The notes under the pieces are model-generated. The model did no database searches and was not told the DNA's origin. It worked only from the letters and a program-made list of their open reading frames with translations. A stretch of DNA of 64,000 nucleotides from Aphrocallistes beatrix (Eukaryota > Porifera > Hexactinellida > Sceptrulophora > Aphrocallistidae): contig OY725491.1 in NCBI GenBank assembly GCA_963281255.1, positions 806,001 through 870,000 on the forward strand, in the 5' to 3' direction. Made by a program: the position numbers and the translations under genes. Of this stretch, positions 1 to 64,000 are shown piece by piece; the stretch's first letter is position 1, and every line of letters starts with the position of its first letter.

Positions 1-72
1 TGCGATTGAGCCTCCTTCTTTTCAAGTTCATCAGAGTATATTCACGTTTCATCACCAGTAATGATTTGGGAA
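1..72 (-). pseudogene. mariner-like transposase scrap
   Basis: Read on the minus strand, bases 71 to 1 give IITGDET, a stop, then IYSDELEKK. This resembles the block around the second catalytic aspartate of mariner-family transposases (ITGDE followed by W and an aromatic). The tryptophan position is a stop codon and the frame is broken upstream, so this is a dead remnant running off the window edge. The match rests on one short motif only. Confidence 0.35.
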
Positions 73-136
73 AATCGATTTAGACATCCTCATATCCAAT
101 TTAACGAGCATTAGGATACACCAGTCGACCGGGGCC

Positions 137-250
137 TTTTTAGTGCAGCTCCTATAGGGAGATGTTCTTATAGCTTGGACGGAGTATCTCGTCCGTCCGT
201 ATGCATGTATGTCCGTACGCGCGCGCTACTGCGAAATCTAACAGTCCGAT
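137..250. repeat. partial copy of interspersed repeat R1
   Basis: The stretch with TTTTTAGTGCAG, GGACGGAGTATC and CGTCCGTCCGTATG is a diverged copy of the middle of the repeat found at 5539-6018 and, inverted, at 39524-40352 (shared: the tail of a TAGTGCAG-type segment, a GGACGG block, then GTATGTATCTCCGTACG-like sequence and GCGAAAT). No coding capacity is seen. Confidence 0.5.
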
Positions 251-485
251 TTTTACCAAATTTCGCATGTAGGTTCTCATTATGGTGTAGATGTGCACCG
301 TCAAAATCTCATCACTTCCTGTTTTTATAAGTACATATTCATCTTTTAACATCATCACAGCAAAGTTTTGTTTAAAGATATAAGTAATCTCAAACGACTA
401 ATGCAAGGTATTTCACCATGTAGGATCCGACTTTCGCGCTTTGAAAGTAATAATTTGAATATTTTATGAGTTATTAACACATTGA

Positions 486-568
486 CAAGCGCGCTTCGCT
501 TGCTTGCGCTGCGCGGCTGGCGGACACTTCGTGTCCGCCGGAGACTCCCTTCGGTCGCCTGGAGGTGA
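486..568 (+). repeat. GC-rich triple-hairpin repeat, copy 1
   Basis: An 80-base GC-rich island in AT-rich DNA. It begins CAAGCGCGCTTCGCTTGC and contains a near-perfect hairpin, GGCGGACAC-TTC-GTGTCCGCC. Closely similar copies lie at 2291-2372 and 49868-49946. Short open frames run through it, but they are composition artefacts. Confidence 0.8.
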
Positions 569-689
569 CATTGGTTAATTATAAGGGAGATATCATCTCT
601 AATTATGTCCTTCTTAGTTTTAAAGTCGATATCACTCGAAAAATCACCAAATTTGTCAATTTTTAAAATTTTGATGAGTAATGATGACG

Positions 690-1012
690 TCATAACAAAG
701 TGATGAGTCATCATTTTTTGATGATAGTTGCATCATGTGTGAGATATGTTAGTATACAGATTCTATTAAAATTTCAGCCTTCTATCTCCTATAATGGCTG
801 AGTTATCTTCGAATAACTGTGTTGCTTAACTTTTAAAAATGTGACAATGACGTCATAATTCCATGATGAGTCGACATTTTGCTCTGAGCTCAGAACTTAC
901 TGGAGCCATAGCCAAAAGACTCCTACATACCAAAAATCAGCTTTCTATGACCGGCAGTTTCTTCAATCAATTCGTTACAGAGATATATATATATAAATAA
1001 ATAAATAAATAA
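690..1012 (+). repeat. SINE-like interspersed repeat R2, with AT/AAAT tail
   Basis: The segment with GATGAGTCGACATTTT, CATAGCCAAAAGACTCC and ATCAGCTTTCTATG ends in GTTACAGAGATATATATATA followed by AAAT repeats. The same sequence occurs inverted at 46062-46330, and its 3' end alone, inverted, at 42891-42965. The 3' microsatellite tail suggests a retroposed short element, though no RNA polymerase III boxes were identified. Confidence 0.6.
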
Positions 1013-1129
1013 ATATTAATCGAGTTTTAATAGTAAGGATATATACAAATTTTCGCACCTTTTCGCTTTTTTGGAACTCGGGTCTTATCCTGTTAATACG
1101 GGCAGATTTTGCTGTTGGTGAAAGAAGTA

Positions 1130-2069
1130 AAATTAACTGTGGAAAGTTGCTACATCATCTAGAAGAAGTGAAAGAAGAACTGATGACTGGGATGACATTA
1201 TACAGACGGTTATGCCAACAGAAAGAGCAGGTAAAGAATCTTTTCGAAACGCTAAATATTAAGAAATTCCAACTGGACAAAAGGGATGTAGAAGTAAGAG
1301 CAATGAGTCCAGTTAAAGAATTAGCAAAATTTGGAATAACTGTGGGAGTAGCTGGTGCATTAGGTGCTACTGGTGGTGGAGTATGTGCTACTGGTGGTGG
1401 AGTATGTAGCTGTGACACTCGGTGGATTGACAAGCACAATGACAGTGACAGCAGCGGTTAAGGGAGGGATTGGAGCTGTAGTAGGATTGGCAGTGTTGGG
1501 AGGAGCTGCGGCAGCGGTTTTCATAATCTAAAAAATAGCTCAGTATAAAGGGAAGGAACGGAGATTGAAATACCAGCAAGTGAACTGTATGATAGACTAG
1601 AAGAGCAATCTTTTTTAACACAATTCAAACAAGTAATTCAAATATAAAAATATAAAAATCTTTGATGTAATCGATAATCTGCTTCACTAACTTGGTACGT
1701 GCTAGCAATGTCTATTCTAAAGCAAAATAGAAAGCCTTAATAGAATTTGCAAATACTCCAGGAATGAGCGATGAAATACGAGCAACAATATCAGAAAGAG
1801 AAGCTACATTAAGATGTGAGGATTATCTTCGGTACGAATTAAAATATTCCGAAGAAAGAATTAGAAATTGCCTTGCTCAAATTAAAAATGCTCAAAATGT
1901 TGATGCAGGTCAAAATGCTTCTGCAAATCCAATAGTTCCTCAAAGTGATAGTATTCCCGTAAATTTAGGGGATAATCCAGATCAAAATATTCCCAGAGTT
2001 CCAGCTGATCACATAGATGAAAATATCATTCCAACATCCCAAGGTTCAAATAATCCTTTAAGGAAATGA
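1130..2069 (+). pseudogene. decayed paralogue of the 12154-13113 gene
   Basis: Three disconnected frames line up in order with the intact 319-residue protein at 12154. Bases 1147-1461 hold EVKEELMTGMTLYRRLCQQKEQ (compare KEELLAGISIYTKLLAQKEEL). About 1480-1610 holds a hydrophobic stretch and then AQYKGKERRLKYQQ (compare AKYKGKERFLKYQD). Bases 1764-2069 hold TISEREATLRCEDYLRYEL (compare TLSKREAKISCKSYLKREF), followed by an unrelated polar tail of about 55 residues. Stops and frameshifts separate the parts and the N-terminal third is missing, so it cannot make the full protein. A small in-frame repeat (ATGGGVC twice) sits in the membrane region. Confidence 0.7.
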
Positions 2070-2290
2070 AAATTCTATCTGACAACCTGTGTACTCGTAT
2101 TGTAAGAGTGATATACTATCATATTTAGGTCTCTTAACTTTCCCCTTTGTCTTAACATTTAACCTCATTGAACTGCGGATATTTTGAATTTATTAATTAT
2201 TGGTGTGTTTTCCTATTTAGAGTGCATTGTTGAATATTATCTGTATACTGACAACTCAGTTTATCTAGATTATAGACATATAGTTAGATA

Positions 2291-2372
2291 CAAGCGCGCT
2301 TCGCTTGCTAGCGCTGCGCGGCTTGCGGACACTGTGTGTCCGCAGAGTCGCCCTGCGGGCGCCTGGGGTTAC
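2291..2372 (+). repeat. GC-rich triple-hairpin repeat, copy 2
   Basis: Same unit as 486-568. It contains the hairpins GCGGACAC-TGT-GTGTCCGC and CGCCC-TGC-GGGCG, preceded by the conserved CAAGCGCGCTTCGCTTGC block. Confidence 0.8.
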
Positions 2373-2435
2373 TCAATCTAAACTATTTTTGGAATTATTA
2401 TTATATAGAAAAGGTGTGAAAAATTGTTTTCCATT

Positions 2436-2972
2436 TTCTTGCAGAGGTGTGAAAATTTCGCTTAGATTTTCGAACTTAATCTTAGATTCATCATGACACC
2501 TACATGTCAATTTTGGTATCTCTACGACTTACCAATTCTTCAACAGTGGCGTAGCACAGACTCAAAAAGTGGTCCGGCTGAAAACATGTAAACCATGAGT
2601 TGGACTCGGAATTTTGCTATATCATTTGTCCAATAAAAATAAAATTAATAATATTAGAGAAATAATCACATTATTGATTATATAAATAACTTGATAAATA
2701 AGGTTAGACAAAATATATACGTACATACATTGGAATGCAATAGCACGAACTTGTAAGTCAGCAAATAGGAAAATTCATGGTCCTGCCAAAAACCGGACCC
2801 ACCGAACCGGCTAAAAAAGAAGTCCGGCCAAAAGCCGGACCATCTGATCCTTGCCCAAAAAAGTGGTCCGGCCAAATCCGGACCTGCCGCACCTACTCCT
2901 ACGCCTATGTTCAATCAATTCGGACAAACAAAAAAATCCTAGCATTTTAAAATTTAAGATACGTAATATTGG
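2436..2972 (+). repeat. interspersed repeat R3, split by a small transposon
   Basis: Bases 2436-2543 plus 2910-2972 together match the uninterrupted copy at about 50470-50641 (shared AACTTAATC, TTTGACACCTACATG-like text, TCTCTACGACTT, ATCAATTCGGACAAAC, then an A-rich run and ATCCT). The interruption is the element at 2544-2909. Confidence 0.7.
2544..2909. mobile_element. non-autonomous hAT-like element with 5-base target duplication
   Basis: It starts CAGTGGCGTAG and ends CTACGCCTATG, giving imperfect terminal inverted repeats, with several copies of the GGTCCGG/CCGGACC motif inside. It is flanked by TTCAA on both sides (2539-2543 and 2910-2914). The paralogous site at 50569-50573 has one TTCAA and no insertion, which confirms the boundaries. 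No transposase is encoded. Confidence 0.7.
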
Positions 2973-3029
2973 ATAGAAGTTTTCTTAAGTATTACAAATA
3001 TTAGTCATCTTTATCATTAATTTCTAACT

Positions 3030-3265
3030 AACACAGTAAACTACGTAGACTGATAGTAACCAGACCACACTTAATGAGCATAATCAACTCGTGATAATCT
3101 ACTACATGAGTTCCAAGTTAATAAAAATAGAAAAGTGACTCCTGAAGCACTTTAATAATATAATTCAATGGAAAATCAATCTTCTATGAAATTCAATCCG
3201 ACTATTATGTAAATGTGTTGATAGTATATAACTATATTTTTGTCAAGAATGTAATACTTTACAAT
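3030..3265 (+). repeat. direct repeat unit, copy 1
   Basis: About 235 bases containing CTTAATGAGCATAATCAACT and GTGACTCCTGAAGCACTTTA; repeated in the same orientation at about 3900-4140 with scattered changes. No gene is visible in or between the copies. Confidence 0.7.
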
Positions 3266-3805
3266 TTAGCACATCTAACTGTTTCCTTCGAATAAATTTA
3301 CAATTCACCTAATCCGTTCTAAACGACCATTCAAGTGAGTATGTTCTACTTTAAATTTATTATTCTTGCATATATTTCAATAAATAAAGTGTACATAATA
3401 ACACTTTTTGTATATACAGTCTAATATATCAACAAACTGAAGATTATTTCACTGTTTATTATTGTACGTTGGATACTTTACTGTTTTATCAAACTTGTGT
3501 CAATATATATTGGGGAAATCTAAAATAAAAGATTATTTATTTTTCATTGATCTATATTATTGTATATTACGATTGTTTTGGACCCAAACTGGCAGTTTAA
3601 TTCATTTTTAGATTATAGTATTATATAGTATTAATATACATACTAGTATTAAGTTTTTCATGACGTATTCGACATTCCGGTGTACAGTTGCGAGTCTTCG
3701 CGTTGCCTAAGCCTCATTTTGTTAAACTTTCCTATCACAGATTTCAATTTTGTCCAGTCCCTTGGGTGGCCGTTATATACAGGTTCCACTGTATTTAATT
3801 TCTAA

Positions 3806-4300
3806 ATTTACCAGCGTTTCCTTGGTGGGAAAAGAGATCTAAGTCATGAACACCAGTAGAATGCTACACATATTGAAAGAATTTAATTTAGCAATTATCT
3901 AACACAGTAAGCTAGACAGATAGTAACCACACAGTCCACACTTAATGAGTATAATCAACTCGTGATAATCTACTACATGACTTCCAAGTAATTAAAAATA
4001 GAAAAGTGACTCCTGAAGCACTTTAATAGTAATATAATTCATGGGAAAGTCAACCTTCTAAGAAATTCAATCTGATTATTATGGAAATGAGTTGAAAGTA
4101 TATAAGTTTTGTCAAGAGTGTAATACTTCACAATTTAGTCATATATTAAATACGTTCATCCGCATGCGGATATACGTCTATCCGCATGCTGGTAACAAAT
4201 AACTACTAAATTAAATCCTTTCAATATGTGTGGTATTCTACAAGGTATTCATGACTTAGATCTCTTTTCGCACCAAGGAAACGGCTGTAAATTTAGCAAT
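3806..4300. repeat. direct repeat copy 2 inside an inverted repeat
   Basis: Bases about 3900-4140 repeat 3030-3265. Flanking them, 3806-3897 (TTTCCTTGGTGGGAAAAGAG, CACATATTGAAAG) reappears inverted at 4211-4300 (CTTTCAATATGTGTGG, CTCTTTTCGCACCAAGGAAA), so the region 3806-4300 can fold as one element of about 500 bases. The palindrome ATCCGCATGCGGAT lies at about 4157-4170 in its right arm. Confidence 0.55.
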
Positions 4301-4623
4301 TAAATATACTGGTTCTCTTTCTGTAATCACCTATCTCATTAACTATCCACAAGGCTACACATTCTGTAACAAAATATATATGATAATCAGGGTCGGCGCG
4401 CAACAAGGTTTCCTGGGTGTCCGAACGAACATCCACTGCTTCAAATTGTCGGTGTTGCGAGTTGTCTGTTGCAAATCTTCGGACTCCTTTCTGCGCAAAT
4501 GCCCGTCTTATTAAGTGGTCATTAATGAGGTTCGACTGTAAGAGAGCTGATGTAGTAGTAAAATTCAAAATAAGAACTAAAATTCGAAATACCTACAACC
4601 TCAGCTATCAGAATAAGTTATAG

Positions 4624-5538
4624 TTTTCTAGTGCCGGAAAATGATATATTAAAAATACTTTAGGACACGCACTGATTGAACTTGGGCGCATGGCTAATTT
4701 TTTATAAGCAAATGTGCTGTTTATTGGAGTATTTCAGAAAAATTGGTTGTAACTAAAACCTAGACGGGACGGGAAGGGGATAAGCCTGGATATCCTATGT
4801 TTCGACTAAAATCGTAGTATCATAGCTTCACATTTAATAAAGGAGATACACTTCTAAGAACAAGATCCAGATTTCATGCCTTCCTGTTGTAGTAATGTTC
4901 TGCGCCAAGTAAGAATATCCCTACTTGGCGCAACAAAGTTGGAGTTTTTGAAATATTCCTACTTAGTGCTGCACAAAGTAGGAATTACATTTACAGTCGA
5001 ACCTGCTATAACGGTCACCGCTCAACGCGGCAAGCGGCCACCCGTTTGTAGTCCCTTACTGACCCTAAAATTTTGTTGATCAAGAAATGTATAAATACTA
5101 TTAAAACGGCCCTATTTTTGACAGACTTTGCAATCAAATCATAGAGATGCTTGATATCTGATCTCAAATTCGTTAGCTATACACTGAAATTTCTCAGTTT
5201 GAATCTTTTAACTCGAATAATTATTGTTAAGAGTGACATTATCAACTTTGTGTCATTAGTCACCATCTTATATAATGATCAATGACCTATGTTAGGTTGC
5301 ACAGGATTATATTTACGTGGAAATAAAGAATTGATTTGAAAGTATCAAAGATGGGCAATTTTGAATGCATATATAAATAATTAAAATAAAGCACTGTAGA
5401 GACGGATGTAATCTTATTCTGTCAATTAAATTGTATTTTTTTCGGTACATCATTTTGGCAACCAATGGAATGAATGGAATCTATTTGCCAAATAATGGTA
5501 CATCTGCAAAAAATACAAATTATTCTAACTTTGCTTGA
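4624..5538. other. gene-free stretch with small repeats
   Basis: No convincing coding region. About 4660-4805 (AACTAAAACCTAGACGGGAC and AGGGGATAAGCCTGG) is repeated at about 40640-40750. Near 4900-4932 there is a strong hairpin, TGCGCCAAGTA ... TACTTGGCGCA. About 4996-5050 starts like a pogo-type terminus (CAGTCGAACCTGCTATAACG) without a recognised right end. Confidence 0.5.
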
Positions 5539-6018
5539 TTGAGCCTGTCACGAAAAAAATGGTCCGGGGCCAAAATTGGTCCGGGTTAAATTTTGTGTCA
5601 TTTAATTACGTACACTCAAGTTGACATTATTCATGTTAAAAAATGTCCGTCGGTAGACCAATCGTGCAGCTGACTTGGCATGTGAGATATGAATATTGTA
5701 ATACATCGGGACTACTAAATTTTTGAAAACTCAAATTTCGCAGCGTAAGCAGATACATACATATGGACGGATGTGGAACACCGTCCTTGCCATAGGGGCA
5801 TCTTTCTGCAGAATCTGCACTAAAAATGGTCCTCCGGACTAGATTTGGCCTGACAAGCCTACCCTCATCTATAACCAGTGCCGTCGGAAGCTCCTCAAAT
5901 TGTTGCTGCCAAGGCCGCCTTGCCTACCCATTAACCTCCCCCAGCCGCACCTCTGCATACCTACTAGCCATCCCAGGCCTAGCCGCTAATCTTCCCAGGC
6001 CTACTAACTAACTAACCT
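5539..6018 (+). repeat. interspersed repeat R1, copy 1
   Basis: Begins TTGAGCCTGTCACG and carries AAAATTGGTCCGGG, ACGGATGTGG, CCGTCCTTGCCATA and a GC-richer end with CCAAGGCCGCCTTGCCTACC. An inverted, roughly 830-base relative lies at 39524-40352. The reading frames across it translate repeat sequence and are not treated as genes. Confidence 0.65.
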
Positions 6019-6369
6019 CCGCATGCGGATGAACGTTTTTAATAGCTCAGAACTGAGAATGTGCAAATATGCGACAATATCCCACAAGGAAGAGAGGAAA
6101 CCGCGGCATTTCTTTGGAGAAATGATCCCGTGGAGTGAAATGGACAGGAAGAGACAAGGATAAACTTCGGGGAAATCTACCCTGACAAAAAAGGATTAAA
6201 TGTGAAGTACGTACTTGTAATAAACAGGGAAGTAGTGCTATAGTCATTACTATATTAGTTTGACAATACTAAGTAATTTACTTCACAACCACAATGTTAT
6301 TGTACACAACTCAAATGTAAACAGTTCGCTACATTTATTAGTCACACTGATTGAGCAATATTTCTGCAA

Positions 6370-6849
6370 TACAGGTAACCCTCGCCGTTCGCGGGTTTGC
6401 CATTCGCGGCTTCGACTATTCGCGGAAAAATTTTTGAGTGTTGTTTTGCTATTCGCGACTCGTTCCCTCGACTATTCGCGGTTTTCGTTACTCTCTTCAG
6501 TAGTTTATGGGCTAGCATAAGTCCATTACCTTATACGTATCTTCAATGTAGGTTTAGTACTAAAGGCTAGACTTTACTATTTAGGTATGGTACTTAGGTT
6601 TGCTACTAGGGGATCTATATATTTCATTTATCACTTCATTTATTACTACAATTTTAATTGTGCCAGTGTTTTATGAGTATTACAGATCAACTATTGAATC
6701 AATAACGTATTTAGTATCTAGCGTCGTTTTTATAATCTAGGAACGTAACCCCACCATTCTCATTGAACTAACGTCTTGCCGTTCGCGATTTTGACATTCG
6801 CGACAATTCTCAGGAACGTTACCCTCGCGAACGGCGAAGGATACCTGTA
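6370..6849. mobile_element. pogo/Tigger-like miniature transposon
   Basis: Terminal inverted repeats TACAGGTAACCCTCGCCG (left) and the complement of CGGCGAAGGATACCTGTA (right), two mismatches, with TA at each end. Internal copies of ATTCGCGG. The CAGGTAACCCTCG type of terminus and TA target are typical of pogo-group elements. There is no transposase frame, so it is non-autonomous. Confidence 0.7.
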
Positions 6850-6998
6850 CTTCTATTATATATTCTTTCCCACACTCAATTACCATACTTATATTTGTAG
6901 CAATTATTACAAACCTTACCGGGTAGTAGGGACGCAACAGCACGGTACTTCAAACCTATTTATAACTTGTTTGTTTTGTTAGGATTTCGAGGTGACAA

Positions 6999-8531
6999 AT
7001 GAAGATACTATATCCATATATTCTACTACTACTACTCAACCTCCTGGTTCACACAAATGCTAATACTCCGAGAGAGAGAGGAAATGTAAAAGTTTTGCAA
7101 AGAAATTTTCTTTTAAATGAGAGCAGCTTAGAAGAATTTAGTAAAAGGCAGTTAGCATACTTAGCAGCGAGATATTCTAAAACGGCTAACATGAGTAATA
7201 CCTTGAATTTGCAGTACACAATGGAAATAGGAATAGGAACTCCAGAACAAAAGTTCAAGGTAAGGATTTTGCTTCATTATTTCCCAGGATAAACAAAGAT
7301 TAATAGGTTAACTCATTTTAACAAATGCAACACAATCGGAAAAATATTCTATGCAAGCTGCTAAATTTTTCAAATAACAGCGTCAAAAATTTTTGTAGTT
7401 AGAGAGAGTCCATTTATACATAGCTTTACTCCATCTCTATCACTAGGTGATCCTAGATACTGGCTCTAGTGACATGTGGGTCTACGGGAGTAACTGTTTC
7501 TCCGATGCCTGTCTGTCGAATCGGCAGTACGACTCATCTGCCAGCTCCACTTATTCTCCTCAAAGCGGATATCTCGAGGTATATTACGGGACAGGTCAAG
7601 TCAGGGGGCACCTCTCAAAGGACGATGTACATCTGACGCCAGACCTTGTCGTGAGTAGACAGGTGTTTGGAGCTGTCTCAGAAGCATCTGAAGATTTCAA
7701 AGATTCGACAATGGATGGAATTTTAGGTATGTAGAGATTTGCATATAATGTATAGAATAAAACTCAATGTAGGTTTGTTTAGTAAGTTAGTTTGTTATGA
7801 ATTCTGAATCCTAGGTCTAGCTTTTACTTCTCTAAGCTCAACAAATTCCGATCCACCATTCGAGTCTTTAATCAAACAGAAGAAAGTGGCTGACCCAATA
7901 TTTTCAATCTACCTCAACAGAGATCTCAGCTCACCTTTCGGCGGTGAAGTAACGTTTGGTGCGATGGACCAATCGCATATTAACGGTCCTGGGATAAAAG
8001 CCCCCATAGTTGAACGGAGTTGGTACACCTTCAAATTGAATGAAGTCTGTTTTGGGCCGAATGGGTGCAGTAAATCGGCCTTCAGGGGTGGATATGCGAT
8101 AGCTGATACTGGCACATCTATGATCGTTGGACCTACCAATATTATAGCGGAAATAAATGAAGAAATTATTGGTACGTATTGACCCAGTTATTTAGATACA
8201 ACCAATTCCACTGCAGGATTTTAGCTGTTATTATCCGCCTTGTTTTGTAGGAGCATATCGCGATGAATCTGGACTATTCCTAGTGGACTGTAGCATGATA
8301 CCCTATCTACCCACTATGACCCTCAAACTGGAGGAAGGAAGCCTGATTATACCAGCAAGTGCCTATATCCTCAAGTCCCCATGGGATTTCTGTACCACTG
8401 GATTCCAGCCTGCTTCCCCTATGCCAGGGAATCCCGAATGGGTGCTAGGAGATGTGGTGCTAGGGGAGTACTATTCGGTCTATAATATGGGATCAGGAAC
8501 TGAATCGGTCACATTCTATCCAGCCAAGTAG
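6999..8531 (+). CDS. secreted pepsin-family aspartic endopeptidase (cathepsin D/E-like), four exons
   Basis: Exons read from splice signals: 6999-7259, 7447-7726, 7815-8171 and 8251-8531. Each intron is GT...AG and the phases agree, giving 392 residues, the usual size of a pepsin-type preproenzyme. The N-terminus is a signal peptide (basic start, then ILLLLLNLL), followed by a propeptide to about residue 70. Exon 2 opens with the first catalytic motif DTGSSDMW and carries the flap motif YYGTGQVRG; exon 3 carries the second catalytic motif ADTGTS. Cysteine pairs CFSDAC, CFGPNGC and the C-terminal DCSM...DFCTTG fit the three family disulphides. The enzyme should be active at acid pH, in lysosomes or outside the cell. 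AATAAA follows the stop at about 8551. It is not a paralogue of its neighbours. Confidence 0.92.
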
Positions 8532-8698
8532 AATGGACCAATCCAAGCTGATAATAAACTTTTACTCTTACTCTTGTGTTACTATATTTAGCTGATTACT
8601 TCAGTTCACATCTATAGAGCTATTAATAGATTGATAGGTATAGCTATTAATAGTGTGCTATAATTAGTTTTTCTGCTATTGAACCTAGGCCATAAATT

Positions 8699-9482
8699 TT
8701 CAGTCTCATCTTATCTATTGAGAATTAATATAACTGCAAACACTGCTTTGAACCTGTTATGTTGAATATTTTACATTTTTGATTTGATAAGGAGCTATGC
8801 ATAATTTCTATATTACGGTTGATAACTGTTACTATTTTGCATTTTATATGATTAAATTTATAACTAAGAGAATATTAATACATTAACTAAATAAATAGCT
8901 ACAATTCCTGATGTTTTAATGTGCCCTCTGTACAATTAGTATTGCAGTAAAGTTACAGTATAAATTACTATATTCGATAGCCATTATTGATTAAGTGCAG
9001 ATGATCTATCAAACCGAAATACTTCTTTGATCGGAATTTTAGTGAAAATCACATGATTTTTTGCAAAGATGCGACTATATAAAAGCAGATTTGCATTATC
9101 CATACGGTTTTAGATTATGTTCAATTCAGTCAACTCCGCTTTATCGGGACAACCGCTTAATATGGACGAGTCTCCATGCACGGAATGGTTCCCATACATT
9201 GTAGCTAATGCTATATTTAATAGATCAATTGGGAACTCTGCTTAATTGGAACAAAATATTCGGGACCAAAGTGTCCCAATTAAGCGGAGTCACCTGTATG
9301 TTGATTAAGTAGCATTTTTAAATTCAGAGATAAGTGATTATGTGCATAACCAGGACGGTTTGTAGATGGGAGCATATCATCCAGCTGGGAGTCTGGCGTT
9401 GATGTAATCCCCCAGTGGGATCCAGTGGCAAAGTCCCAAGAAGTTAACAACAATTTTTCTCATAATTTAGACAAATTCATCT
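8699..9482 (+). repeat. copied 3' flank of a family-A receptor gene
   Basis: From TCTCATCTTATCTATTGAG onward this matches the stop codon and downstream flank of gene A8 (34245-35008), including the inserted small element at 9125-9298. Only the last few codons of the receptor are present; the gene body is missing. It marks an old duplication from the array that landed just behind the protease gene. Confidence 0.75.
9125..9298. mobile_element. pogo-like miniature element
   Basis: Left end TTCAGTCAACTCCGCTTTAT with CGGGACA, right end TGTCCCAATTAAGCGGAG ending CACCTGTA: inverted termini of the type CAGTCAACTCCG...TAATCGGGACA. A sister copy sits at 34662-34820 in the corresponding flank of A8, so the insertion is older than the duplication. 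Confidence 0.65.
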
Positions 9483-11047
9483 AATTTTGAGGTTCTAGGA
9501 GTAACAATTAACTCCGATGACACTTCTTTCTCATCAATTAGTAGATAAATATAGATTTTATCCAGTCAGGGGAGCAGCTGCCCCCTTTCCCACCTCTACA
9601 CACCCTTAGATGCGATACCAACCAGAGCTAAGTGTTTTTCGCTCTTCTAACAGTATTGATGTCTCCCTTTTCTAACAAAATTAGCAACATAAATAATGGT
9701 GAAGAAGCTAATTACTAATGCAAGTAAAGTTTCAGGAGTGAATTGAGTTTAATATTTGCAACAGTTCTATTCTTGTACTGGCACAGCATTGAAAAATATA
9801 AAAGTTTATAAATCGACTGTCTGCTGTAAAAAATTATCAGAGATATCACTCTATGGCGAGATTGTCTCATAAATTGATTACTAATGTGGTAATTTTATAA
9901 TGCTTACAAGAGAAAACTATAATAGAATAACTATAATAGAATAACTGTATGTATAGCATTCTATATACTAAGGCAATGGCAATCACCAAGAAATTAATAC
10001 CATGGATTGGTTAAATACTTCAATCCTAAAACCGTTAATTAACCCGCGGTTGGCTAGGAATGTTGAAAGTGAAAATGAAAGTACATTGAAAGTGAACTGA
10101 AAGTGAAAATGAAAGTGGGGTTTTCTCTATTTATACTTTTGAGACCTAGCCAGGCGAGGGATAATTATAACTTATTAATTAAATAACTGTGATTATCAGC
10201 TATATAAATATCTCAGTTCATGATTGTTTGAATATTCATTTTGAAAATATTTTATAACCACAATATTTATATTTACTTCACATACAACTTTATGTATTAT
10301 AGTAATGTATTGTTTTGCTGCATATTATTTCTGTTACACATTTATAATACCTCACTTGACAACACTAATTGCATAAATTATTATTTGGACGATGTCTTGT
10401 GTCGCACCTGACTCTACTTCCAATTATAAAGAGGTAGAACACTCAATGAAGTTTTTTAATTTTCCAAAAGATGGTGCTCTTCGTGAAAATGGTATCGAGT
10501 CAGTCCAAGACCTGTGAATACTACCAAAACAACAAGAGCGAGTTATTTCTTAAGTAATGTAATTATTCTAGAATCATGCATATACATACTCAAGTTGGGT
10601 GGACACAATTGACTGAATTTAAAAGACTACGAAAAAGTGTTTACCTTCCCCCAATTTAGTGAATGCAATCCTCGTTACTTCAAAAACGTGGGCATAAGTA
10701 CCTTTTTTAAAATTCGGATAAGTGCATTTTATCTGAAGTAATTATAAAACAAATTGTTAAATAATGATAGCTCACAAGCTCAGTGAGATGAACCTTAGCA
10801 TAGGTATCGTCGGAATTGCCCAGAATAATTAATTCTATAATTTCACGACATTTATCTTAAGCTATATGTAAAATTAGTATCTATAATTATTCGATTATTA
10901 ATTACTCTTTCATGCAAAATCCTCATCTAACGTATTAAAATATTCAAATCTCTATTTCAATTTTAGATAATAGCCAATGCACTGTAAAATGTAACTTTTG
11001 TGAGAACTAACATTTAATTTATATAAATAAGCCTAAATTAGCTGTTC
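9483..11047. other. gene-free stretch with a GAAAGTGAAA cluster
   Basis: No supported gene in about 1.5 kb. At 10064-10120 there is a run of GAAAGT-type units including two copies of GAAAGTGAAAATGAAAGT, which contains the GAAANNGAAA form bound by interferon-regulatory-factor proteins in animals. Otherwise AT-rich and unremarkable. Confidence 0.5.
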
Positions 11048-11564
11048 ATGACTACTCAAGTTGTTAAGTATGAACTCGCTAAACCTGAGGATTTCACAAT
11101 CGAATCTATTGATGAGGCTGGAAGAGTGCTGAAGGATAATAATATTATTCCAAACTATCACAAACACTTGAAACAAGTCAATATTTGTATCCTAAAGTTT
11201 GAGGAATTGAGACTGGTCGATCTTATGGAGAATGGTTTAGTGATTGGGCTGATGGGACACGAGCAAAGTAATCGGCAAGGAGCTAATCCCACGTCTTAAA
11301 GAGCTGAAAGAGGAGATACACACTGGAATCAGTTTGTATACGAGGTTACTTATCCAGAAAGACGATCTTAAGAAAGTTTTAACAGAACTACCTGAAATAT
11401 GTATTTCAAAATATAAACTTGCTGTTAAGCGTGAAGATGCCTCAGAAGTTAGTGTCAAGGATAAAATAAAAACAAGTGCATTGTGTGTGAAAAATCTAAT
11501 TTGCATCTCGGTATACGATTTTCCAACCAGCCACAATTTTTGTATCCAATATTTTGAATTGTAA
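11048..11564 (+). pseudogene. truncated paralogue of the 12154-13113 gene
   Basis: The first frame (83 codons) has NNIIPNYHKHLKQVNICILK and FEEL, matching NNIVQQYHGHLKQVNIRILM and FEEL of the intact gene. Frameshifts near 11220-11300 then break it, with FSDWADG readable in another frame. The match resumes as LKELKEEIHTGISLYTRLL and ends about 70 codons later without the membrane segment or C-terminal domain. It lies 600 bases upstream of the intact copy in the same orientation, so it is probably a tandem duplicate that decayed. Confidence 0.7.
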
Positions 11565-12153
11565 TGTCATTCACGAGAATCACAAGATTCAGAACAATTA
11601 TAGTCAATATACTAAGTACTTTTCCTTTCAATGAAGTTAAATAAAACTCGGTTAAAATTTGTCAGATATTTATTGACTAGAGCTGTAACCAATATATTAG
11701 TATAAGCTTCGCTTACCTCATATCAGTTTTAACTTAATAACTAGTCAGAAATGTATTGTTAGACTATTTGATAGGTTTTCCGATTGTTATACATATATAG
11801 AAGAATCAGAAAACATATACTTACAACAAGTATTCGATTTTGTATTACATTTATTATTGATCCATCTTGAATCAGGTCGGCACTGGTTGTATAATTTACA
11901 TTTTTTTACATTTTTCCTTCATTCTTTGAGTATTTAGAGGCAAATAAAGAAAGTTTTTAATCGAATTCAATTTATTTTCCTCATAAAAATGCCTCGGAAA
12001 CAATCAGATTTATTTTAAGACCATGCAGAAATTTCCAGGTCTAATAAATTCCCGGAAAGTTTCCACATTTGAGAATTCCCGGGAATTTTGCAACCCTAAT
12101 ACTGACACATATTTCATTGTTGTTGAGATTTATTAGTTACAAATAGCTCGAAG

Positions 12154-13113
12154 ATGGCTTCTAGAGACGAGTCTGTATCGCTACAATCAGACCTGAGCAT
12201 TACTAGTTTTGAAGATGTCGAAAGAATACTGTTGGAAAATAACATAGTTCAACAATATCACGGACACTTGAAACAAGTCAATATTCGTATTCTAATGTTT
12301 GAAGAACTCGAAACTAATCGATCTTACTGGGAAATGTTTAGTGATTGGGCTAACGGGGGTAGAGATAAAATTACCCGCAGAAACTTAGTGAAATATCTTA
12401 AAGAACTTAAAGAAGAGTTGCTAGCTGGGATAAGCATCTACACAAAACTGCTTGCTCAGAAAGAAGAGCTCGAAAAACATTTTCAAAACATGAAAATGAT
12501 GAATTTTGAAAATATCGTAGTTGAAAAAGGAATGCCTAATAACTTCGTAATAAATGATGCTACAAATCAGATTCTACTTGGAAATGGCTTCGAAGTTAGT
12601 CGTACGAAAATAAACGTCATTGTAAGAAGAGTAATTACGATGGCTGTTGGTTTGCTATTGATCCAAACAACCAACAATTGGGGAATAGCAGGAATTGGAA
12701 TTCTGTGCATGATTGGTCTCGTATTAATCTATAAATTCGCTAAATACAAGGGAAAGGAAAGATTCTTAAAGTATCAAGATGTTGAAAAGTCCCAAGACAA
12801 CCTGAATGGTAGATTATTAGATGAGATCAGAGTAAAAAATGATCATCTGAAAAAAATGTATCAAGCAATTGACAAGAGATTACACAAGAAGGACGTTATT
12901 TTGTACCTTGCGAACTCTTTTTATTCGGAATCGAAAGATGAAGCATTGAAAGAAATAACTGACGATGAACCTGACATAACTGCTGAACTTTGTGAAACGC
13001 TATCGAAAAGAGAAGCCAAAATATCCTGCAAGTCCTACCTCAAACGAGAATTTAACTGTTTAAACGAAGAAGCGGAAGAAATTCTGAGTGAAATTCAGAG
13101 CTCTAGAGAATGA
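12154..13113 (+). CDS. intact 319-residue helical protein with a membrane hairpin; family not recognised
   Basis: A single uninterrupted exon. Residues 17-110 look all-helical and contain the most conserved part (YHGHLKQVNIRILMFEEL, then FSDWANG and YLKELKEELLAGISIYTKLL), with heptad-like spacing towards residue 110. Residues about 157-195 form two close hydrophobic stretches (ITMAVGLLLI and IAGIGILCMIGLVLIYKFA), suggesting a hairpin in or against a membrane. A basic segment AKYKGKERFLKY follows, then a second charged helical region and a C-terminal block LSKREAKISCKSYLKREF. There is no signal peptide. The same order of parts survives in the two pseudogenes at 1130-2069 and 11048-11564, which supports it as a real gene family. 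I cannot assign a function. Confidence 0.75.
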   Translation: MASRDESVSLQSDLSITSFEDVERILLENNIVQQYHGHLKQVNIRILMFEELETNRSYWEMFSDWANGGRDKITRRNLVKYLKELKEELLAGISIYTKLLAQKEELEKHFQNMKMMNFENIVVEKGMPNNFVINDATNQILLGNGFEVSRTKINVIVRRVITMAVGLLLIQTTNNWGIAGIGILCMIGLVLIYKFAKYKGKERFLKYQDVEKSQDNLNGRLLDEIRVKNDHLKKMYQAIDKRLHKKDVILYLANSFYSESKDEALKEITDDEPDITAELCETLSKREAKISCKSYLKREFNCLNEEAEEILSEIQSSRE

Positions 13114-13116
13114 TCA

Positions 13117-14280
13117 TCTGTTAATCAGTGAGTTTTTCTTTTCATTTTCCTTTATGTATTAGATTGCACTTAGGTTTCTTGAATATTCCCAAAGCTTCGG
13201 TGCTTTCGTTACTATTTACTCATTTATCTAAATTATATTTGTTCCTGTAGAGAGTTGCATATTGTTCCATTCATGGTCCAATTCATTTCTAATATAATAA
13301 AACAGTAGTTTCCAACCTGAGATCCACAAGATACATCAGAGATTCAAGGGGTATGAAATTTGATATTATGACTAATGGAAGGGTTCCACAGAATGATAAT
13401 AAAATTGTTCTAGAATCTAGATGGTTCATAGCCAACGACGGTTGAAAATCGCTGTATTAAAAGATGGTAAATCTACTGCTATTCAGATGTAAGTTTGCAA
13501 TTAGAAAATATTTATGCATTTAAATTTTAATGATACACAATTAGAAATTCAGTATATTGGAAAAAATGCTATAAAAATTATGTTATATATGTAAGGTTAT
13601 TCTAGCAAGAATACTGTTGCATGGCTATAGTGGATCAAGAATTTAGTTCAAATATCAAGTTCATTTCAAAGTTCTCAATGATAACCAGTGGAGAATTTAT
13701 GGGTGGGTGAGGGTGAGAAGCCGCCCACCCTCGATCAACCTTGGCCCAACCTCAGATTTTCTTACTGGTGTCTGATATAAATAGTAGAAACAAAGTTTCC
13801 TATCCAATCAGATTCGATGCCTCGCTGATGCCACCTTATCATAGCCCGATCAGAATCACAATCATTGATGCAAACAATATTGATAAGAAAGACTAAGTTA
13901 AAGACAAAACAAATTCAACACATTTACTTTAGACTCGATCTATTGAAGTTACAGTGGAATTCACTTATTAAGAGCTCGGGTCTTGTCCACAAATGTTATT
14001 ACGCACAGTTGCTCATAGAGGAATAGAATTACGATAAAATCTGCAATCAGGACATATATTGTTGAATAAAGCAATTTGATAATAGGCAATCTCAATTGAA
14101 TTAGTGTCACTGGTATCCACAGGGAACTTCATGGGAACACAACGTATTAACCAGCCGAACAGCGAAAGCGAACAAATAACGCTTGTTTATCCTGAACAAA
14201 AGATTAATTAAATTAATATTATAGTAACAAATAAATACAGTAAAGCATAAAACACATTAAACATAGGCCTTATTAGTAAT
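13117..14280. other. intergenic stretch; family-A 3' flank at its right end
   Basis: No gene seen. About 13940-14190 (ACAGTGGAATTCACTTATTA ... CCAGCCGAACAGCGAAAGCG) matches 18185-18420, the flank downstream of gene A2, showing that A1 and A2 were duplicated together with their 3' flanks. Confidence 0.55.
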
Positions 14281-14290
14281 ATCATAATTC

Positions 14291-15444
14291 TCAATGAACA
14301 AAAGATCTAAACGCCTGAATGAAAGGAGGTCTTTGCTGAGTTCTTCTCTCCTCCAGACTAGAGCGGTATCTTTCCATCAGAGGGCGAGTTAGCCAATCAT
14401 TCACGTGATTGAACTTCTTCCTTCGATTAAACAATTTTACTAAAATACTTAAGGAAACAAAAAAATATGCGAAAAGTATATATAACTCCATCAGATAAAT
14501 GAAGACTATTTTCATTCGTCCACATATGGTGCCTATTTTGAATGCAAAAGCATGCCAAGAAGATGGGAATTTTGGAAAATAACCAAAGGACAAAAGTTCA
14601 AAGAAGTTAGAATCAGAAAAAAGGTAGAATATTCCATTGGCGAAAACAGAGATGTATATTAGTAATAATAATAATCCCAGAAAGTGAGTCGAGACTTGAG
14701 CATAAAAGAATTGATTAGCGATTCTCTTCTTCTCCAAATATTCCCTTCGAGAAGAGTGGTAAAGAGCTTCATCTCTTCTTCCTTTCAACAAGACATAGAA
14801 AGCACGAGAAGAAGAAATGTAAACGAAAATATCAGATAAACCCAATAGAAATTCTACAAACGCCCCAATGATTAGTGTTATATTAAACAAAATTGATATC
14901 AATGAGATAATTACTCTAATCAAGATATACACAGTGTATTTCGTCACCCATTGCTTGTATGGTAAATTGATGAAAGCTCTTCTCAATACGATTAGAAATA
15001 GACAAATTATGGGAAATATTAAACCCATTGTGATCTCAGACAAGTTAATAATATATTGAGAATATCCGCTGTGTTCAACTTCCCTGGAAATTATAGTGCG
15101 ATTTCTGTAAATGAATGTAGGATTATCGAAGAATATGGAAAAATTCACATTATTTGAAACTGAAAGTATCGCTCCAATTCCGAGGAATGCATTCGTTATA
15201 ATCTCAACCATCATTATACAATAAGGAAATTATACACCATGGATTGTATCTCTAGATTCTTCTTCATTTTATCTAAGTCGATATTGAATATGGTTGAGTA
15301 AGGAACATTTCTGATCTGAATTCTAACCTGATATTTCTGATACAGGAAGTAGATCAACACAGGAAGAGTGACAGCAGAAATTGAAACCAGAGCTACTATC
15401 ACTATAATGATATCGTCGATGTAATTTGGTGTACTAAATACCAT
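14291..15444 (-). pseudogene. family-A seven-segment receptor-like gene A1, one frameshift
   Basis: Starts at the ATG at 15444 (VFSTPNYIDD, then the first membrane segment) and ends FRSFVH before the stop at 14291. The coding sequence is open except for one missing base near 15216-15222: CATTATACAATAAGG where its paralogues read CATTATTACAATAAGG. This shifts the frame just after VYNFLIV in the second membrane segment. Everything else is present: inner loop 1 with NVPYSTIFNIDLDK, the outer loop with NRT and NFS glycosylation sequons, the KGRRDEALYHSSRR loop and the family tail. Either a very young pseudogene or a sequencing slip. Confidence 0.8.
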
Positions 15445-15499
15445 TTTGGATATGCTTTTTCTTAATAAATTTAAACAGATATATTTACTCAGAATCCTG

Positions 15500-15611
15500 A
15501 GTAATATATTCTATTTATATATGTTTATTCTGTATTGAATGGCATACAATGTTAACATTTTCGCGTAAATTATCCAGAGTTTAATTCTCTTGTTGTGGTA
15601 GCCTACTTTCA
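15500..15611 (-). promoter_or_regulatory. family-A upstream block of A1
   Basis: Contains CTATTTATATATGTTTATTC (TATAAATAG on the coding strand) and AATGTTAACATT, then CCAGAGTTTAATTCTCTTGT, all in the same order as upstream of A2, A4 and A6. A TGACTCAT site lies further up at about 15789-15796. Confidence 0.55.
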
Positions 15612-17407
15612 CTGCATAACTTCTAAGAAGTATCTTGAGGGAAAATAAAAATAAATCTCTATTATCTCTCTCGATTGCTTGTCTTTGATCTTACCATCTA
15701 AATTCTCCTATCGTGTATTTGAATAGGAATATTACACTATGTATTAAATACACTGGGAAATACTATCTGAACTCTATCCTAGCTTATATTGTATGACTCA
15801 TGATGGTCATTTGATATAACACTAGTAATATAGTCAAATGCAGGGATTATACTTTCATAGTTCAAATATTTCTTTGTCTATCCAGTACGAGGAGTCTCAG
15901 TATGCTTTGAGTCTGGAGTAGTTGCTTTCGTTTGGTTGTGTTGAAAATTCCTAGGTTTGTTCATTTACATATTCGTATCTTTTCCTTTAAGTTTGATTTT
16001 TTCAAGTTACAATTTGCAAATCATTTCCTATGGGATTTTAATTTATTATCTTTACAGAAAAATGATAGTTGAGAACAAATTTTGCAAATTGAATATTATC
16101 AATGGTACAGTAAATTCACAAACTAAATTTGGTTTGTAAAACATAAATGCATCACAAAGATATGCCAATCCGACACTTGTGGTTGTGTTTTCATAGATGA
16201 AAAATATCTTCGAAAATTTCTTTATCACAATATTAGGAGCTTAGGGGCATGCCTAATTTCGGGACGGGACCGTCCCGGAAATTTAGCATGCCCTGGACTT
16301 AGTCTATTAAACTAAAGACTCAAACCAAATGACTATACGTATATTAATACATATGTATATTATTGTAACTCGATTTATTGAGAGTCACAGTGTAATTCGC
16401 TTATTAATAACTCAAGCTTTGCTCACAAAACCTTTCTAAGACGCTAAGTTGCTTATGAGAAACAGAATTACGATAAAATCAACACTTAGGACTTCAATTT
16501 GATAATTAGCCCCTATCTGCAGTAGATTGACATTATTATTAAATGAATTAGGAGAGCGAATCGTAGAATTAACGTTCTAATTTAATTAGTAAGTAATCCA
16601 GATAATGCATGTCCACAAACTAGAATATTTAGATTTTACAAAGCGAGATTATATAACCGAAATTGTGACGATATTAATATGTAGAGACAATTTCCTAAAC
16701 AGACAATGCCTTCACACTAAACCAATTGCTTATTGATGTTAATGGGGTAGTTTGGGATTCTGTTCTTGTAGTAGATACTTATGTTTGAATAGATCTTCCC
16801 AGTGATAAATACATTGTACCTGCTATCCACTGTTATAAAATTGGGACAAAGTATAAGCACGAGTTAGTTTCTTTTGATCAATTAGTTTCCAGTTTGTAAT
16901 CCAATTCGAAGTGTTATAATCTTACAGTTCAGCAATGTTGCATAAAACATTGTTTCTTCTCTAATGCAGATGGAAATGAGACGACCGCAATTCCCTAGTT
17001 TATGATTAAATAGCCGCACGAACTCAAGATCAAAGTTGTATAATCCTAGTTTGATATTATAGTCGCTTATCCGATCAAACACGAATTATTGAAGCACGCT
17101 ACGATGAAATCTGATATCTGAGATGATTTTGCAGTGAATCTTCTCTACAATCTCAAATGAAGTCACAAAGAAATTATCTAGACTCTAGGGTTTAAAATTG
17201 GAATTGGTGAGCATAGGTACTATCAGTACGATATACCGAAAGTAAGTTGTTGTTGTATGCGAGAGCTTCCCACGAGAAACCAGACAATTTTCTGTAATCA
17301 TTACAATCTATTTCATAGCATTCTTTTCTTGAACATCTTTGTACCGACTTAGGGTTCTTATTTGAATGTATCCCTTTCAGCGGCTGCCCGTTTGCTCGTG
17401 AATAAAA
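15612..17407. other. gene-free stretch with remnants of a lost family-A flank
   Basis: No convincing gene. About 16370-16500 repeats the family-A 3' flank seen at 13940 and 18185, suggesting a module whose gene was deleted. A small palindromic element is at 16242-16300. The rest shows nothing recognisable. Confidence 0.5.
16242..16300. mobile_element. short palindromic element, GGGCATGCC type
   Basis: GGGGCATGCCTAATTTCGGG ... CCCGGAAATTTAGCATGCCC, almost entirely self-complementary. Related copies at 32457-32513 and 41083-41180. Confidence 0.6.
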
Positions 17408-18074
17408 CGTGTTATAACACTGTTATAACACTGTTATAACATGTGTTATAACACTGTTATAACACTGTTATAACACTGTTATAACGCTGTTATAACACTG
17501 TTATAACATGTGTTATAACACTGTTATAACACTGTTATATCACTGTTATAACACTGTTATGACACTGTTATAACATGTGTTATAACACTGTTATAACACT
17601 GTTATAACGCTGTTATAACACTGTTATAACACTGTTATAACACTGTTATAACACTGTTATAACGCTGTTATAACAGTGTTATAAGACGTGTTATAACATG
17701 TGTTATAACACTGTTATAACACTGTTATAACACGTGTTATAACACTGTTATAACACTGTTATAACGCTGTTATAACACTGTTATAACACTGTTATAACAC
17801 TGTTATAACACTGTTATAACACTGTTATAACACTGTTATAACACTGTTATAACGCTGTTATAACACTGTTATAACACTGTTATAACACCGTTATAACACT
17901 GTTATAACACTGTTATAACACTGTTATAACACTGTTATAACACTGTTATAACACTGTTATAACACCGTTATAACACTGTTATAACACTGTTATAACACGT
18001 GTTATAACACTGTTATAACACGTGTTATAACACTTATAATATCACGTGTTATAACACTGTTATAACACTGTTAT
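17408..18074. repeat. 11-base tandem repeat, about 60 units
   Basis: Units of TTATAACACTG run for about 660 bases with a few variants (CACGTG, CATGTG, CGCTG, CACCG between the cores). Every core GTTATAAC is a palindrome, so each unit also reads as TTATAACAGTG on the other strand. There are no spacers of unique sequence, so it is a minisatellite rather than a CRISPR array. Confidence 0.95.
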
Positions 18075-18521
18075 TAGTAAAGAAAAAAGATAGAAGGATT
18101 ATAAAATGCCAATTTCGACTGAATCAGGAAAATACGGTTGATGATGAGATTGACAAGCGTGCTACGATGGTAAATCTCACGTTAAAAACTCGATTTATAG
18201 AAATTTACAGTGGAATTCACTTATTAACAACTCAAGTTTTTCCCATAAACCCTTTATAAGACGCTAAGTTGCTTATAGAGGAACAGAATCACGATAAAAT
18301 CAACGCTAAGGACTTAAATTTGTTGCTAATAGACAAACTCCATTGTATTAGGTTTACTGATGTCCACAGGGAGCGTCATGGAAACATAACTTATTCACCA
18401 GCCGAACAGCGAAAGCGAACAAAAACTGAAGATACATGAAACTAATATTATACTTGTAATAGCCAAAAAGAAGCAAAAGCATAAAACACACTAAACATAG
18501 GCCCTATTAATATCTTAGTTA

Positions 18522-19640
18522 TCAGTACACAAGATGAGACCTAAACGCCTGAATGAAAGGAGGTCTTTGCTGAGTTCTTCTCCTCTCCAGACTAGAGCGG
18601 TACCTTTCCATCAGAGGGCGAGTTATCCAATCATTCACGTGATTGAACTTCTTCCTCCGAATAAGCAATTTTACTAAAATACTTATGGAAACAAATATAT
18701 ATGCGAAAAATAAGTATAACTCTATCAGGTAGATTATTGCCATTTTTATATGTTGAAAGATGTCTGCTATTTTGAATGCAAACGCATGCCAAGAAGATGG
18801 GAATATAGGAAAATAGCCAAACGTCATGAGTTCAAAGAAGTTAGGATCAGGAATAGTGTAGAATATGTAATAGGCGAAAATAGAGATGTGTAGCAGCAAT
18901 AATAGAAATCCCAGAAAGTGAGTAAATAACTGAGCATAATAGAAGCGATTAGCGATTTTCTTCTTCTCCAAATAATCTTTTCGGGAAGAATGGTAAAGTG
19001 CTTCATCTCTTCTTCCTTTCAACAAGACATAGAAAGCACGAGAAGAAGAATTATACACACAAATATCAAAAATGCTGAATAATAATTGCACAAGCTCACC
19101 AATGATGATAGTTATATGAATCCAAAATAGTATCAAAATGACAATTACTCGAATTAAGATATACACACTGTATTTCCTCACCCATTGTTGGTATGGTAAA
19201 TTGATGAAAGCTCTTCTTAACACGATTAGAAATAGACAGAGTACAGGGAATATAAAGCCAGTAATGGTATCAGACAAGTAACTCATATATTGAAAATATC
19301 GGTTTCGTTCTACTGTGATAAATATGGTGCGATTTCTGTAAGTGAATGACACATTCTTAGAAAGTCCAATCGCTGCAATTCCGACGAATACATTCGTTAT
19401 AATCTCAATCATCATTATTACAATAAGGAAATTATACACCATGGATTGTATCTCCAGATTCTTCTTCACTTTATCTAAGTCGATATTGAATATGGTTGAG
19501 TCAGGAACATTTCTAATCTGAATTCTAACCTGATATTTCTGATACAGGAAGTAGATCAACACAGGTAGAGTGACAGTAATAATTGAAACCACAGTTACTA
19601 TCACTATAATGATAGTCTCAACGTATGGACTCAATGACAT
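18522..19640 (-). CDS. family-A seven-segment receptor-like protein A2
   Basis: Intact, 372 residues, one exon, ATG at 19640. Predicted membrane segments at about residues 7-36, 67-92, 118-144, 157-180, 182-205, 236-262 and 303-332. With the N-terminus outside, the first inner loop is long (YQVRIQIRNVPDST and DLDKVKKNLEIQ), outer loop 1 carries NVSF and NRT sequons, inner loops 2 and 3 are basic (RRAFINLP; KGRRDEALYHSSRKDYLEKK) and a tail of about 42 residues has HVNDWITRPLMERYR and QQRPPFIQAFRS. The layout fits a G-protein-coupled-receptor-like protein, but I find no signature of a named class, so the receptor role is inference. Confidence 0.8.
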   Translation of the reverse strand: MSLSPYVETIIIVIVTVVSIITVTLPVLIYFLYQKYQVRIQIRNVPDSTIFNIDLDKVKKNLEIQSMVYNFLIVIMMIEIITNVFVGIAAIGLSKNVSFTYRNRTIFITVERNRYFQYMSYLSDTITGFIFPVLCLFLIVLRRAFINLPYQQWVRKYSVYILIRVIVILILFWIHITIIIGELVQLLFSIFDICVYNSSSRAFYVLLKGRRDEALYHSSRKDYLEKKKIANRFYYAQLFTHFLGFLLLLLHISIFAYYIFYTIPDPNFFELMTFGYFPIFPSSWHAFAFKIADIFQHIKMAIIYLIELYLFFAYIFVSISILVKLLIRRKKFNHVNDWITRPLMERYRSSLERRRTQQRPPFIQAFRSHLVY

Positions 19641-19689
19641 TTTCCTTTTTCACAGTAAATTTGGACAAGTATTGCTTATAATAGCTTGT

Positions 19690-19810
19690 AATATATTACT
19701 ATTTATATATGTTTTTTCTGTTATTAATGCTAAAGCAATGCTAACATTTTCACGTGGATTATCCAGAGTTTAATTCCCCTGTTGTGACCTCAAAGTGTAT
19801 TTTAGGAAAA
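19690..19810 (-). promoter_or_regulatory. promoter block of A2
   Basis: ATTTATATATG at 19701 gives a TATATAAAT box on the coding strand. ATGCTAA (TTAGCAT on the coding strand) occurs twice, at 19727-19733 and 19738-19744, then TTATCCAGAGTTTAATTCCC. The same order is found before A1, A4 and A6. Confidence 0.55.
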
Positions 19811-20530
19811 GGGACAATAAAATTAAATTTATATTATCTCACTCCAATTAATTGTCTTCGACTTCAACATCGTTGTGTAACTATTGTCTATCTCAATACG
19901 AATATTGCTCTACAATTTACTATAAAAATCGAAAGTGATAAAATTCTGGAAAAGTATATAATGTTCATAAAAGATCCATATGGACATTTTGTTAGAAATC
20001 ATACATTTAGATCTCACATGATCGCTTGTGCAGACAATCCAATTCACATTTACGAATGAAATTTTATACTAGAGTTATTATTTTTTACAAGAACTTAAAA
20101 GAAAATCCAATTCAAAATGTTTGCCTACACTATGTACACTAAGTAACAAATAGACAATACAAACATCTCCTAGATCACTGAGTATTGTGGCACGAAAGAT
20201 AGTATATACAGTAGAACTCGGTTAGTACGTACTCGGGATAAGACGTACTTCGGCTTAGTACGTACTCATTTCTCTGAGCAAAATTCATGTATTATATAGA
20301 TTTCTATGTAATATCAACTCGGTTAGTACGTAGTTACGGATAGTGCGTACTTTTTTCCGCTTCCCGGAGGTTACGTACTAACCGAGTTCTGCTGTACTAA
20401 TGGACATTCTATGTCTTCATGTACTGATCCCAGGAGTTAGCAACTTATGGCACGTGAGCCTAAATTGATGTCATGAGGAGTTGAAAATATTTGTGGGTCG
20501 ACAGACCGACTTTCATGTATATTCAGGTAT
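19811..20530. other. gene-free stretch between A2 and the A3-A4 unit
   Basis: Apart from the inverted-repeat element at 20207-20396, nothing recognisable. The open frame at 19754-20059 overlaps the A2 promoter and has no supporting features. Confidence 0.4.
20207..20396. mobile_element. miniature inverted-repeat element
   Basis: Starts TACAGTAGAACTCGGTTAGT and ends ACTAACCGAGTTCTGCTGTA, near-perfect inverted termini of more than 20 bases with TA ends, as in pogo/Tc1-type elements. No coding capacity. Confidence 0.75.
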
Positions 20531-22278
20531 TGGTTACTCTAGACAGGCGTGCCACTGGCACACAGGGTCATAAATATATTGACATTATAGGTAAACTGGC
20601 ACACTTCATTCAAAAGGTTGCCGGTCTCTGATGTATCCGATACCCAATGCTGATTTAACTGATATACTATGCTGATGCATCGGGTATTCTAAGCAAATGT
20701 AGTCTTGCATGAAGTTGCTATGAACTATAGACTTTAATTTAACCTTAGGAGTTCCTATTACTTGTGTTTCTACAGGATACTTGATATCTATAATTGTGTA
20801 GACTCTCCTCACATCTAATAGCATGCTCCATCTGTTATCTATTACTTAAATATTATGACTCAGATCAGCATTTAGTATAGCAATAATCACTAACTGCTAA
20901 CAATGCTAAGAGCCTATGCGCTTTGAGTTCAATCAGCATTTGCAAATCTGTCCAGTGTAACTTTTGTGTAGTAATATTCTATTAATTAAGAATATGATAC
21001 GTTGTGAAATGCAATTGAAAAGTATTAGTCGATACACTGATAAAGCAGCTCCAGTAGTGACTAAGAGATACGAAAAGCAAATAAGTTAGTACATTCAACT
21101 CGATTTATAGAGATTAACCGGTATTAGGTTTTAAAGACTTCCATAAGGAACTTGATACGGACACAATATATTCATCTGTGGTATTAGGAAAGCGAACAAA
21201 GTATGCTCGTTTAAAAAACAGTACACATAGATACATGAAATGAATAATATGACAATAAATCAATAAACAAAAACCAAGAAACTCATTAAATATAGACCTT
21301 CTTAATATTTTAATTATCGATACACAAGATGAGACCTAAACGCCTGAATGAAAGGAGGTCTTTGCTGAGTTCTCTCCTCCAGAGTAGCTCTATAGTTCTC
21401 CATCAGTGGACGAGTTAGCCAATCATTTACGTGATTGAACTTCTTCTTTCGAATGAATAACTTTACTAAAATACTTAAGGAAACAAACAAATATACGAAA
21501 AACATATATAAATCTGTCATATAAACTAATGCTGCTCTTATTTGGCACATATTTTTCTTTATCTTGGATGCGATAGGATACCAAGAAGACGGGAAATTAG
21601 GAAAATAACCAAACGTCATAAGTTCAAATAAGTTAGGATCATGAATAGTGTCGAATATGTAATAGGCGAAAGAAGAGACGTATAGCAGCAATAATTGAAA
21701 TCCCAGAAAGTGAGTGAATAATTGAGTATAGAAGAATTGATTGGCGATTCTCTTCTTCTCCAAATAGTCGCTTCGAGAAGGATGATAAAATGCTTCATCT
21801 CTTCTTCCTTTCAACAAGACAGAGAAAGCATGAGAAGAAGAATTATACACACAAATATCAAAAATGCCCAATAATAATTGCACAAACATACCAACGATTA
21901 TTGTTTTATGAAAACAAAATAATATCAAAATGACAATTACTCTAATTAACATATACATACTGTATTTCCTCACCCATTGTTGGTATGGTAAATTGATGAA
22001 AGCTCTCCTTAATATGATTAGGAATAGACAGAGTACAGGGAATATAAGACCAGTAATGATATCAGACAACTTACTCATATAGTCAACTCGGATAAGTACA
22101 GTGCGATTTCTGTGAGAGAATATAACACTTTCTAAAAGTCTTCCTACCTCTGCAATTACGAGGAACATTTGATACGATTTCAGTCATCATTAATGCAATA
22201 ACGAAATTATACACCATGGATTGTATCTCCAGATTCTTCTTCACTTTATCTAAGTCGATATTGAATATGGTTGAGTAA

Positions 22279-22911
22279 CAGCGCCGGCGCCACCGGTCCG
22301 GTTGGTCCAGTTTTCACCGGACCACTTTTAAGAAAAAGCTAAAGTGGTCCGGTAAAACCGGACCACTTTTAATGGTGGTCCGGATAGGTCCGGCTAGATC
22401 ATACACTTCATTGATTGAATAATGTCTACATCTAGATTCTAGTAAGAAAGAGTGTTGATTGTACTAAGGTAGCAATGTGATGACAACTGTTTACTATTAG
22501 TATAGAACCAATTTTTCCATGTTTGGCGATTGTTTCAACTATTGCTTGTGTTACCTGCCACGAATGCCACCTCAGAACGCACATTTAGTGCTTTACGCAG
22601 GTTTGAATATTATCTAAGGTGCACTATGGCGCAGTCTCGGCTGAACCATTTAATGATTTTACGCTATCACCAAGATCGAACAGACTGTCTCCAACTTGAG
22701 CCAATTGTTAATGAGTATGTTCTCAGAAATGAGGCTCGACAATCAACATTTGCTAGTTTTTAGTCACTCCTGTTACTAATATTAATTATTTGCGCTCGTA
22801 TTAGACTATAAGTTATCAGTAGTCACATCCTATAATCCTATATCTGATTGAACCTGAACTTTCGTAGTTAAGTTCAACCGGACCACTTCAAATGAGGCGG
22901 CGCCGGCCCTG
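22279..22911 (+). mobile_element. hAT-type transposon, internally deleted
   Basis: Ends CAGCGCCGGCGCCACC and the complement CAGGGCCGGCGCCGCC are 16-base inverted repeats with two mismatches. AGTAA flanks both sides, and the uninterrupted paralogue A5 (about 27505-27515) has one copy, so the target duplication appears to be 5 bases. Subterminal CCGGACCACTT repeats occur on both sides. Most of the transposase is gone; the surviving frame is the next entry. Confidence 0.85.
22530..22763 (+). pseudogene. C-terminal dimerisation domain of a hAT transposase
   Basis: Seventy-seven codons with LLVLPATNATSERTFSALRR and RLNHLMILRYH, the classic hAT C-terminal dimerisation signature. The catalytic core upstream is absent, so it encodes only the tail of the enzyme. 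It lies in the transposon at 22279-22911. Confidence 0.85.
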
Positions 22912-23658
22912 AGTAAGAAACATTCTTAATTTGTATTCTAATCTGATACTTCTGATACAGAAAGTAGATCAACACAGGTAGAGTGACAGCAAGAAATGTG
23001 ATCAGAAACAAGAATGGTAAAATGATATGCAGGGAGATATTTAATATATTTGTCATTTGAGATTTCTTTATGAAATAATTCTGAAGATTTATCAGGTTTT
23101 GTACAATCCACTTCTATTAATACTAATTTGTTCAAATATGTAAGACTAGAATCCTAACATTTCGATGGTGCAGTTCCCTAATACTGTCGAGTTTCCAATA
23201 GAACAATCCCCAATAAATATCAATTCTGAAACTTATAATTTCAGATAGAAATTAAGCGAATTTGTTTTGTCAGCAGTAATATAATGCTTTAAATTGCATT
23301 GGATTCTTAGAAATTAATTCAACAAAAATGTCAGTACAACTCAATAACATCGATCCTGTTTTATCATCAGTTTCATTATGAATTAAAGTAGAGTTAGTTT
23401 ATTATTAGTTATCTAACAACAGTGCTTCAGTTACATGACAATGATTGTAACTATGAATTCACATAAAGACTTGAATAGAGAGTAAAGCAAAATGTTTCAC
23501 AACTAGTTTTACAATGAACAGGATTGAAGCATATAATTATTATAAATACACATATTATAGAACTGAAACATACAAACTTATCAAGGAGAGACCTCAAATA
23601 ACCAATACAAAACTAAAATAAAAAATATCAACCACAGCCCATGTTAGTGGCTCAATTA

Positions 23659-24778
23659 TCAGTAAACAATACCAGATCTAAACGCCTGAATGAAAGGAGG
23701 TCTTTGCTGAGTTCTTCTCTCCTCCAGACTAGAGCGGTATCTTTCCATCAGAGGGCGAGTTAGCCAATCATTCACGTGATTGAACTTCTTCCTTCGAATG
23801 AATAGTTTTGCTAAAATACTTTTGGAAACAAATAAATATGCAAGAAATATATATGACTCTATCAGACAAATAAATACTGCTTCAATTCGTCTACATATGA
23901 TACCTATTTTGAATGCAAACGCATACCAAGAAGATGGGAATTTGGGAAAATAGCCAAGCGTCATAAGTTCAAAGAAATTGGGGTGAGAAAAAGTGTGGAA
24001 TGCGGTGGAGGAGAAAAAGGAAATATCAAATAGTAATATCAAAAAACCGAGAAAGTGAGTCGAGACTTGAGTATAAAAGAATTGATTAGCGATTCTCTTT
24101 TTCTCCAAATAATCCTTTCGAGAAGAATGGTAAAGAGCTTCATCTCTTCTTCCTTTCAACAAAACATAGAAAGCACGAGAAGAAGAAATGTACACACAAA
24201 TATCAAATATTGCCAACAATAATTGCATAAACACTCCAATGATGAATGGTTGCATTAAACCAAAATAATATCAACGTGACAATTACTCTAATTAAGATAT
24301 ACACACTGTATTTCCTTACCCATTGTTTGTATGGTAAATTAATGAAAGCTCTTCTTAACACGATTAAGAATAGACAGAGTATGGGGAATACTAGCCCCAT
24401 CGTTATCCCAGATAAGTTACTTATATATTGAAAATATCGGTTTCGTTCAACTGTGATAAAGATGGTGCGATTTCTGTCAGTGAATGACACATTCTTAGAA
24501 GGTCCAATTGCTGCAATTCCGACGAATACATTCGTTATAATCTCAATCATCATTATTACAATAAGGAAATTATACACCATGGATTGTATCTCCAGATTCT
24601 TCTTCACTTTATCTAAGTCGATATTGAATATGGTTGAGTAAGGGACATTTCTGATCTGAATTCTAACCTGATACTTATGATACAGAAAGTAAATTAACAC
24701 AGGTAGAGTGACAGCAAAAATTGAAACCAGAGCTGAGATAATGACGATTCTCTCGATTTGTGGTGTACTCAATGACAT
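23659..24778 (-). pseudogene. family-A gene A4, one frameshift
   Basis: ATG at 24778 (MSLSTPQIERIVIIS). The frame is open for about 175 homologous codons through the fourth membrane segment, then shifts by one inserted base near 24244-24262 (GATGAATGGTTGCATTAAACC against GATGATAGTTATATTAAACC in A6). The rest (FDICVYISSSRAFYVLLKG to FRSGIVY, stop at 23659) is open. Outer loop 1 has NVS and NRT sequons. A single lesion in an otherwise complete gene; counterpart of A6. Confidence 0.8.
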
Positions 24779-24859
24779 TTTTTACTCTTGTTTTGTAATA
24801 CAAGTATATTTAGACAAATATTACTTATAATCTAATGTAATCTAATTATAATCTAATGT

Positions 24860-25390
24860 AACTTATATTTATAGTTATATATGTTTATTTTGTAATTAAT
24901 AGTATGCAATGCTAACATTTGCATGTACGTATATATCCAGAGTTTAATTTTCCTGTTGTGGTGGCGTACTTTCCCTGCACGACCGCCAGAAAGTTTCTTT
25001 GGAAAAGGGACAGTAAAAATAAAATTCTATCACAGTCAGGGGTCGCTTATTATGAACTCGCTTAATATGAACATTCGTTTATTATGAACTAACCTCCTGG
25101 TCCCAATTTCATTTCTTGGATAGGATTTAAATTGATTCAAGTTCGCTTAATATGAATTATCTCTATTATGAACAGATTTTTTAGTCCCCTGGTGGTTCAC
25201 AATAAGCGATCCTGACTATATCTCACTCCAATTACTTTTTATGTAACTTTAGCATCGTAATTCAGCTATCATATGTTTCAATAGAATATTGCTCTATAAA
25301 GTAATATATACAAGTACTAAGTAGAATGAAATACTATCTGAACTCTATCGTACCTTTTATTGTATTACTCATGATGGTCATTTGATATTA
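24860..25390 (-). promoter_or_regulatory. upstream region of A4, with an inserted element
   Basis: ATTTATA at 24867-24873 and ATGCTAA at 24909-24915 repeat the family-A pattern. The block is then interrupted at 25033-25218 by a small transposon that the equivalent A6 upstream region (29460-29770) lacks. A TACTCATGATGGTCATTTGAT segment at about 25364 corresponds to the TGACTCAT region of A1. Confidence 0.5.
25033..25218. mobile_element. pogo-like miniature element in the A4 upstream region
   Basis: Ends CAGTCAGGGGTCGCTTATTA and, complemented, TAGTCAGGATCGCTTATTGT, followed on both sides by GAAC-type sequence. Absent from the duplicated A6 upstream region, so it inserted after the unit was duplicated. 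Confidence 0.7.
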
Positions 25391-25499
25391 ATTATATAGT
25401 CATCACAATAATTCTTAGTCTATTTTAACTCAAGACTCAAATCAAAAGATGAGAATAATCGAATGAGTAATCCTAGGAATTTACAACGCAATCAAGCGA

Positions 25500-25812
25500 T
25501 AGCACTACATCAGACTCAAAACATACTGAATGCCCACTCCACAGTAATTTTTGCATTGCATTCGCATATATTAAAACACAGCAAAAGTCTCAATTTGGGA
25601 TTTCTTTGAATGTTCAATCTAACAATACTACAGCAAAGATAACAAAAAAAGAATAACAACACAACATTGATAAATATCCAAATATAAAAATAAATAATAA
25701 ACATATCAATCAACAGCATGTTAGTAGCAAGATTGTCAGTAGACAAGTCCAGATCTGAACGCCTGGATGAAAGGAGGTCGTTGTTGAGTTCTCTCCTCGA
25801 GGTAACACTCTA
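25500..25812 (-). pseudogene. C-terminal stub of an A7-like gene
   Basis: The sequence AACGCCTGGATGAAAGGAGG and TCGTTGTTGAGTTCTCTCCT (25760-25800) is the tail-coding end of the A7 type (compare 30125-30165), and the downstream flank 25500-25750 matches 29920-30110. The rest of the gene is missing and joins directly to the start of the duplicated unit at about 25812. It marks the place where the third gene of the left-hand unit was deleted. Confidence 0.7.
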
Positions 25813-26548
25813 GACAGGAATATCATTGAAACCAAGGGCATAAATGTATTGACATTATAGGTAAACTGGCACACTTCATTCAAAAGGTTGCCGGCCTCTA
25901 ATGCACCTGGTAACCAATGCTGATTTATATTCTAAGCAAATGTAGTCTTGCATGAAGTTACTATGAACTATAGACTTTAATTTAACATGGGAGTTCCTAT
26001 TACTTGTGTTTCTAAAGGATACTTGGTATCTATAATTGTGTAGACTCTCCTTACATCTAATAATATGCTCCATCAATTACTTAAGTATTATGACTCAGAT
26101 CAGCATTTAGTATAGCATTAATCACCAACTGCTAACAATGCTAAGAACCTATGCTCTTAGAGTTCAATCAGCATTACCTAATCTGTCTAATGTAACTTGT
26201 GTATAGTAATATTACATTAATTAAGAATACGATACGTTGTGAAATGCAATTGAAAAGTATTAGCTGATATACTGATAGAGCAGCTCCAGGAGTGACTGAG
26301 AGATGTGAAATGCAATATGTTAGTATATTCAGCTCGATTTATAGAGATTAACCTATATTAGGTTTTATAGACGCCAATAGGGAACTGATACGAACACAAT
26401 ATATTCATCTGTGGTATTAGGAAAGCAAACAAAGTATGCTCGTTTAAAAAACAGTACATTAGATACATTAAATTAATATTATGACAATAAATCAATAAAC
26501 AGAAACCAAGAAACTCATTAAACATAGACTTTCTAAATATTTTAATTA

Positions 26549-27650
26549 TCAATACACAAGATGAGACCTAAACGCCTGAATGAAAGGAGGTCTTTGCTGA
26601 GTTCTCTCCTCCAGAGTAGCTCTATAGTTCTCCATCAGTGGACGAGTTAGCCAATCATTCACGTGATTGAACTTCTTCTTTCGAATGAATAACTTTACTA
26701 AAATACTTAAGGAAACAAACAAATATACGAAAAATAAATATAAATCTGTCAGATAAATTAATGCTGCTCTTATTTGTCCACAGATTTTTCTTATCTTGGA
26801 TGCGGTAGCATACCAAGAAGATGGGAATTTAGGAAAATAGCCAAACGTCATAAGTTCAAATAAGTTAGGATCATGAATAGTGTCGAATATGTAACAGGCG
26901 AAAACAGAGATGTTTAGCAGCAATAATAGAAATCCCAGAAAGTGAGTCAATAATTGAGTATAAAAGAATTGATTAGCGACTCTCTTCTTCTCCAAATAGT
27001 CGCTTCGGGAAGAATGGTAAAGAGCTTCATCTCTTCTTCCTTTCAACAAGACATAGAAAGCATGAGAAGAAGAATTATATACACAAAAATCAAAAATGCC
27101 TAATAATAATTGCACAATCGCACCAATGATTATCGTTTTATGAAACCAAAATGATATCAACATGACAATTACTCTAATTAACATATACATACTGTATTTC
27201 CTCACCCATTGTTGGTATGGTAAATTGATGAAAGCTCTCCTTAATATGATTAGGAATAGACAGAGTACAGGGAATATAAAACCAGTAATGATATCAGACA
27301 ACTTACTCATATAGTCAACTCGGATAAGTACAGTGCGATTTCTGTGAGAGAATATAACACTTTCTAAAAGTCTTCCTATCTCTGCAATTACGAGGAACAT
27401 TTGATACAATTTCAGTCATCATTAATGCAATAACGAAATTATACACCATGGATTGTATCTCCAGATTCTTCTTCACTTTATCTAAGTCGATATTGAATAT
27501 GGTTGAGTAAGGAACATTCTTAATTTGTATTCTAACCTGATACTTCTGATACAGAAAGTAGATCAACACAGGTAGAGTGACAGCAAGAAATGTGATTAGA
27601 AACAAGAATGGTAAAATGATATGCAGGGAGATATCTAATATATTTGTCAT
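26549..27650 (-). pseudogene. family-A gene A5 with the frameshift shared by A3
   Basis: ATG at 27650 (MTNILDISLHIILPFLFLIT). After MMTEIVSN the sequence has lost two bases relative to A2 (about 27395-27405) and shifts frame. The downstream 286 codons to 26549 are fully open and end HLVY. A3 has the same deletion, so the lesion predates duplication of the unit, yet no further stop has accumulated here. An internal start at MYQMFLVIAEIGR (27409) would make a protein lacking the first segment. Best called a pseudogene, with some doubt. Confidence 0.7.
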
Positions 27651-28237
27651 TTGAGCTTTCTTTATGAAATGAATCTGAATATTTATCAGACTGTGTACAA
27701 TCCACTTCTATTAATACTAATTTGTTCAAATATGTAAGACTAGAATCCTAACATTTCGATAGTGCAGTTCCCTAATATTGCCGAGTTCCCAAAAGACCAA
27801 TCCCCAATAAATATCAATTCTGAATGTTACAATTTCAGAGAAAAGTAATCTAATTTGAATTGTAAGCACTAATATAATGTCTCTAGTTGCATTTGATTCT
27901 TAGAAATTTATTCAACAAAAATGTCAGTACAACTCAATAACATCGATCCTGTTTTATCATCAGTTTCATTATGAATTAATGTAGAGTTAGTTTAGTAGTA
28001 GTTATCTAACAACAGTGCTTCAGTTACATGACAATGATTATAATAATGAATTCACATAAAGACTTGAATAGAGAGCAAGTCAGAAATGTTCCAAAATTAT
28101 TTTTACAATGAACATTATTGAAGCATTTAATTAATAGAAAGACACAGATTACAGAACTGAAACATACACAAACTTATCATGGAGATACCACAAATATCCA
28201 ATAACAAACTAACAATAAAACATATCAACCTTAATTA

Positions 28238-29410
28238 TCAGTAAACAATACCAGATCTAAACGCCTGAATGAAAGGAGGTCTTTGCTGAGTTCTTCTCTC
28301 CTCCAGGCTAGAGCGGTACCTTTCCATCAGAGGGCGAGTTAGCCAATCATTTACGTGATTGAACTTCTTCCTTCGAATGAATAGTTTTGCTAAAATACCT
28401 ATGGAAATAAGTAAGTATGCAAAGAATAAATATATCTCTATCAGATAAATGAGTACTACTTCTATTAGATCACATATTATACCTATTTTGAATGTAAACG
28501 CATGGCAAGAAGATGGGAATTCATGAAAATAGTCAAACGTAATAAGTTCAAAGCAATTGGGATGAGAAAAAGTGTGGAATATGGTAGAGGAGAAAATAGA
28601 GATGTATAACATTAATAACAAAAATCCGAGAAAGTGAGTCGAGACTTGAGTATAAAAGAATTGATTAGTGATTCTCCTTTTCTCCAAATGATCCTTTCGC
28701 GAAGAATGGTAAAGAGCTTCATCTCTTCTTCCTTTCAATAAGACATAGAAAGCACGAGAAGAAGAAATGTACACACAAATATCAAAAATACTCAAGAATA
28801 ATTGCACAAGCGCACCAAGGATGATAGTTATATTAAACCAAGATAATATCAACATGACAATTAATCGAATCAAGATATACACACTGTATTTCCTTACCCA
28901 TTGCTTGAATGGTAAATTGATGAAAGCTCTTCTTAATACAATTAGGAATAGGCATAGTATGGGAAATACTAAACCTATTGTGATCGTAGACAAGTTCCTC
29001 ATATACACGTATATGTGGTGATAATATGGGTTGCGTTGAACTCCCCTGGTAAATAAGGTACGATTTCTGTAAGTGAATTTAGTACTTTCAAAGAAAGTGG
29101 AAAAATTAACTTTCTCGTCGTAAAGTCCTATCACTCCAATTCCAGCAAATGCATTCGTTATAATCTCAATCATCATTATTACAATAAGGAAATTATACAC
29201 CATGGATTGTATCTCCAGATTCTTCTTCACTTTATCTAAGTCGATACTGAATATGGTTGAGTCAGGAACATTTCTGATCTGAATTCTAACCTGATATTTC
29301 TGATACAGGAAGTAGATCAACACAGGTAGAGTGACAGCAAAAATTGAAACCGCAGTTACTATCACTATGATGATTTCTTCGATGTAATTTCTTATACTCA
29401 ATGACGACAT
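28238..29410 (-). CDS. family-A seven-segment receptor-like protein A6
   Basis: Intact, 390 residues, ATG at 29410 (MSSLSIRNYIEEII). It has the family layout with a longer outer loop 1 (about residues 92-135, including the YRNRT sequon and a tyrosine/histidine-rich patch), the KGRRDEALYHSSRKDHLEKR loop, seven hydrophobic segments and the tail HVNDWLTRPLMERYR ... QQRPPFIQAFRSGIVY. Next to A5 in the duplicated three-gene unit. Likely a cell-surface membrane protein; ligand and partner unknown. Confidence 0.8.
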   Translation of the reverse strand: MSSLSIRNYIEEIIIVIVTAVSIFAVTLPVLIYFLYQKYQVRIQIRNVPDSTIFSIDLDKVKKNLEIQSMVYNFLIVIMMIEIITNAFAGIGVIGLYDEKVNFSTFFESTKFTYRNRTLFTRGVQRNPYYHHIYVYMRNLSTITIGLVFPILCLFLIVLRRAFINLPFKQWVRKYSVYILIRLIVMLILSWFNITIILGALVQLFLSIFDICVYISSSRAFYVLLKGRRDEALYHSSRKDHLEKRRITNQFFYTQVSTHFLGFLLLMLYISIFSSTIFHTFSHPNCFELITFDYFHEFPSSCHAFTFKIGIICDLIEVVLIYLIEIYLFFAYLLISIGILAKLFIRRKKFNHVNDWLTRPLMERYRSSLEERRTQQRPPFIQAFRSGIVY

Positions 29411-29454
29411 TTTAGTTTAACTTTTTCATAAAGAAAATTTAGCAGATATTAGCA

Positions 29455-29770
29455 CTCATAATCTATTGTCATATATTTATATTTATATATGTTTATTCTG
29501 TGAATAATTGTATAATGCGAACATTTGCATGTGTTAATCCAGAGTTAAATTCTCTTGTTGTGGTAGCGTACTTTCCAAGCACGACATCCAGAAAGTTTCT
29601 TTAGGGAAAGAGACAGTAAAATAAATTTCTATGATCTCACTTCATTTACTTTTTATGCAACATTAGCATCGTAATTCACCCATCGTGTGTTCCAATAGAG
29701 TATTGCTCTATGAAATAATATAGAGATAAGAAAATGCTATCTGAACTCTATCGTACTTTTTATCGTATGA
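29455..29770 (-). promoter_or_regulatory. upstream region of A6
   Basis: ATATTTATATTTATATATG at about 29465-29483 gives a TATA box; AATGCGAACATTTG at about 29514 is the local variant of the ATGCTAACATT motif; TATGACTCATG at about 29766 contains the TGACTCAT site. It is the uninterrupted equivalent of the A4 upstream region. Confidence 0.5.
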
Positions 29771-30101
29771 CTCATGCTGGTAATATGATATAACATTAAG
29801 GATATAGTCATCACAGTATTTAGGGACTTAAGATAAGAACAGGTGGATTAATAACCTAGGAATTGTAAACGTAATCAAACGAAAGCACTACTCCAGACTT
29901 AAACATACTGAGTACCCACTCCCCTCATAACCTTGCATTGCATTTGTATATTTTAAAACACAACCTCATATCTCAAATTGGGATACCTTGGTTATTCAAT
30001 TTAACAACACTACAGCAAGGACAACAGCACAACATTAAATATCCAACTATAAAAATATAGAATGAAACGAATCAATCAACAGCATGTTAGTAGCTTAATT
30101 A

Positions 30102-31220
30102 TCAGTAGACAAGTCCAGATCTGAACGCCTGGATGAAAGGAGGTCGTTGTTGAGTTCTCTCCTCGAGGTGACACCTGTAACTATCCATCAGAGGTTGAGT
30201 GAGCCAATCATTTACGTGATTGAATTTCCTTCTTTTAATGTATAATTTAACCAAAATACCCACCGAGACAAGTAAATATGCGAATAATGTATATAGCGCC
30301 ATAATACAAGCAGATACTCCCGTTATGATTGTACTTATATATTGTATTTTGTATGCAAGTGTATTCCAAGGAAGGAATAATTTAGGAAAATATCCAAAGG
30401 ACAGAGATTGAAGGAAACTGGGTTCATAAAGTATACTGATCACAGCATAGACAGAATCAGATGTGTAGTACAGTAATGTTACAAATAACATCAAAAAAGT
30501 GGAGATCTTTGTGCAGTAGAATTGATTAGCGATTTTCTTTTTCTCCAAATAATCGCTTCGAGAAGAATGGTAAAGTGCTTCATCCCTTCTTCCTTTCAAC
30601 AAGACATAGAAAGCACAAGAAGAAGAAATGTACACACGAGTATCAAATAAAGTCAGTGCAAGTTGTATAATCATTCCAATGTTAAATGTCTTCGAAAACG
30701 AATACAATATTAACATGGATATCCCTCGAACTAAGATATACACAGTGTATCTCCTCACCCATAGTTTGTATGGTAAATTGATGAAAGCCCTCCTCAACAC
30801 GATTAGAAATATGCAGAGTACGGGCATTAAACTCAGTGCAATTTCTGATAAGTTACTTAAAACCTGAATGAATCGACTTTTGTAAAATGCATTTTCAAGT
30901 ACATTCACATTTATGTTAGTAAATGAATTCGTTTCAGTCATTGCCAAAAAGTCAATTCCAAAAATAGCAATTCCTATAATTTCAATCAATGCTAATGCGA
31001 CAACGAAATTATACACCATGGATTGTATCTCCAGATTCTTCTTCACTTTATCTAAGTCGGTATTGAATATGGTTGAGTAAGGAACATTTCGGATCTGAAT
31101 TCTAATCTGATATTTCTGATACAGGAAGTAGATCAACACAGGTAGAGTGACAGCAAGAAATGTGATTAGAAACAAGAATGGTAAAATGGTATGCAGGGAG
31201 ATATCTAATATATTTGTCAT
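30102..31220 (-). CDS. family-A seven-segment receptor-like protein A7
   Basis: Intact. I start it at the ATG at 31220 (MTNILDISLH), which gives 372 residues and lines up with A2, A3 and A5. An in-frame ATG at 31298 would add 26 residues (MNKLVLIEVDC...), but the same upstream sequence is out of frame in A3 and A5, so it is probably 5' untranslated. It is a divergent member: outer loop 1 lacks the usual NRT region and the tail reads TQPLMDSYRCHLEERTQQ. A TTATGAGTCAT site lies upstream at about 31777. Confidence 0.8.
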   Translation of the reverse strand: MTNILDISLHTILPFLFLITFLAVTLPVLIYFLYQKYQIRIQIRNVPYSTIFNTDLDKVKKNLEIQSMVYNFVVALALIEIIGIAIFGIDFLAMTETNSFTNINVNVLENAFYKSRFIQVLSNLSEIALSLMPVLCIFLIVLRRAFINLPYKLWVRRYTVYILVRGISMLILYSFSKTFNIGMIIQLALTLFDTRVYISSSCAFYVLLKGRRDEALYHSSRSDYLEKKKIANQFYCTKISTFLMLFVTLLYYTSDSVYAVISILYEPSFLQSLSFGYFPKLFLPWNTLAYKIQYISTIITGVSACIMALYTLFAYLLVSVGILVKLYIKRRKFNHVNDWLTQPLMDSYRCHLEERTQQRPPFIQAFRSGLVY

Positions 31221-31298
31221 TTGAGCTTTCTTTATGAATAAGTCTGAATATTTATCAGGTTTTCTACAATCCACTTCTATTAATACTAATTTATTCAA

Positions 31299-31984
31299 GT
31301 ATGTAAGACTAGAATGCTAACATTTCTATTCTGAAGAGTTCACTAAGATGGTCGTGTTTCCAAAAGATAATTTCAATAAATACAATTTTTGAGTCATACA
31401 ACTTCAGAGAAAAGTAAGCTAATTTGAATTGTAAGCACTAATCTAATGTCTCTATAGTTGTAGTTATCCTTAGAAATGTATTCAACTAAATTGTCAGTAC
31501 AACTCAACAACTTCGATCATTGTGATAACTTTGTTGTTGGATATCTGCTTAGAATGAGAATATTTTTTTGCTTTTCAATCTCTACAAATAAATTATTTTA
31601 TGCAAATGAAAATAGTAGTAGGTATATTTTCGAAAATTAAACTATTGCAAGCAGCAGCATATTATCCGTTTCTTCTAAACCCCTGAATTGCTGTTGCAAA
31701 AAAAATAGAAATGGAAAGAGATTCAATTTTATCCTTTACGTAGTTGAATAAGAATAAGGTTTTTCAATAAACCACATTATGAGTCATAACGGCCATTAAT
31801 AGAGCTCAAATCATCAAGCATAATACATTGTAAGAGTCTAACTATCTACTTTTGCATTCTTGTTTATCAAGATTTACACTGATTGGATATTTCAAATCTT
31901 AGCATTGTATTTTATTTGCAATATCACGTGCTCTATGTCAACTTGTGTTTTGGACATTTGCTTATTTTTTATTAATCTCTTTAT
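31299..31984. other. intergenic region upstream of A7
   Basis: No gene. It contains ATGCTAACATT at about 31315, matching the family-A promoter motif, and ATGAGTCAT at about 31779-31787. Confidence 0.45.
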
Positions 31985-32149
31985 TTTTGTAAAATTGTGG
32001 AAAAATTGTTTATTCGGATGAAGAAGTTAAAACACGTGAATGATTGGCTAACTCGCCCTCTGATGGAAAGATACCGCTCTAGCCTGGAGAATAGAAGAAC
32101 TTAGCAAAGACCTCCTTTCATTCAGGCGTTCAGATTTTTTGTTTATTGA
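31985..32149 (+). pseudogene. family-A tail fragment
   Basis: Reads KLFIRMKKLKHVNDWLTRPL, then MERYRSSLENRRT, a stop (TAG at 32101), QRPPFIQAF and a final stop at 32147-32149. Only the end of the last membrane segment and the cytoplasmic tail remain. Plus strand, opposite to A1-A7. Confidence 0.85.
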
Positions 32150-32301
32150 GAATTATCATAACTGTAAACACTGCATTGCATCTGTTATGTTGAATATTTT
32201 GTATTTTGTATTTTATAGAAAGCTGAAACTAATTTCTGTTTACGGTTAATAACTGTTGTTTTACTTTTTATATGATTAAATTAATATCTTAGAGAATATA
32301 C

Positions 32302-32432
32302 ACACAGTTGATGTCGATTATCAGAACATCTTCTGGAACTGCATATAATGTTCTTATAATGGACATAAATTGCATAGAGTATTTGTCAACTGTTTTCGAG
32401 TTGAATGTTCTTATAACCGGAATCTAATGTGC
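32302..32432. mobile_element. miniature inverted-repeat element, TTATAAGAAC type
   Basis: ACAGTTGATGTCGATTATCA at the left and GTTCTTATAACCGGAATCTA at the right, with an internal TGCATATAATGTTCTTATAA copy. Related to the elements at 52262-52345, 58780-58908 and 59102-59234. Confidence 0.55.
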
Positions 32433-32456
32433 ATTAATTAAAGAACAACCTATTCC

Positions 32457-32513
32457 GGGTATGCCTGATTTCCGGGGCAGGATCCGTCCCGTCCCAGAAA
32501 TTAGCCATTCCTA
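32457..32513. mobile_element. short palindromic element, GGGCATGCC type, diverged
   Basis: GGGTATGCCTGATTTCCGGG ... CCCAGAAATTAGCCATTCCT, a decayed version of the palindromes at 16242 and 41083. Confidence 0.5.
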
Positions 32514-32884
32514 CCTATTCCCAGCTATTTTTCATGCCTTCGATACAATTAATACTTGTATATAGTAAAGTCACAGATATATTTACATTGAATAACCACT
32601 CTTTAATGAGTGCTGGTGATCCACCCGGCTAACATACTTAATAAAAATAAAACTAAAGACTCCAAAATCGACTATCTACCATCATTATTATCAAATATAT
32701 CTAATCAATGATGGGATTGCCTCACAAATTGACTGATACATAATAGGTCAGTATCTGATGCTTACAAGAGAATAAGCTGAGTCAGTCAACACTACTTGTA
32801 TCATTCAAATTAATTGTCTATGATATAATTACATTTTAATCAAAGAAACAGTTTTTATGTTTCTTTCAGATCTTCAATTCATTA

Positions 32885-33063
32885 TGACTCATAAAGGTTA
32901 TATTATTAAATCAATGTTACATCAACTTTTAAAGTGCTCTCAAATTTCTCACTTTTTTCCCTTAGTAGAAACCTGAACTCTTCTTCTATTCATATCAAGA
33001 TGTTATCATTTATAGAAAGGGTGAATCTTAGCATTCTATTGTCTGTCTACTTGTAGTATAAAT
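32885..33063 (+). promoter_or_regulatory. promoter region of A8
   Basis: TGACTCAT at 32885-32892, TTAGCAT at 33028-33034 and TATAAAT at 33057-33063, then 80 bases to the ATG. The same three elements in the same order precede A17 and the relic A12. Confidence 0.6.
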
Positions 33064-33142
33064 TGTCTGCGATAGTAACTCACTAAATTTAAAGCTGAAA
33101 CATTGTAAAATTTATTTGAGCCAAATAACTAGGAAAAATTAA

Positions 33143-34264
33143 ATGGTAAACGGATACCACCTCCTTTATCAGATTTTCCCAATTGCACTGATTGCATATC
33201 TCACTGTCATTCTACCTGTGTTGTCATACTTCCTGTATCAGAAATATCAGGTTAGAATTCGAATTAAGAATGTTCCTTACTCCACAATATTTGATTTAGA
33301 TTTAGATAAAGTGAAGAAAAATCTAAAAATTGAGTCCATGGTGTATAATTTTATTATCGGGCTGATAATATTGGAAATTTTAGCTGAAGTTTTCCTCACA
33401 GTTAGTCCATCTATATTATATAGAATTCGTTTCCCATTATTGCATCCAGCGCCTATTTTTGAAATGGAAACTCACACTAGCCATAGCTGGAAGGAATACA
33501 GCATCATGATGATATTAAGCTTCTCGTCCGAAATTCCATTGAGTGTAATACCCTCTGCAATCTGTCTATTTCTAATCGTGTTGAGGAGGGCTTTTATTAA
33601 TTTACCGTATGGGAATTATGTTAAGGGATACGGTGTGTATATCTTAGTTCGAGTTATCGTCATGTTAGTACTCTCTGGTTATTTTGAAACGCAGTGCATT
33701 TTGTACATGCTATTCTTACCATTCTTTCTGTTTGACATGTATGTGTACATTTCTTCTTCTTGTGCTTTCTATGTCTTGTTGAAAGGAAGAAGAGATGAAG
33801 CATTTTACCATTCTACTCGAAAGGATTATTTGGATAAAAAAGTGGTTGCAAATCAATTCTATCACACACAAACATTCACTCATTGTGTATTGTTTCTAAT
33901 GCTGCTACATTACATCACTAATTTCTACTTTGGTCTAACAAACCTCTTGCGTTATACACCATTTTCAATTGAATCACTTAGAGATTTATTTAGCCAAAAC
34001 AATATATTTTGGCACATAGGAGAATCTATATTTCCCGACCTCAACATCGTTACGGTTCTTATTCTAAATGTGTACTCATTTCTTACTTATCTCATTATTC
34101 TTGTGTGTATTGTTGTTAAACTATACATTCAAAGAAAGAAAATCAATCACGTAAATGATTGGCTAACTCGACCTCTGATGGAGAACTATAGAGCTAGTCT
34201 GGAGGAGAGAACTCAGCAAAGACCTCCTTTCATTCAGGCGATTCGGTCTCATCTTATCTATTGA
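33143..34264 (+). CDS. family-A seven-segment receptor-like protein A8 (subtype 2)
   Basis: Intact, 373 residues, ATG at 33143 in the context TTAAATGG. It founds the second subtype, with KYQVRIRIKNVPYST and DLDLDKVKKNLKIES in inner loop 1, RRAFINLPYGNYVKGYGVYI after the third segment, and a tail reading KKINHVNDWLTRPLMENYR and QQRPPFIQAIRSHLIY. Outer loop 1 (about residues 91-128) has no glycosylation sequon but is rich in proline, histidine and serine. Convergent with B1. Its 3' flank was copied to 8699-9482. Confidence 0.8.
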   Translation: MVNGYHLLYQIFPIALIAYLTVILPVLSYFLYQKYQVRIRIKNVPYSTIFDLDLDKVKKNLKIESMVYNFIIGLIILEILAEVFLTVSPSILYRIRFPLLHPAPIFEMETHTSHSWKEYSIMMILSFSSEIPLSVIPSAICLFLIVLRRAFINLPYGNYVKGYGVYILVRVIVMLVLSGYFETQCILYMLFLPFFLFDMYVYISSSCAFYVLLKGRRDEAFYHSTRKDYLDKKVVANQFYHTQTFTHCVLFLMLLHYITNFYFGLTNLLRYTPFSIESLRDLFSQNNIFWHIGESIFPDLNIVTVLILNVYSFLTYLIILVCIVVKLYIQRKKINHVNDWLTRPLMENYRASLEERTQQRPPFIQAIRSHLIY

Positions 34265-34661
34265 GAATTAATATAACTGTATACACTGCTTTGATCCTGT
34301 TGTCTTGAATATTTTACATTTTTGATTTGATAAGGAACTATGGATAATTTCTATCTTGTGATTGATTACTGTCATTTTGATTTTTATACGATTAAATTTA
34401 TAACTGAGAGTATATTAATACATTAACTAAAGAACTAACTACAATTCCTAATGTTGTAGCGTGCCCTCTAATATACAATTTGTATTGCAATAAAGTCTCA
34501 ATATAAATTATATTCGATAACCACTATTGAATGAGTGCTGGTGATCTGGCCAGCCGAAATACTTCCCTGATCGGAATTTTAGAGAAAATTACATGAATCT
34601 TTTGCGAAGATGTGATTAATATGTATATTTGCAATACCATACAGTTGTAGATTGTGTACAA

Positions 34662-34820
34662 TACAGTCAACTCCGTTTACTCGGGACAACCAATTAATAT
34701 GGACGAAACTCCAGGAACGGAATGGTTCCGATACATAGAAGTTAATACTATATTTGATCGATTAATTATCGGGACAATTATCTGTGACTAAAGTGTCCCG
34801 ATTAAGCGGAATCACCTGTA
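34662..34820. mobile_element. pogo-like miniature element downstream of A8
   Basis: Left TACAGTCAACTCCG followed by TTTACTCGGGACA, right TGTCCCGATTAAGCGGAATC ending CACCTGTA. Sister of the copy at 9125-9298. Confidence 0.65.
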
Positions 34821-35143
34821 CTTGATTAAGTAGCATCTTTTGAATTCAGAGATAAGCCATGCGATCATGTGCGTATCCAGGACGTTTGGAAGATGGGAGC
34901 ATATCAACCAGCTGGGTGTCTGGGGTCAATGTAATCCCCCAGTGGGATTCAGTGGCAAAGCCCCTGGAAATTAACAACAATTTGTCTCATAATTTGGACA
35001 GATTCATTAAAATATGTTTATACAGAATATATTTAAAAGTTAGCAATCGCCTGTTCCCCAGTCTTACTTGAAATTGAGCATTTCTTCCAGATTGGAGGGA
35101 ATGCAGTCATGTTTCGTCAACACTAATGTGAGACAACATAATG

Positions 35144-35297
35144 CAAGGCCGTAGTCACTAAGTGTGGAAGAGTCCTGTTGAAACTTTAAAGTGGTCGGGT
35201 AAAACCGTCCGAATCTACAAAATGGTCCTTTGTGGCTAAATTGGTCAGAAGTGGTCAGATTGAAATTGGCCCAACCGGACCGGTGGGTACGGCCCTG
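35144..35297. mobile_element. small hAT-like remnant
   Basis: Left CAAGGCCGTAGTCAC and right end GTGGGTACGGCCCTG are inverted repeats with mismatches, and TGGTCGGGTAAAACCGTCCG inside resembles the subterminal repeats of 22279-22911. No clear target duplication, no coding. Confidence 0.5.
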
Positions 35298-35399
35298 TTT
35301 TGGACATTTCTTTATTAAATTTATCAAGCATTTAATACTTGGCGTTTCATTGAAATTTATTAAGTAGCTAGAGTTTACAAATATACTACTTGTATCTGC

Positions 35400-35790
35400 C
35401 AAAGAAATATCAATATATCTACTCTATGATTAGTTTGTCTCGCAAATTGATTAGTATTATGGAAATGCATGAGCTTGCACAAGAGAATAGCTATAGTTGA
35501 GTCAACACTATTAATTAATGACTAATTCCTTATGATAGGATTGATAGCTATAATTGCATTCAAATCAACCGGATGCTCTACATGTTTCTTATAAATCTTC
35601 AAATCATTAGACACTCATAAAAGTGATGTATTAAATCATTATTACATCAACTTTAAAAGTGCTTTGAATTTTTTACTTTTTCCCTTAGTAGAAATCTGAA
35701 CTCTTCTCTTATTCATTTCTTAATGCAATCAATTGCAGAAAGTTGGAATCTTAGCATAATGCCTGCCCACATAGCATACATACATTGTAA
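35400..35790 (+). repeat. orphan subtype-2 upstream region without its gene
   Basis: Matches the upstream region of A8 (about 32700-33050) and of A12 and A17, including a CACTCATAAAAGTGATG segment where TGACTCAT stood, TTTTTCCCTTAGTAGAAATC and GAATCTTAGCAT. No receptor coding sequence follows; instead it runs into the GTGTCCCGC-type repeat at 35880-36070. A gene was lost here. Confidence 0.6.
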
Positions 35791-35879
35791 ATATCATTAC
35801 CAATGCATACGTGGTCACAGTATACAGAAATTAACTACTACGTATGCAACCAGATAATGATAGCACATATAAATTAATA

Positions 35880-36070
35880 CCAACTGTCCAGTTTTCTGTG
35901 GAACGTCTTGCTCTTTCGGACAAAAGTTAAAGGAAGTGTCCCGCGAAAATGTTCCACAAAGTGAAATTGTCCAACTTTTCAGTGTATAGGACGAATATAA
36001 ATATACTATGTCCCGATAAATAACTCAGTGCCACACTAAATAACTCAGTGTCCTGCTAGAATTCTACTTA
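35880..36070. repeat. GTCCCGC interspersed repeat R4, module copy
   Basis: AGTGTCCCGCGAAAATGTTCC, AGGACGAATATAAATATACT and repeated AATAACTCAGTG. Copies lie at 46500-46640, 55990-56190, 62170-62340 and, partly, 44740-44880, mostly between a B gene and its subtype-2 partner, so it was carried along in the module duplications. Confidence 0.6.
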
Positions 36071-36306
36071 TGTCACGCTCGTTTCTTTCCAGAAGTTGGA
36101 AAATACATGAGATTATGCTTGATCGTATAATAACGAAAAGCATAATTTCATAATTTCAACTTTCCAACCTCTGCAAAAGAAAATGTTGGGCACTTGTTCA
36201 TATAAATTAATCTTCAATCACATACCTTAAAATAATTAACAATGAAGAAGAAATAAAAACAGTACACAAGAATAGCCCATACAAAATATGTTTCTTCACA
36301 GTCACA

Positions 36307-37467
36307 TCAGTTAGTTAGCAGGTGTTGAGTGAGGTTAGGTGTGAATCTGGTACGAATTCTTCCACAGCGAAACTTCAACTTCTCACTCAACATTTTCCCA
36401 AATATCAGTACACTACTTAAAATGTACTGTATTGCGAACAGAAGGCCCGAAACGGTAAAAAGTATCGCAGAAGCAGAGGTTGAGGTTATAAATATGATTT
36501 CAAGATGTTCAGTCTGTTGTTGAGGTGACACCAACCGCTGGAAGTATGTGGTTCCGTAAAGATAGTGAAACATGCATGGTCCATAGTACAGAGTTAATGC
36601 CACAAGCGAAGAGCATTGCCCTATACATTCTCCAAGAATAAAGCATACGTATCCCACGCCAACACTGCACATGATCAGTGCAAACTGATAAGAATTGGCT
36701 TTTGATCTTCTAACCAATCCTTGGTGTCTACCTCGTACTTGAAACTCCACTGTTCTCCACTTCAATGTTCTAAGGAATATCCTCGCCTGTTTAACCCATA
36801 TACAGAGGTATACCAATTGCACTATAGGCTCAGTTAAGTAGTGGACTATCATAAGCTGTGGAACAGTTCCCGTTATCATAAGAGATAATGCCACCAGACC
36901 AGTAATTAGGAGTAAACGTCTGATGTATGGATACGGGTTAGCCTCAATGTTGTGCAGAATTTCATGGAGATATTTCATCAAGCAAATTCCTAAAGCTAGT
37001 GACGTCACAATTCCTACCTGTCCTGTGGTGACTATTATGGAATTAATTGGATTTTCATACATCAAACGAAGACCAAAAAATTGAATGTGGATCAATTTCC
37101 TACTGCAGTTGTGTAGTAATGCTCTGTCAGGTGAATAGAGATGTTCATATGTATTGAAATAATTCGTGAACATGCATCCTATTGAGTATATTGTAATTGA
37201 ACCAAATTCAGCAATATTTAGCAGTAACAAGACAATGTATTTAATTATATCTGATTTATGATGACGTGCTGCTTCTATGAAGTTCATGAATGGATCTGAT
37301 TGCGCCTTTTGAATACATTCGCGATACAATTTGATGAAATAGATAATTCTCTTCACAAAGTAGGCAGTCCAAAGTATGCATAATATCAAACTAATCGTGA
37401 TCGCTGGCACTGATATACACAACCCAAAATTTTTGTTTATTTTCCATAACAGACTGAAGGTCGTCAT
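36307..37467 (-). CDS. family-B seven-segment receptor-like protein B1
   Basis: Intact, 386 residues, ATG at 37467 (MTTFSLLWKINKN). Hydrophobic segments at about residues 14-40, 74-100, 139-166, 180-206, 209-227, 263-306 (one or two) and 325-361. The long first inner loop is basic and conserved (AQSDPFMNFIEAARHHKS). The outer loop has HNCSRKL with an NCS sequon, followed by LMYENPINS. The third inner loop is strongly basic (LKWRTVEFQVRGRHQGLVRR) and the tail ends RTRFTPNLTQHLLTN. It shares no obvious sequence with family A beyond the layout. Role as a surface receptor is inference. Confidence 0.8.
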   Translation of the reverse strand: MTTFSLLWKINKNFGLCISVPAITISLILCILWTAYFVKRIIYFIKLYRECIQKAQSDPFMNFIEAARHHKSDIIKYIVLLLLNIAEFGSITIYSIGCMFTNYFNTYEHLYSPDRALLHNCSRKLIHIQFFGLRLMYENPINSIIVTTGQVGIVTSLALGICLMKYLHEILHNIEANPYPYIRRLLLITGLVALSLMITGTVPQLMIVHYLTEPIVQLVYLCIWVKQARIFLRTLKWRTVEFQVRGRHQGLVRRSKANSYQFALIMCSVGVGYVCFILGECIGQCSSLVALTLYYGPCMFHYLYGTTYFQRLVSPQQQTEHLEIIFITSTSASAILFTVSGLLFAIQYILSSVLIFGKMLSEKLKFRCGRIRTRFTPNLTQHLLTN

Positions 37468-37527
37468 ATTTTAAGATGTTTGCTAATTCTAAATAATTAA
37501 TTTTTGCTAATTTATTTCACAAATTGC

Positions 37528-37612
37528 ATTTATACAATTTTCAATGGCCAGCAAACCTAGTTTGCTTTAGATATTAAATGTATGTTATTGGATAAATGCC
37601 TATAATGAGTCA
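37528..37612 (-). promoter_or_regulatory. core promoter of B1
   Basis: On the coding strand TGACTCAT (37605-37612) is followed 71 bases later by TATAAAT (37528-37534), then about 60 bases to the ATG. The arrangement is the same in all five B copies. Confidence 0.65.
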
Positions 37613-37857
37613 TATTGATCATAATTATTGAATACTGCCATGCGTATACGTGGAAACATTATATTTTATCGGATAAGGTAGATACTATCAGCGATAAATA
37701 CCTCTATCATCATGGTTTTATTGTGAATGATTAAGACTTTACTATTGCAATATAATCCCTATCCACTTTCTACATATTCATTAAACTTTTAAAAATAATA
37801 TATCATGGTTCCACGTATACACAAGGCAGTATTTAATAATTTTGTTTAAATGAAACA

Positions 37858-38275
37858 TATGAATAAATGAAACATATAAATTTTTCGAATAATTCATAAT
37901 TCAGGATTCTGAATCATTCGAATAATTCATATTTCCTGAATTATGAATTATTCGAATAATTCATAATTCAGGATTGTGAATTATTCGAATTATTCATTAA
38001 TTAATTCATGAATTAGAACTTAGCTTATGATTGACTAATTCATGCTTGAATTATGAATTATTCGAATAATTCATAATTCTTTGCCATTTTTTTATGAATT
38101 AGTCAACTTAGGTATACACAAGGCAGTATTTAACAATTTTGTTTAATAATACCCATTATAGTAGTTATCTAATCACATGCATTCAAACGAGCTATTAAAA
38201 ACGTTCATCTGCATGCGGATAAGGTTTATCCGCATGCGGATATACGTTCATCCGCATGCGGATATCGCATGCGAA
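37858..38275. repeat. AT-rich palindrome cluster and GCATGC palindromes
   Basis: At least three palindromes built on ATTATTCGAATAAT extended by TTCATAATTCA-type arms lie between 37890 and 38080. At 38205-38260 ATCCGCATGCGGAT and variants occur three times in tandem. Single copies of the latter lie near 4157 and 6018. It fills the spacer between B1 and the foldback element. Confidence 0.75.
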
Positions 38276-38334
38276 TTGCGAGAATGAAAATTAAGTAATA
38301 ATAAAAGAAATTTTGGAATAAAAAAGGGACACAT

Positions 38335-39391
38335 CATAGCCTACTCTAATAATGCCTCACAGTAAAATAACCAAGGATGCGGTAATAGCCGAATGGATTA
38401 ATACACGATTAGCCTAAAATCGTTAACCATGCAGAATAGGCGTTAAGAATGTATTACCAGCATATATAAACATGGTATCAAAGTATATATATCCGTTGTC
38501 AAAATTTCAATTAGTCATCATATCATTGCGCAACAGGTCATTTCAAGCACGATTTTGGCAATTTTCTAAGCTGTTTTAAGCCTACTTCTAAATGTTATTA
38601 AGGTAGAATTTTTGCGTAGAGCTAAGATTAGTACGAGTAGATCTGAAATTTTTTGAATTTTTTAATGTAATGTTGTTACATTCCCACGTTGCTATGGTGA
38701 AGCATTTGATCAGTTTGAGCCATATCCTGCAAACTGTAAGAACTAGGTCTTCAAATCTGAACGTATTTGATAGGCAATTGGGTACTTCCTATTAGGTAAT
38801 AATACAATTTAAACTTCTAAATTAACAGACTATAGAGTTATGCGACAATTTAGTGTTTTGGTCACATTCTTAAAATCAACCCAAAACTCAAAACTCGTTG
38901 AATTTAGAAGTTCAAGTTGTATTATCACCTAATAGGAAGTAATCAATTGCCTATCAAACACGATCAAATTTGAAGACCTAGTTACTACAGTTTGTACGAA
39001 TTAGCCAAACTGACCAAAATGCTTTACCATAGCAACGCGGGAATGTAACAACATTCCATTGAAAAATTCTTGATTTTTCAAATCAACTCGTACTAATCTT
39101 GGTTCAACACAAAAATCACACCTTAATACCATTTAGAAATAGGGTTAAAACAGCTTAGAAAATCGCTAAAATTGTCCTGTTGCGCAATGATATGATGACT
39201 AATCGAAATTTTTCCAACGGATATATGTACTTTGATACCATGTTTATATACGCTGGTAATACATTCTTAACGCCTATTCTGCATGGTTAACGATTTTAGG
39301 CTAATCGTGTATTAATCCATTCGGCTACTACTTCCCTCATCCCTAGTCCATGATTTTCAGTTTACTGTGAGGCATTATTAGAGTAGGCTAT
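38335..39391. mobile_element. 1.06-kb foldback transposon, copy 1
   Basis: The element starts CATAGCCTACTCTAATAATG and ends CATTATTAGAGTAGGCTAT, and its two halves are complementary over about 500 bases each, meeting near 38860. It is flanked by the 8-base duplication GGACACAT (38327-38334 and 39392-39399). Eight-base duplications and CA...TG-like ends suggest mobilisation by a hAT transposase. No protein is encoded. Confidence 0.88.
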
Positions 39392-39523
39392 GGACACATA
39401 TATAGTTAGCAAGGTTCTGGGACAAATGAAACGTCTCCAGAGTAGTTATGGACAAGGCCTTCAGACATGAGGCGGCCATGGCCGCCTCACTTTTGACGAA
39501 GCATCTGATGGGAAGGTCTGGGG

Positions 39524-40352
39524 AGGTTAGTTAGTAGGCCTGAGATGACTAGTAGGTATGCAGAGGTGCGGCTGGGGGAGGTTAATGGGTAGGCAAGGCG
39601 GCCTTGGCAGCAACAATTTGAGGAGCTTCCAACGACACTGGTTATAAATGAAGGTAGACTTGCCAGGCCAAAATTGGTCCGGGGACCAGTTTTTGCAGCC
39701 AAAATTGGTCACCCCTGGCTAAATTTGGTCACCCGGACCAGTTTTGGCTGCCAAAATTAGTCTGCGGGACCAGTTTTAGTGCAGTTTCTGCAGAGAAATG
39801 CCCTTATGGCAAGGACGGTGTACCACATCCGTCCATATGTATGTATCTCCGTACGCTGCGAAATTTGAGTTTTCAAAAATTTAGTAGTCCCGATGTATTA
39901 CAATATTCATATCTCACATGCCAAGTCTGCACTATCGGTCTACCGACAGAAATTTTTTTCACATGAATAATGCCAACTTGTTCCATGCTGAAAGCGGGGT
40001 GTAGCGTTGAAGTTTGCAGGAAATAGCGGAACGCAATAGTAAACTTCTACATACTTGTAGAATCAAAAAAGTGGACAGAATAAAACTTCATATAAAAGCG
40101 GGACATTCATGAAAATTAGATCAACAGAAGAATGCAAAAATCGGGACGTCCAGTCAAAAACGTGCAGTTGGCATGTATTGAATAGACTCCCTATTAATAG
40201 AGACCTCCTAGAGTGATTGTAATGTCATCACATCCTATGAGGAGGAGAGGACTACTTTAGTGTACGTAATTAAATGACATAAAATTTAACCCGGACCAGT
40301 TTTGGTCTGCAAAAATTGGTCGCCCCGGACCATTTTTTTCGTGACAGGCTCA
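39524..40352 (-). repeat. interspersed repeat R1, copy 2
   Basis: Inverted relative of 5539-6018: GGAGGTTAGTTAGTAGGCCT, GGCAAGGCGGCCTTGGCAGC, GCCAAAATTGGTC repeats, CCATATGTATGTATCTCCGT, and the end CGTGACAGGCTCAA. It is longer than copy 1 owing to extra sequence at about 39970-40280. Confidence 0.65.
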
Positions 40353-42154
40353 AGTAGAGTTGGTGAGGCCCTGGCTCTACCAATAATCTTTAGGGCATTA
40401 GTATCACGCGATCATTGACCGCTTGATCACGATCGCGATTCTATTTTGACGATGGAATGAAGTCAGATCCTTTCTTTTGAATGACCGGTGGGATATTATG
40501 AACTTTTTTAGCCTGATCATTTTTCTAATCATTTTGAGGAGATTTGTATTATCTTTTCTCTTCACCATCATTGACCTATTCTATTTTCTATGCTGTTGTC
40601 ATTTTGAGTCTTTTCCAGATCCATTAAAAAATCTTAGCGCATGCACTGATTGGTTATTATGTGCTTCTTATTGCAGGAAATCTGAAATTTTGTTGCAACT
40701 AAAACCTAGAAGGGACGGGAAGGGGATAAGCCTGGGATATTCTATGTTTTACATTGGGCGCAACCTATCAATTCTGATAGCTCTCAGCAAATTATACTTA
40801 AGTATGTCTATAAATATGTCCACTGATCCACATTCAACTCCCATGAGTTCAGTGCATTCAAATTCTCCCTCCCAGATTTTGGAAAAAAATTTTCTTCGGT
40901 GAGTTAGGGGTATCCCCCCCCCCCGGAATTGGATAATCCCAGGCAGTATTATGGCAAATAACAAATCCATCTTTCAGTCAGCACCAGGTTCATTACTTGC
41001 AATCTGCCATCTATAGCTCTTGTTAGTAAGATACTTAATGTAGGCAAGTATTATCTAGTAAACTTTCAAGGTGCCACAATTTGGGCATGCCTAATTTACG
41101 GGATGGGCCTGCATCCTGTCCCGTAAATTATGCATCTAGATTTTCCGGGACTTTCCAGTCCCGTAAATTAGGCATGCCCCACAATTTGCAGATGTTGCAT
41201 TGTTTCATTGGTGCCGACTTGCTTTATTTCTGGGATACGGAAAATGTAGTGAACTGAAATAATATCACTCCTTTTATCCAGGGAATGAAAGGATTTACAC
41301 TGAACGAACTGAACGAACGCTAGTGGAGTTGAAGTTAGGTGGTGAAAGTATTTTCGTTTCGAACGTGGTCAACTTAATCTGTTCTAAAAATTTCCTCAAG
41401 AGGGAGCAGAATGATTAACCAGGGAGAGGAACACCACGAAACAAATCCTATCACGGGTCACAACACCAAGCTTGTAGTATGAGGATGATTTAAGTCGTAC
41501 CTGGGGATGCGTTGTAAGCCCTGAAAGCTGACAACATTATTTCATATCATAATGTCAAATTCTTCCTGATTTAGTCTATGTATATCAATGCAATATTTAT
41601 CACAGAACGTAGTTGATAAAATCCTGATATGAGTATGAAACACAGTAAACTGAATTAATAGATTCTGAAACAACATTAAACCGAGGATGGGAGGGATTAA
41701 TCGCATATCAATGTCCTTATCTTTAGACAAAACCTTATTCTCATAGATCAATTACGAATAAAATAAATTTATGAAATTAATACCAGGAGGAACTTAAAAA
41801 TTTCCAGGGAGTGGCATTGTCCCCCTTTTACGACACCCTCCTCTCCCATGGTGAAGTCTCTATTCTAAACTTCTCATACATATATACGCAGTGAATTGCA
41901 GATATTCATATGTTTCATTTAAACAAAATTATTAAATACTGCCTTGTGTATACGTGGAACCATGATATATTATTCTTAAAAGTTTAATTAATATGTAGCA
42001 AGTGGATAGGGATTATATTGCAATAGTAAAGTCTTAATCATTCACAATAAAACCATGATGATGGAGGTATTTATCGCTGATAGCATCTACCCTATCGATA
42101 AAATATAATGTTTCCACGTATACGCATGGCAGTATTCAATAATTATGATCAATA
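40353..42154. other. gene-free spacer left of B2
   Basis: No supported gene. The 141-codon frame at 40477 covers repeat sequence shared with 4660-4805 and has no homologue here. A palindromic element lies at 41083-41180. From about 41900 the sequence is the inverted counterpart of 37560-37870 (upstream of B1), for example TGTGTATACGTGGAACCATG. Confidence 0.5.
41083..41180. mobile_element. short palindromic element, GGGCATGCC type, with target duplication
   Basis: GGGCATGCCTAATTTACGGG at the left and its complement at the right, flanked by CACAATTT on both sides, an 8-base duplication. Smaller relatives at 16242 and 32457. Confidence 0.7.
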
Positions 42155-42239
42155 TGACTCATTATAGGCATTTATCCAATAACATACATTTAATATCTAA
42201 AGCAAACTAGGTTTGCTGGCCATTCAAAATTGTATAAAT
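42155..42239 (+). promoter_or_regulatory. core promoter of B2
   Basis: TGACTCAT at 42155-42162 and TATAAAT at 42233-42239, the fixed family-B spacing, although the gene behind it is truncated. Confidence 0.6.
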
Positions 42240-42298
42240 GCAATTTGTGAAATAAATTAGCAAAAATTAATATTTAGAATTAGCAAACATCTTAAAAT

Positions 42299-42890
42299 AT
42301 GATGAACTTCAGTCTGTTATGGAAAATAGACAAAAATCTTGAGTTCTATATAACAGTGCCAGCGATCACGATTAGTTTGATATTATCCATACTTTGGACT
42401 GTCTACTTTGTGAAGAGAATTGTCCATTTCATCAAATTGTATCGCGAATATATTCAAAAGGCGCAATCTGATCCATTCATGAACTTCTTAGAAGCAGCAC
42501 GTCATCATAAATCTGAGATAATTAAATACATCTTCTTGTTACTCGTAAATATTGTTGAATTTGGTTCAATTACAATATATTCAACAGGTAGCATAACTGC
42601 GAATAATTTCAATACATATGAACATCTCTATTCACCTGACAGGGCACCACTGCACAACTGCAGTAGAGAATTGGTCCACACCCATATTTTTGACTTGCGT
42701 TTAATGTATGAAAATCCAATTAATTCCATATTAATCACCACGGGACAGGTAGGAATTATGACGGCGCTAGCTTTGGGGAATTGCTTGATGAAATACCTTC
42801 ATGAAATTATGCATAACATTGAGGCTAACCCTTATCCATACATCAGACGTTTACTCTTAATCACTGGTCTGGTGGCATTATCCTTACTAT
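42299..42890 (+). pseudogene. family-B gene B2, 3' half lost
   Basis: ATG at 42299 (MMNFSLLWKIDKN). About 197 codons match B1 through the fourth membrane segment (RRLLLITGLVALSL). At about 42890 the homology stops abruptly in a tail of TATATA and the inverted 3' end of repeat R2. The open frame runs on for 13 unrelated codons. The outer loop keeps HNCSRELVHTH. Segments five to seven and the tail are missing, so it should not work as its intact relatives do. Confidence 0.85.
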
Positions 42891-42965
42891 TAAAACTCGA
42901 TGATTGTATATATATATATATATCTCTGTAACGAATTGATTGAAGAAACTGCCGGGCGCAGAAGG
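42891..42965 (-). repeat. 3' end of repeat R2 at the B2/A9 junction
   Basis: TATATATATATATATCTCTG, ACGAATTGATTGAAGAAACT and CAGAAGGCTGAT are the complement of 945-1000. The repeat sits exactly where gene B2 stops and fragment A9 begins, so it marks the breakpoint. Confidence 0.7.
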
Positions 42966-42968
42966 CTG

Positions 42969-43340
42969 ATGAGACCTAAACGCCTGAATGAAAGGAGGTC
43001 TTTGCTGAGTTCTTCTCCTCTCCAGGTTAGAGCGGTATCTTTCCATCAGAGGGCGAGTTAGCCAATCATTTACGTGATTGAACTTCTTCTTCCGAATAAA
43101 TAATTTCGTCACAATTTTTACAAATATAAAGAGATAAATAAAAAATAAGCAAATGTCCAAAACACAAATTGACACATCGTACGTGTTATTGCAGATAAAC
43201 TTTGTTATGTTCCAACATTTTGGGCAAAGAAAGATGAATTTCCTGGATAATCCGAATGAAACAGTTCCGAAATATGAACTAGCTAAAAAGTCCATCACAG
43301 AAAGTGAGAATTCAGAAGCGTAATACAACAGTAACATAAA
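42969..43340 (-). pseudogene. family-A C-terminal fragment A9
   Basis: About 120 codons: part of the sixth segment, an unusual outer loop with CPKCWN and NNTYD, the seventh segment and the tail KKKFNHVNDWLTRPLMERYR to FIQAFRSH. The normal final codons and stop are replaced by repeat R2, so the frame runs on into PSAPGSFF. The 5' two thirds are absent. Confidence 0.85.
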
Positions 43341-43827
43341 TATTTAACTAACTTTGTTGTATTTAACACAGTATTGTATTTAAACACAATTTATACTAGA
43401 AGTGCAAGGTAAGATTTGAACTGTCTACCTAGTGTACCCTCTTGACAAACAAGAATTCATAGATAGTTAGACTCTTAGATAATATCATGCTTGATGATCC
43501 GAGATCCTTTGAATAATAGGATATACAGAGTATAGCAGATTACATAGATTTCCCCGTTGTATAATAGTATATTGAAGTAATCTCTAGTTAGTAAATATGT
43601 AATTTATTTCAAGACAATATATTGTCCAACTAGGTAAGGGATAAATTAAATCTATTTCCATATTCTCTTTTTCCTATAACAATAATTCAGGTGTTTAGAG
43701 GAGAAATATATTATGCAAGTTATTAATTAGCCGTAATACAGAATTTAGCCTCAGCTCCTTATCAACTCAAAATATAGAAGATTCAACATAACAAGTTTTA
43801 AAGCAGTGTTTACAATTATATTAATTC
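43341..43827. other. spacer between A9 and A10
   Basis: No gene. Part of 43440-43480 (AACAAGAATTC, AGATAGTTAGACTCTTA) is the inverse of about 31825-31870 upstream of A7. Confidence 0.4.
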
Positions 43828-44378
43828 TCAATAGATAAGATGAGACCGAAACGCCTGAATGAAAGGAGGTCTTTGCTGAGTTCTCTCCTCCAGACTAGCT
43901 CTATAGTTCTCCACCAGAGGTCGAGTTAACCAATCATTTACGTGATTGATTTTCTTTCTTTGAATGTATAGTTTTGCAAAAATACAAGAACAACGAGATA
44001 AGTAAGGAATGAGTACACATTTAGAAAATTAATCGCAACAATATTCAGATGGAAAAATATATATTGTATTATGTTCCAAAATTTATAGTTTTGGAAAAAG
44101 AAATCTCTAAATGATTCAGATGAAAATATTCCAGAAAGCAAGAGGTTTGTTTGACCAAAGTAGAAATTAGAGATGTAATGGAGTAACAATAAAAATAATG
44201 CACAATAAGTGAATGTTTGTGTGAGATAGATTTGATTTGCAACCACCTTTTAAAATAATTTTTAAATAACTTAAATAATCCCTTTGAGAAGAATGGTAAA
44301 ATGCTTCATCTCTTCTTCCTTTCAACAAGACATAGAAAGCACGATAAGAGAAAATATATGCACGAATATCAATTAAAA
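43828..44378 (-). pseudogene. family-A subtype-2 C-terminal fragment A10
   Basis: From about 44378 down: RAFYVLLKGRRDEAFYHSS, a disrupted stretch at 44250-44280, then FTYCALFLLLLHYISNFYFG, the seventh segment, a frameshift near 43970, and INHVNDWLTRPLVENYR to the stop at 43828-43830. Segments one to four are missing. It abuts the N-terminal fragment A11 on the other strand. Confidence 0.8.
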
Positions 44379-44384
44379 AGAATG

Positions 44385-44670
44385 ATAGATGAAAGACGCA
44401 TACACAACACTCATTGAAATACTGCCTGTTGTATTATTTGCGTATCTTACTGTCATTCTACCTGTGTTGTCATACTACCTCTATAAGAAATATCAGGTTA
44501 GATTACAAATCAAGAATGTTCCTTACTCCACAATATTTGATTTGGATTTGGAAAAAGTGAAGAAAAATCTAAAAATTGAGTCCATGGTGTGAAGTTTTAT
44601 TCTTGGACTGATAATTATGGAAATATTATCGGAATTTTTCTTGTTTTTATTTCTTTTTGTGCGCAATCTT
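44385..44670 (+). pseudogene. family-A subtype-2 N-terminal fragment A11
   Basis: MKDAYTTLIEILPVVLFAYL, then YQVRLQIKNVPYST and VKKNLKIESMV, after which a TGA replaces the tyrosine of VYNF (44590). Homology goes on for a short distance (SFILGLIIMEILSEFF) and fades. It has the start and first segment only, and is closest to A16. Confidence 0.8.
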
Positions 44671-45024
44671 TTGTTCATGTAACTATGATAATTAAAACAT
44701 AAACTGCTACTTGCAAGATATTCCAGTTGCTTTCCATCATAAGCCCGGTGAGGTGTCCTGCTTTTTCGGACATATATTGAAGGTAATGCCCCGCAAAAGT
44801 GTTCCACAAAGTGGAATTGTCCCGCTTTTCAATGTATTGGACGAATATAAATTACTATGTCCCGCTTTCATAATATACATAATTATGCATATATTTATAG
44901 GAGTCAGTGGCTACTGTATGTTGCGTCTACTGTTTTAACCTATTTGCTACATATTGCAGTTATCTATTGAATAACTTCATTCAGTCAGCATACTCTGCAT
45001 GCTTTACAGATCTTCAATTCATTA
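44671..45024. repeat. spacer with a partial R4 repeat
   Basis: AATGCCCCGCAAAAGTGTTCC, GGACGAATATAAATTACTATG and TCCCGCTTTC are the R4 repeat; before and after it nothing else is recognised. Confidence 0.5.
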
Positions 45025-45193
45025 TGACTCATAAAGGTCATCACAGTACTATTATCAAATCAATGTTACTTTTATAGTGCTTACAAATTTTTTACTTTTC
45101 CCCTAGTAGAAATCTTAAACTCTCCTCATGTCAAGAAGTTATCACTTTTAGAAAAGTTAGATCTTAGCATTCTACTGTCTGTCCAGCATAAAT
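45025..45193 (+). promoter_or_regulatory. promoter region of relic A12
   Basis: TGACTCAT 45025-45032, TTAGCAT 45164-45170, CATAAAT 45187-45193; the A8/A17 arrangement kept in front of a dead gene. Confidence 0.55.
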
Positions 45194-45275
45194 TGTCTGT
45201 GATTGCAATTGACTAAATTTGAAGCTAAAACATTATTAACATTCAATTGCGTTAAAAAACTGAGAAAGAATTTAG

Positions 45276-46060
45276 ATGGCGAACGGATTGCTCCTCTTTC
45301 ATCAGATTGTCCCAATTCTATTGTGTCCGTATGCTGCCGTCACTCTACCTGTGTTATCGTACTTCCTCTATAAGAAATATCAGGTTAGAATAGAAATTCG
45401 GAAAATCTAAAAATAGAATCCATGGTGTATAACTTCGTTATCGTACTGACGATATTAGAGATTTTAGCGAATCTTTTCTCTTCAGTTCAGCAATTTCTAT
45501 TGATTGATCTTCGTGTCCCAGTGTGGCATCTTGTACCTATTATTAACATGCAAACTAAAATTACTAGCCATAGCAAGAAGAAGGACAGCATCATGATGAC
45601 ATTAAATTTCTTTTTAGAAATTCCATTGAGTGTAATACCCTCTGTAATTTGTCTATTTCTAATTGTGTTGAGGAGGGATTTTATCAATTTACCGTATGGG
45701 AATTATGTTAAGGGATTGGTGTGTATATCTTAGTTCGAGTTATCGCTATGTTAGTACTGTCTGGTTATTTTGAAACGCAGTGCATTTTGTATATGCTACT
45801 CTTAACATTCTTTCTGTTTTATATGCATGTGTACATTTCTTACATTTCATGTGTACATTTCTTTCTTGTCCATTCTATGTCTTGCTGAAAGGAAGAATGG
45901 ATGAGGAATTTTACCACTCGACTCAAAGGGATTATTTAGAGAAAAAAGTGGTTGCAAATCAATTATATCACACACAACATTCACGCATTGTGCATCATTT
46001 TTATTATTACTCCATTACATCTCAAATTTCTACTTTGGTCTAATAAACCTTTTGCTTCTG
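45276..46060 (+). pseudogene. family-A subtype-2 pseudogene A12
   Basis: ATG at 45276 (MANGLLLFHQIVPILL, as in A17). It has lost about 60 bases between EIR and KIES near 45400, has a 1-base deletion near 45717 (KGLVCIS for KGYGVYI), more damage around 45840-45900, and ends in the sixth segment at about 46060, where repeat R2 begins. The readable parts include LIDLRVPVWHLVPII and IPLSVIPSVICLFLIVLRR. Confidence 0.85.
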
Positions 46061-46061
46061 C

Positions 46062-46330
46062 CAGGCCCAGAAAGCTGATTTTTGGGATGCAGGAGTTTTT
46101 TGGCTATGGCTCTACTAAGCTCTAAGCTCAAACGAAAATGTCGACACATCATGGAATTATGACGCCATTGTTTATCATTCGAAAGTTCAGTTTTTCAATC
46201 ATAACTCGGCCATTTCAAGTGATAAAACGCTGAAATTTTAATAAAATTTGTATAATAATACTATTCAAATGTGATTTAACTATCATAAAAAATGATGACC
46301 CATCTCTGTTATGACTTATTCATTTCTTAA
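46062..46330 (-). repeat. repeat R2, inverted copy, truncating A12
   Basis: Complement of 690-960: AAAGCTGATTTTTGGGATGC, GGCTATGGCTCTACTAAGCT, ATGTCGACACATCATGGAAT. It begins where A12 stops. After it, 46320-46480 is another orphan subtype-2 upstream remnant, and 46500-46640 a copy of R4. Confidence 0.65.
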
Positions 46331-46868
46331 TGCTATCAAATTGCAGAAAGTTGGGATCTTAGCATATTGCCTGTCCACTTAGCATACATTGTAAATATAA
46401 TTTCCAATGCACTCGCCAGTCACAGTATGCAGAAATTATTTGACTTATGCAACCAGATATTTAATTCTAGCACATATAAATTAATGCCAACTGTCCAGCT
46501 ATATGTGGGACGTCTTGTTCTTTCGGATGTATGTTAAAGCAATGTTCTACAAAGTGAAAATGTCCAGTTTTTAGTGTATAGGACGAATATAAATATACTA
46601 TGTCCCGCTAAATAACTCAGTTCCCACTAAAATCCTACTTATGCTCGTTTGTTTCTTCCCAGAGGTTGGCAAATATGAGATTATGCTTGCTGGTATAAAT
46701 ACGGAGAATCCTAATTCCAAACTTACCAACCTTTGCAATGGAAATAGTAGAACACTTGTTAGCATAAATTAATCTCCAATCACATGCCTTAAAATAATTA
46801 ACAATTGAAGAAGAAACAAAAACAGTACACAAGAATAGTCATACAAAATATGTTTTTTCACAGTCACA

Positions 46869-48029
46869 TCAGTTAGTTAGCAGGTGTTGGGTGAGGTTAG
46901 GTGTGAATCTGGTACGAACTCTTCCAAAGCGAAACTTCAACTTCTCTCTCAAGATTTTCCCAAAAAACATTACAGTACTTGAAATGTACTGCGTTGCGAT
47001 CAGAATCGCCGAAACGCTAAAAAGTACCATAAAAGCAGAGACTGAAGTTACAAAAACGATTTCAAGATTTTCAGGCTGTTGTTGAGCTGACAACAGTCAC
47101 TGGTAGTATGGGGTTCCGTAAAGATAGTGGAACATACATGGTCCATAGTAAAGAGTTAATGCGATAAGCGAAGAGTATTGGTCTATACATTCTCCAAGAA
47201 TAAAGCATGCGTATGCCACGCCAACACAGCACATGATCAGTGCAAACTGGTAAGAATTGACTTTTGATCTTCTGACCAATCCTTGATGTCTACCTCGAAC
47301 TTGAAACTCCACTGTTCTCCACTTCAATGTTCTATGGAATATCCTCGCCTGTTTAACCCATATGCAGTGGTATACCAATTGCACTATTGGCTCAGTTAAG
47401 TAGTGGACTATCATAAACTGTGGAACAGTTCCCGTTATCATAAGAGATAATGCCACCAGACCAGTAATTAGGAGTAAACGTCTGATGTATGGATACGGGT
47501 TAGCATCAATGTTATGCATAATTTCATGAAGGTATTTCATCAAGCAAATCCCTAAAGCTAGTGACGTCATAATTCCTACCTGTCCTGTGGTGACTATTAT
47601 GGAGTTAATTGGATTTTCATACATCAAACGAAGATCAAAAAATTGAGCATTGACCAATTTCCTACTGCAGTTGTGTAGTGATGCTCTGTCAGGTGAATAG
47701 AGATGTTCATATGTAATAATATTATTCGCGATCATTCTTCCTGTTGAGTACATCGTAATTGAACCAAATTCAACAATGTTTAGCAGTAACATGAAAATGT
47801 ATTTAATTATCTCAGATTTATGGTGACGTGCTGCTTCTAAGAAGTTCTTGAAAGGATCAGATTGCGCCTTTCGAATACATTCGCGATACAATTTAATGAA
47901 ATGTATAATTTTCTTCACAAAGTAGACAGTCCAAAGTATGGATAATATCAAACTAATCGTGATCGCTGGCACTAATATATAGAGCTTAAGAATTCCCTCT
48001 ATTTTCCATAACGGAATGAAGTTTATCAT
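46869..48029 (-). pseudogene. family-B gene B3, single premature stop
   Basis: ATG at 48029 (MINFIPLWKIEGILK); the longer frame upstream would need a TTG start. The frame is intact and continuous except for one TGA at 47097-47099, where B1 and B4 have arginine (YGTPYYQ-stop-LLSAQQQPENLEI). After the stop the same frame goes on to the normal end TPNLTQHLLTN at 46869. The stop falls between segments six and seven, so the product would lack the last segment and the tail. A single point change in an otherwise perfect gene suggests a recent or polymorphic loss. Confidence 0.85.
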
Positions 48030-48087
48030 AATTAACGATATTTGTGGATTCTGAATGTTTATATTTGCCAATTTTTTAAAAAATTAT

Positions 48088-48171
48088 ATTTATACACTTT
48101 TTGATTATCAGTAAGCCTATTTGCTTTCAATGTTGAATCCATGTGATTGGATAAATACCTATAATGAGTCA
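48088..48171 (-). promoter_or_regulatory. core promoter of B3
   Basis: TGACTCAT (48164-48171) and TATAAAT (48088-48094) on the coding strand, 70 bases apart; the site is 142 bases from the ATG. Confidence 0.65.
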
Positions 48172-48600
48172 TATTAAGCAGAATTACTGTATACTGCAGT
48201 GTGTAAACGTATATTGATTACAAAAAGTTCAAGTAAATTGTATTAAAGAATATGTAAGTGGATAGGGAAGATAAGATCAGGGATAAATTCTCCTTCATCA
48301 TAATTTCATTGTGAATGGTTCAGACTTTTACCACAGATTACAATGGATATCATTTATATACATGTACCTAGTGTAAATCACTACTTTCATAATTATACTT
48401 AGGTTTATAGGAGATATGAGCTACTGTGTGTTGATGTCCACTGTTAACCTAATAGTTATATAATACGCGTATGAATGAATTATCTGATTAAGAAATCCTT
48501 CAAGAGAAAAGATTTTTTTTAAAATTATTGAAAAATACATGTACATGTTATTGATGTTACAAAACTAAATACAAGCCACACTTTGTCAATAGTTCAATTG

Positions 48601-49732
48601 TCAGTAAACAATGCCAGATCTAAACGCCTGAATGAAAGGAGGTCTTTGCTGAGTTCTTCTCTGCTCCAGGCTAGAGCGGTACCTTTCCATCAGAGGGCGT
48701 GTTATCCAATCATTCACGTGATTGAACTTCTTCCTCCGAATGATTAGTTTTATCAAAATACTCATACAAATAAATAAATAAAAATAATAATAAAATATTT
48801 CTAAGAGAAAAATGGATGCTCCAGATAGTAATCCACTTATGTCCTTACATTTGTATGCAAACGGGCGCCACTGAAGTAATAAGTCAGCAGAATTAGCAGA
48901 AGAAAACACTCCAGTGGAACTAGAACTGTACAAAATATCGATTGTAGTATTGCAGAAAATAGAAATGTAATCCAATAACACTAACAATAAACACAAAAAA
49001 GTAATAATTTGTGTGTAGAAAAAAAAAAAATTTTGCAATTTTCTTTTTCTCCAAATAATCGCTTGGAGAAGAATGGTGAAGAGCTTCATCTCTTCTTCCT
49101 TTCAACAAGACATAGAAAGCACGAGAAGAAGAAATGTACACACAAATATCAAACAAAGCTAATGGGGAGTACATTAACGTTACTATGTAATCTGTTTTAG
49201 GAAACAAAGACATTACTGACATAGCAACCGCTCGAACTAAAATATTCACACTATATTGCCCTACCCATAAGTTGTATGATAAATTGATGAAAGCTCTCCT
49301 CAGCACGATTAGAAATAGACAGAGTACAGGCAACACTAAGCTTAATATGATTCCAGACATGTTATTTAGTAATCGAATGAAAGCATTATTTTTTGTTGTC
49401 GTGTTCATAGTTTGATTCCTGACAGAACTTATCCTGAATAGAAAATAAGTTAGTGATGCATTTGGGTCAGCAATAATAAGCATGGAAATGCTCCACGAAA
49501 CATTTGTTGCAATTTCTATTAAAATTATTGCCATGATGAAATTGTGCACCATAGATTTGATCTTCAGATTCTTCTTCACTTTATCTAAGTCAGTATTGAA
49601 TATTGTATATTGTGCAACATTCCTAATTACATTTCTATCCTGGTATTTCTGATACAGGAAGTAAGTCAACACGGATAAAGAGACGGCAAGAAATGGGATG
49701 AGAAACAGTAACGGTACAAGTGTGTAATTCAT
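48601..49732 (-). pseudogene. family-A gene A13, frameshift in a homopolymer
   Basis: ATG at 49732 (MNYTLVPLLFLIPFLAV). Open through the first five segments (sequons NAS, NQT and NTT in outer loop 1; KGRRDEALHHSSPSDYLEKK). The frame then changes at a run of twelve A on the plus strand (49019-49030), inside AKFFFF. The rest (YTQIITFLC to FRSGIVY, stop at 48601) is open. The run length is exactly where sequencing or replication slips, so this may be a functional gene misread. Inner loop 1 is unusual (DRNVIRNVAQYT). Confidence 0.8.
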
Positions 49733-49776
49733 TTGATAAGTATTTTAGTAATGACCCATAATGCTGTATTGCCTCT

Positions 49777-49823
49777 ATTTATAATCGTTCAATTATTGTA
49801 CAGTCGAGTGCATAAAATGCTAA
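49777..49823 (-). promoter_or_regulatory. core promoter of A13
   Basis: TATAAAT (49777-49783) preceded on the coding strand by TTAGCAT (49817-49823). No TGACTCAT was found nearby. Confidence 0.55.
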
Positions 49824-49867
49824 CATATTATTGGTTAAGTTTCCAATTTATTCTGATATAATATATA

Positions 49868-49946
49868 CAAGCGCGCTTCGCTTGCTTGCGCTGCGCGGCT
49901 TGCGGACACTGCGTGTCCGCAGATTTACCCAGTGGGAGCTTGGGGA
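49868..49946 (+). repeat. GC-rich triple-hairpin repeat, copy 3
   Basis: CAAGCGCGCTTCGCTTGCTT and the hairpin GCGGACAC-TGC-GTGTCCGC; the third hairpin has decayed (ACCCAGTGGGAG). Confidence 0.8.
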
Positions 49947-49949
49947 TAT

Positions 49950-50461
49950 TAGAGAAACAATACGTCGCTTTCTTGTTTTATACTAAGTACGCTGGATTGT
50001 CATTTGTCTACAGTTACATTTAATAAATCAGAACTGTAGCAGAAATTTTGTTTCGTGATAAATATAATTTACTTCGTATTAAGCCAACTAATCCTGAATG
50101 TAAGCTCAATTTGAAAACACAAAGTTCACATTGCTAAAGATTATTATACTAAAATAATCAATTCCAGTACATGGCGTTAAAAGTTATTTTATGATCGAAT
50201 TGATTGATCGTAGCATATAACACACTTTAATTGTTGTTAACAATCAAATTATAGACTCAAAATAGCAGTATTCAGTCATTTATATGAAATAGAATCGTGT
50301 GAATGGCATTATAAAAGGCTGATAATTGATTGGTTCACATAAACCAATGAATTTCAATCACAATTAGTTCTTTTGATTGTATGCATAAGTCACTTCTATT
50401 TTATTCCAATGTATTTGCATTATAAAATAATCGAATTTGATTGGTCAGCACATTTTGTCAC
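49950..50461. other. gene-free spacer
   Basis: No coding sequence, recognised element or motif beyond general AT richness. Confidence 0.4.
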
Positions 50462-50641
50462 CTATCTCGGCGAGGTGTGAACATTTCGCTTAGATCTTCG
50501 AACTTAATCCTAGATTCATCATTTGACACCTACATGCCAATTTTCGTATCTCTACGACTTGCCAATTCTTCAATCAATTCGGACAAACAAACAAACAAAA
50601 AAAAAAAAAAAAAATCCTGGAGTTTTAATATATAAGATATA
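50462..50641 (+). repeat. repeat R3, uninterrupted copy
   Basis: The empty-site counterpart of 2436-2972, ending in an A-rich run (about 50587-50611) and ATCCTGGAGTTTTAATATA, consistent with a retroposed short element. Confidence 0.6.
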
Positions 50642-50821
50642 TTGAATAACCTTATTCAGTCAATATTATACATAAATTAACGAGTAGACTCCACCATGCA
50701 TATATTATTAAGATTAAATAGGAAAAATTACAGCATCCATTACTTCATATCTGAGTTTTATTATTTGTTTATAATTAATCTTATCCGATTTTAGCTCACA
50801 CAATTAAATAATAGTTTAGAT

Positions 50822-51885
50822 CATAGCCTACTCTAATAATGCCTCACAGTAAAATAACCAAGGATGCGGTAATAGCCGAATGGATTAATACACGATTAGC
50901 CTAAAATCGTCAACCATGTAGGATAGGCATTAAGAATGTATTACCAGCATATATAAACATGGCATCAAATAACATATATCCGTTGTCAAAATTTCGATTA
51001 GTCATCATATCATTGCGCAACAGGTTATTTTAAGCACGATTTTGGCAATTTTCTAAGCTGTTTTAAGTCAACTTCTAAATGCTATTAAGGTAGAATTTTT
51101 GTGTTAAACCAAGATTAGTACGAGTTGATTTGAAAAATTTAGAATTTTTCAATGGAATGTTGTTGCATTCCTGCGTTGCTATGGTAAAGCATTTTGGTCA
51201 GTTTGGGCCATTTCGTGCAAACTGTAGTAGCTAGATCTTCAAATTTGATCGTGTTTGATAGGCAATTGGCTACTTCCTATTAGGTAATAATACAATTTAA
51301 ACTTTTAAATTCACAGACTATAGAGTTATGCGACAATTTAGTGTTTTGGTCACATTCTTAAAATCAACCCATAACTCAAAACTCGTTGAATTTAGAAGTT
51401 CAAGTTGTATTATCACCTAATAGGAAGTAGGCCATTGCCTATCAACACGATCGAATTTGAAGATCTAGCTACTACAGTTTGCACGAAATGGCCCAAACTG
51501 ACCAACATGCTTTACCATAGCAACGCAGGAATGTAACAACATTCCATTGAAAAATTCTAAACTTTTCAAATCAACTCGTACTAATCTTGGTTCTACACAA
51601 AAATCACACCTTAATACCATTTAGAAATAGGGTTAAAACAGCTTAGAAAATCGCTAAAATTGTCCTTAGAATGACCTGTTGCGCAATGATATGATGACTA
51701 ATCGAAATTTTTCCAACGGATATATGTACTTTGATACCATGTTTATATATGCTGGTAATACATTCTTAATGCCTATTCTGCATGGTTAACGATTTAGGCT
51801 AATCGTGTATTAATCCATTCGGCTACTACTTCATCCCTAGTCCATGATTTTCAGTCTACTGTGAGGCATTATTAGAGTAGGCTAT
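50822..51885. mobile_element. 1.06-kb foldback transposon, copy 2
   Basis: Same ends and internal sequence as 38335-39391, flanked by a different perfect 8-base duplication, GTTTAGAT (50814-50821 and 51886-51893). The paralogous place at about 59365-59395 on the other strand lacks the element, a natural empty site. Arms of about 500 bases meet near 51350. Confidence 0.9.
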
Positions 51886-52029
51886 GTTTAGATTTATTCC
51901 AGGAGTGTATAGTCTAGAAAAAAAGGATATCGATTTAGAAATATTTACCAGATGTATTAACGTGTACAGTAGATACCGGTAATAAGAACATGTCGGATAT
52001 AACAACATTCTAGAAAAAGGTTGATATAT

Positions 52030-52260
52030 ACCCAGGGCTGCCGTGGGAATTGGAATCCCCATACCCATGGAATGGGAATGGGAATTATTTTTTCTCCCGT
52101 GGGGATTCCCATAGGATTTCGATGGAGGTTCCTATGGGGATGGGGATCCCCACAGGATTCCTATGGGGATTCCTACAGGATCCTATGGGAATCTCCATGG
52201 AGATTCCCACAGGAATTCTATGGGAATGGGAATTGAAATTTCACTCCCACAGCAACCATG
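52030..52260. repeat. GGGAAT/GGGGATTCCCAT degenerate minisatellite
   Basis: Dense variants of ATGGGGATTCCCATAGG on both strands, bounded by CAGGGCTGCCGTGGGAAT at the left and ACTCCCACAGCAACC at the right, which look like imperfect inverted ends of a hAT-type miniature element. The open frames here only translate the repeat. Confidence 0.6.
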
Positions 52261-52261
52261 T

Positions 52262-52345
52262 CTATACTCCACACCATTTATGCCGGTTATAAGAACATTA
52301 TGTGCAATTCCCAACAGTGTTCTTATAACCAGCATCAATTGTACT
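52262..52345. mobile_element. TTATAAGAAC-type miniature remnant
   Basis: TTTATGCCGGTTATAAGAAC and GTTCTTATAACCAGCATCAA form inverted ends; related to 58780-58908. Confidence 0.5.
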
Positions 52346-52509
52346 AATTTCAATTGTACTAATTTCCAGGGAATGAACAGTCCATGAAAAAGTAGTAAAG
52401 AATATCGATTTCGAGAGAATTGTCCTATTCAAAAGATCGTTTAGAGAGGAGAAAAGAGCTGTGTGGTGTAGAAGCATTAAGAATAAACCGATACAAATAA
52501 TGATTTTGT

Positions 52510-52640
52510 GCTTAAAAAACGATTAGTAATCTTCATTTTCTCCATGTAATCACTTCAAAGTTTCTTTGGTAAATTAATACCTTCCTCAACACGATTAGAA
52601 ATAGACAGTCTCCAGGGATTATTAATTATAGGACATCTTA
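52510..52640 (-). pseudogene. tiny family-A scraps
   Basis: About 52513-52560 (GATTAGTAATCTTCATTTTC, CCATGTAATCACTTC) resembles the coding end of the KDYLEKKKIAN loop, and 52570-52620 (AACACGATTAGAAATAGACA) the CLFLIVLRR region, both on the minus strand and far closer together than in a gene. A deletion remnant. Confidence 0.6.
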
Positions 52641-52752
52641 GTTGTTATAACCTATGATAGCATAATATGCATTTTATACTCATCAAAAATACTAATGCAT
52701 CTTAAAACTTTTCTGTACTTTACGAGCTAGTACTAAAAACTCTTAGTAGAAT

Positions 52753-52857
52753 ATGAGTCACATTTTGCTTCGCATCATCATTTTGAAAGTAATTTTGATA
52801 CAGAGCATAAAACAAGCATAATGTGCAAATTATTAGCATTATATATTCAGTATAAAT
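52753..52857 (+). promoter_or_regulatory. promoter of A15
   Basis: ATGAGTCA (52753-52760, the complement of TGACTCAT), TTAGCAT at 52833-52839 and TATAAAT at 52851-52857, 55 bases before the chosen ATG. Confidence 0.6.
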
Positions 52858-52911
52858 TCTGGTGTGATCCTATTCTATTATAATTTAGTTTCAATTTGTG
52901 AGATATTCAAA

Positions 52912-54057
52912 ATGGTAAACCTCTTAGCATTGCTATTGTACATATGTCCATTTGTACTGATTCCTTATCTTGTTATTATGGTCGCTGTATTCGTATATTT
53001 CGTGTATCAGAAATACCAGGTGAGAACACGGATCGAGAATGTTCCTTACTCAACCATATTCAATATCGATTTAGACAAAGTGAAGAAGAATCTGGAGATA
53101 CAATCCATGGTGTATGACTTCATGCTTTTACTTATGATGATAGAGGTACTAGCAAATGTTTTCTGGGGCATTCGTCAATTTATTTATACGGATTTGAATA
53201 AGTCTAAATTCCATATAGTGAATACAAGTACTAGCGTTCGAAATCAAACCATCTTTAAAGTTACGATCGAAGTAAATCATTTTCTCATGTTGTTATTTGA
53301 ATTGGATACAATTACACTGAGTTTAATACTGCCCGTACTCTGTCTCTTTCTAATCGTGTTAAGAAGAGCTTTCATCAATTTACCATACAAACTATGGGTG
53401 AGGAAATACAGTGTGTATATCTTAGTTCGAGTTGTTCTCATGTCAATAATGTCCCTTTTCATCGAAACACATTTTATTGTGGGAGTTATGTATTTGCTAT
53501 TCTTCTTGTTTGATATTTGTGTGTACATTTCTTCTTCTCATGCTTTCTATGTCTTGTTGAAAGGAAGAAGAGATGAAGCTCTTTACCATTCTTCTCGAAA
53601 GGATTATTTGGAGAAAAAGTCAATTGCCAAACAATATTTTTATACACAAATATTCAGTTTGTTCGGTTTATTCATAATACTTTTGTATTACATTTCTAAT
53701 TTCTTCGAAATCATCATAAGTATGCTCACCAATCCCGTTCTCTTTCAATCTATTTCTTTAGGATATTTTCCTAATTTTTCCTTCTACACATCAAATGCTA
53801 TGACCATAGCAAACCGTTTTTCTGATATCTTCCAACCAATTTGTGCTCTTTTACTAGAATTGTGCGCTTTTCTCCCTTACATAGTTATTTTTGTTAGTAT
53901 TTTGTTGAAATTGCTTATTCGAAGGAAGAAGTTCAATCACGTGAATGATTGGATAACTCGCCCTCTGATGGAAAGGTACCGCTCTAGTCTGGAGAAGAGA
54001 AGAATTCAGCAAAGACCTCCTTTCATTCAGGCGTTTAGATCTGGTATTGTCTACTGA
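52912..54057 (+). CDS. family-A seven-segment receptor-like protein A15
   Basis: Intact. The ATG at 52912 (MVNLLALLLYICPF, context AAAATGG) gives 381 residues and matches the start of A8. An ATG at 52864 would add 16 residues but lies only a few bases after the TATA-like box, so it is unlikely to be in the transcript. Seven segments, outer loop 1 with NTS and NQT sequons, KGRRDEALYHSSRKDYLEKK loop, and the tail HVNDWITRPLMERYR with IQQRPPFIQAFRSGIVY. It lies 565 bases upstream of B4 on the same strand, the mirror image of the A13-B3 pair. Confidence 0.82.
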   Translation: MVNLLALLLYICPFVLIPYLVIMVAVFVYFVYQKYQVRTRIENVPYSTIFNIDLDKVKKNLEIQSMVYDFMLLLMMIEVLANVFWGIRQFIYTDLNKSKFHIVNTSTSVRNQTIFKVTIEVNHFLMLLFELDTITLSLILPVLCLFLIVLRRAFINLPYKLWVRKYSVYILVRVVLMSIMSLFIETHFIVGVMYLLFFLFDICVYISSSHAFYVLLKGRRDEALYHSSRKDYLEKKSIAKQYFYTQIFSLFGLFIILLYYISNFFEIIISMLTNPVLFQSISLGYFPNFSFYTSNAMTIANRFSDIFQPICALLLELCAFLPYIVIFVSILLKLLIRRKKFNHVNDWITRPLMERYRSSLEKRRIQQRPPFIQAFRSGIVY

Positions 54058-54480
54058 CAATTGAACTATTGACATACTAGAGTTCAGTTTTTTGTAACAT
54101 CAATTCATATACATGTATTTTTTCAATGATTTTTAAAAATAGTCAGAGATTTTGTTCTTGAAGGATTTCTTAATCAGATAATTCATTCATACGCGTATTA
54201 TATAACTATTGGGTTAACATCAACAAACAGTAGCTCCTACCTCATATAAACCTATTATGATAGTAAAGTGATTCACACCAGGTATATACTTGTAGTATAT
54301 GATATCAATTGTAATCAGTGGTAAAAGACTGAACCATTCACAATGAAAGTATGATGAAGGAGGAATTATCCCTGATCTTATCTTCCCTATCCACTTACCT
54401 ATTCTTTATTACAATTTACTTGAACTTTTTGTAATCAATATACGTTTACACACTGCAGTATACAGTAATTCTGCTTAATA

Positions 54481-54564
54481 TGACTCATTATAGGTATTTA
54501 TCCAATCACGTGGATTCAACATTGAAAGCAAATAGACTTACTGATAATCAAAAATTATATAAAT
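54481..54564 (+). promoter_or_regulatory. core promoter of B4
   Basis: TGACTCAT at 54481-54488, TATAAAT at 54558-54564, ATG at 54623. Confidence 0.65.
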
Positions 54565-54622
54565 ATAATTTTAAAATAAATTGGCAAATATAAACATTTA
54601 TAATCCACAAATATCGCTAAAT

Positions 54623-55783
54623 ATGATAAAATTAAATCCGTTATGGAAAACAGACAAAATTGTTGAGTTCTATATATCAGTTCCAGCAATCACGATTAGT
54701 TTGATATTATCCATACTTTGGACTGTCTACTTTGTGAAGAGAATTATCTATTTCATCAAATTGTATCGCGAATGTATTCAAAAGGCGCAATCAGATCCAT
54801 TCATGAACTTCATAGAAGCAGCACGTCATCATAAATCTGAGATAATTAAATACATTTTCTTGTTACTGATAAACATTGTTGAATTTGGTTTTATTACAAT
54901 ATACTCAATAGGAAGAATGATCGCGAATAATTTCGATACATATGAACATCTCTATTCTCCTGACAGGGCATCACTGCACAACTGCAGTAGGAAATTGGTC
55001 AACAGTAATATTTTTGATCTTCGTTTGATGTATGAAAATCCAATTAACTCCATATTAGTCACCACGGGACAGGTAGGAATTATGACGTCACTAGCTTTAG
55101 GGATTTGCGTGATGAAATACCTTCATGAAATTATGCATAACATTGAGGCTAACCCGTATCCATACATCAGACGTTTACTCCTAATTACTGGTCTGGTGGC
55201 ATTATATCTTATGATAACGGGAACTGTTCCACAGCTTATGATAGTCCACTACTTAACTGAGCCTATAGTGCAATTAGTATACATATGTATATGGGTTAAA
55301 CAGGCGAGGATATTCCATAGAACATTGAAATGGAGAACAGTGGAGTTTCAAGTACGAGGTAGACACCAAGGATTGGTCAGAAGATCAAAAGTCAATTCTC
55401 ATCAGTTTGCACTGATCATGTGCAGTGTTGGCGTGGCATACGCATGCTTTATTCTTGGAGAATGTATAGGGCAATACTTTTCGCTTTTTGCATTAACTCT
55501 GTACTATGGACCATGTATGTTCCACTATCTTTACGGAACCCCAAACTTCGATCGACGGCTGTCAACTCAACGACAGACTGAACATCTTGATGTCGTATTT
55601 CTAACCTCAGCCTCTGCTTCTTTGATGCTTTTTGTCATTGGAGGCCTTCTAATCGTAATACAGTACATTTTAAGTACTGTATTGTTTTTCGGGAAAATCT
55701 TGAGTGATAAGTTGAAGTTTCGCTGTGGAAGAATTCGTACCAGATTCACACCTAACCTCACTCAACACCTGCTAACTAACTGA
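54623..55783 (+). CDS. family-B seven-segment receptor-like protein B4
   Basis: Intact, 386 residues from the ATG at 54623 (MIKLNPLWKTDKIVEF); the frame extends 14 codons further to a TTG, which I do not take as the start because B1 and B5 also give 386 residues from their ATG. Segments lie at the positions given for B1. The outer loop has HNCSRKLVNSNIFD. Segment four carries ITGTVPQLMIVHYL. Inner loop 3 (TLKWRTVEFQVRGRHQGLVR) is nearly identical to the other B proteins. Downstream partner A16 is convergent. Confidence 0.82.
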   Translation: MIKLNPLWKTDKIVEFYISVPAITISLILSILWTVYFVKRIIYFIKLYRECIQKAQSDPFMNFIEAARHHKSEIIKYIFLLLINIVEFGFITIYSIGRMIANNFDTYEHLYSPDRASLHNCSRKLVNSNIFDLRLMYENPINSILVTTGQVGIMTSLALGICVMKYLHEIMHNIEANPYPYIRRLLLITGLVALYLMITGTVPQLMIVHYLTEPIVQLVYICIWVKQARIFHRTLKWRTVEFQVRGRHQGLVRRSKVNSHQFALIMCSVGVAYACFILGECIGQYFSLFALTLYYGPCMFHYLYGTPNFDRRLSTQRQTEHLDVVFLTSASASLMLFVIGGLLIVIQYILSTVLFFGKILSDKLKFRCGRIRTRFTPNLTQHLLTN

Positions 55784-55989
55784 TGTGACTGTGAAGAAAC
55801 ATATTTTGTATAAGCTATCTTGTGTTTTTATTTCTTCTTCATTGATAATTATTTTAAGGTATGTGATTGGAGATTAATTTATACGAACAAGTGTTCAACT
55901 TTTTAAACTATTTCCCTTGCAAAGGTTGGCAAGTTTTGAATTATGATTCTCCGTAAATTATATGATCCTCCGTGAGTTATACGATCAAG

Positions 55990-56190
55990 CATAATCTCAT
56001 ACTTACAAACGACTGTGGAAAGAAACAAGCGGGACATAAGTAGGATTTTAGTGGGACACTGAGTTATTTAGCGGGACATAGCAATTTATATTTGTCCTAT
56101 ACATTAAAAGCGGGACAATTCCACTTCGTGGAACATTTTCGCGGGACATTACCTTCAATATGTATGTCCGATAAAGCAAGACATAATAAT
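55990..56190. repeat. repeat R4 with adjoining AAT microsatellite
   Basis: GCGGGACATAAGTAGGATTT, TAAAAGCGGGACAATTCC and CGCGGGACATTACC, then (AAT)n at 56187-56212 and a GTATGT-rich stretch to 56320. The open frames on both strands translate repeat sequence. Confidence 0.6.
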
Positions 56191-56466
56191 AATAATAATA
56201 ATAATAATATACATTTATATAGCGCAGATTCCATATTAATATGTTCAAGTGCGCTGTACAATTCAATAAAAGTAGGTGTGTGTTATGCATGTACGTATGT
56301 ATGTGTATGTATGCGTATGTCAACAAAATATTACGCAACAAAATATTACGCACAAAAAGATACAAAAAAAAACAAGTTATTTATATTAGGAAAGAAATCA
56401 GTTAAGCTTCTAACCACTGATAAAACATAAACAGAATAAAAGTAAGACAGATGAAGAGTTCTGTTT

Positions 56467-56867
56467 TTAGTAGACTTGATTAGACCGAATTGCCTGAATG
56501 AAAGGAGGTCTTTGCTGAGTTCTCTCCTCCAGACTAGCTCTATAGTCCTCCATCAGAGGTCGAGTTAGCCAATCATTTACGTGATTGATTTTCCTTCTTC
56601 GAATAAATAGTTTTACTACAATACACACAAGAACAACGAGATAAGTAACAAATGAGTACACAAATAGAAAATTAATCGCAACAAGTTCCATAATTCATAG
56701 TTTTGGAAAAAGAAATCTCTAAATAATTCGATTGAAAATTGTCCAGAAAGCAAGAAGTCTGTTAAACCAAAGTAGAAATAGAGATGTAATATAGTAATAA
56801 TAAAAATAATAAAATTACAAACAATGTAGTGAATAAAGAAATTATATTCCATATACTACGTATACAT
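56467..56867 (-). pseudogene. family-A subtype-2 C-terminal fragment A16b
   Basis: From about 56860: HLYFYFGLTDFLLSG and FRDFFFQNYELWN, a deletion near 56690, INFLFVYSFVTYLVVLVCIV, then the tail INHVNDWLTRPLMEDYR to the stop at 56467. Only the end of segment six onward is present, with a frame change at about 56690. It is a tandem partial duplicate of A16 and closest to A17. Confidence 0.85.
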
Positions 56868-57231
56868 GTATACTTAACATTCTCTCCATTAGAATATATT
56901 TGTTTAGGATGCCAAGTGTATTTGGATGATTGAAAAGATGTATACTGTCAGGATTACGATAGCTAATAATATCAATACGTGTAATATTGAGCAAAACTAT
57001 GATCCTTCCTAAAGTAAACATGCAAAGAAGTTAAGTTGGAAAACAAAAGGGATGTCTTGCAAAGAGAAACCAGCGTTTTTATTATTTTATAATTGCATCA
57101 ACAAAAAGTTAATTAAAACACAAAAATATACAAAATCAAGTCATAAATATTGTAAAGAAATTAGTTAAGCTTATAATAGTATATAAATAGCTTAAATATA
57201 ATAAAAGTAAAACAGATAAAGAGTTCAATTT
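56868..57231. other. spacer between A16b and A16
   Basis: AT-rich. About 57090-57230 repeats the downstream flank of A16b and A17 (AAAACACAAAAATATACAAA, AAAGAAATTAGTTAAGCTT). No gene. Confidence 0.45.
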
Positions 57232-58358
57232 TTAGTAGGCTTGATTAGACCGAATTGCCTGAATGAAAGGAGGTCTTTGCTGAGTTCTCTCCTCCAAACT
57301 AGCTCTATAGTTCTCCATCAGAGGTCGAGTTAGCCAATCATTTACGTGATTGATCTTTCTTCTTCGAATAAATAGTTTTACAATAATACACACAAGAATA
57401 ACAAGATAAGTTAGAAATGAGTACACAACTAAAATAGTAACCGCAACATTATTCAAGTACAGAAATATAGATTCTCTTGTGTACCAGAATTTTACGTTTT
57501 GGAAAAAGAAATCTCTAAATGATTCAGATGAAAATGCTCCAGAAAGCAAGAGGTTTGTTAGGCCAGAGTAGAAATTAGAGATGTAATGGGGAGTAACAAT
57601 AGAAAAAATACACAATGAGTGAATGTTTGTGTGTGGTAGAATTGATTTACAACTACCTTTTTCTCCAAATAATCCTTTCGAGTAGAATGGTAAAATGCTT
57701 CATCTCTTCTTCCTTTCAACAAGACATAGAAAGCACGAGAAGAAGAAATGTACACACGAATATCAAACAGAAAGAATGGTAAGAGTAGCATATTCAAAAT
57801 GTTTCGAGTTTCAAGATAATTAGACAATGCTAACATGACGATAACTCGAACTAAGATATACACACCATATCCCTTAACATAATTCCCATACGGTAAATTG
57901 ATAAAAGCCCTCCTCAACACGATTAGAAATAGACAGATTACGGAGGGTATTACACTCAATGGAATTTCTGACGAGAAATTTAATATCATCATGATACTGT
58001 CTTTCTTGCTGCTATAGCTAGTAATTTTATTTTGAATGTCAAGAACAGGTACAAGATGCCATAATGGGACATGAAGATCAATCATAAGAAATAGGTTGAC
58101 TGAGTAAAAGAATTCCGATAATATTTCCAATATTATCAACCCGATAATAAAATTGTACACCATGGACTCAATTTTCAGATTTTTCTTCACTTTATCTAAA
58201 TCCAAATCAAATATTGTAGAGTAAGGAACATTCTTAATTTCTATTCTAACCTGATATTTTTTATAGAGGAAGTAAGACAGCACAGGTAGAGTGACGGCAA
58301 CATACGGAAACAGTACAACAGGAACGATTTCAATCAGTGTTGTATATGCACTTCCCAT
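57232..58358 (-). pseudogene. family-A subtype-2 gene A16, one frameshift
   Basis: ATG at 58358 (MGSAYTTLIEIVPVVLF); the frame upstream needs a TTG. Open for about 256 codons through the fifth segment and KGRRDEAFYHSTRKDYLEKK. It then shifts by one extra base in a short run (CTCCCC, near 57583-57590) inside segment six. The remainder (HYISNFYSGLTNLLLSG to FIQAIRSNQAY) is open to 57232. Outer loop 1 contains the LIDLHVPLWHLVPVLD segment typical of this subtype. Complete apart from one lesion. Confidence 0.82.
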
Positions 58359-58435
58359 CTGAATTCTTCTTTTCAATTATAAAACTAAATTTTCAGTGTT
58401 TCAGCTTTAAATGTATTGAGATACTATCACAGACT

Positions 58436-58587
58436 ATTTATACTGAACAGCCAATAGAATGCTAAGATTCAACCTTCCTAAGAATGATATGATATGAACA
58501 AGAGGGGAGTTTCATATTTCTACTAAGGGATAAAACTGAAGAAGATCACTTAAAGTTATGGTGATTTAATACTCCTTTATGAGTCAT
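58436..58587 (-). promoter_or_regulatory. promoter of A16
   Basis: On the coding strand TGACTCAT-type site (58580-58587, ATGAGTCA on plus), TTAGCAT (58459-58465) and TATAAAT (58436-58442). Confidence 0.55.
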
Positions 58588-58779
58588 ACTGAATTGAACA
58601 TCGGAACAAAACAGAAAACTATTTCTTTGATTAAAATGTAATCATAGCTATCATAGGGAATTAGTTATAATACAATTAGTTACTTAAGTTGATTATCTTG
58701 TAAGCATCATATACTGACCTATCATCAATCAATTTGTGAGGCAATCTTATCATAGATTATATATCTTTGACAAATATTA

Positions 58780-58908
58780 TACAGTGGATGTCGGTTGTAA
58801 GAACACCGTTGGGAACTGCATATAATGTTCGTATAACCGGAATAAATTATATGAGGTGCATGTCAACCGTTTTCTAGTAGAATGTTCTTATATCCGGCAT
58901 ATACTGTA
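58780..58908. mobile_element. miniature inverted-repeat element, TTATAAGAAC type
   Basis: TACAGTGGATGTCGGTTGTA at the left and the complement of the right end, TACAGTATATGCCGGATATA, each followed by AGAACA. TA at both ends. Confidence 0.7.
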
Positions 58909-59101
58909 GTAGATAATCGATTTGTGGAGTCTTTAGCTATATTTTTAATATCTTAAATTCCGATCAGGAAAGTGTTTAGCTGGGCGGATCACCAGCACTC
59001 ATTTAAGAGTGGTTATCCAAATGCAATTAATACTGTGACTTTACTGTATATTGATGGTATAGAAGGCATTTAAAATGTCAAGAATAGGTTATTCCTTAAT
59101 T

Positions 59102-59234
59102 AATGCACATTAGATGCCGGATATAAGAACATTCAACTCGAAAACGGTTGGCATATACTCTATGTAATTTATGCCGGTTATGGGAACATTATATGCAGTT
59201 CCCGAAGATGTCATTCTAACCGACATCCACTGTA
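59102..59234. mobile_element. miniature inverted-repeat element, second copy
   Basis: GATGCCGGATATAAGAACAT at the left, ATTCTAACCGACATCCACTG at the right. Inverted relative to 58780-58908. Confidence 0.65.
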
Positions 59235-59389
59235 TGAATATTCTCTCAGTTATTAATTTAATCATATAAAAAGGAAAATAACAGTTATTAAAACGTCTAG
59301 AAATAGACAGAGTACAGGCAATAATAAACTCTGTGTAATTGTATCCAATTTTTCATGGACTGTTCATTCTCTGGAACAAATAGGAACTA

Positions 59390-60195
59390 TTATTTAATTG
59401 CGTGAGCTAAAATCGGATAAGATTAATTATGAACAAATGATAAAACTCAGTTATGAAGTAATGACTTGTAATTTTTCCTATTTAATCTTAATAATATACG
59501 TACCTACTCGTTAATTTGTGAATAATGTTAACTCAATAAGGTTATTCAATAGATATGTATTATATCAGAAAAAAATGGAAACTTGACCAATAATATGTTA
59601 GCATTTTATGCATTTCTAATTGTGCTGAGGAGAGCTTTCATCAATTTATCATACAACTTATGGGTAGGAAGATATAGTGTGAATATTTTAGTTCGAGCGG
59701 TTGCTATGTCATTAATGTCTTTGTTTCCTCAAACAGATTACAGAGTAACGTCGAAACATTTTTTCTACACACAAATTATTACTTTTTTGTGTTTATTGTT
59801 AGTATTATTGGATTACATTTCTATTTTCTGCAATACTACAATCGATATTTTGTAGTTCTAGTTCCATTGAAATGTTTTCTTCTGCTCATTCTGCTGACTT
59901 ATTACTTCAATGGCGCCCGTTTGCATACAAATGTAAGGACATAAGTGGATTACTATCTGGAGCATCCATTTTTCTCTTAGAAATATTTTTATTTAATTTT
60001 TATTTATTTATTTGTATGAGTATTTTGATGAAATTATTCACTCGAAGGAAGAAATTCAATCACGTAAATGATTGGATAACTCGCCCTCTGATGGAAAGGT
60101 ACCGCTCTAGTCTGGAGAAGAGAAGAACTCAGCAAAGACCTCCTTTTATTCATGCGTTTAGGTCTGGTATTGTCTCCGGACAATTGACCCATTAA
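59390..60195 (+). pseudogene. family-A pseudogene A14 and its collapsed promoter
   Basis: About 59591-59608 (TATGTTAGCATTTTATGCA) is the A13-type promoter joined directly to the coding sequence of segment three (FLIVLRRAFINLSYNLWVGR), so the first two segments are deleted. A second deletion removes most of segments four and five (QTDYRVTSKHFFYTQ). A 2-base loss at about 59852 gives a stop after TTIDIL. The tail to 60195 is intact apart from FIHAF and a changed end (VSGQLTH). Closest to A13. Bases 59390-59540 match 50670-50815 inverted. Confidence 0.85.
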
Positions 60196-60661
60196 CATAG
60201 TGTGTGCTTATATTTACATTTGTACATGTAACACCAATATCAAATACATGTATTTCTTCAAAGATTGTGTCAATAATAAGTTTTAAGTAAACTGAGTCAA
60301 AGATTTTACTCTTGAAGGATTTCTTATTCAGATAATGCATACGTAATATACAGCAATTAGGTTAACAGTAGACGCAACATACTGTAGACACTGACTCCTA
60401 TAAATATAAGTACAGTAATATTATGTAAATTATGAAACTAAAGTGATTCACATCAGGTATGTATATAAATTGTATCAATTGTAATTTGTGGTAAAAGTCT
60501 GAACCATTTACAATGAAACTATGATGAAGCAAGATTTATCCCTGAACTTATCTTCCTTGTCAACTTACGCATTCTTCATTACAATTTACTCAAACTATGT
60601 ATAATCAATATACAATGATTCCACGTTTACACACTGCAGTAAATAGTAATTATGCTTAATA
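60196..60661. other. spacer between A14 and B5
   Basis: No gene. It follows the A15-B4 spacer closely (for example ACTGAACCATTCACAATGAAA-type and CTTATCTTCC segments), confirming that A14-B5 and A15-B4 are copies of one module. Confidence 0.5.
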
Positions 60662-60745
60662 TGACTCATTATAGGTATTTATCCAATGAGATGCATTCAA
60701 CATTGAAAGCAAATAGGTTTGCTGGTAAACAAAAAGTATATAAAT
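60662..60745 (+). promoter_or_regulatory. core promoter of B5
   Basis: TGACTCAT at 60662-60669, TATAAAT at 60739-60745, ATG at 60804: the same spacing as B4. Confidence 0.65.
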
Positions 60746-60803
60746 GTAACTTTTGAATATATTAGCAAATATAAACATTTATAATTCGCAAATATTGCTA
60801 AAT

Positions 60804-61964
60804 ATGATAAACTTCAATCCGTTATGGAAAATAGAGGGAATTCTTAAGCTCTATATATTAGTGCCAGCGATCACGATTAGTTTGCTGTTATCCATACTTT
60901 GGACTGTCTACTTTGCGAAGAGAATTATCCATTTCATCATACTGTATCGCGAGTGTATTCAAAAGGCGCAATCTGATCCATTCATGAACTTCATAGAAGC
61001 AGCACGTCATCATAAATCTGAGATAATTAAATACATTTTCTTGTTACTGATAAACATTGTTGAAATTGGTTCTGTGACAATATACTCAATAGGAAACATG
61101 ATCGCGGATAATTTCTACACATATGAACATCTCTATTCACCTAACAGGGCATCACTGCACAACTGCAGTTGGAAATTGGTCCATACTCCAATTTTGGACC
61201 TTCGTTTGATGTATGAAAATCCAATCAATTCTATATTAGTCACCACGGGACAGGTAGGAATTATGACGTCACTAGCTTTAGGAATTTGCTTGATGAAATA
61301 CCTTCATGAAATTCTGCATAACATTGAGGCTAACCCGTATCCATGCATCAGACGTTTACTCCTAATTACTGGTCTGGTGGCATTATATCTCATGATAACG
61401 GGAACTGTTCCACAGCTTATGGTAGTCCACTACTTAACTGAGCCAATAGTGCAATTGGTATATCTCTGCATATGGGTTAAACAGGCGAGGATATTCCATA
61501 GAACATTGAAGTGGAGAACAGTGGAGTTTCAAGTACGAGGGAGACATCAACGATTAGTGAGAAGATCAAAAGCCAATTCTTATCAGTTTGCACTGATCAT
61601 GTGCAGTGTTGGCGTGGCATACGCATGCTTTATTCTTGGAGAATGTCTCGAGCAATACTCTTCGCTTGTTGCATTAACTCTTTACTATGGACCATGTATG
61701 CTCCACTATCTTTACGGAACCCCATTCTACCACCGATTAGTGTCAACTCGAAAACAGACTGAACTTCTTAAAATTGTTTTCGTAACTTCAGCCTCTGCTT
61801 CAATGTTACTTTTTAGCTTTGCGGTCCTTCTGATCGCAATACAGTACATCTTAAGTACTGTATGGTTTTTTGGGAGAATCTTGAGTGAGAAGTTGAAGTT
61901 TCGCTGTGGAAGAATTCGTACCAGATTCACACCTAGCCTCACTCAACACCTGCTAACTAACTGA
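60804..61964 (+). CDS. family-B seven-segment receptor-like protein B5
   Basis: Intact, 386 residues from the ATG at 60804 (MINFNPLWKIEGILKL); the open frame reaches back to a TTG at 60753, not used here. Same layout as B1 and B4, with local changes in the outer loops (HNCSWKLVHTPILD; YGTPFYHRLVSTRKQTELLK) and inner loops almost unchanged. Convergent with A17 about 560 bases on, with an R4 repeat between. Confidence 0.82.
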   Translation: MINFNPLWKIEGILKLYILVPAITISLLLSILWTVYFAKRIIHFIILYRECIQKAQSDPFMNFIEAARHHKSEIIKYIFLLLINIVEIGSVTIYSIGNMIADNFYTYEHLYSPNRASLHNCSWKLVHTPILDLRLMYENPINSILVTTGQVGIMTSLALGICLMKYLHEILHNIEANPYPCIRRLLLITGLVALYLMITGTVPQLMVVHYLTEPIVQLVYLCIWVKQARIFHRTLKWRTVEFQVRGRHQRLVRRSKANSYQFALIMCSVGVAYACFILGECLEQYSSLVALTLYYGPCMLHYLYGTPFYHRLVSTRKQTELLKIVFVTSASASMLLFSFAVLLIAIQYILSTVWFFGRILSEKLKFRCGRIRTRFTPSLTQHLLTN

Positions 61965-62169
61965 TGTGACTGTGAAGAAACATATTTTGTATGGCTATTC
62001 TTGTGTACTGTTTTTGTTTCTTCTTCATTGTTAATTATTTTAAGGTATGTGATTGGAGATTAATTCATACAAATAAGTGCCTTTTTTTCCTAGCGGAGGT
62101 TGGCAAGTGTGAAATTATGATTCTCCGTAAATTATACGATCAAGCATAATCTCATACTTGCCAATTTCT

Positions 62170-62340
62170 GGAAAGAAACAGGCGGGACATAAGTAGGATT
62201 TTAGTGTGGCTATTTAGCGGGACATGGTATATTCGTCATATACACTGAATAGCTGGACAATTCCATTTTGCGTAACATTTTCGCGGAACATTACCTTCAA
62301 TATATTTCCGAAAAAGCAGGACATCTCACGGGGCTTATGA
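62170..62340. repeat. repeat R4, copy between B5 and A17
   Basis: GGCGGGACATAAGTAGGATT, TTTAGCGGGACATGGTATAT, AGCTGGACAATTCC and GCAGGACATCTC. Confidence 0.6.
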
Positions 62341-62527
62341 TGGAAAGCAAAAGGAATTTCCTGCAAGTAGCAGTTTATGGTTTAATTATCATAGTTACAT
62401 CAACAAAAGATTACACATAAAAAGATACAAAATCAAGTTATAAATTTAGGAAAGAAATCAGATAAATTTCTAACAACTGATTAAACATAAAATAGAATAA
62501 AAATAAGACAGATAAAGAGTTCTATTT

Positions 62528-63652
62528 TTAGTACACTTGATTAGACCGAATCGCCTGAATGAAAGGAGGTCTTTGCTGAGTTCTCTCGTCCAGACTAGCT
62601 CTATAGTTCTCCATCAGAGGTCGAGTTAGCCAATCATTTACGTGATTGATCTTCTTTCTTTGAATAAATAGTTTAACAACAATACATACAAGAACAACGA
62701 GATAAGTTAGAAATGAATACATACTTATAAAATTAATAGCAATAAGATTCATGTAGGAAAATATACATTGTATTATATTCCAAAATTTATAGTTTTGGAA
62801 TAAGAAATCTTTAAATAATTCGATTGAAAATGGTCCAAAAAGCAAGAAGTCTATCAAACCGAAGTAGAAATGAGAGATGTAATGAAGTAATAATATAAAT
62901 AATGCACAATGCGAGAATGTTTGTGTGTGATAGAATTGATTTGCAACTACCTTTTTCTCTAAATAGTCATTTCGAGAAGAATGGTAAAATGCTTCATCTC
63001 TTCTTCCTTTCAACAAGACATAGAAAGAACGATAAGAGGAAATATATGCACGAATGTCAATCAAAAAGAATGGTAAGAGCTGCATATACAAAATGTTTTG
63101 AGTTTCAAGATAATTGGACAATGTTAACATGACGATAACTCGAACTAAAATATACACACTATATCCCTTAACATAATTCCCATACGGTAAATTGATAAAA
63201 GCCCTCCTCAACACGATTAGAAATAGACAGATTACAGTGGGTATTACACTCAATGGAATTTCTGACGAGAAATTTAATATCGTCATGATGCTGTCTTTCT
63301 TCTTGCCTTGGCTAATAATTTTATTTTGCATGTCAAAATTAGGTACAAGATGCCACACTGGGACATGAAGATCAATCAATAGAAATTGTTGAACTGAGGA
63401 GAAAAGTTTCGCTAAAATCTCTAACATCGTCAGTGCGATAACGAAGTTATACACCATGGATTTTATTTTTAGATTTTTCTTCACTTTATCTAAATCTAAA
63501 TCAAATATTGTAGAGTAAGGAACATTCCTAATTTGTATTTTAACCTGATATTTCTTATACATGAAATATGATAACACTGATAGAGTGACGGAAGCATACG
63601 GAAACAATAGAATTGGGAGAATCTGATCGAAGAGGAGCAATCCGTTCGCCAT
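62528..63652 (-). CDS. family-A seven-segment receptor-like protein A17 (subtype 2)
   Basis: Intact, 374 residues, ATG at 63652 (MANGLLLFDQILPILLFPY). Subtype-2 features: KYQVKIQIRNVPYST, DLDLDKVKKNLKIKSMVYNF, outer loop LLIDLHVPVWHLVPNFD without a sequon, RRAFINLPYGNYVKGYSVYI, KGRRDEAFYHSSRNDYLEKK and the tail KKINHVNDWLTRPLMENYR ... QQRPPFIQAIRSNQVY. Seven hydrophobic segments. Relics A12 (N-terminus and outer loop) and A16b (C-terminus) are its nearest relatives here. Confidence 0.82.
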   Translation of the reverse strand: MANGLLLFDQILPILLFPYASVTLSVLSYFMYKKYQVKIQIRNVPYSTIFDLDLDKVKKNLKIKSMVYNFVIALTMLEILAKLFSSVQQFLLIDLHVPVWHLVPNFDMQNKIISQGKKKDSIMTILNFSSEIPLSVIPTVICLFLIVLRRAFINLPYGNYVKGYSVYILVRVIVMLTLSNYLETQNILYMQLLPFFLIDIRAYISSYRSFYVLLKGRRDEAFYHSSRNDYLEKKVVANQFYHTQTFSHCALFILLLHYISHFYFGLIDFLLFGPFSIELFKDFLFQNYKFWNIIQCIFSYMNLIAINFISMYSFLTYLVVLVCIVVKLFIQRKKINHVNDWLTRPLMENYRASLDERTQQRPPFIQAIRSNQVY

Positions 63653-63734
63653 CTAATTTTTTTCTCAGCTTTTTAACGCAATTAAATGTTTATAATGTTT
63701 TAGCTTCAAATTTAGTCAATTGCAATCACAGACA

Positions 63735-63910
63735 ATTTATACTGGACAGACAGTAGAATGCTAAGATCCAACTTTTCTAAAAGTGATAACTTCTTGACAT
63801 GAGGAGAGTTTAAGATTTCTACTGAGGAAAAAGTAAGAAATTTGTAAGCACTTTAAAAGTTGATGTAACATTGATTTGATAATAGTACTGTGATGGCCTT
63901 TATGAGTCAT
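63735..63910 (-). promoter_or_regulatory. promoter of A17
   Basis: On the coding strand TGACTCAT (63903-63910), TTAGCAT (63758-63764) and TATAAAT (63735-63741), matching A8 and A12 almost base for base over about 250 bases. Confidence 0.6.
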
Positions 63911-64000
63911 AATGAATTGAAGATCTGTAAAGCAGCAGAGTATCTGGCTTATTTGAATGCAATTATAGCTTCTGAGGGAATTAGTTGATAATAGTGCTAA

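Follow-up and report, generated by a model that had tools for sequence, protein, structure and literature searches.

A cassette from two receptor-like gene families copied with its intergenic DNA, in several cases backwards, in an animal genome

Organization of the receptor array

How does a gene cluster come to hold successive copies of the same group of genes facing in opposite directions? The question is raised by a 64,000-nucleotide stretch of DNA (hereafter the window) on contig C4 of a 100.5-Mb animal genome assembly. The mitochondrial code indicates that the host is probably a glass sponge: in one COX1 alignment, read by eye, 0 of 16 AGA codons and 7 of 9 CGN codons stand at an arginine of the best PDB chain. 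A frame at position 193 of the mitochondrial genome was recognized by eye as atp9; the mitochondria of Hexactinellida reportedly carry atp9 and do not read AGR as arginine.

Two families of single-frame genes, A and B, form an 85-kb cluster at about C4:820-905 kb. The core of this cluster, positions 33143-63652 of the window, contains five partly broken copies (M1 to M5) of a module of type A> B> <A, oriented - + - + +. M1 includes the intact genes A8 (subtype 2, 33143-34264, plus strand, 373 amino acids, identified by open reading frame and family search) and B1 (36307-37467, minus, 386 amino acids). In M2, a truncated B2 (42299-42886, plus) is followed by A9, a 3' fragment of an A gene (42972-43340, minus). 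Two further fragments lie beyond it, A10 of subtype 2 (43831-44415, minus), which is also placed by the tree, and the N-terminal piece A11 (44389-44625, plus). M3 consists of a broken subtype-2 gene, A12 (45276-46075, plus), B3 with one in-frame TGA (46872-48059, minus) and a broken subtype-1 gene, A13 (48604-49732, minus). M4 has intact frames for A15 (subtype 1, 52864-54057, plus, 397 amino acids) and B4 (54581-55783, plus, 400 amino acids), together with the fragment A16b (56470-56780, minus) and a broken subtype-2 gene, A16 (57235-58376, minus). M5 comprises a broken subtype-1 A14 (59613-60174, plus) and the intact B5 (60753-61964, plus, 403 amino acids) and A17 (subtype 2, 62528-63652, minus, 374 amino acids).

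Strands and gene order are as the original prediction described them, and its many broken copies are borne out, with an intact frame in only 6 of 16. Its copy list holds apart from the omission of A11, and the array it delimited is real, but runs on past the window to about C4:905 kb and includes a further B copy, B6. The A> B> <A order recurs at a second locus, on contig C6. A and B stand side by side there and at M3, M4 and M5; they are also neighbours at M6 and at two sites on C8, with the A pieces degenerate.

Inverted homology extends outside the genes

The cassette has been copied at the DNA level, intergenic sequence included, and in several cases the copy has the inverse orientation. 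The upstream arm of M1 (37468-37865, minus) is 98-99% identical to the inverted arm of M2 (41903-42298, plus). The M1/M2 arm contains a stretch whose 60-bp ends are inverted repeats of each other (83% identity), so it may in part represent a small insertion. The block at 46541-49024 (minus) in M3 matches inverted 62279-59759 in M5 over 2.5 kb at 86%, and up to 48776 it also matches inverted 56137-53882 in M4 (2.3 kb, 88%). M4 and M5 are direct copies of each other (53882-56184 against 60005-62324, 84%). The module chain is bracketed by a further, larger inverted pair, the A6-A7 block (27954-31723, minus) and its copy outside the window at C4:880607-884347 (74607-78347 in window numbering), 3.8 kb at 89%. 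On C8, two B copies in inverted orientation, accompanied by degenerate A pieces, lie at 521-525 kb and 632-635 kb, 108 kb apart. Inverted duplication that includes flanks is thus supported by M1/M2, by M3/M4 or M3/M5, by A6-A7 and by the C8 pair.

The predicted extension of homology into flanks is recovered in both places named, 37470-37870 against inverted 41903-42296 at 98% and 48080-48600 against inverted 54058-54572 at 87%. In a search that passes over very common words, these two flanks had 13 and 14 matches, self-matches included, all in receptor-cluster regions: the C4 cluster, the C6 cluster, or the B loci of C8 and C19. Of the homologous non-coding DNA in the span, 5,668 bp are inverted and 3,385 bp direct; the neighbouring array A1-A7 (14294-31298, minus), which served as control and had rightly been described as keeping one direction, has 58 bp and 5,074 bp. 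A lack of inverted homology beyond the genes, named beforehand as a refuting outcome, is thus not what the span shows. Inverted non-coding homology is also near absent from 10 kb of a B array on C13. The arms do not form continuous palindromes; about 3-4 kb of spacer separates them, as between M1 and M2 (37866-41902, 4.0 kb, including a later insertion of 1.06 kb). One further inverted match, 49866-50643 against 68763-67993, was rejected as evidence of duplication; it is a dispersed repeat found in at least 40 scored places.

Orientation and phylogeny

Is the orientation of the modules alternating, as had been proposed? With pieces merged and a 20-kb limit, 9 of 15 adjacent positions in the span switch strand, against 17 of 80 elsewhere (Fisher p = 0.004). 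With rows as listed and the same limit the counts are 9/18 and 17/86, and across six settings p ranges from 0.0009 to 0.04; both counts used all 110 A and 104 B rows. However, nine switches in 15 is what a random order would give (shuffle P = 0.41, from a typed list that leaves aside some overlapping or short A rows; 9/15 against 17/78). This value and the direct M4/M5 pair rule out strict alternation. The recurring modules with convergent A genes are real, in five copies, and inverted duplication with flanks is upheld, but 'repeated flipping' was too strong a description.

Among the well-supported sister pairs of the A tree, five (A12/A17, A13/A14, A7/A20, A24/A25 and C6c/C6d) have their members on opposite strands and two (A3/A5 and A22/A23) have both on one strand. 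The pairs A24/A25 and C6c/C6d lend inverted duplication additional support. The B tree speaks against our preferred explanation: it is a star, with five of seven inner branches open. Nearest relatives also change from segment to segment, and for both reasons the order of the module duplications cannot be fixed.

This patchwork is visible along the arms. M1 and M2 are 98-99% identical upstream, then 92% and then 87% within B, while M3/M4 identity is 36-66% before a step at 48776/53882, within the A tail, and 96% after it. Such mosaics suggest gene conversion between copies. In a weak test at silent sites, conditioned on alignment quality as well as on first bases that match, fourfold agreement among the A subtypes of the array was 0.73 for cytoplasmic parts and 0.56 for the remainder; the values for copies on other chromosomes were 0.39 and 0.29. 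Single subtype pairs vary, some being lower in the tail. Of 20 fetched distant A loci, 10 entered the single-pair and 12 the pooled comparison; A20, which has an in-frame stop, was omitted from the former.

How did the modules arise?

We consider it probable that the modules arose by repeated inverted segmental duplication of the fold-back or template-switch type, followed by deletion, insertion and gene conversion. A broken end or a stalled strand would copy the adjoining segment backwards, and end joining would seal the product. The copies later decayed through deletions, transposon insertions and stops, and sequence exchange by gene conversion would have left mosaic genes. We infer this type of event from the inverted arms in non-coding DNA, from spacers of a few kb and from a joint that is almost free of homology, that of the A6-A7 inverted copy, the one readable joint of that pair, which by eye is non-homologous with an overlap of about 1 bp. 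The palindromic or template-switch origin originally put forward is plausible. Some observations run against our reading. Short inverted repeats are not demonstrated at most module joints, whose axes are blurred by insertions, and direct matches make up most of the non-coding homology on the right side of the array (1,474 bp, against 531 bp inverted) and in the C6 cluster (3,896 bp against 802 bp). An AT-rich quasi-palindrome at 37876-37997 lies in the spacer, 11 bp from where the M1 arm ends, as a candidate fragile site; it is one of 12 in the 134 kb examined and may lie there by chance. Rfam gave 0 matches at gathering score.

Alternatively, direct tandem duplication could have built the modules, some of which were later flipped by recombination between inverted A genes. 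This has a real but clearly smaller chance of being correct. Opposed A copies flank each complete B module, and their 3' tails of high DNA identity are suitable recombination substrates; M4/M5 and the A1-A7 array are direct, and the identity step at 48776/53882 falls inside an A tail. Against this, five of the seven well-supported sister pairs, all within one chromosome, are on opposite strands, the A6-A7 joint lies outside any repeat, and the C8 pair is separated by more than a hundred kilobases.

That mis-joined or collapsed haplotypes produced false inverted copies is improbable. A 33.7-kb contig, C5, does carry a B match scoring as one on C4, and duplicate contigs may remain in the assembly. 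However, divergence between the inverted arms is 2 to 16%, their insertions and stops are not the same, the 134 kb contain no N, and the module order was found again on C6. Least credible of all is that two palindromic elements, one in each of the two spacers (38333-39392 between M1 and M2, and 50822-51886 between M3 and M4), triggered the duplications. The centre of the second, 51354, is 15 bp from the M3/M4 symmetry point at 51339, but that of the first, 38863, misses its axis at 39883 by about 1 kb. Members of the element family are dispersed, with 1,932 first-look candidates, 40 of them scored. Both elements are flanked by direct target-site duplications of 7 bp, and so is each of three further copies inspected, whereas an element at the origin should have inverted flanks. 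The two were therefore inserted later, by transposition, and were rejected as the cause.

Nature of the A and B families

A and B are two related families of receptor-like membrane proteins with seven predicted helices; their remote relationship is detected by hhalign (E = 6.7e-9). We found at least 110 genomic matches for A (scored from 237 first-look candidates) and at least 104 for B (from 419). The alignment of fetched B loci used 18 of 20, L035 and L039 having been dropped. Neither family has a Pfam entry; a scan of 26 A members lists 10 Pfam families at E <= 1, none of them 7tm. Sequence searches of solved structures with the A and B profiles gave 0 matches each. One structure model of A has a predicted GPCR-like seven-transmembrane fold whose listed neighbours are GPCRs, nearly all of class A, with no Foldseek match at E <= 0.001; four of five A models are poorer (pLDDT 45-60), and the B model (pLDDT 40) is not usable.

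The A proteins resemble Rhodopsin-like (class A) GPCRs in their seven predicted helices and their positive, conserved inner loops, but differ in having no Pfam 7tm match, no NPxxY (0 of 25) and no DRY at the end of helix 3. A [DE]R[YFHW] motif is present in 16 of 25, always in the C-terminal tail (relative position 0.92-0.95). Loop charge alternates, with a net charge of +4.7, +4.2, +5.4 and +7.6 for loops 1, 3 and 5 and the C-terminal tail (L071 was dropped from this analysis), from which an outside N-terminus is tentatively predicted. In insect-type gustatory and odorant receptors it is inside. The predicted cytoplasmic loops of A are conserved and the outer loops variable; the most likely role of A and B is that of surface receptors.

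Could the two proteins of the cassette be partners in a single heteromeric receptor of seven-helix chains, in a cluster that enlarges itself by fold-back? The inverted gene tails and the nearby AT-rich palindrome would then act as hinges, each inverted copy favouring the next, and gene conversion would keep the inner faces alike while leaving the outer faces free to vary. We regard this as doubtful: among the B copies listed outside the C4 cluster, only one of 98, that on C6, lies within 10 kb of a listed A match, and the B locus on C19 shows no A.

Relation to known systems

Human nonrecurrent inverted duplications, as described in the relevant passages of PMC3907307, are large duplications in patients, tied to a broken chromosome end. 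Those of the fold-back type share with C4 arms split by a mostly few-kb spacer, at C4 putatively of normal copy number, and, as at the one readable C4 joint, little homology, but the C4 modules are small (2-6 kb), old and interstitial, with most joints blurred. A known local system of interstitial inverted copies shares with C4 palindromic junctions that were secondarily rearranged; its own features are an inverted triplication and, at each of the two joints, short inverted repeats that are interrupted.

In the glass sponge Aphrocallistes vastus, single-exon genes are clustered as they are here, the largest cluster encoding AIG1-domain proteins; the passages of PMC10282587 concerned do not name an A or B family. 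They call the mechanism of expansion uncertain and allow for replication slippage as well as retrotransposition. Retrotransposed copies characteristically lack the flanks of their source. At the C4 locus the copies include the non-coding flanks of the genes, often in flipped direction, an argument against retrotransposition there.

Glass-sponge genomes are rich in single-exon genes, and the mechanism of duplication at C4 can now be tested through the joints in relatives. The locus exposes two large seven-helix receptor-like families without a Pfam entry, in an animal lineage without neurons, and represents one route by which large receptor-type gene families can grow.

Modules and inverted homology

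The gene strands and order of the original prediction, which described a chain of inverted duplications, were borne out by our copy listing. The span (33143..63652) holds five copies of an A> B> <A module, A and B being two related families of predicted seven-helix receptor-like membrane proteins. M3 (44.4-49.7 kb, minus strand), M4 (52.8-58.8 kb, plus) and M5 (59-64 kb, plus) show all of A> B> <A in order, M1 (32.7-37.9 kb, minus) is without the upstream A, and M2 (41.9-44.4 kb, plus) is truncated. An intact frame is present in 6 of the 16 gene copies (A8, B1, A15, B4, B5 and A17).

Self-comparison gave inverted blocks between M3 and M5 (46541-49024 against 62279-59759, 86%), M3 and M4 (46541-48776 against 56137-53882, 88%) and M1 and M2 (36879-37865 against 42886-41903, 92.5%), together with direct blocks between M4 and M5 (53882-56184 against 60005-62324, 84%) and, as expected, M1 and M3 (35708-37651 against 46315-48210, 85%). 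The predicted inverted homology outside genes is present: once the palindromic elements are masked and coding sequence is left out, non-coding homology in the span amounts to 5,668 bp inverted versus 3,385 bp direct (sums over copy pairs, in which one stretch may count more than once). The corresponding inverted and direct values are 58 and 5,074 bp in the adjoining one-direction array A1-A7 (14294..31298, minus), 531 and 1,474 bp in the right part of the cluster on the same contig (C4), 802 and 3,896 bp in the C6 cluster, 0 and 1,456 bp in a 10-kb piece of a C13 B array, and 0 and 3,369 bp in 32 kb of neighbouring non-receptor DNA. Direct duplication with later inversions, the main rival explanation for the span, we consider rather improbable; assembly error would be an unlikely source of the inverted copies.

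Two module flanks had 13 and 14 genome matches (self included), each of which falls within the C4 or C6 cluster or beside a B gene on C8 or C19. Within the M1/M2 arms, the flanking stretches copied with the genes, 37610-37853 and its inverted copy (about 41915-42157) carry 60-bp inverted ends (83%). The flank search of the genome found no further copy of this stretch, which may be a small inserted element predating the duplication.

Orientation and proposed gene conversion

Neighbouring copies (pieces merged, 20-kb limit) switch strand in 9 of 15 cases in the span versus 17 of 80 in the rest of the genome (Fisher p = 0.004; 0.0009 to 0.04 across six settings tried), yet their order within the span matches random shuffling (P = 0.41). 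Orientation is therefore randomised and not, as had been proposed, alternating.

Well-supported sister pairs in the A tree lie on opposite strands (A12/A17, A13/A14, A7/A20, A24/A25 and C6c/C6d) or on the same strand (A3/A5 and A22/A23). Over the entire module M3 goes with M5, since both flanking A genes are sisters; directly upstream of B, M3 is closer to M4 (96%), so that the record is mosaic. Identity between M1 and M2 is 99% near the B start, then 92%, then 87% within B, and that between M3 and M4 steps inside the A tail (near 48776/53882) from 36-66% over the previous 300 columns to 96%. Silent-site agreement between array A subtypes is 0.73 in cytoplasmic blocks and 0.56 in other gene parts; copies from other chromosomes give 0.39 and 0.29, respectively. 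Gene conversion within the array would be the simplest reading.

Palindromes and repeats

A 1.06-kb palindromic element lies near one duplication axis (38333-39392) and another near a second axis (50822-51886). The element is a near-complete palindrome (82-87% self-complementary, ends CATAGCC/GGCTATG) and belongs to a family scattered through the genome in many copies (1,932 candidates at first look, 40 of them scored). Direct 7-bp target-site duplications flank all five copies examined, in the window and at three other loci (L026-L028), which speaks strongly against the element as the cause of the inverted duplications and indicates that it inserted afterwards. Distinct from this element, an AT-rich quasi-palindrome 11 bp away from the end of the M1 arm is a candidate hinge. 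Also in the span is a 778-bp dispersed repeat (49866-50643), with at least 40 full copies at 95-98% identity or more, some having adjoining tandem or inverted copies. The A1-A7 array contains a dense inverted and tandem repeat (17401-18075, with a period of roughly 11 or 22 bp), and a similar stretch occurs in the C6 cluster (locus L016, about 9371-9994).

Genome setting

The genome comprises 100.5 Mb in 28 contigs, with the window at C4:806001-870000. On the 18-kb mitochondrial contig TGA is read as Trp, and in COX1 AGA codons fall at Arg of the best PDB chain in 0 of 16 cases and CGN codons in 7 of 9 (one alignment, read by eye). The mitochondrial frames recognised by eye, one of them atp9, are all on one strand. 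We take these features to fit a glass sponge, for which they have reportedly been described by Haen et al. (2007). For Aphrocallistes vastus the excerpts consulted of PMC10282587 give an assembly of 80.3 Mb in 186 scaffolds, and for Oopsacas minuta one of 61.5 Mb in 365 scaffolds; they also present the expansion mechanism of an A. vastus single-exon gene cluster as uncertain. Excerpts of the literature on glass-sponge receptor and gene-family expansions, including PMC10282587 and PMC10280926, yielded no description of the A and B families, which is no proof of absence.

Elsewhere in the genome the two families are mostly apart: among the 98 B copies listed for places other than the C4 cluster, a single one has an A match listed within 10 kb. 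C6 repeats the A> B> <A arrangement. Large B arrays, mainly in one direction, occur at C1:8.6-12.1 Mb and C13:4.07-4.27 Mb. Equal-score B matches were found at C4:4694324-4695454 and on the small contig C5 (33.7 kb), which may be a leftover haplotype copy. A direct 1.4-kb duplicate (87%) links C4:804055-805415 (L010) with 12116-13476 of the window; the gene within it (12154-13113, 319 aa) has sub-threshold Pfam matches only.

Origin of the chain

An inverted pair brackets the chain: 27954-31723 (A6-A7) matches 78347-74607 in window numbering, over 3.8 kb at 89%. The inner end of this inverted copy is a clean joint into a truncated B6 copy; with an overlap of only about 1 bp (by eye), it points to end joining or replicative template switching and away from recombination between repeats. 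C8 carries a B gene, accompanied by degenerate A pieces, whose inverted copy lies 108 kb off (2.98 kb, 92%). Inverted duplications by fold-back or template switching are described in the literature excerpts consulted, and we think that segmental duplication of this inverted type, with subsequent decay and conversion, probably made the span.
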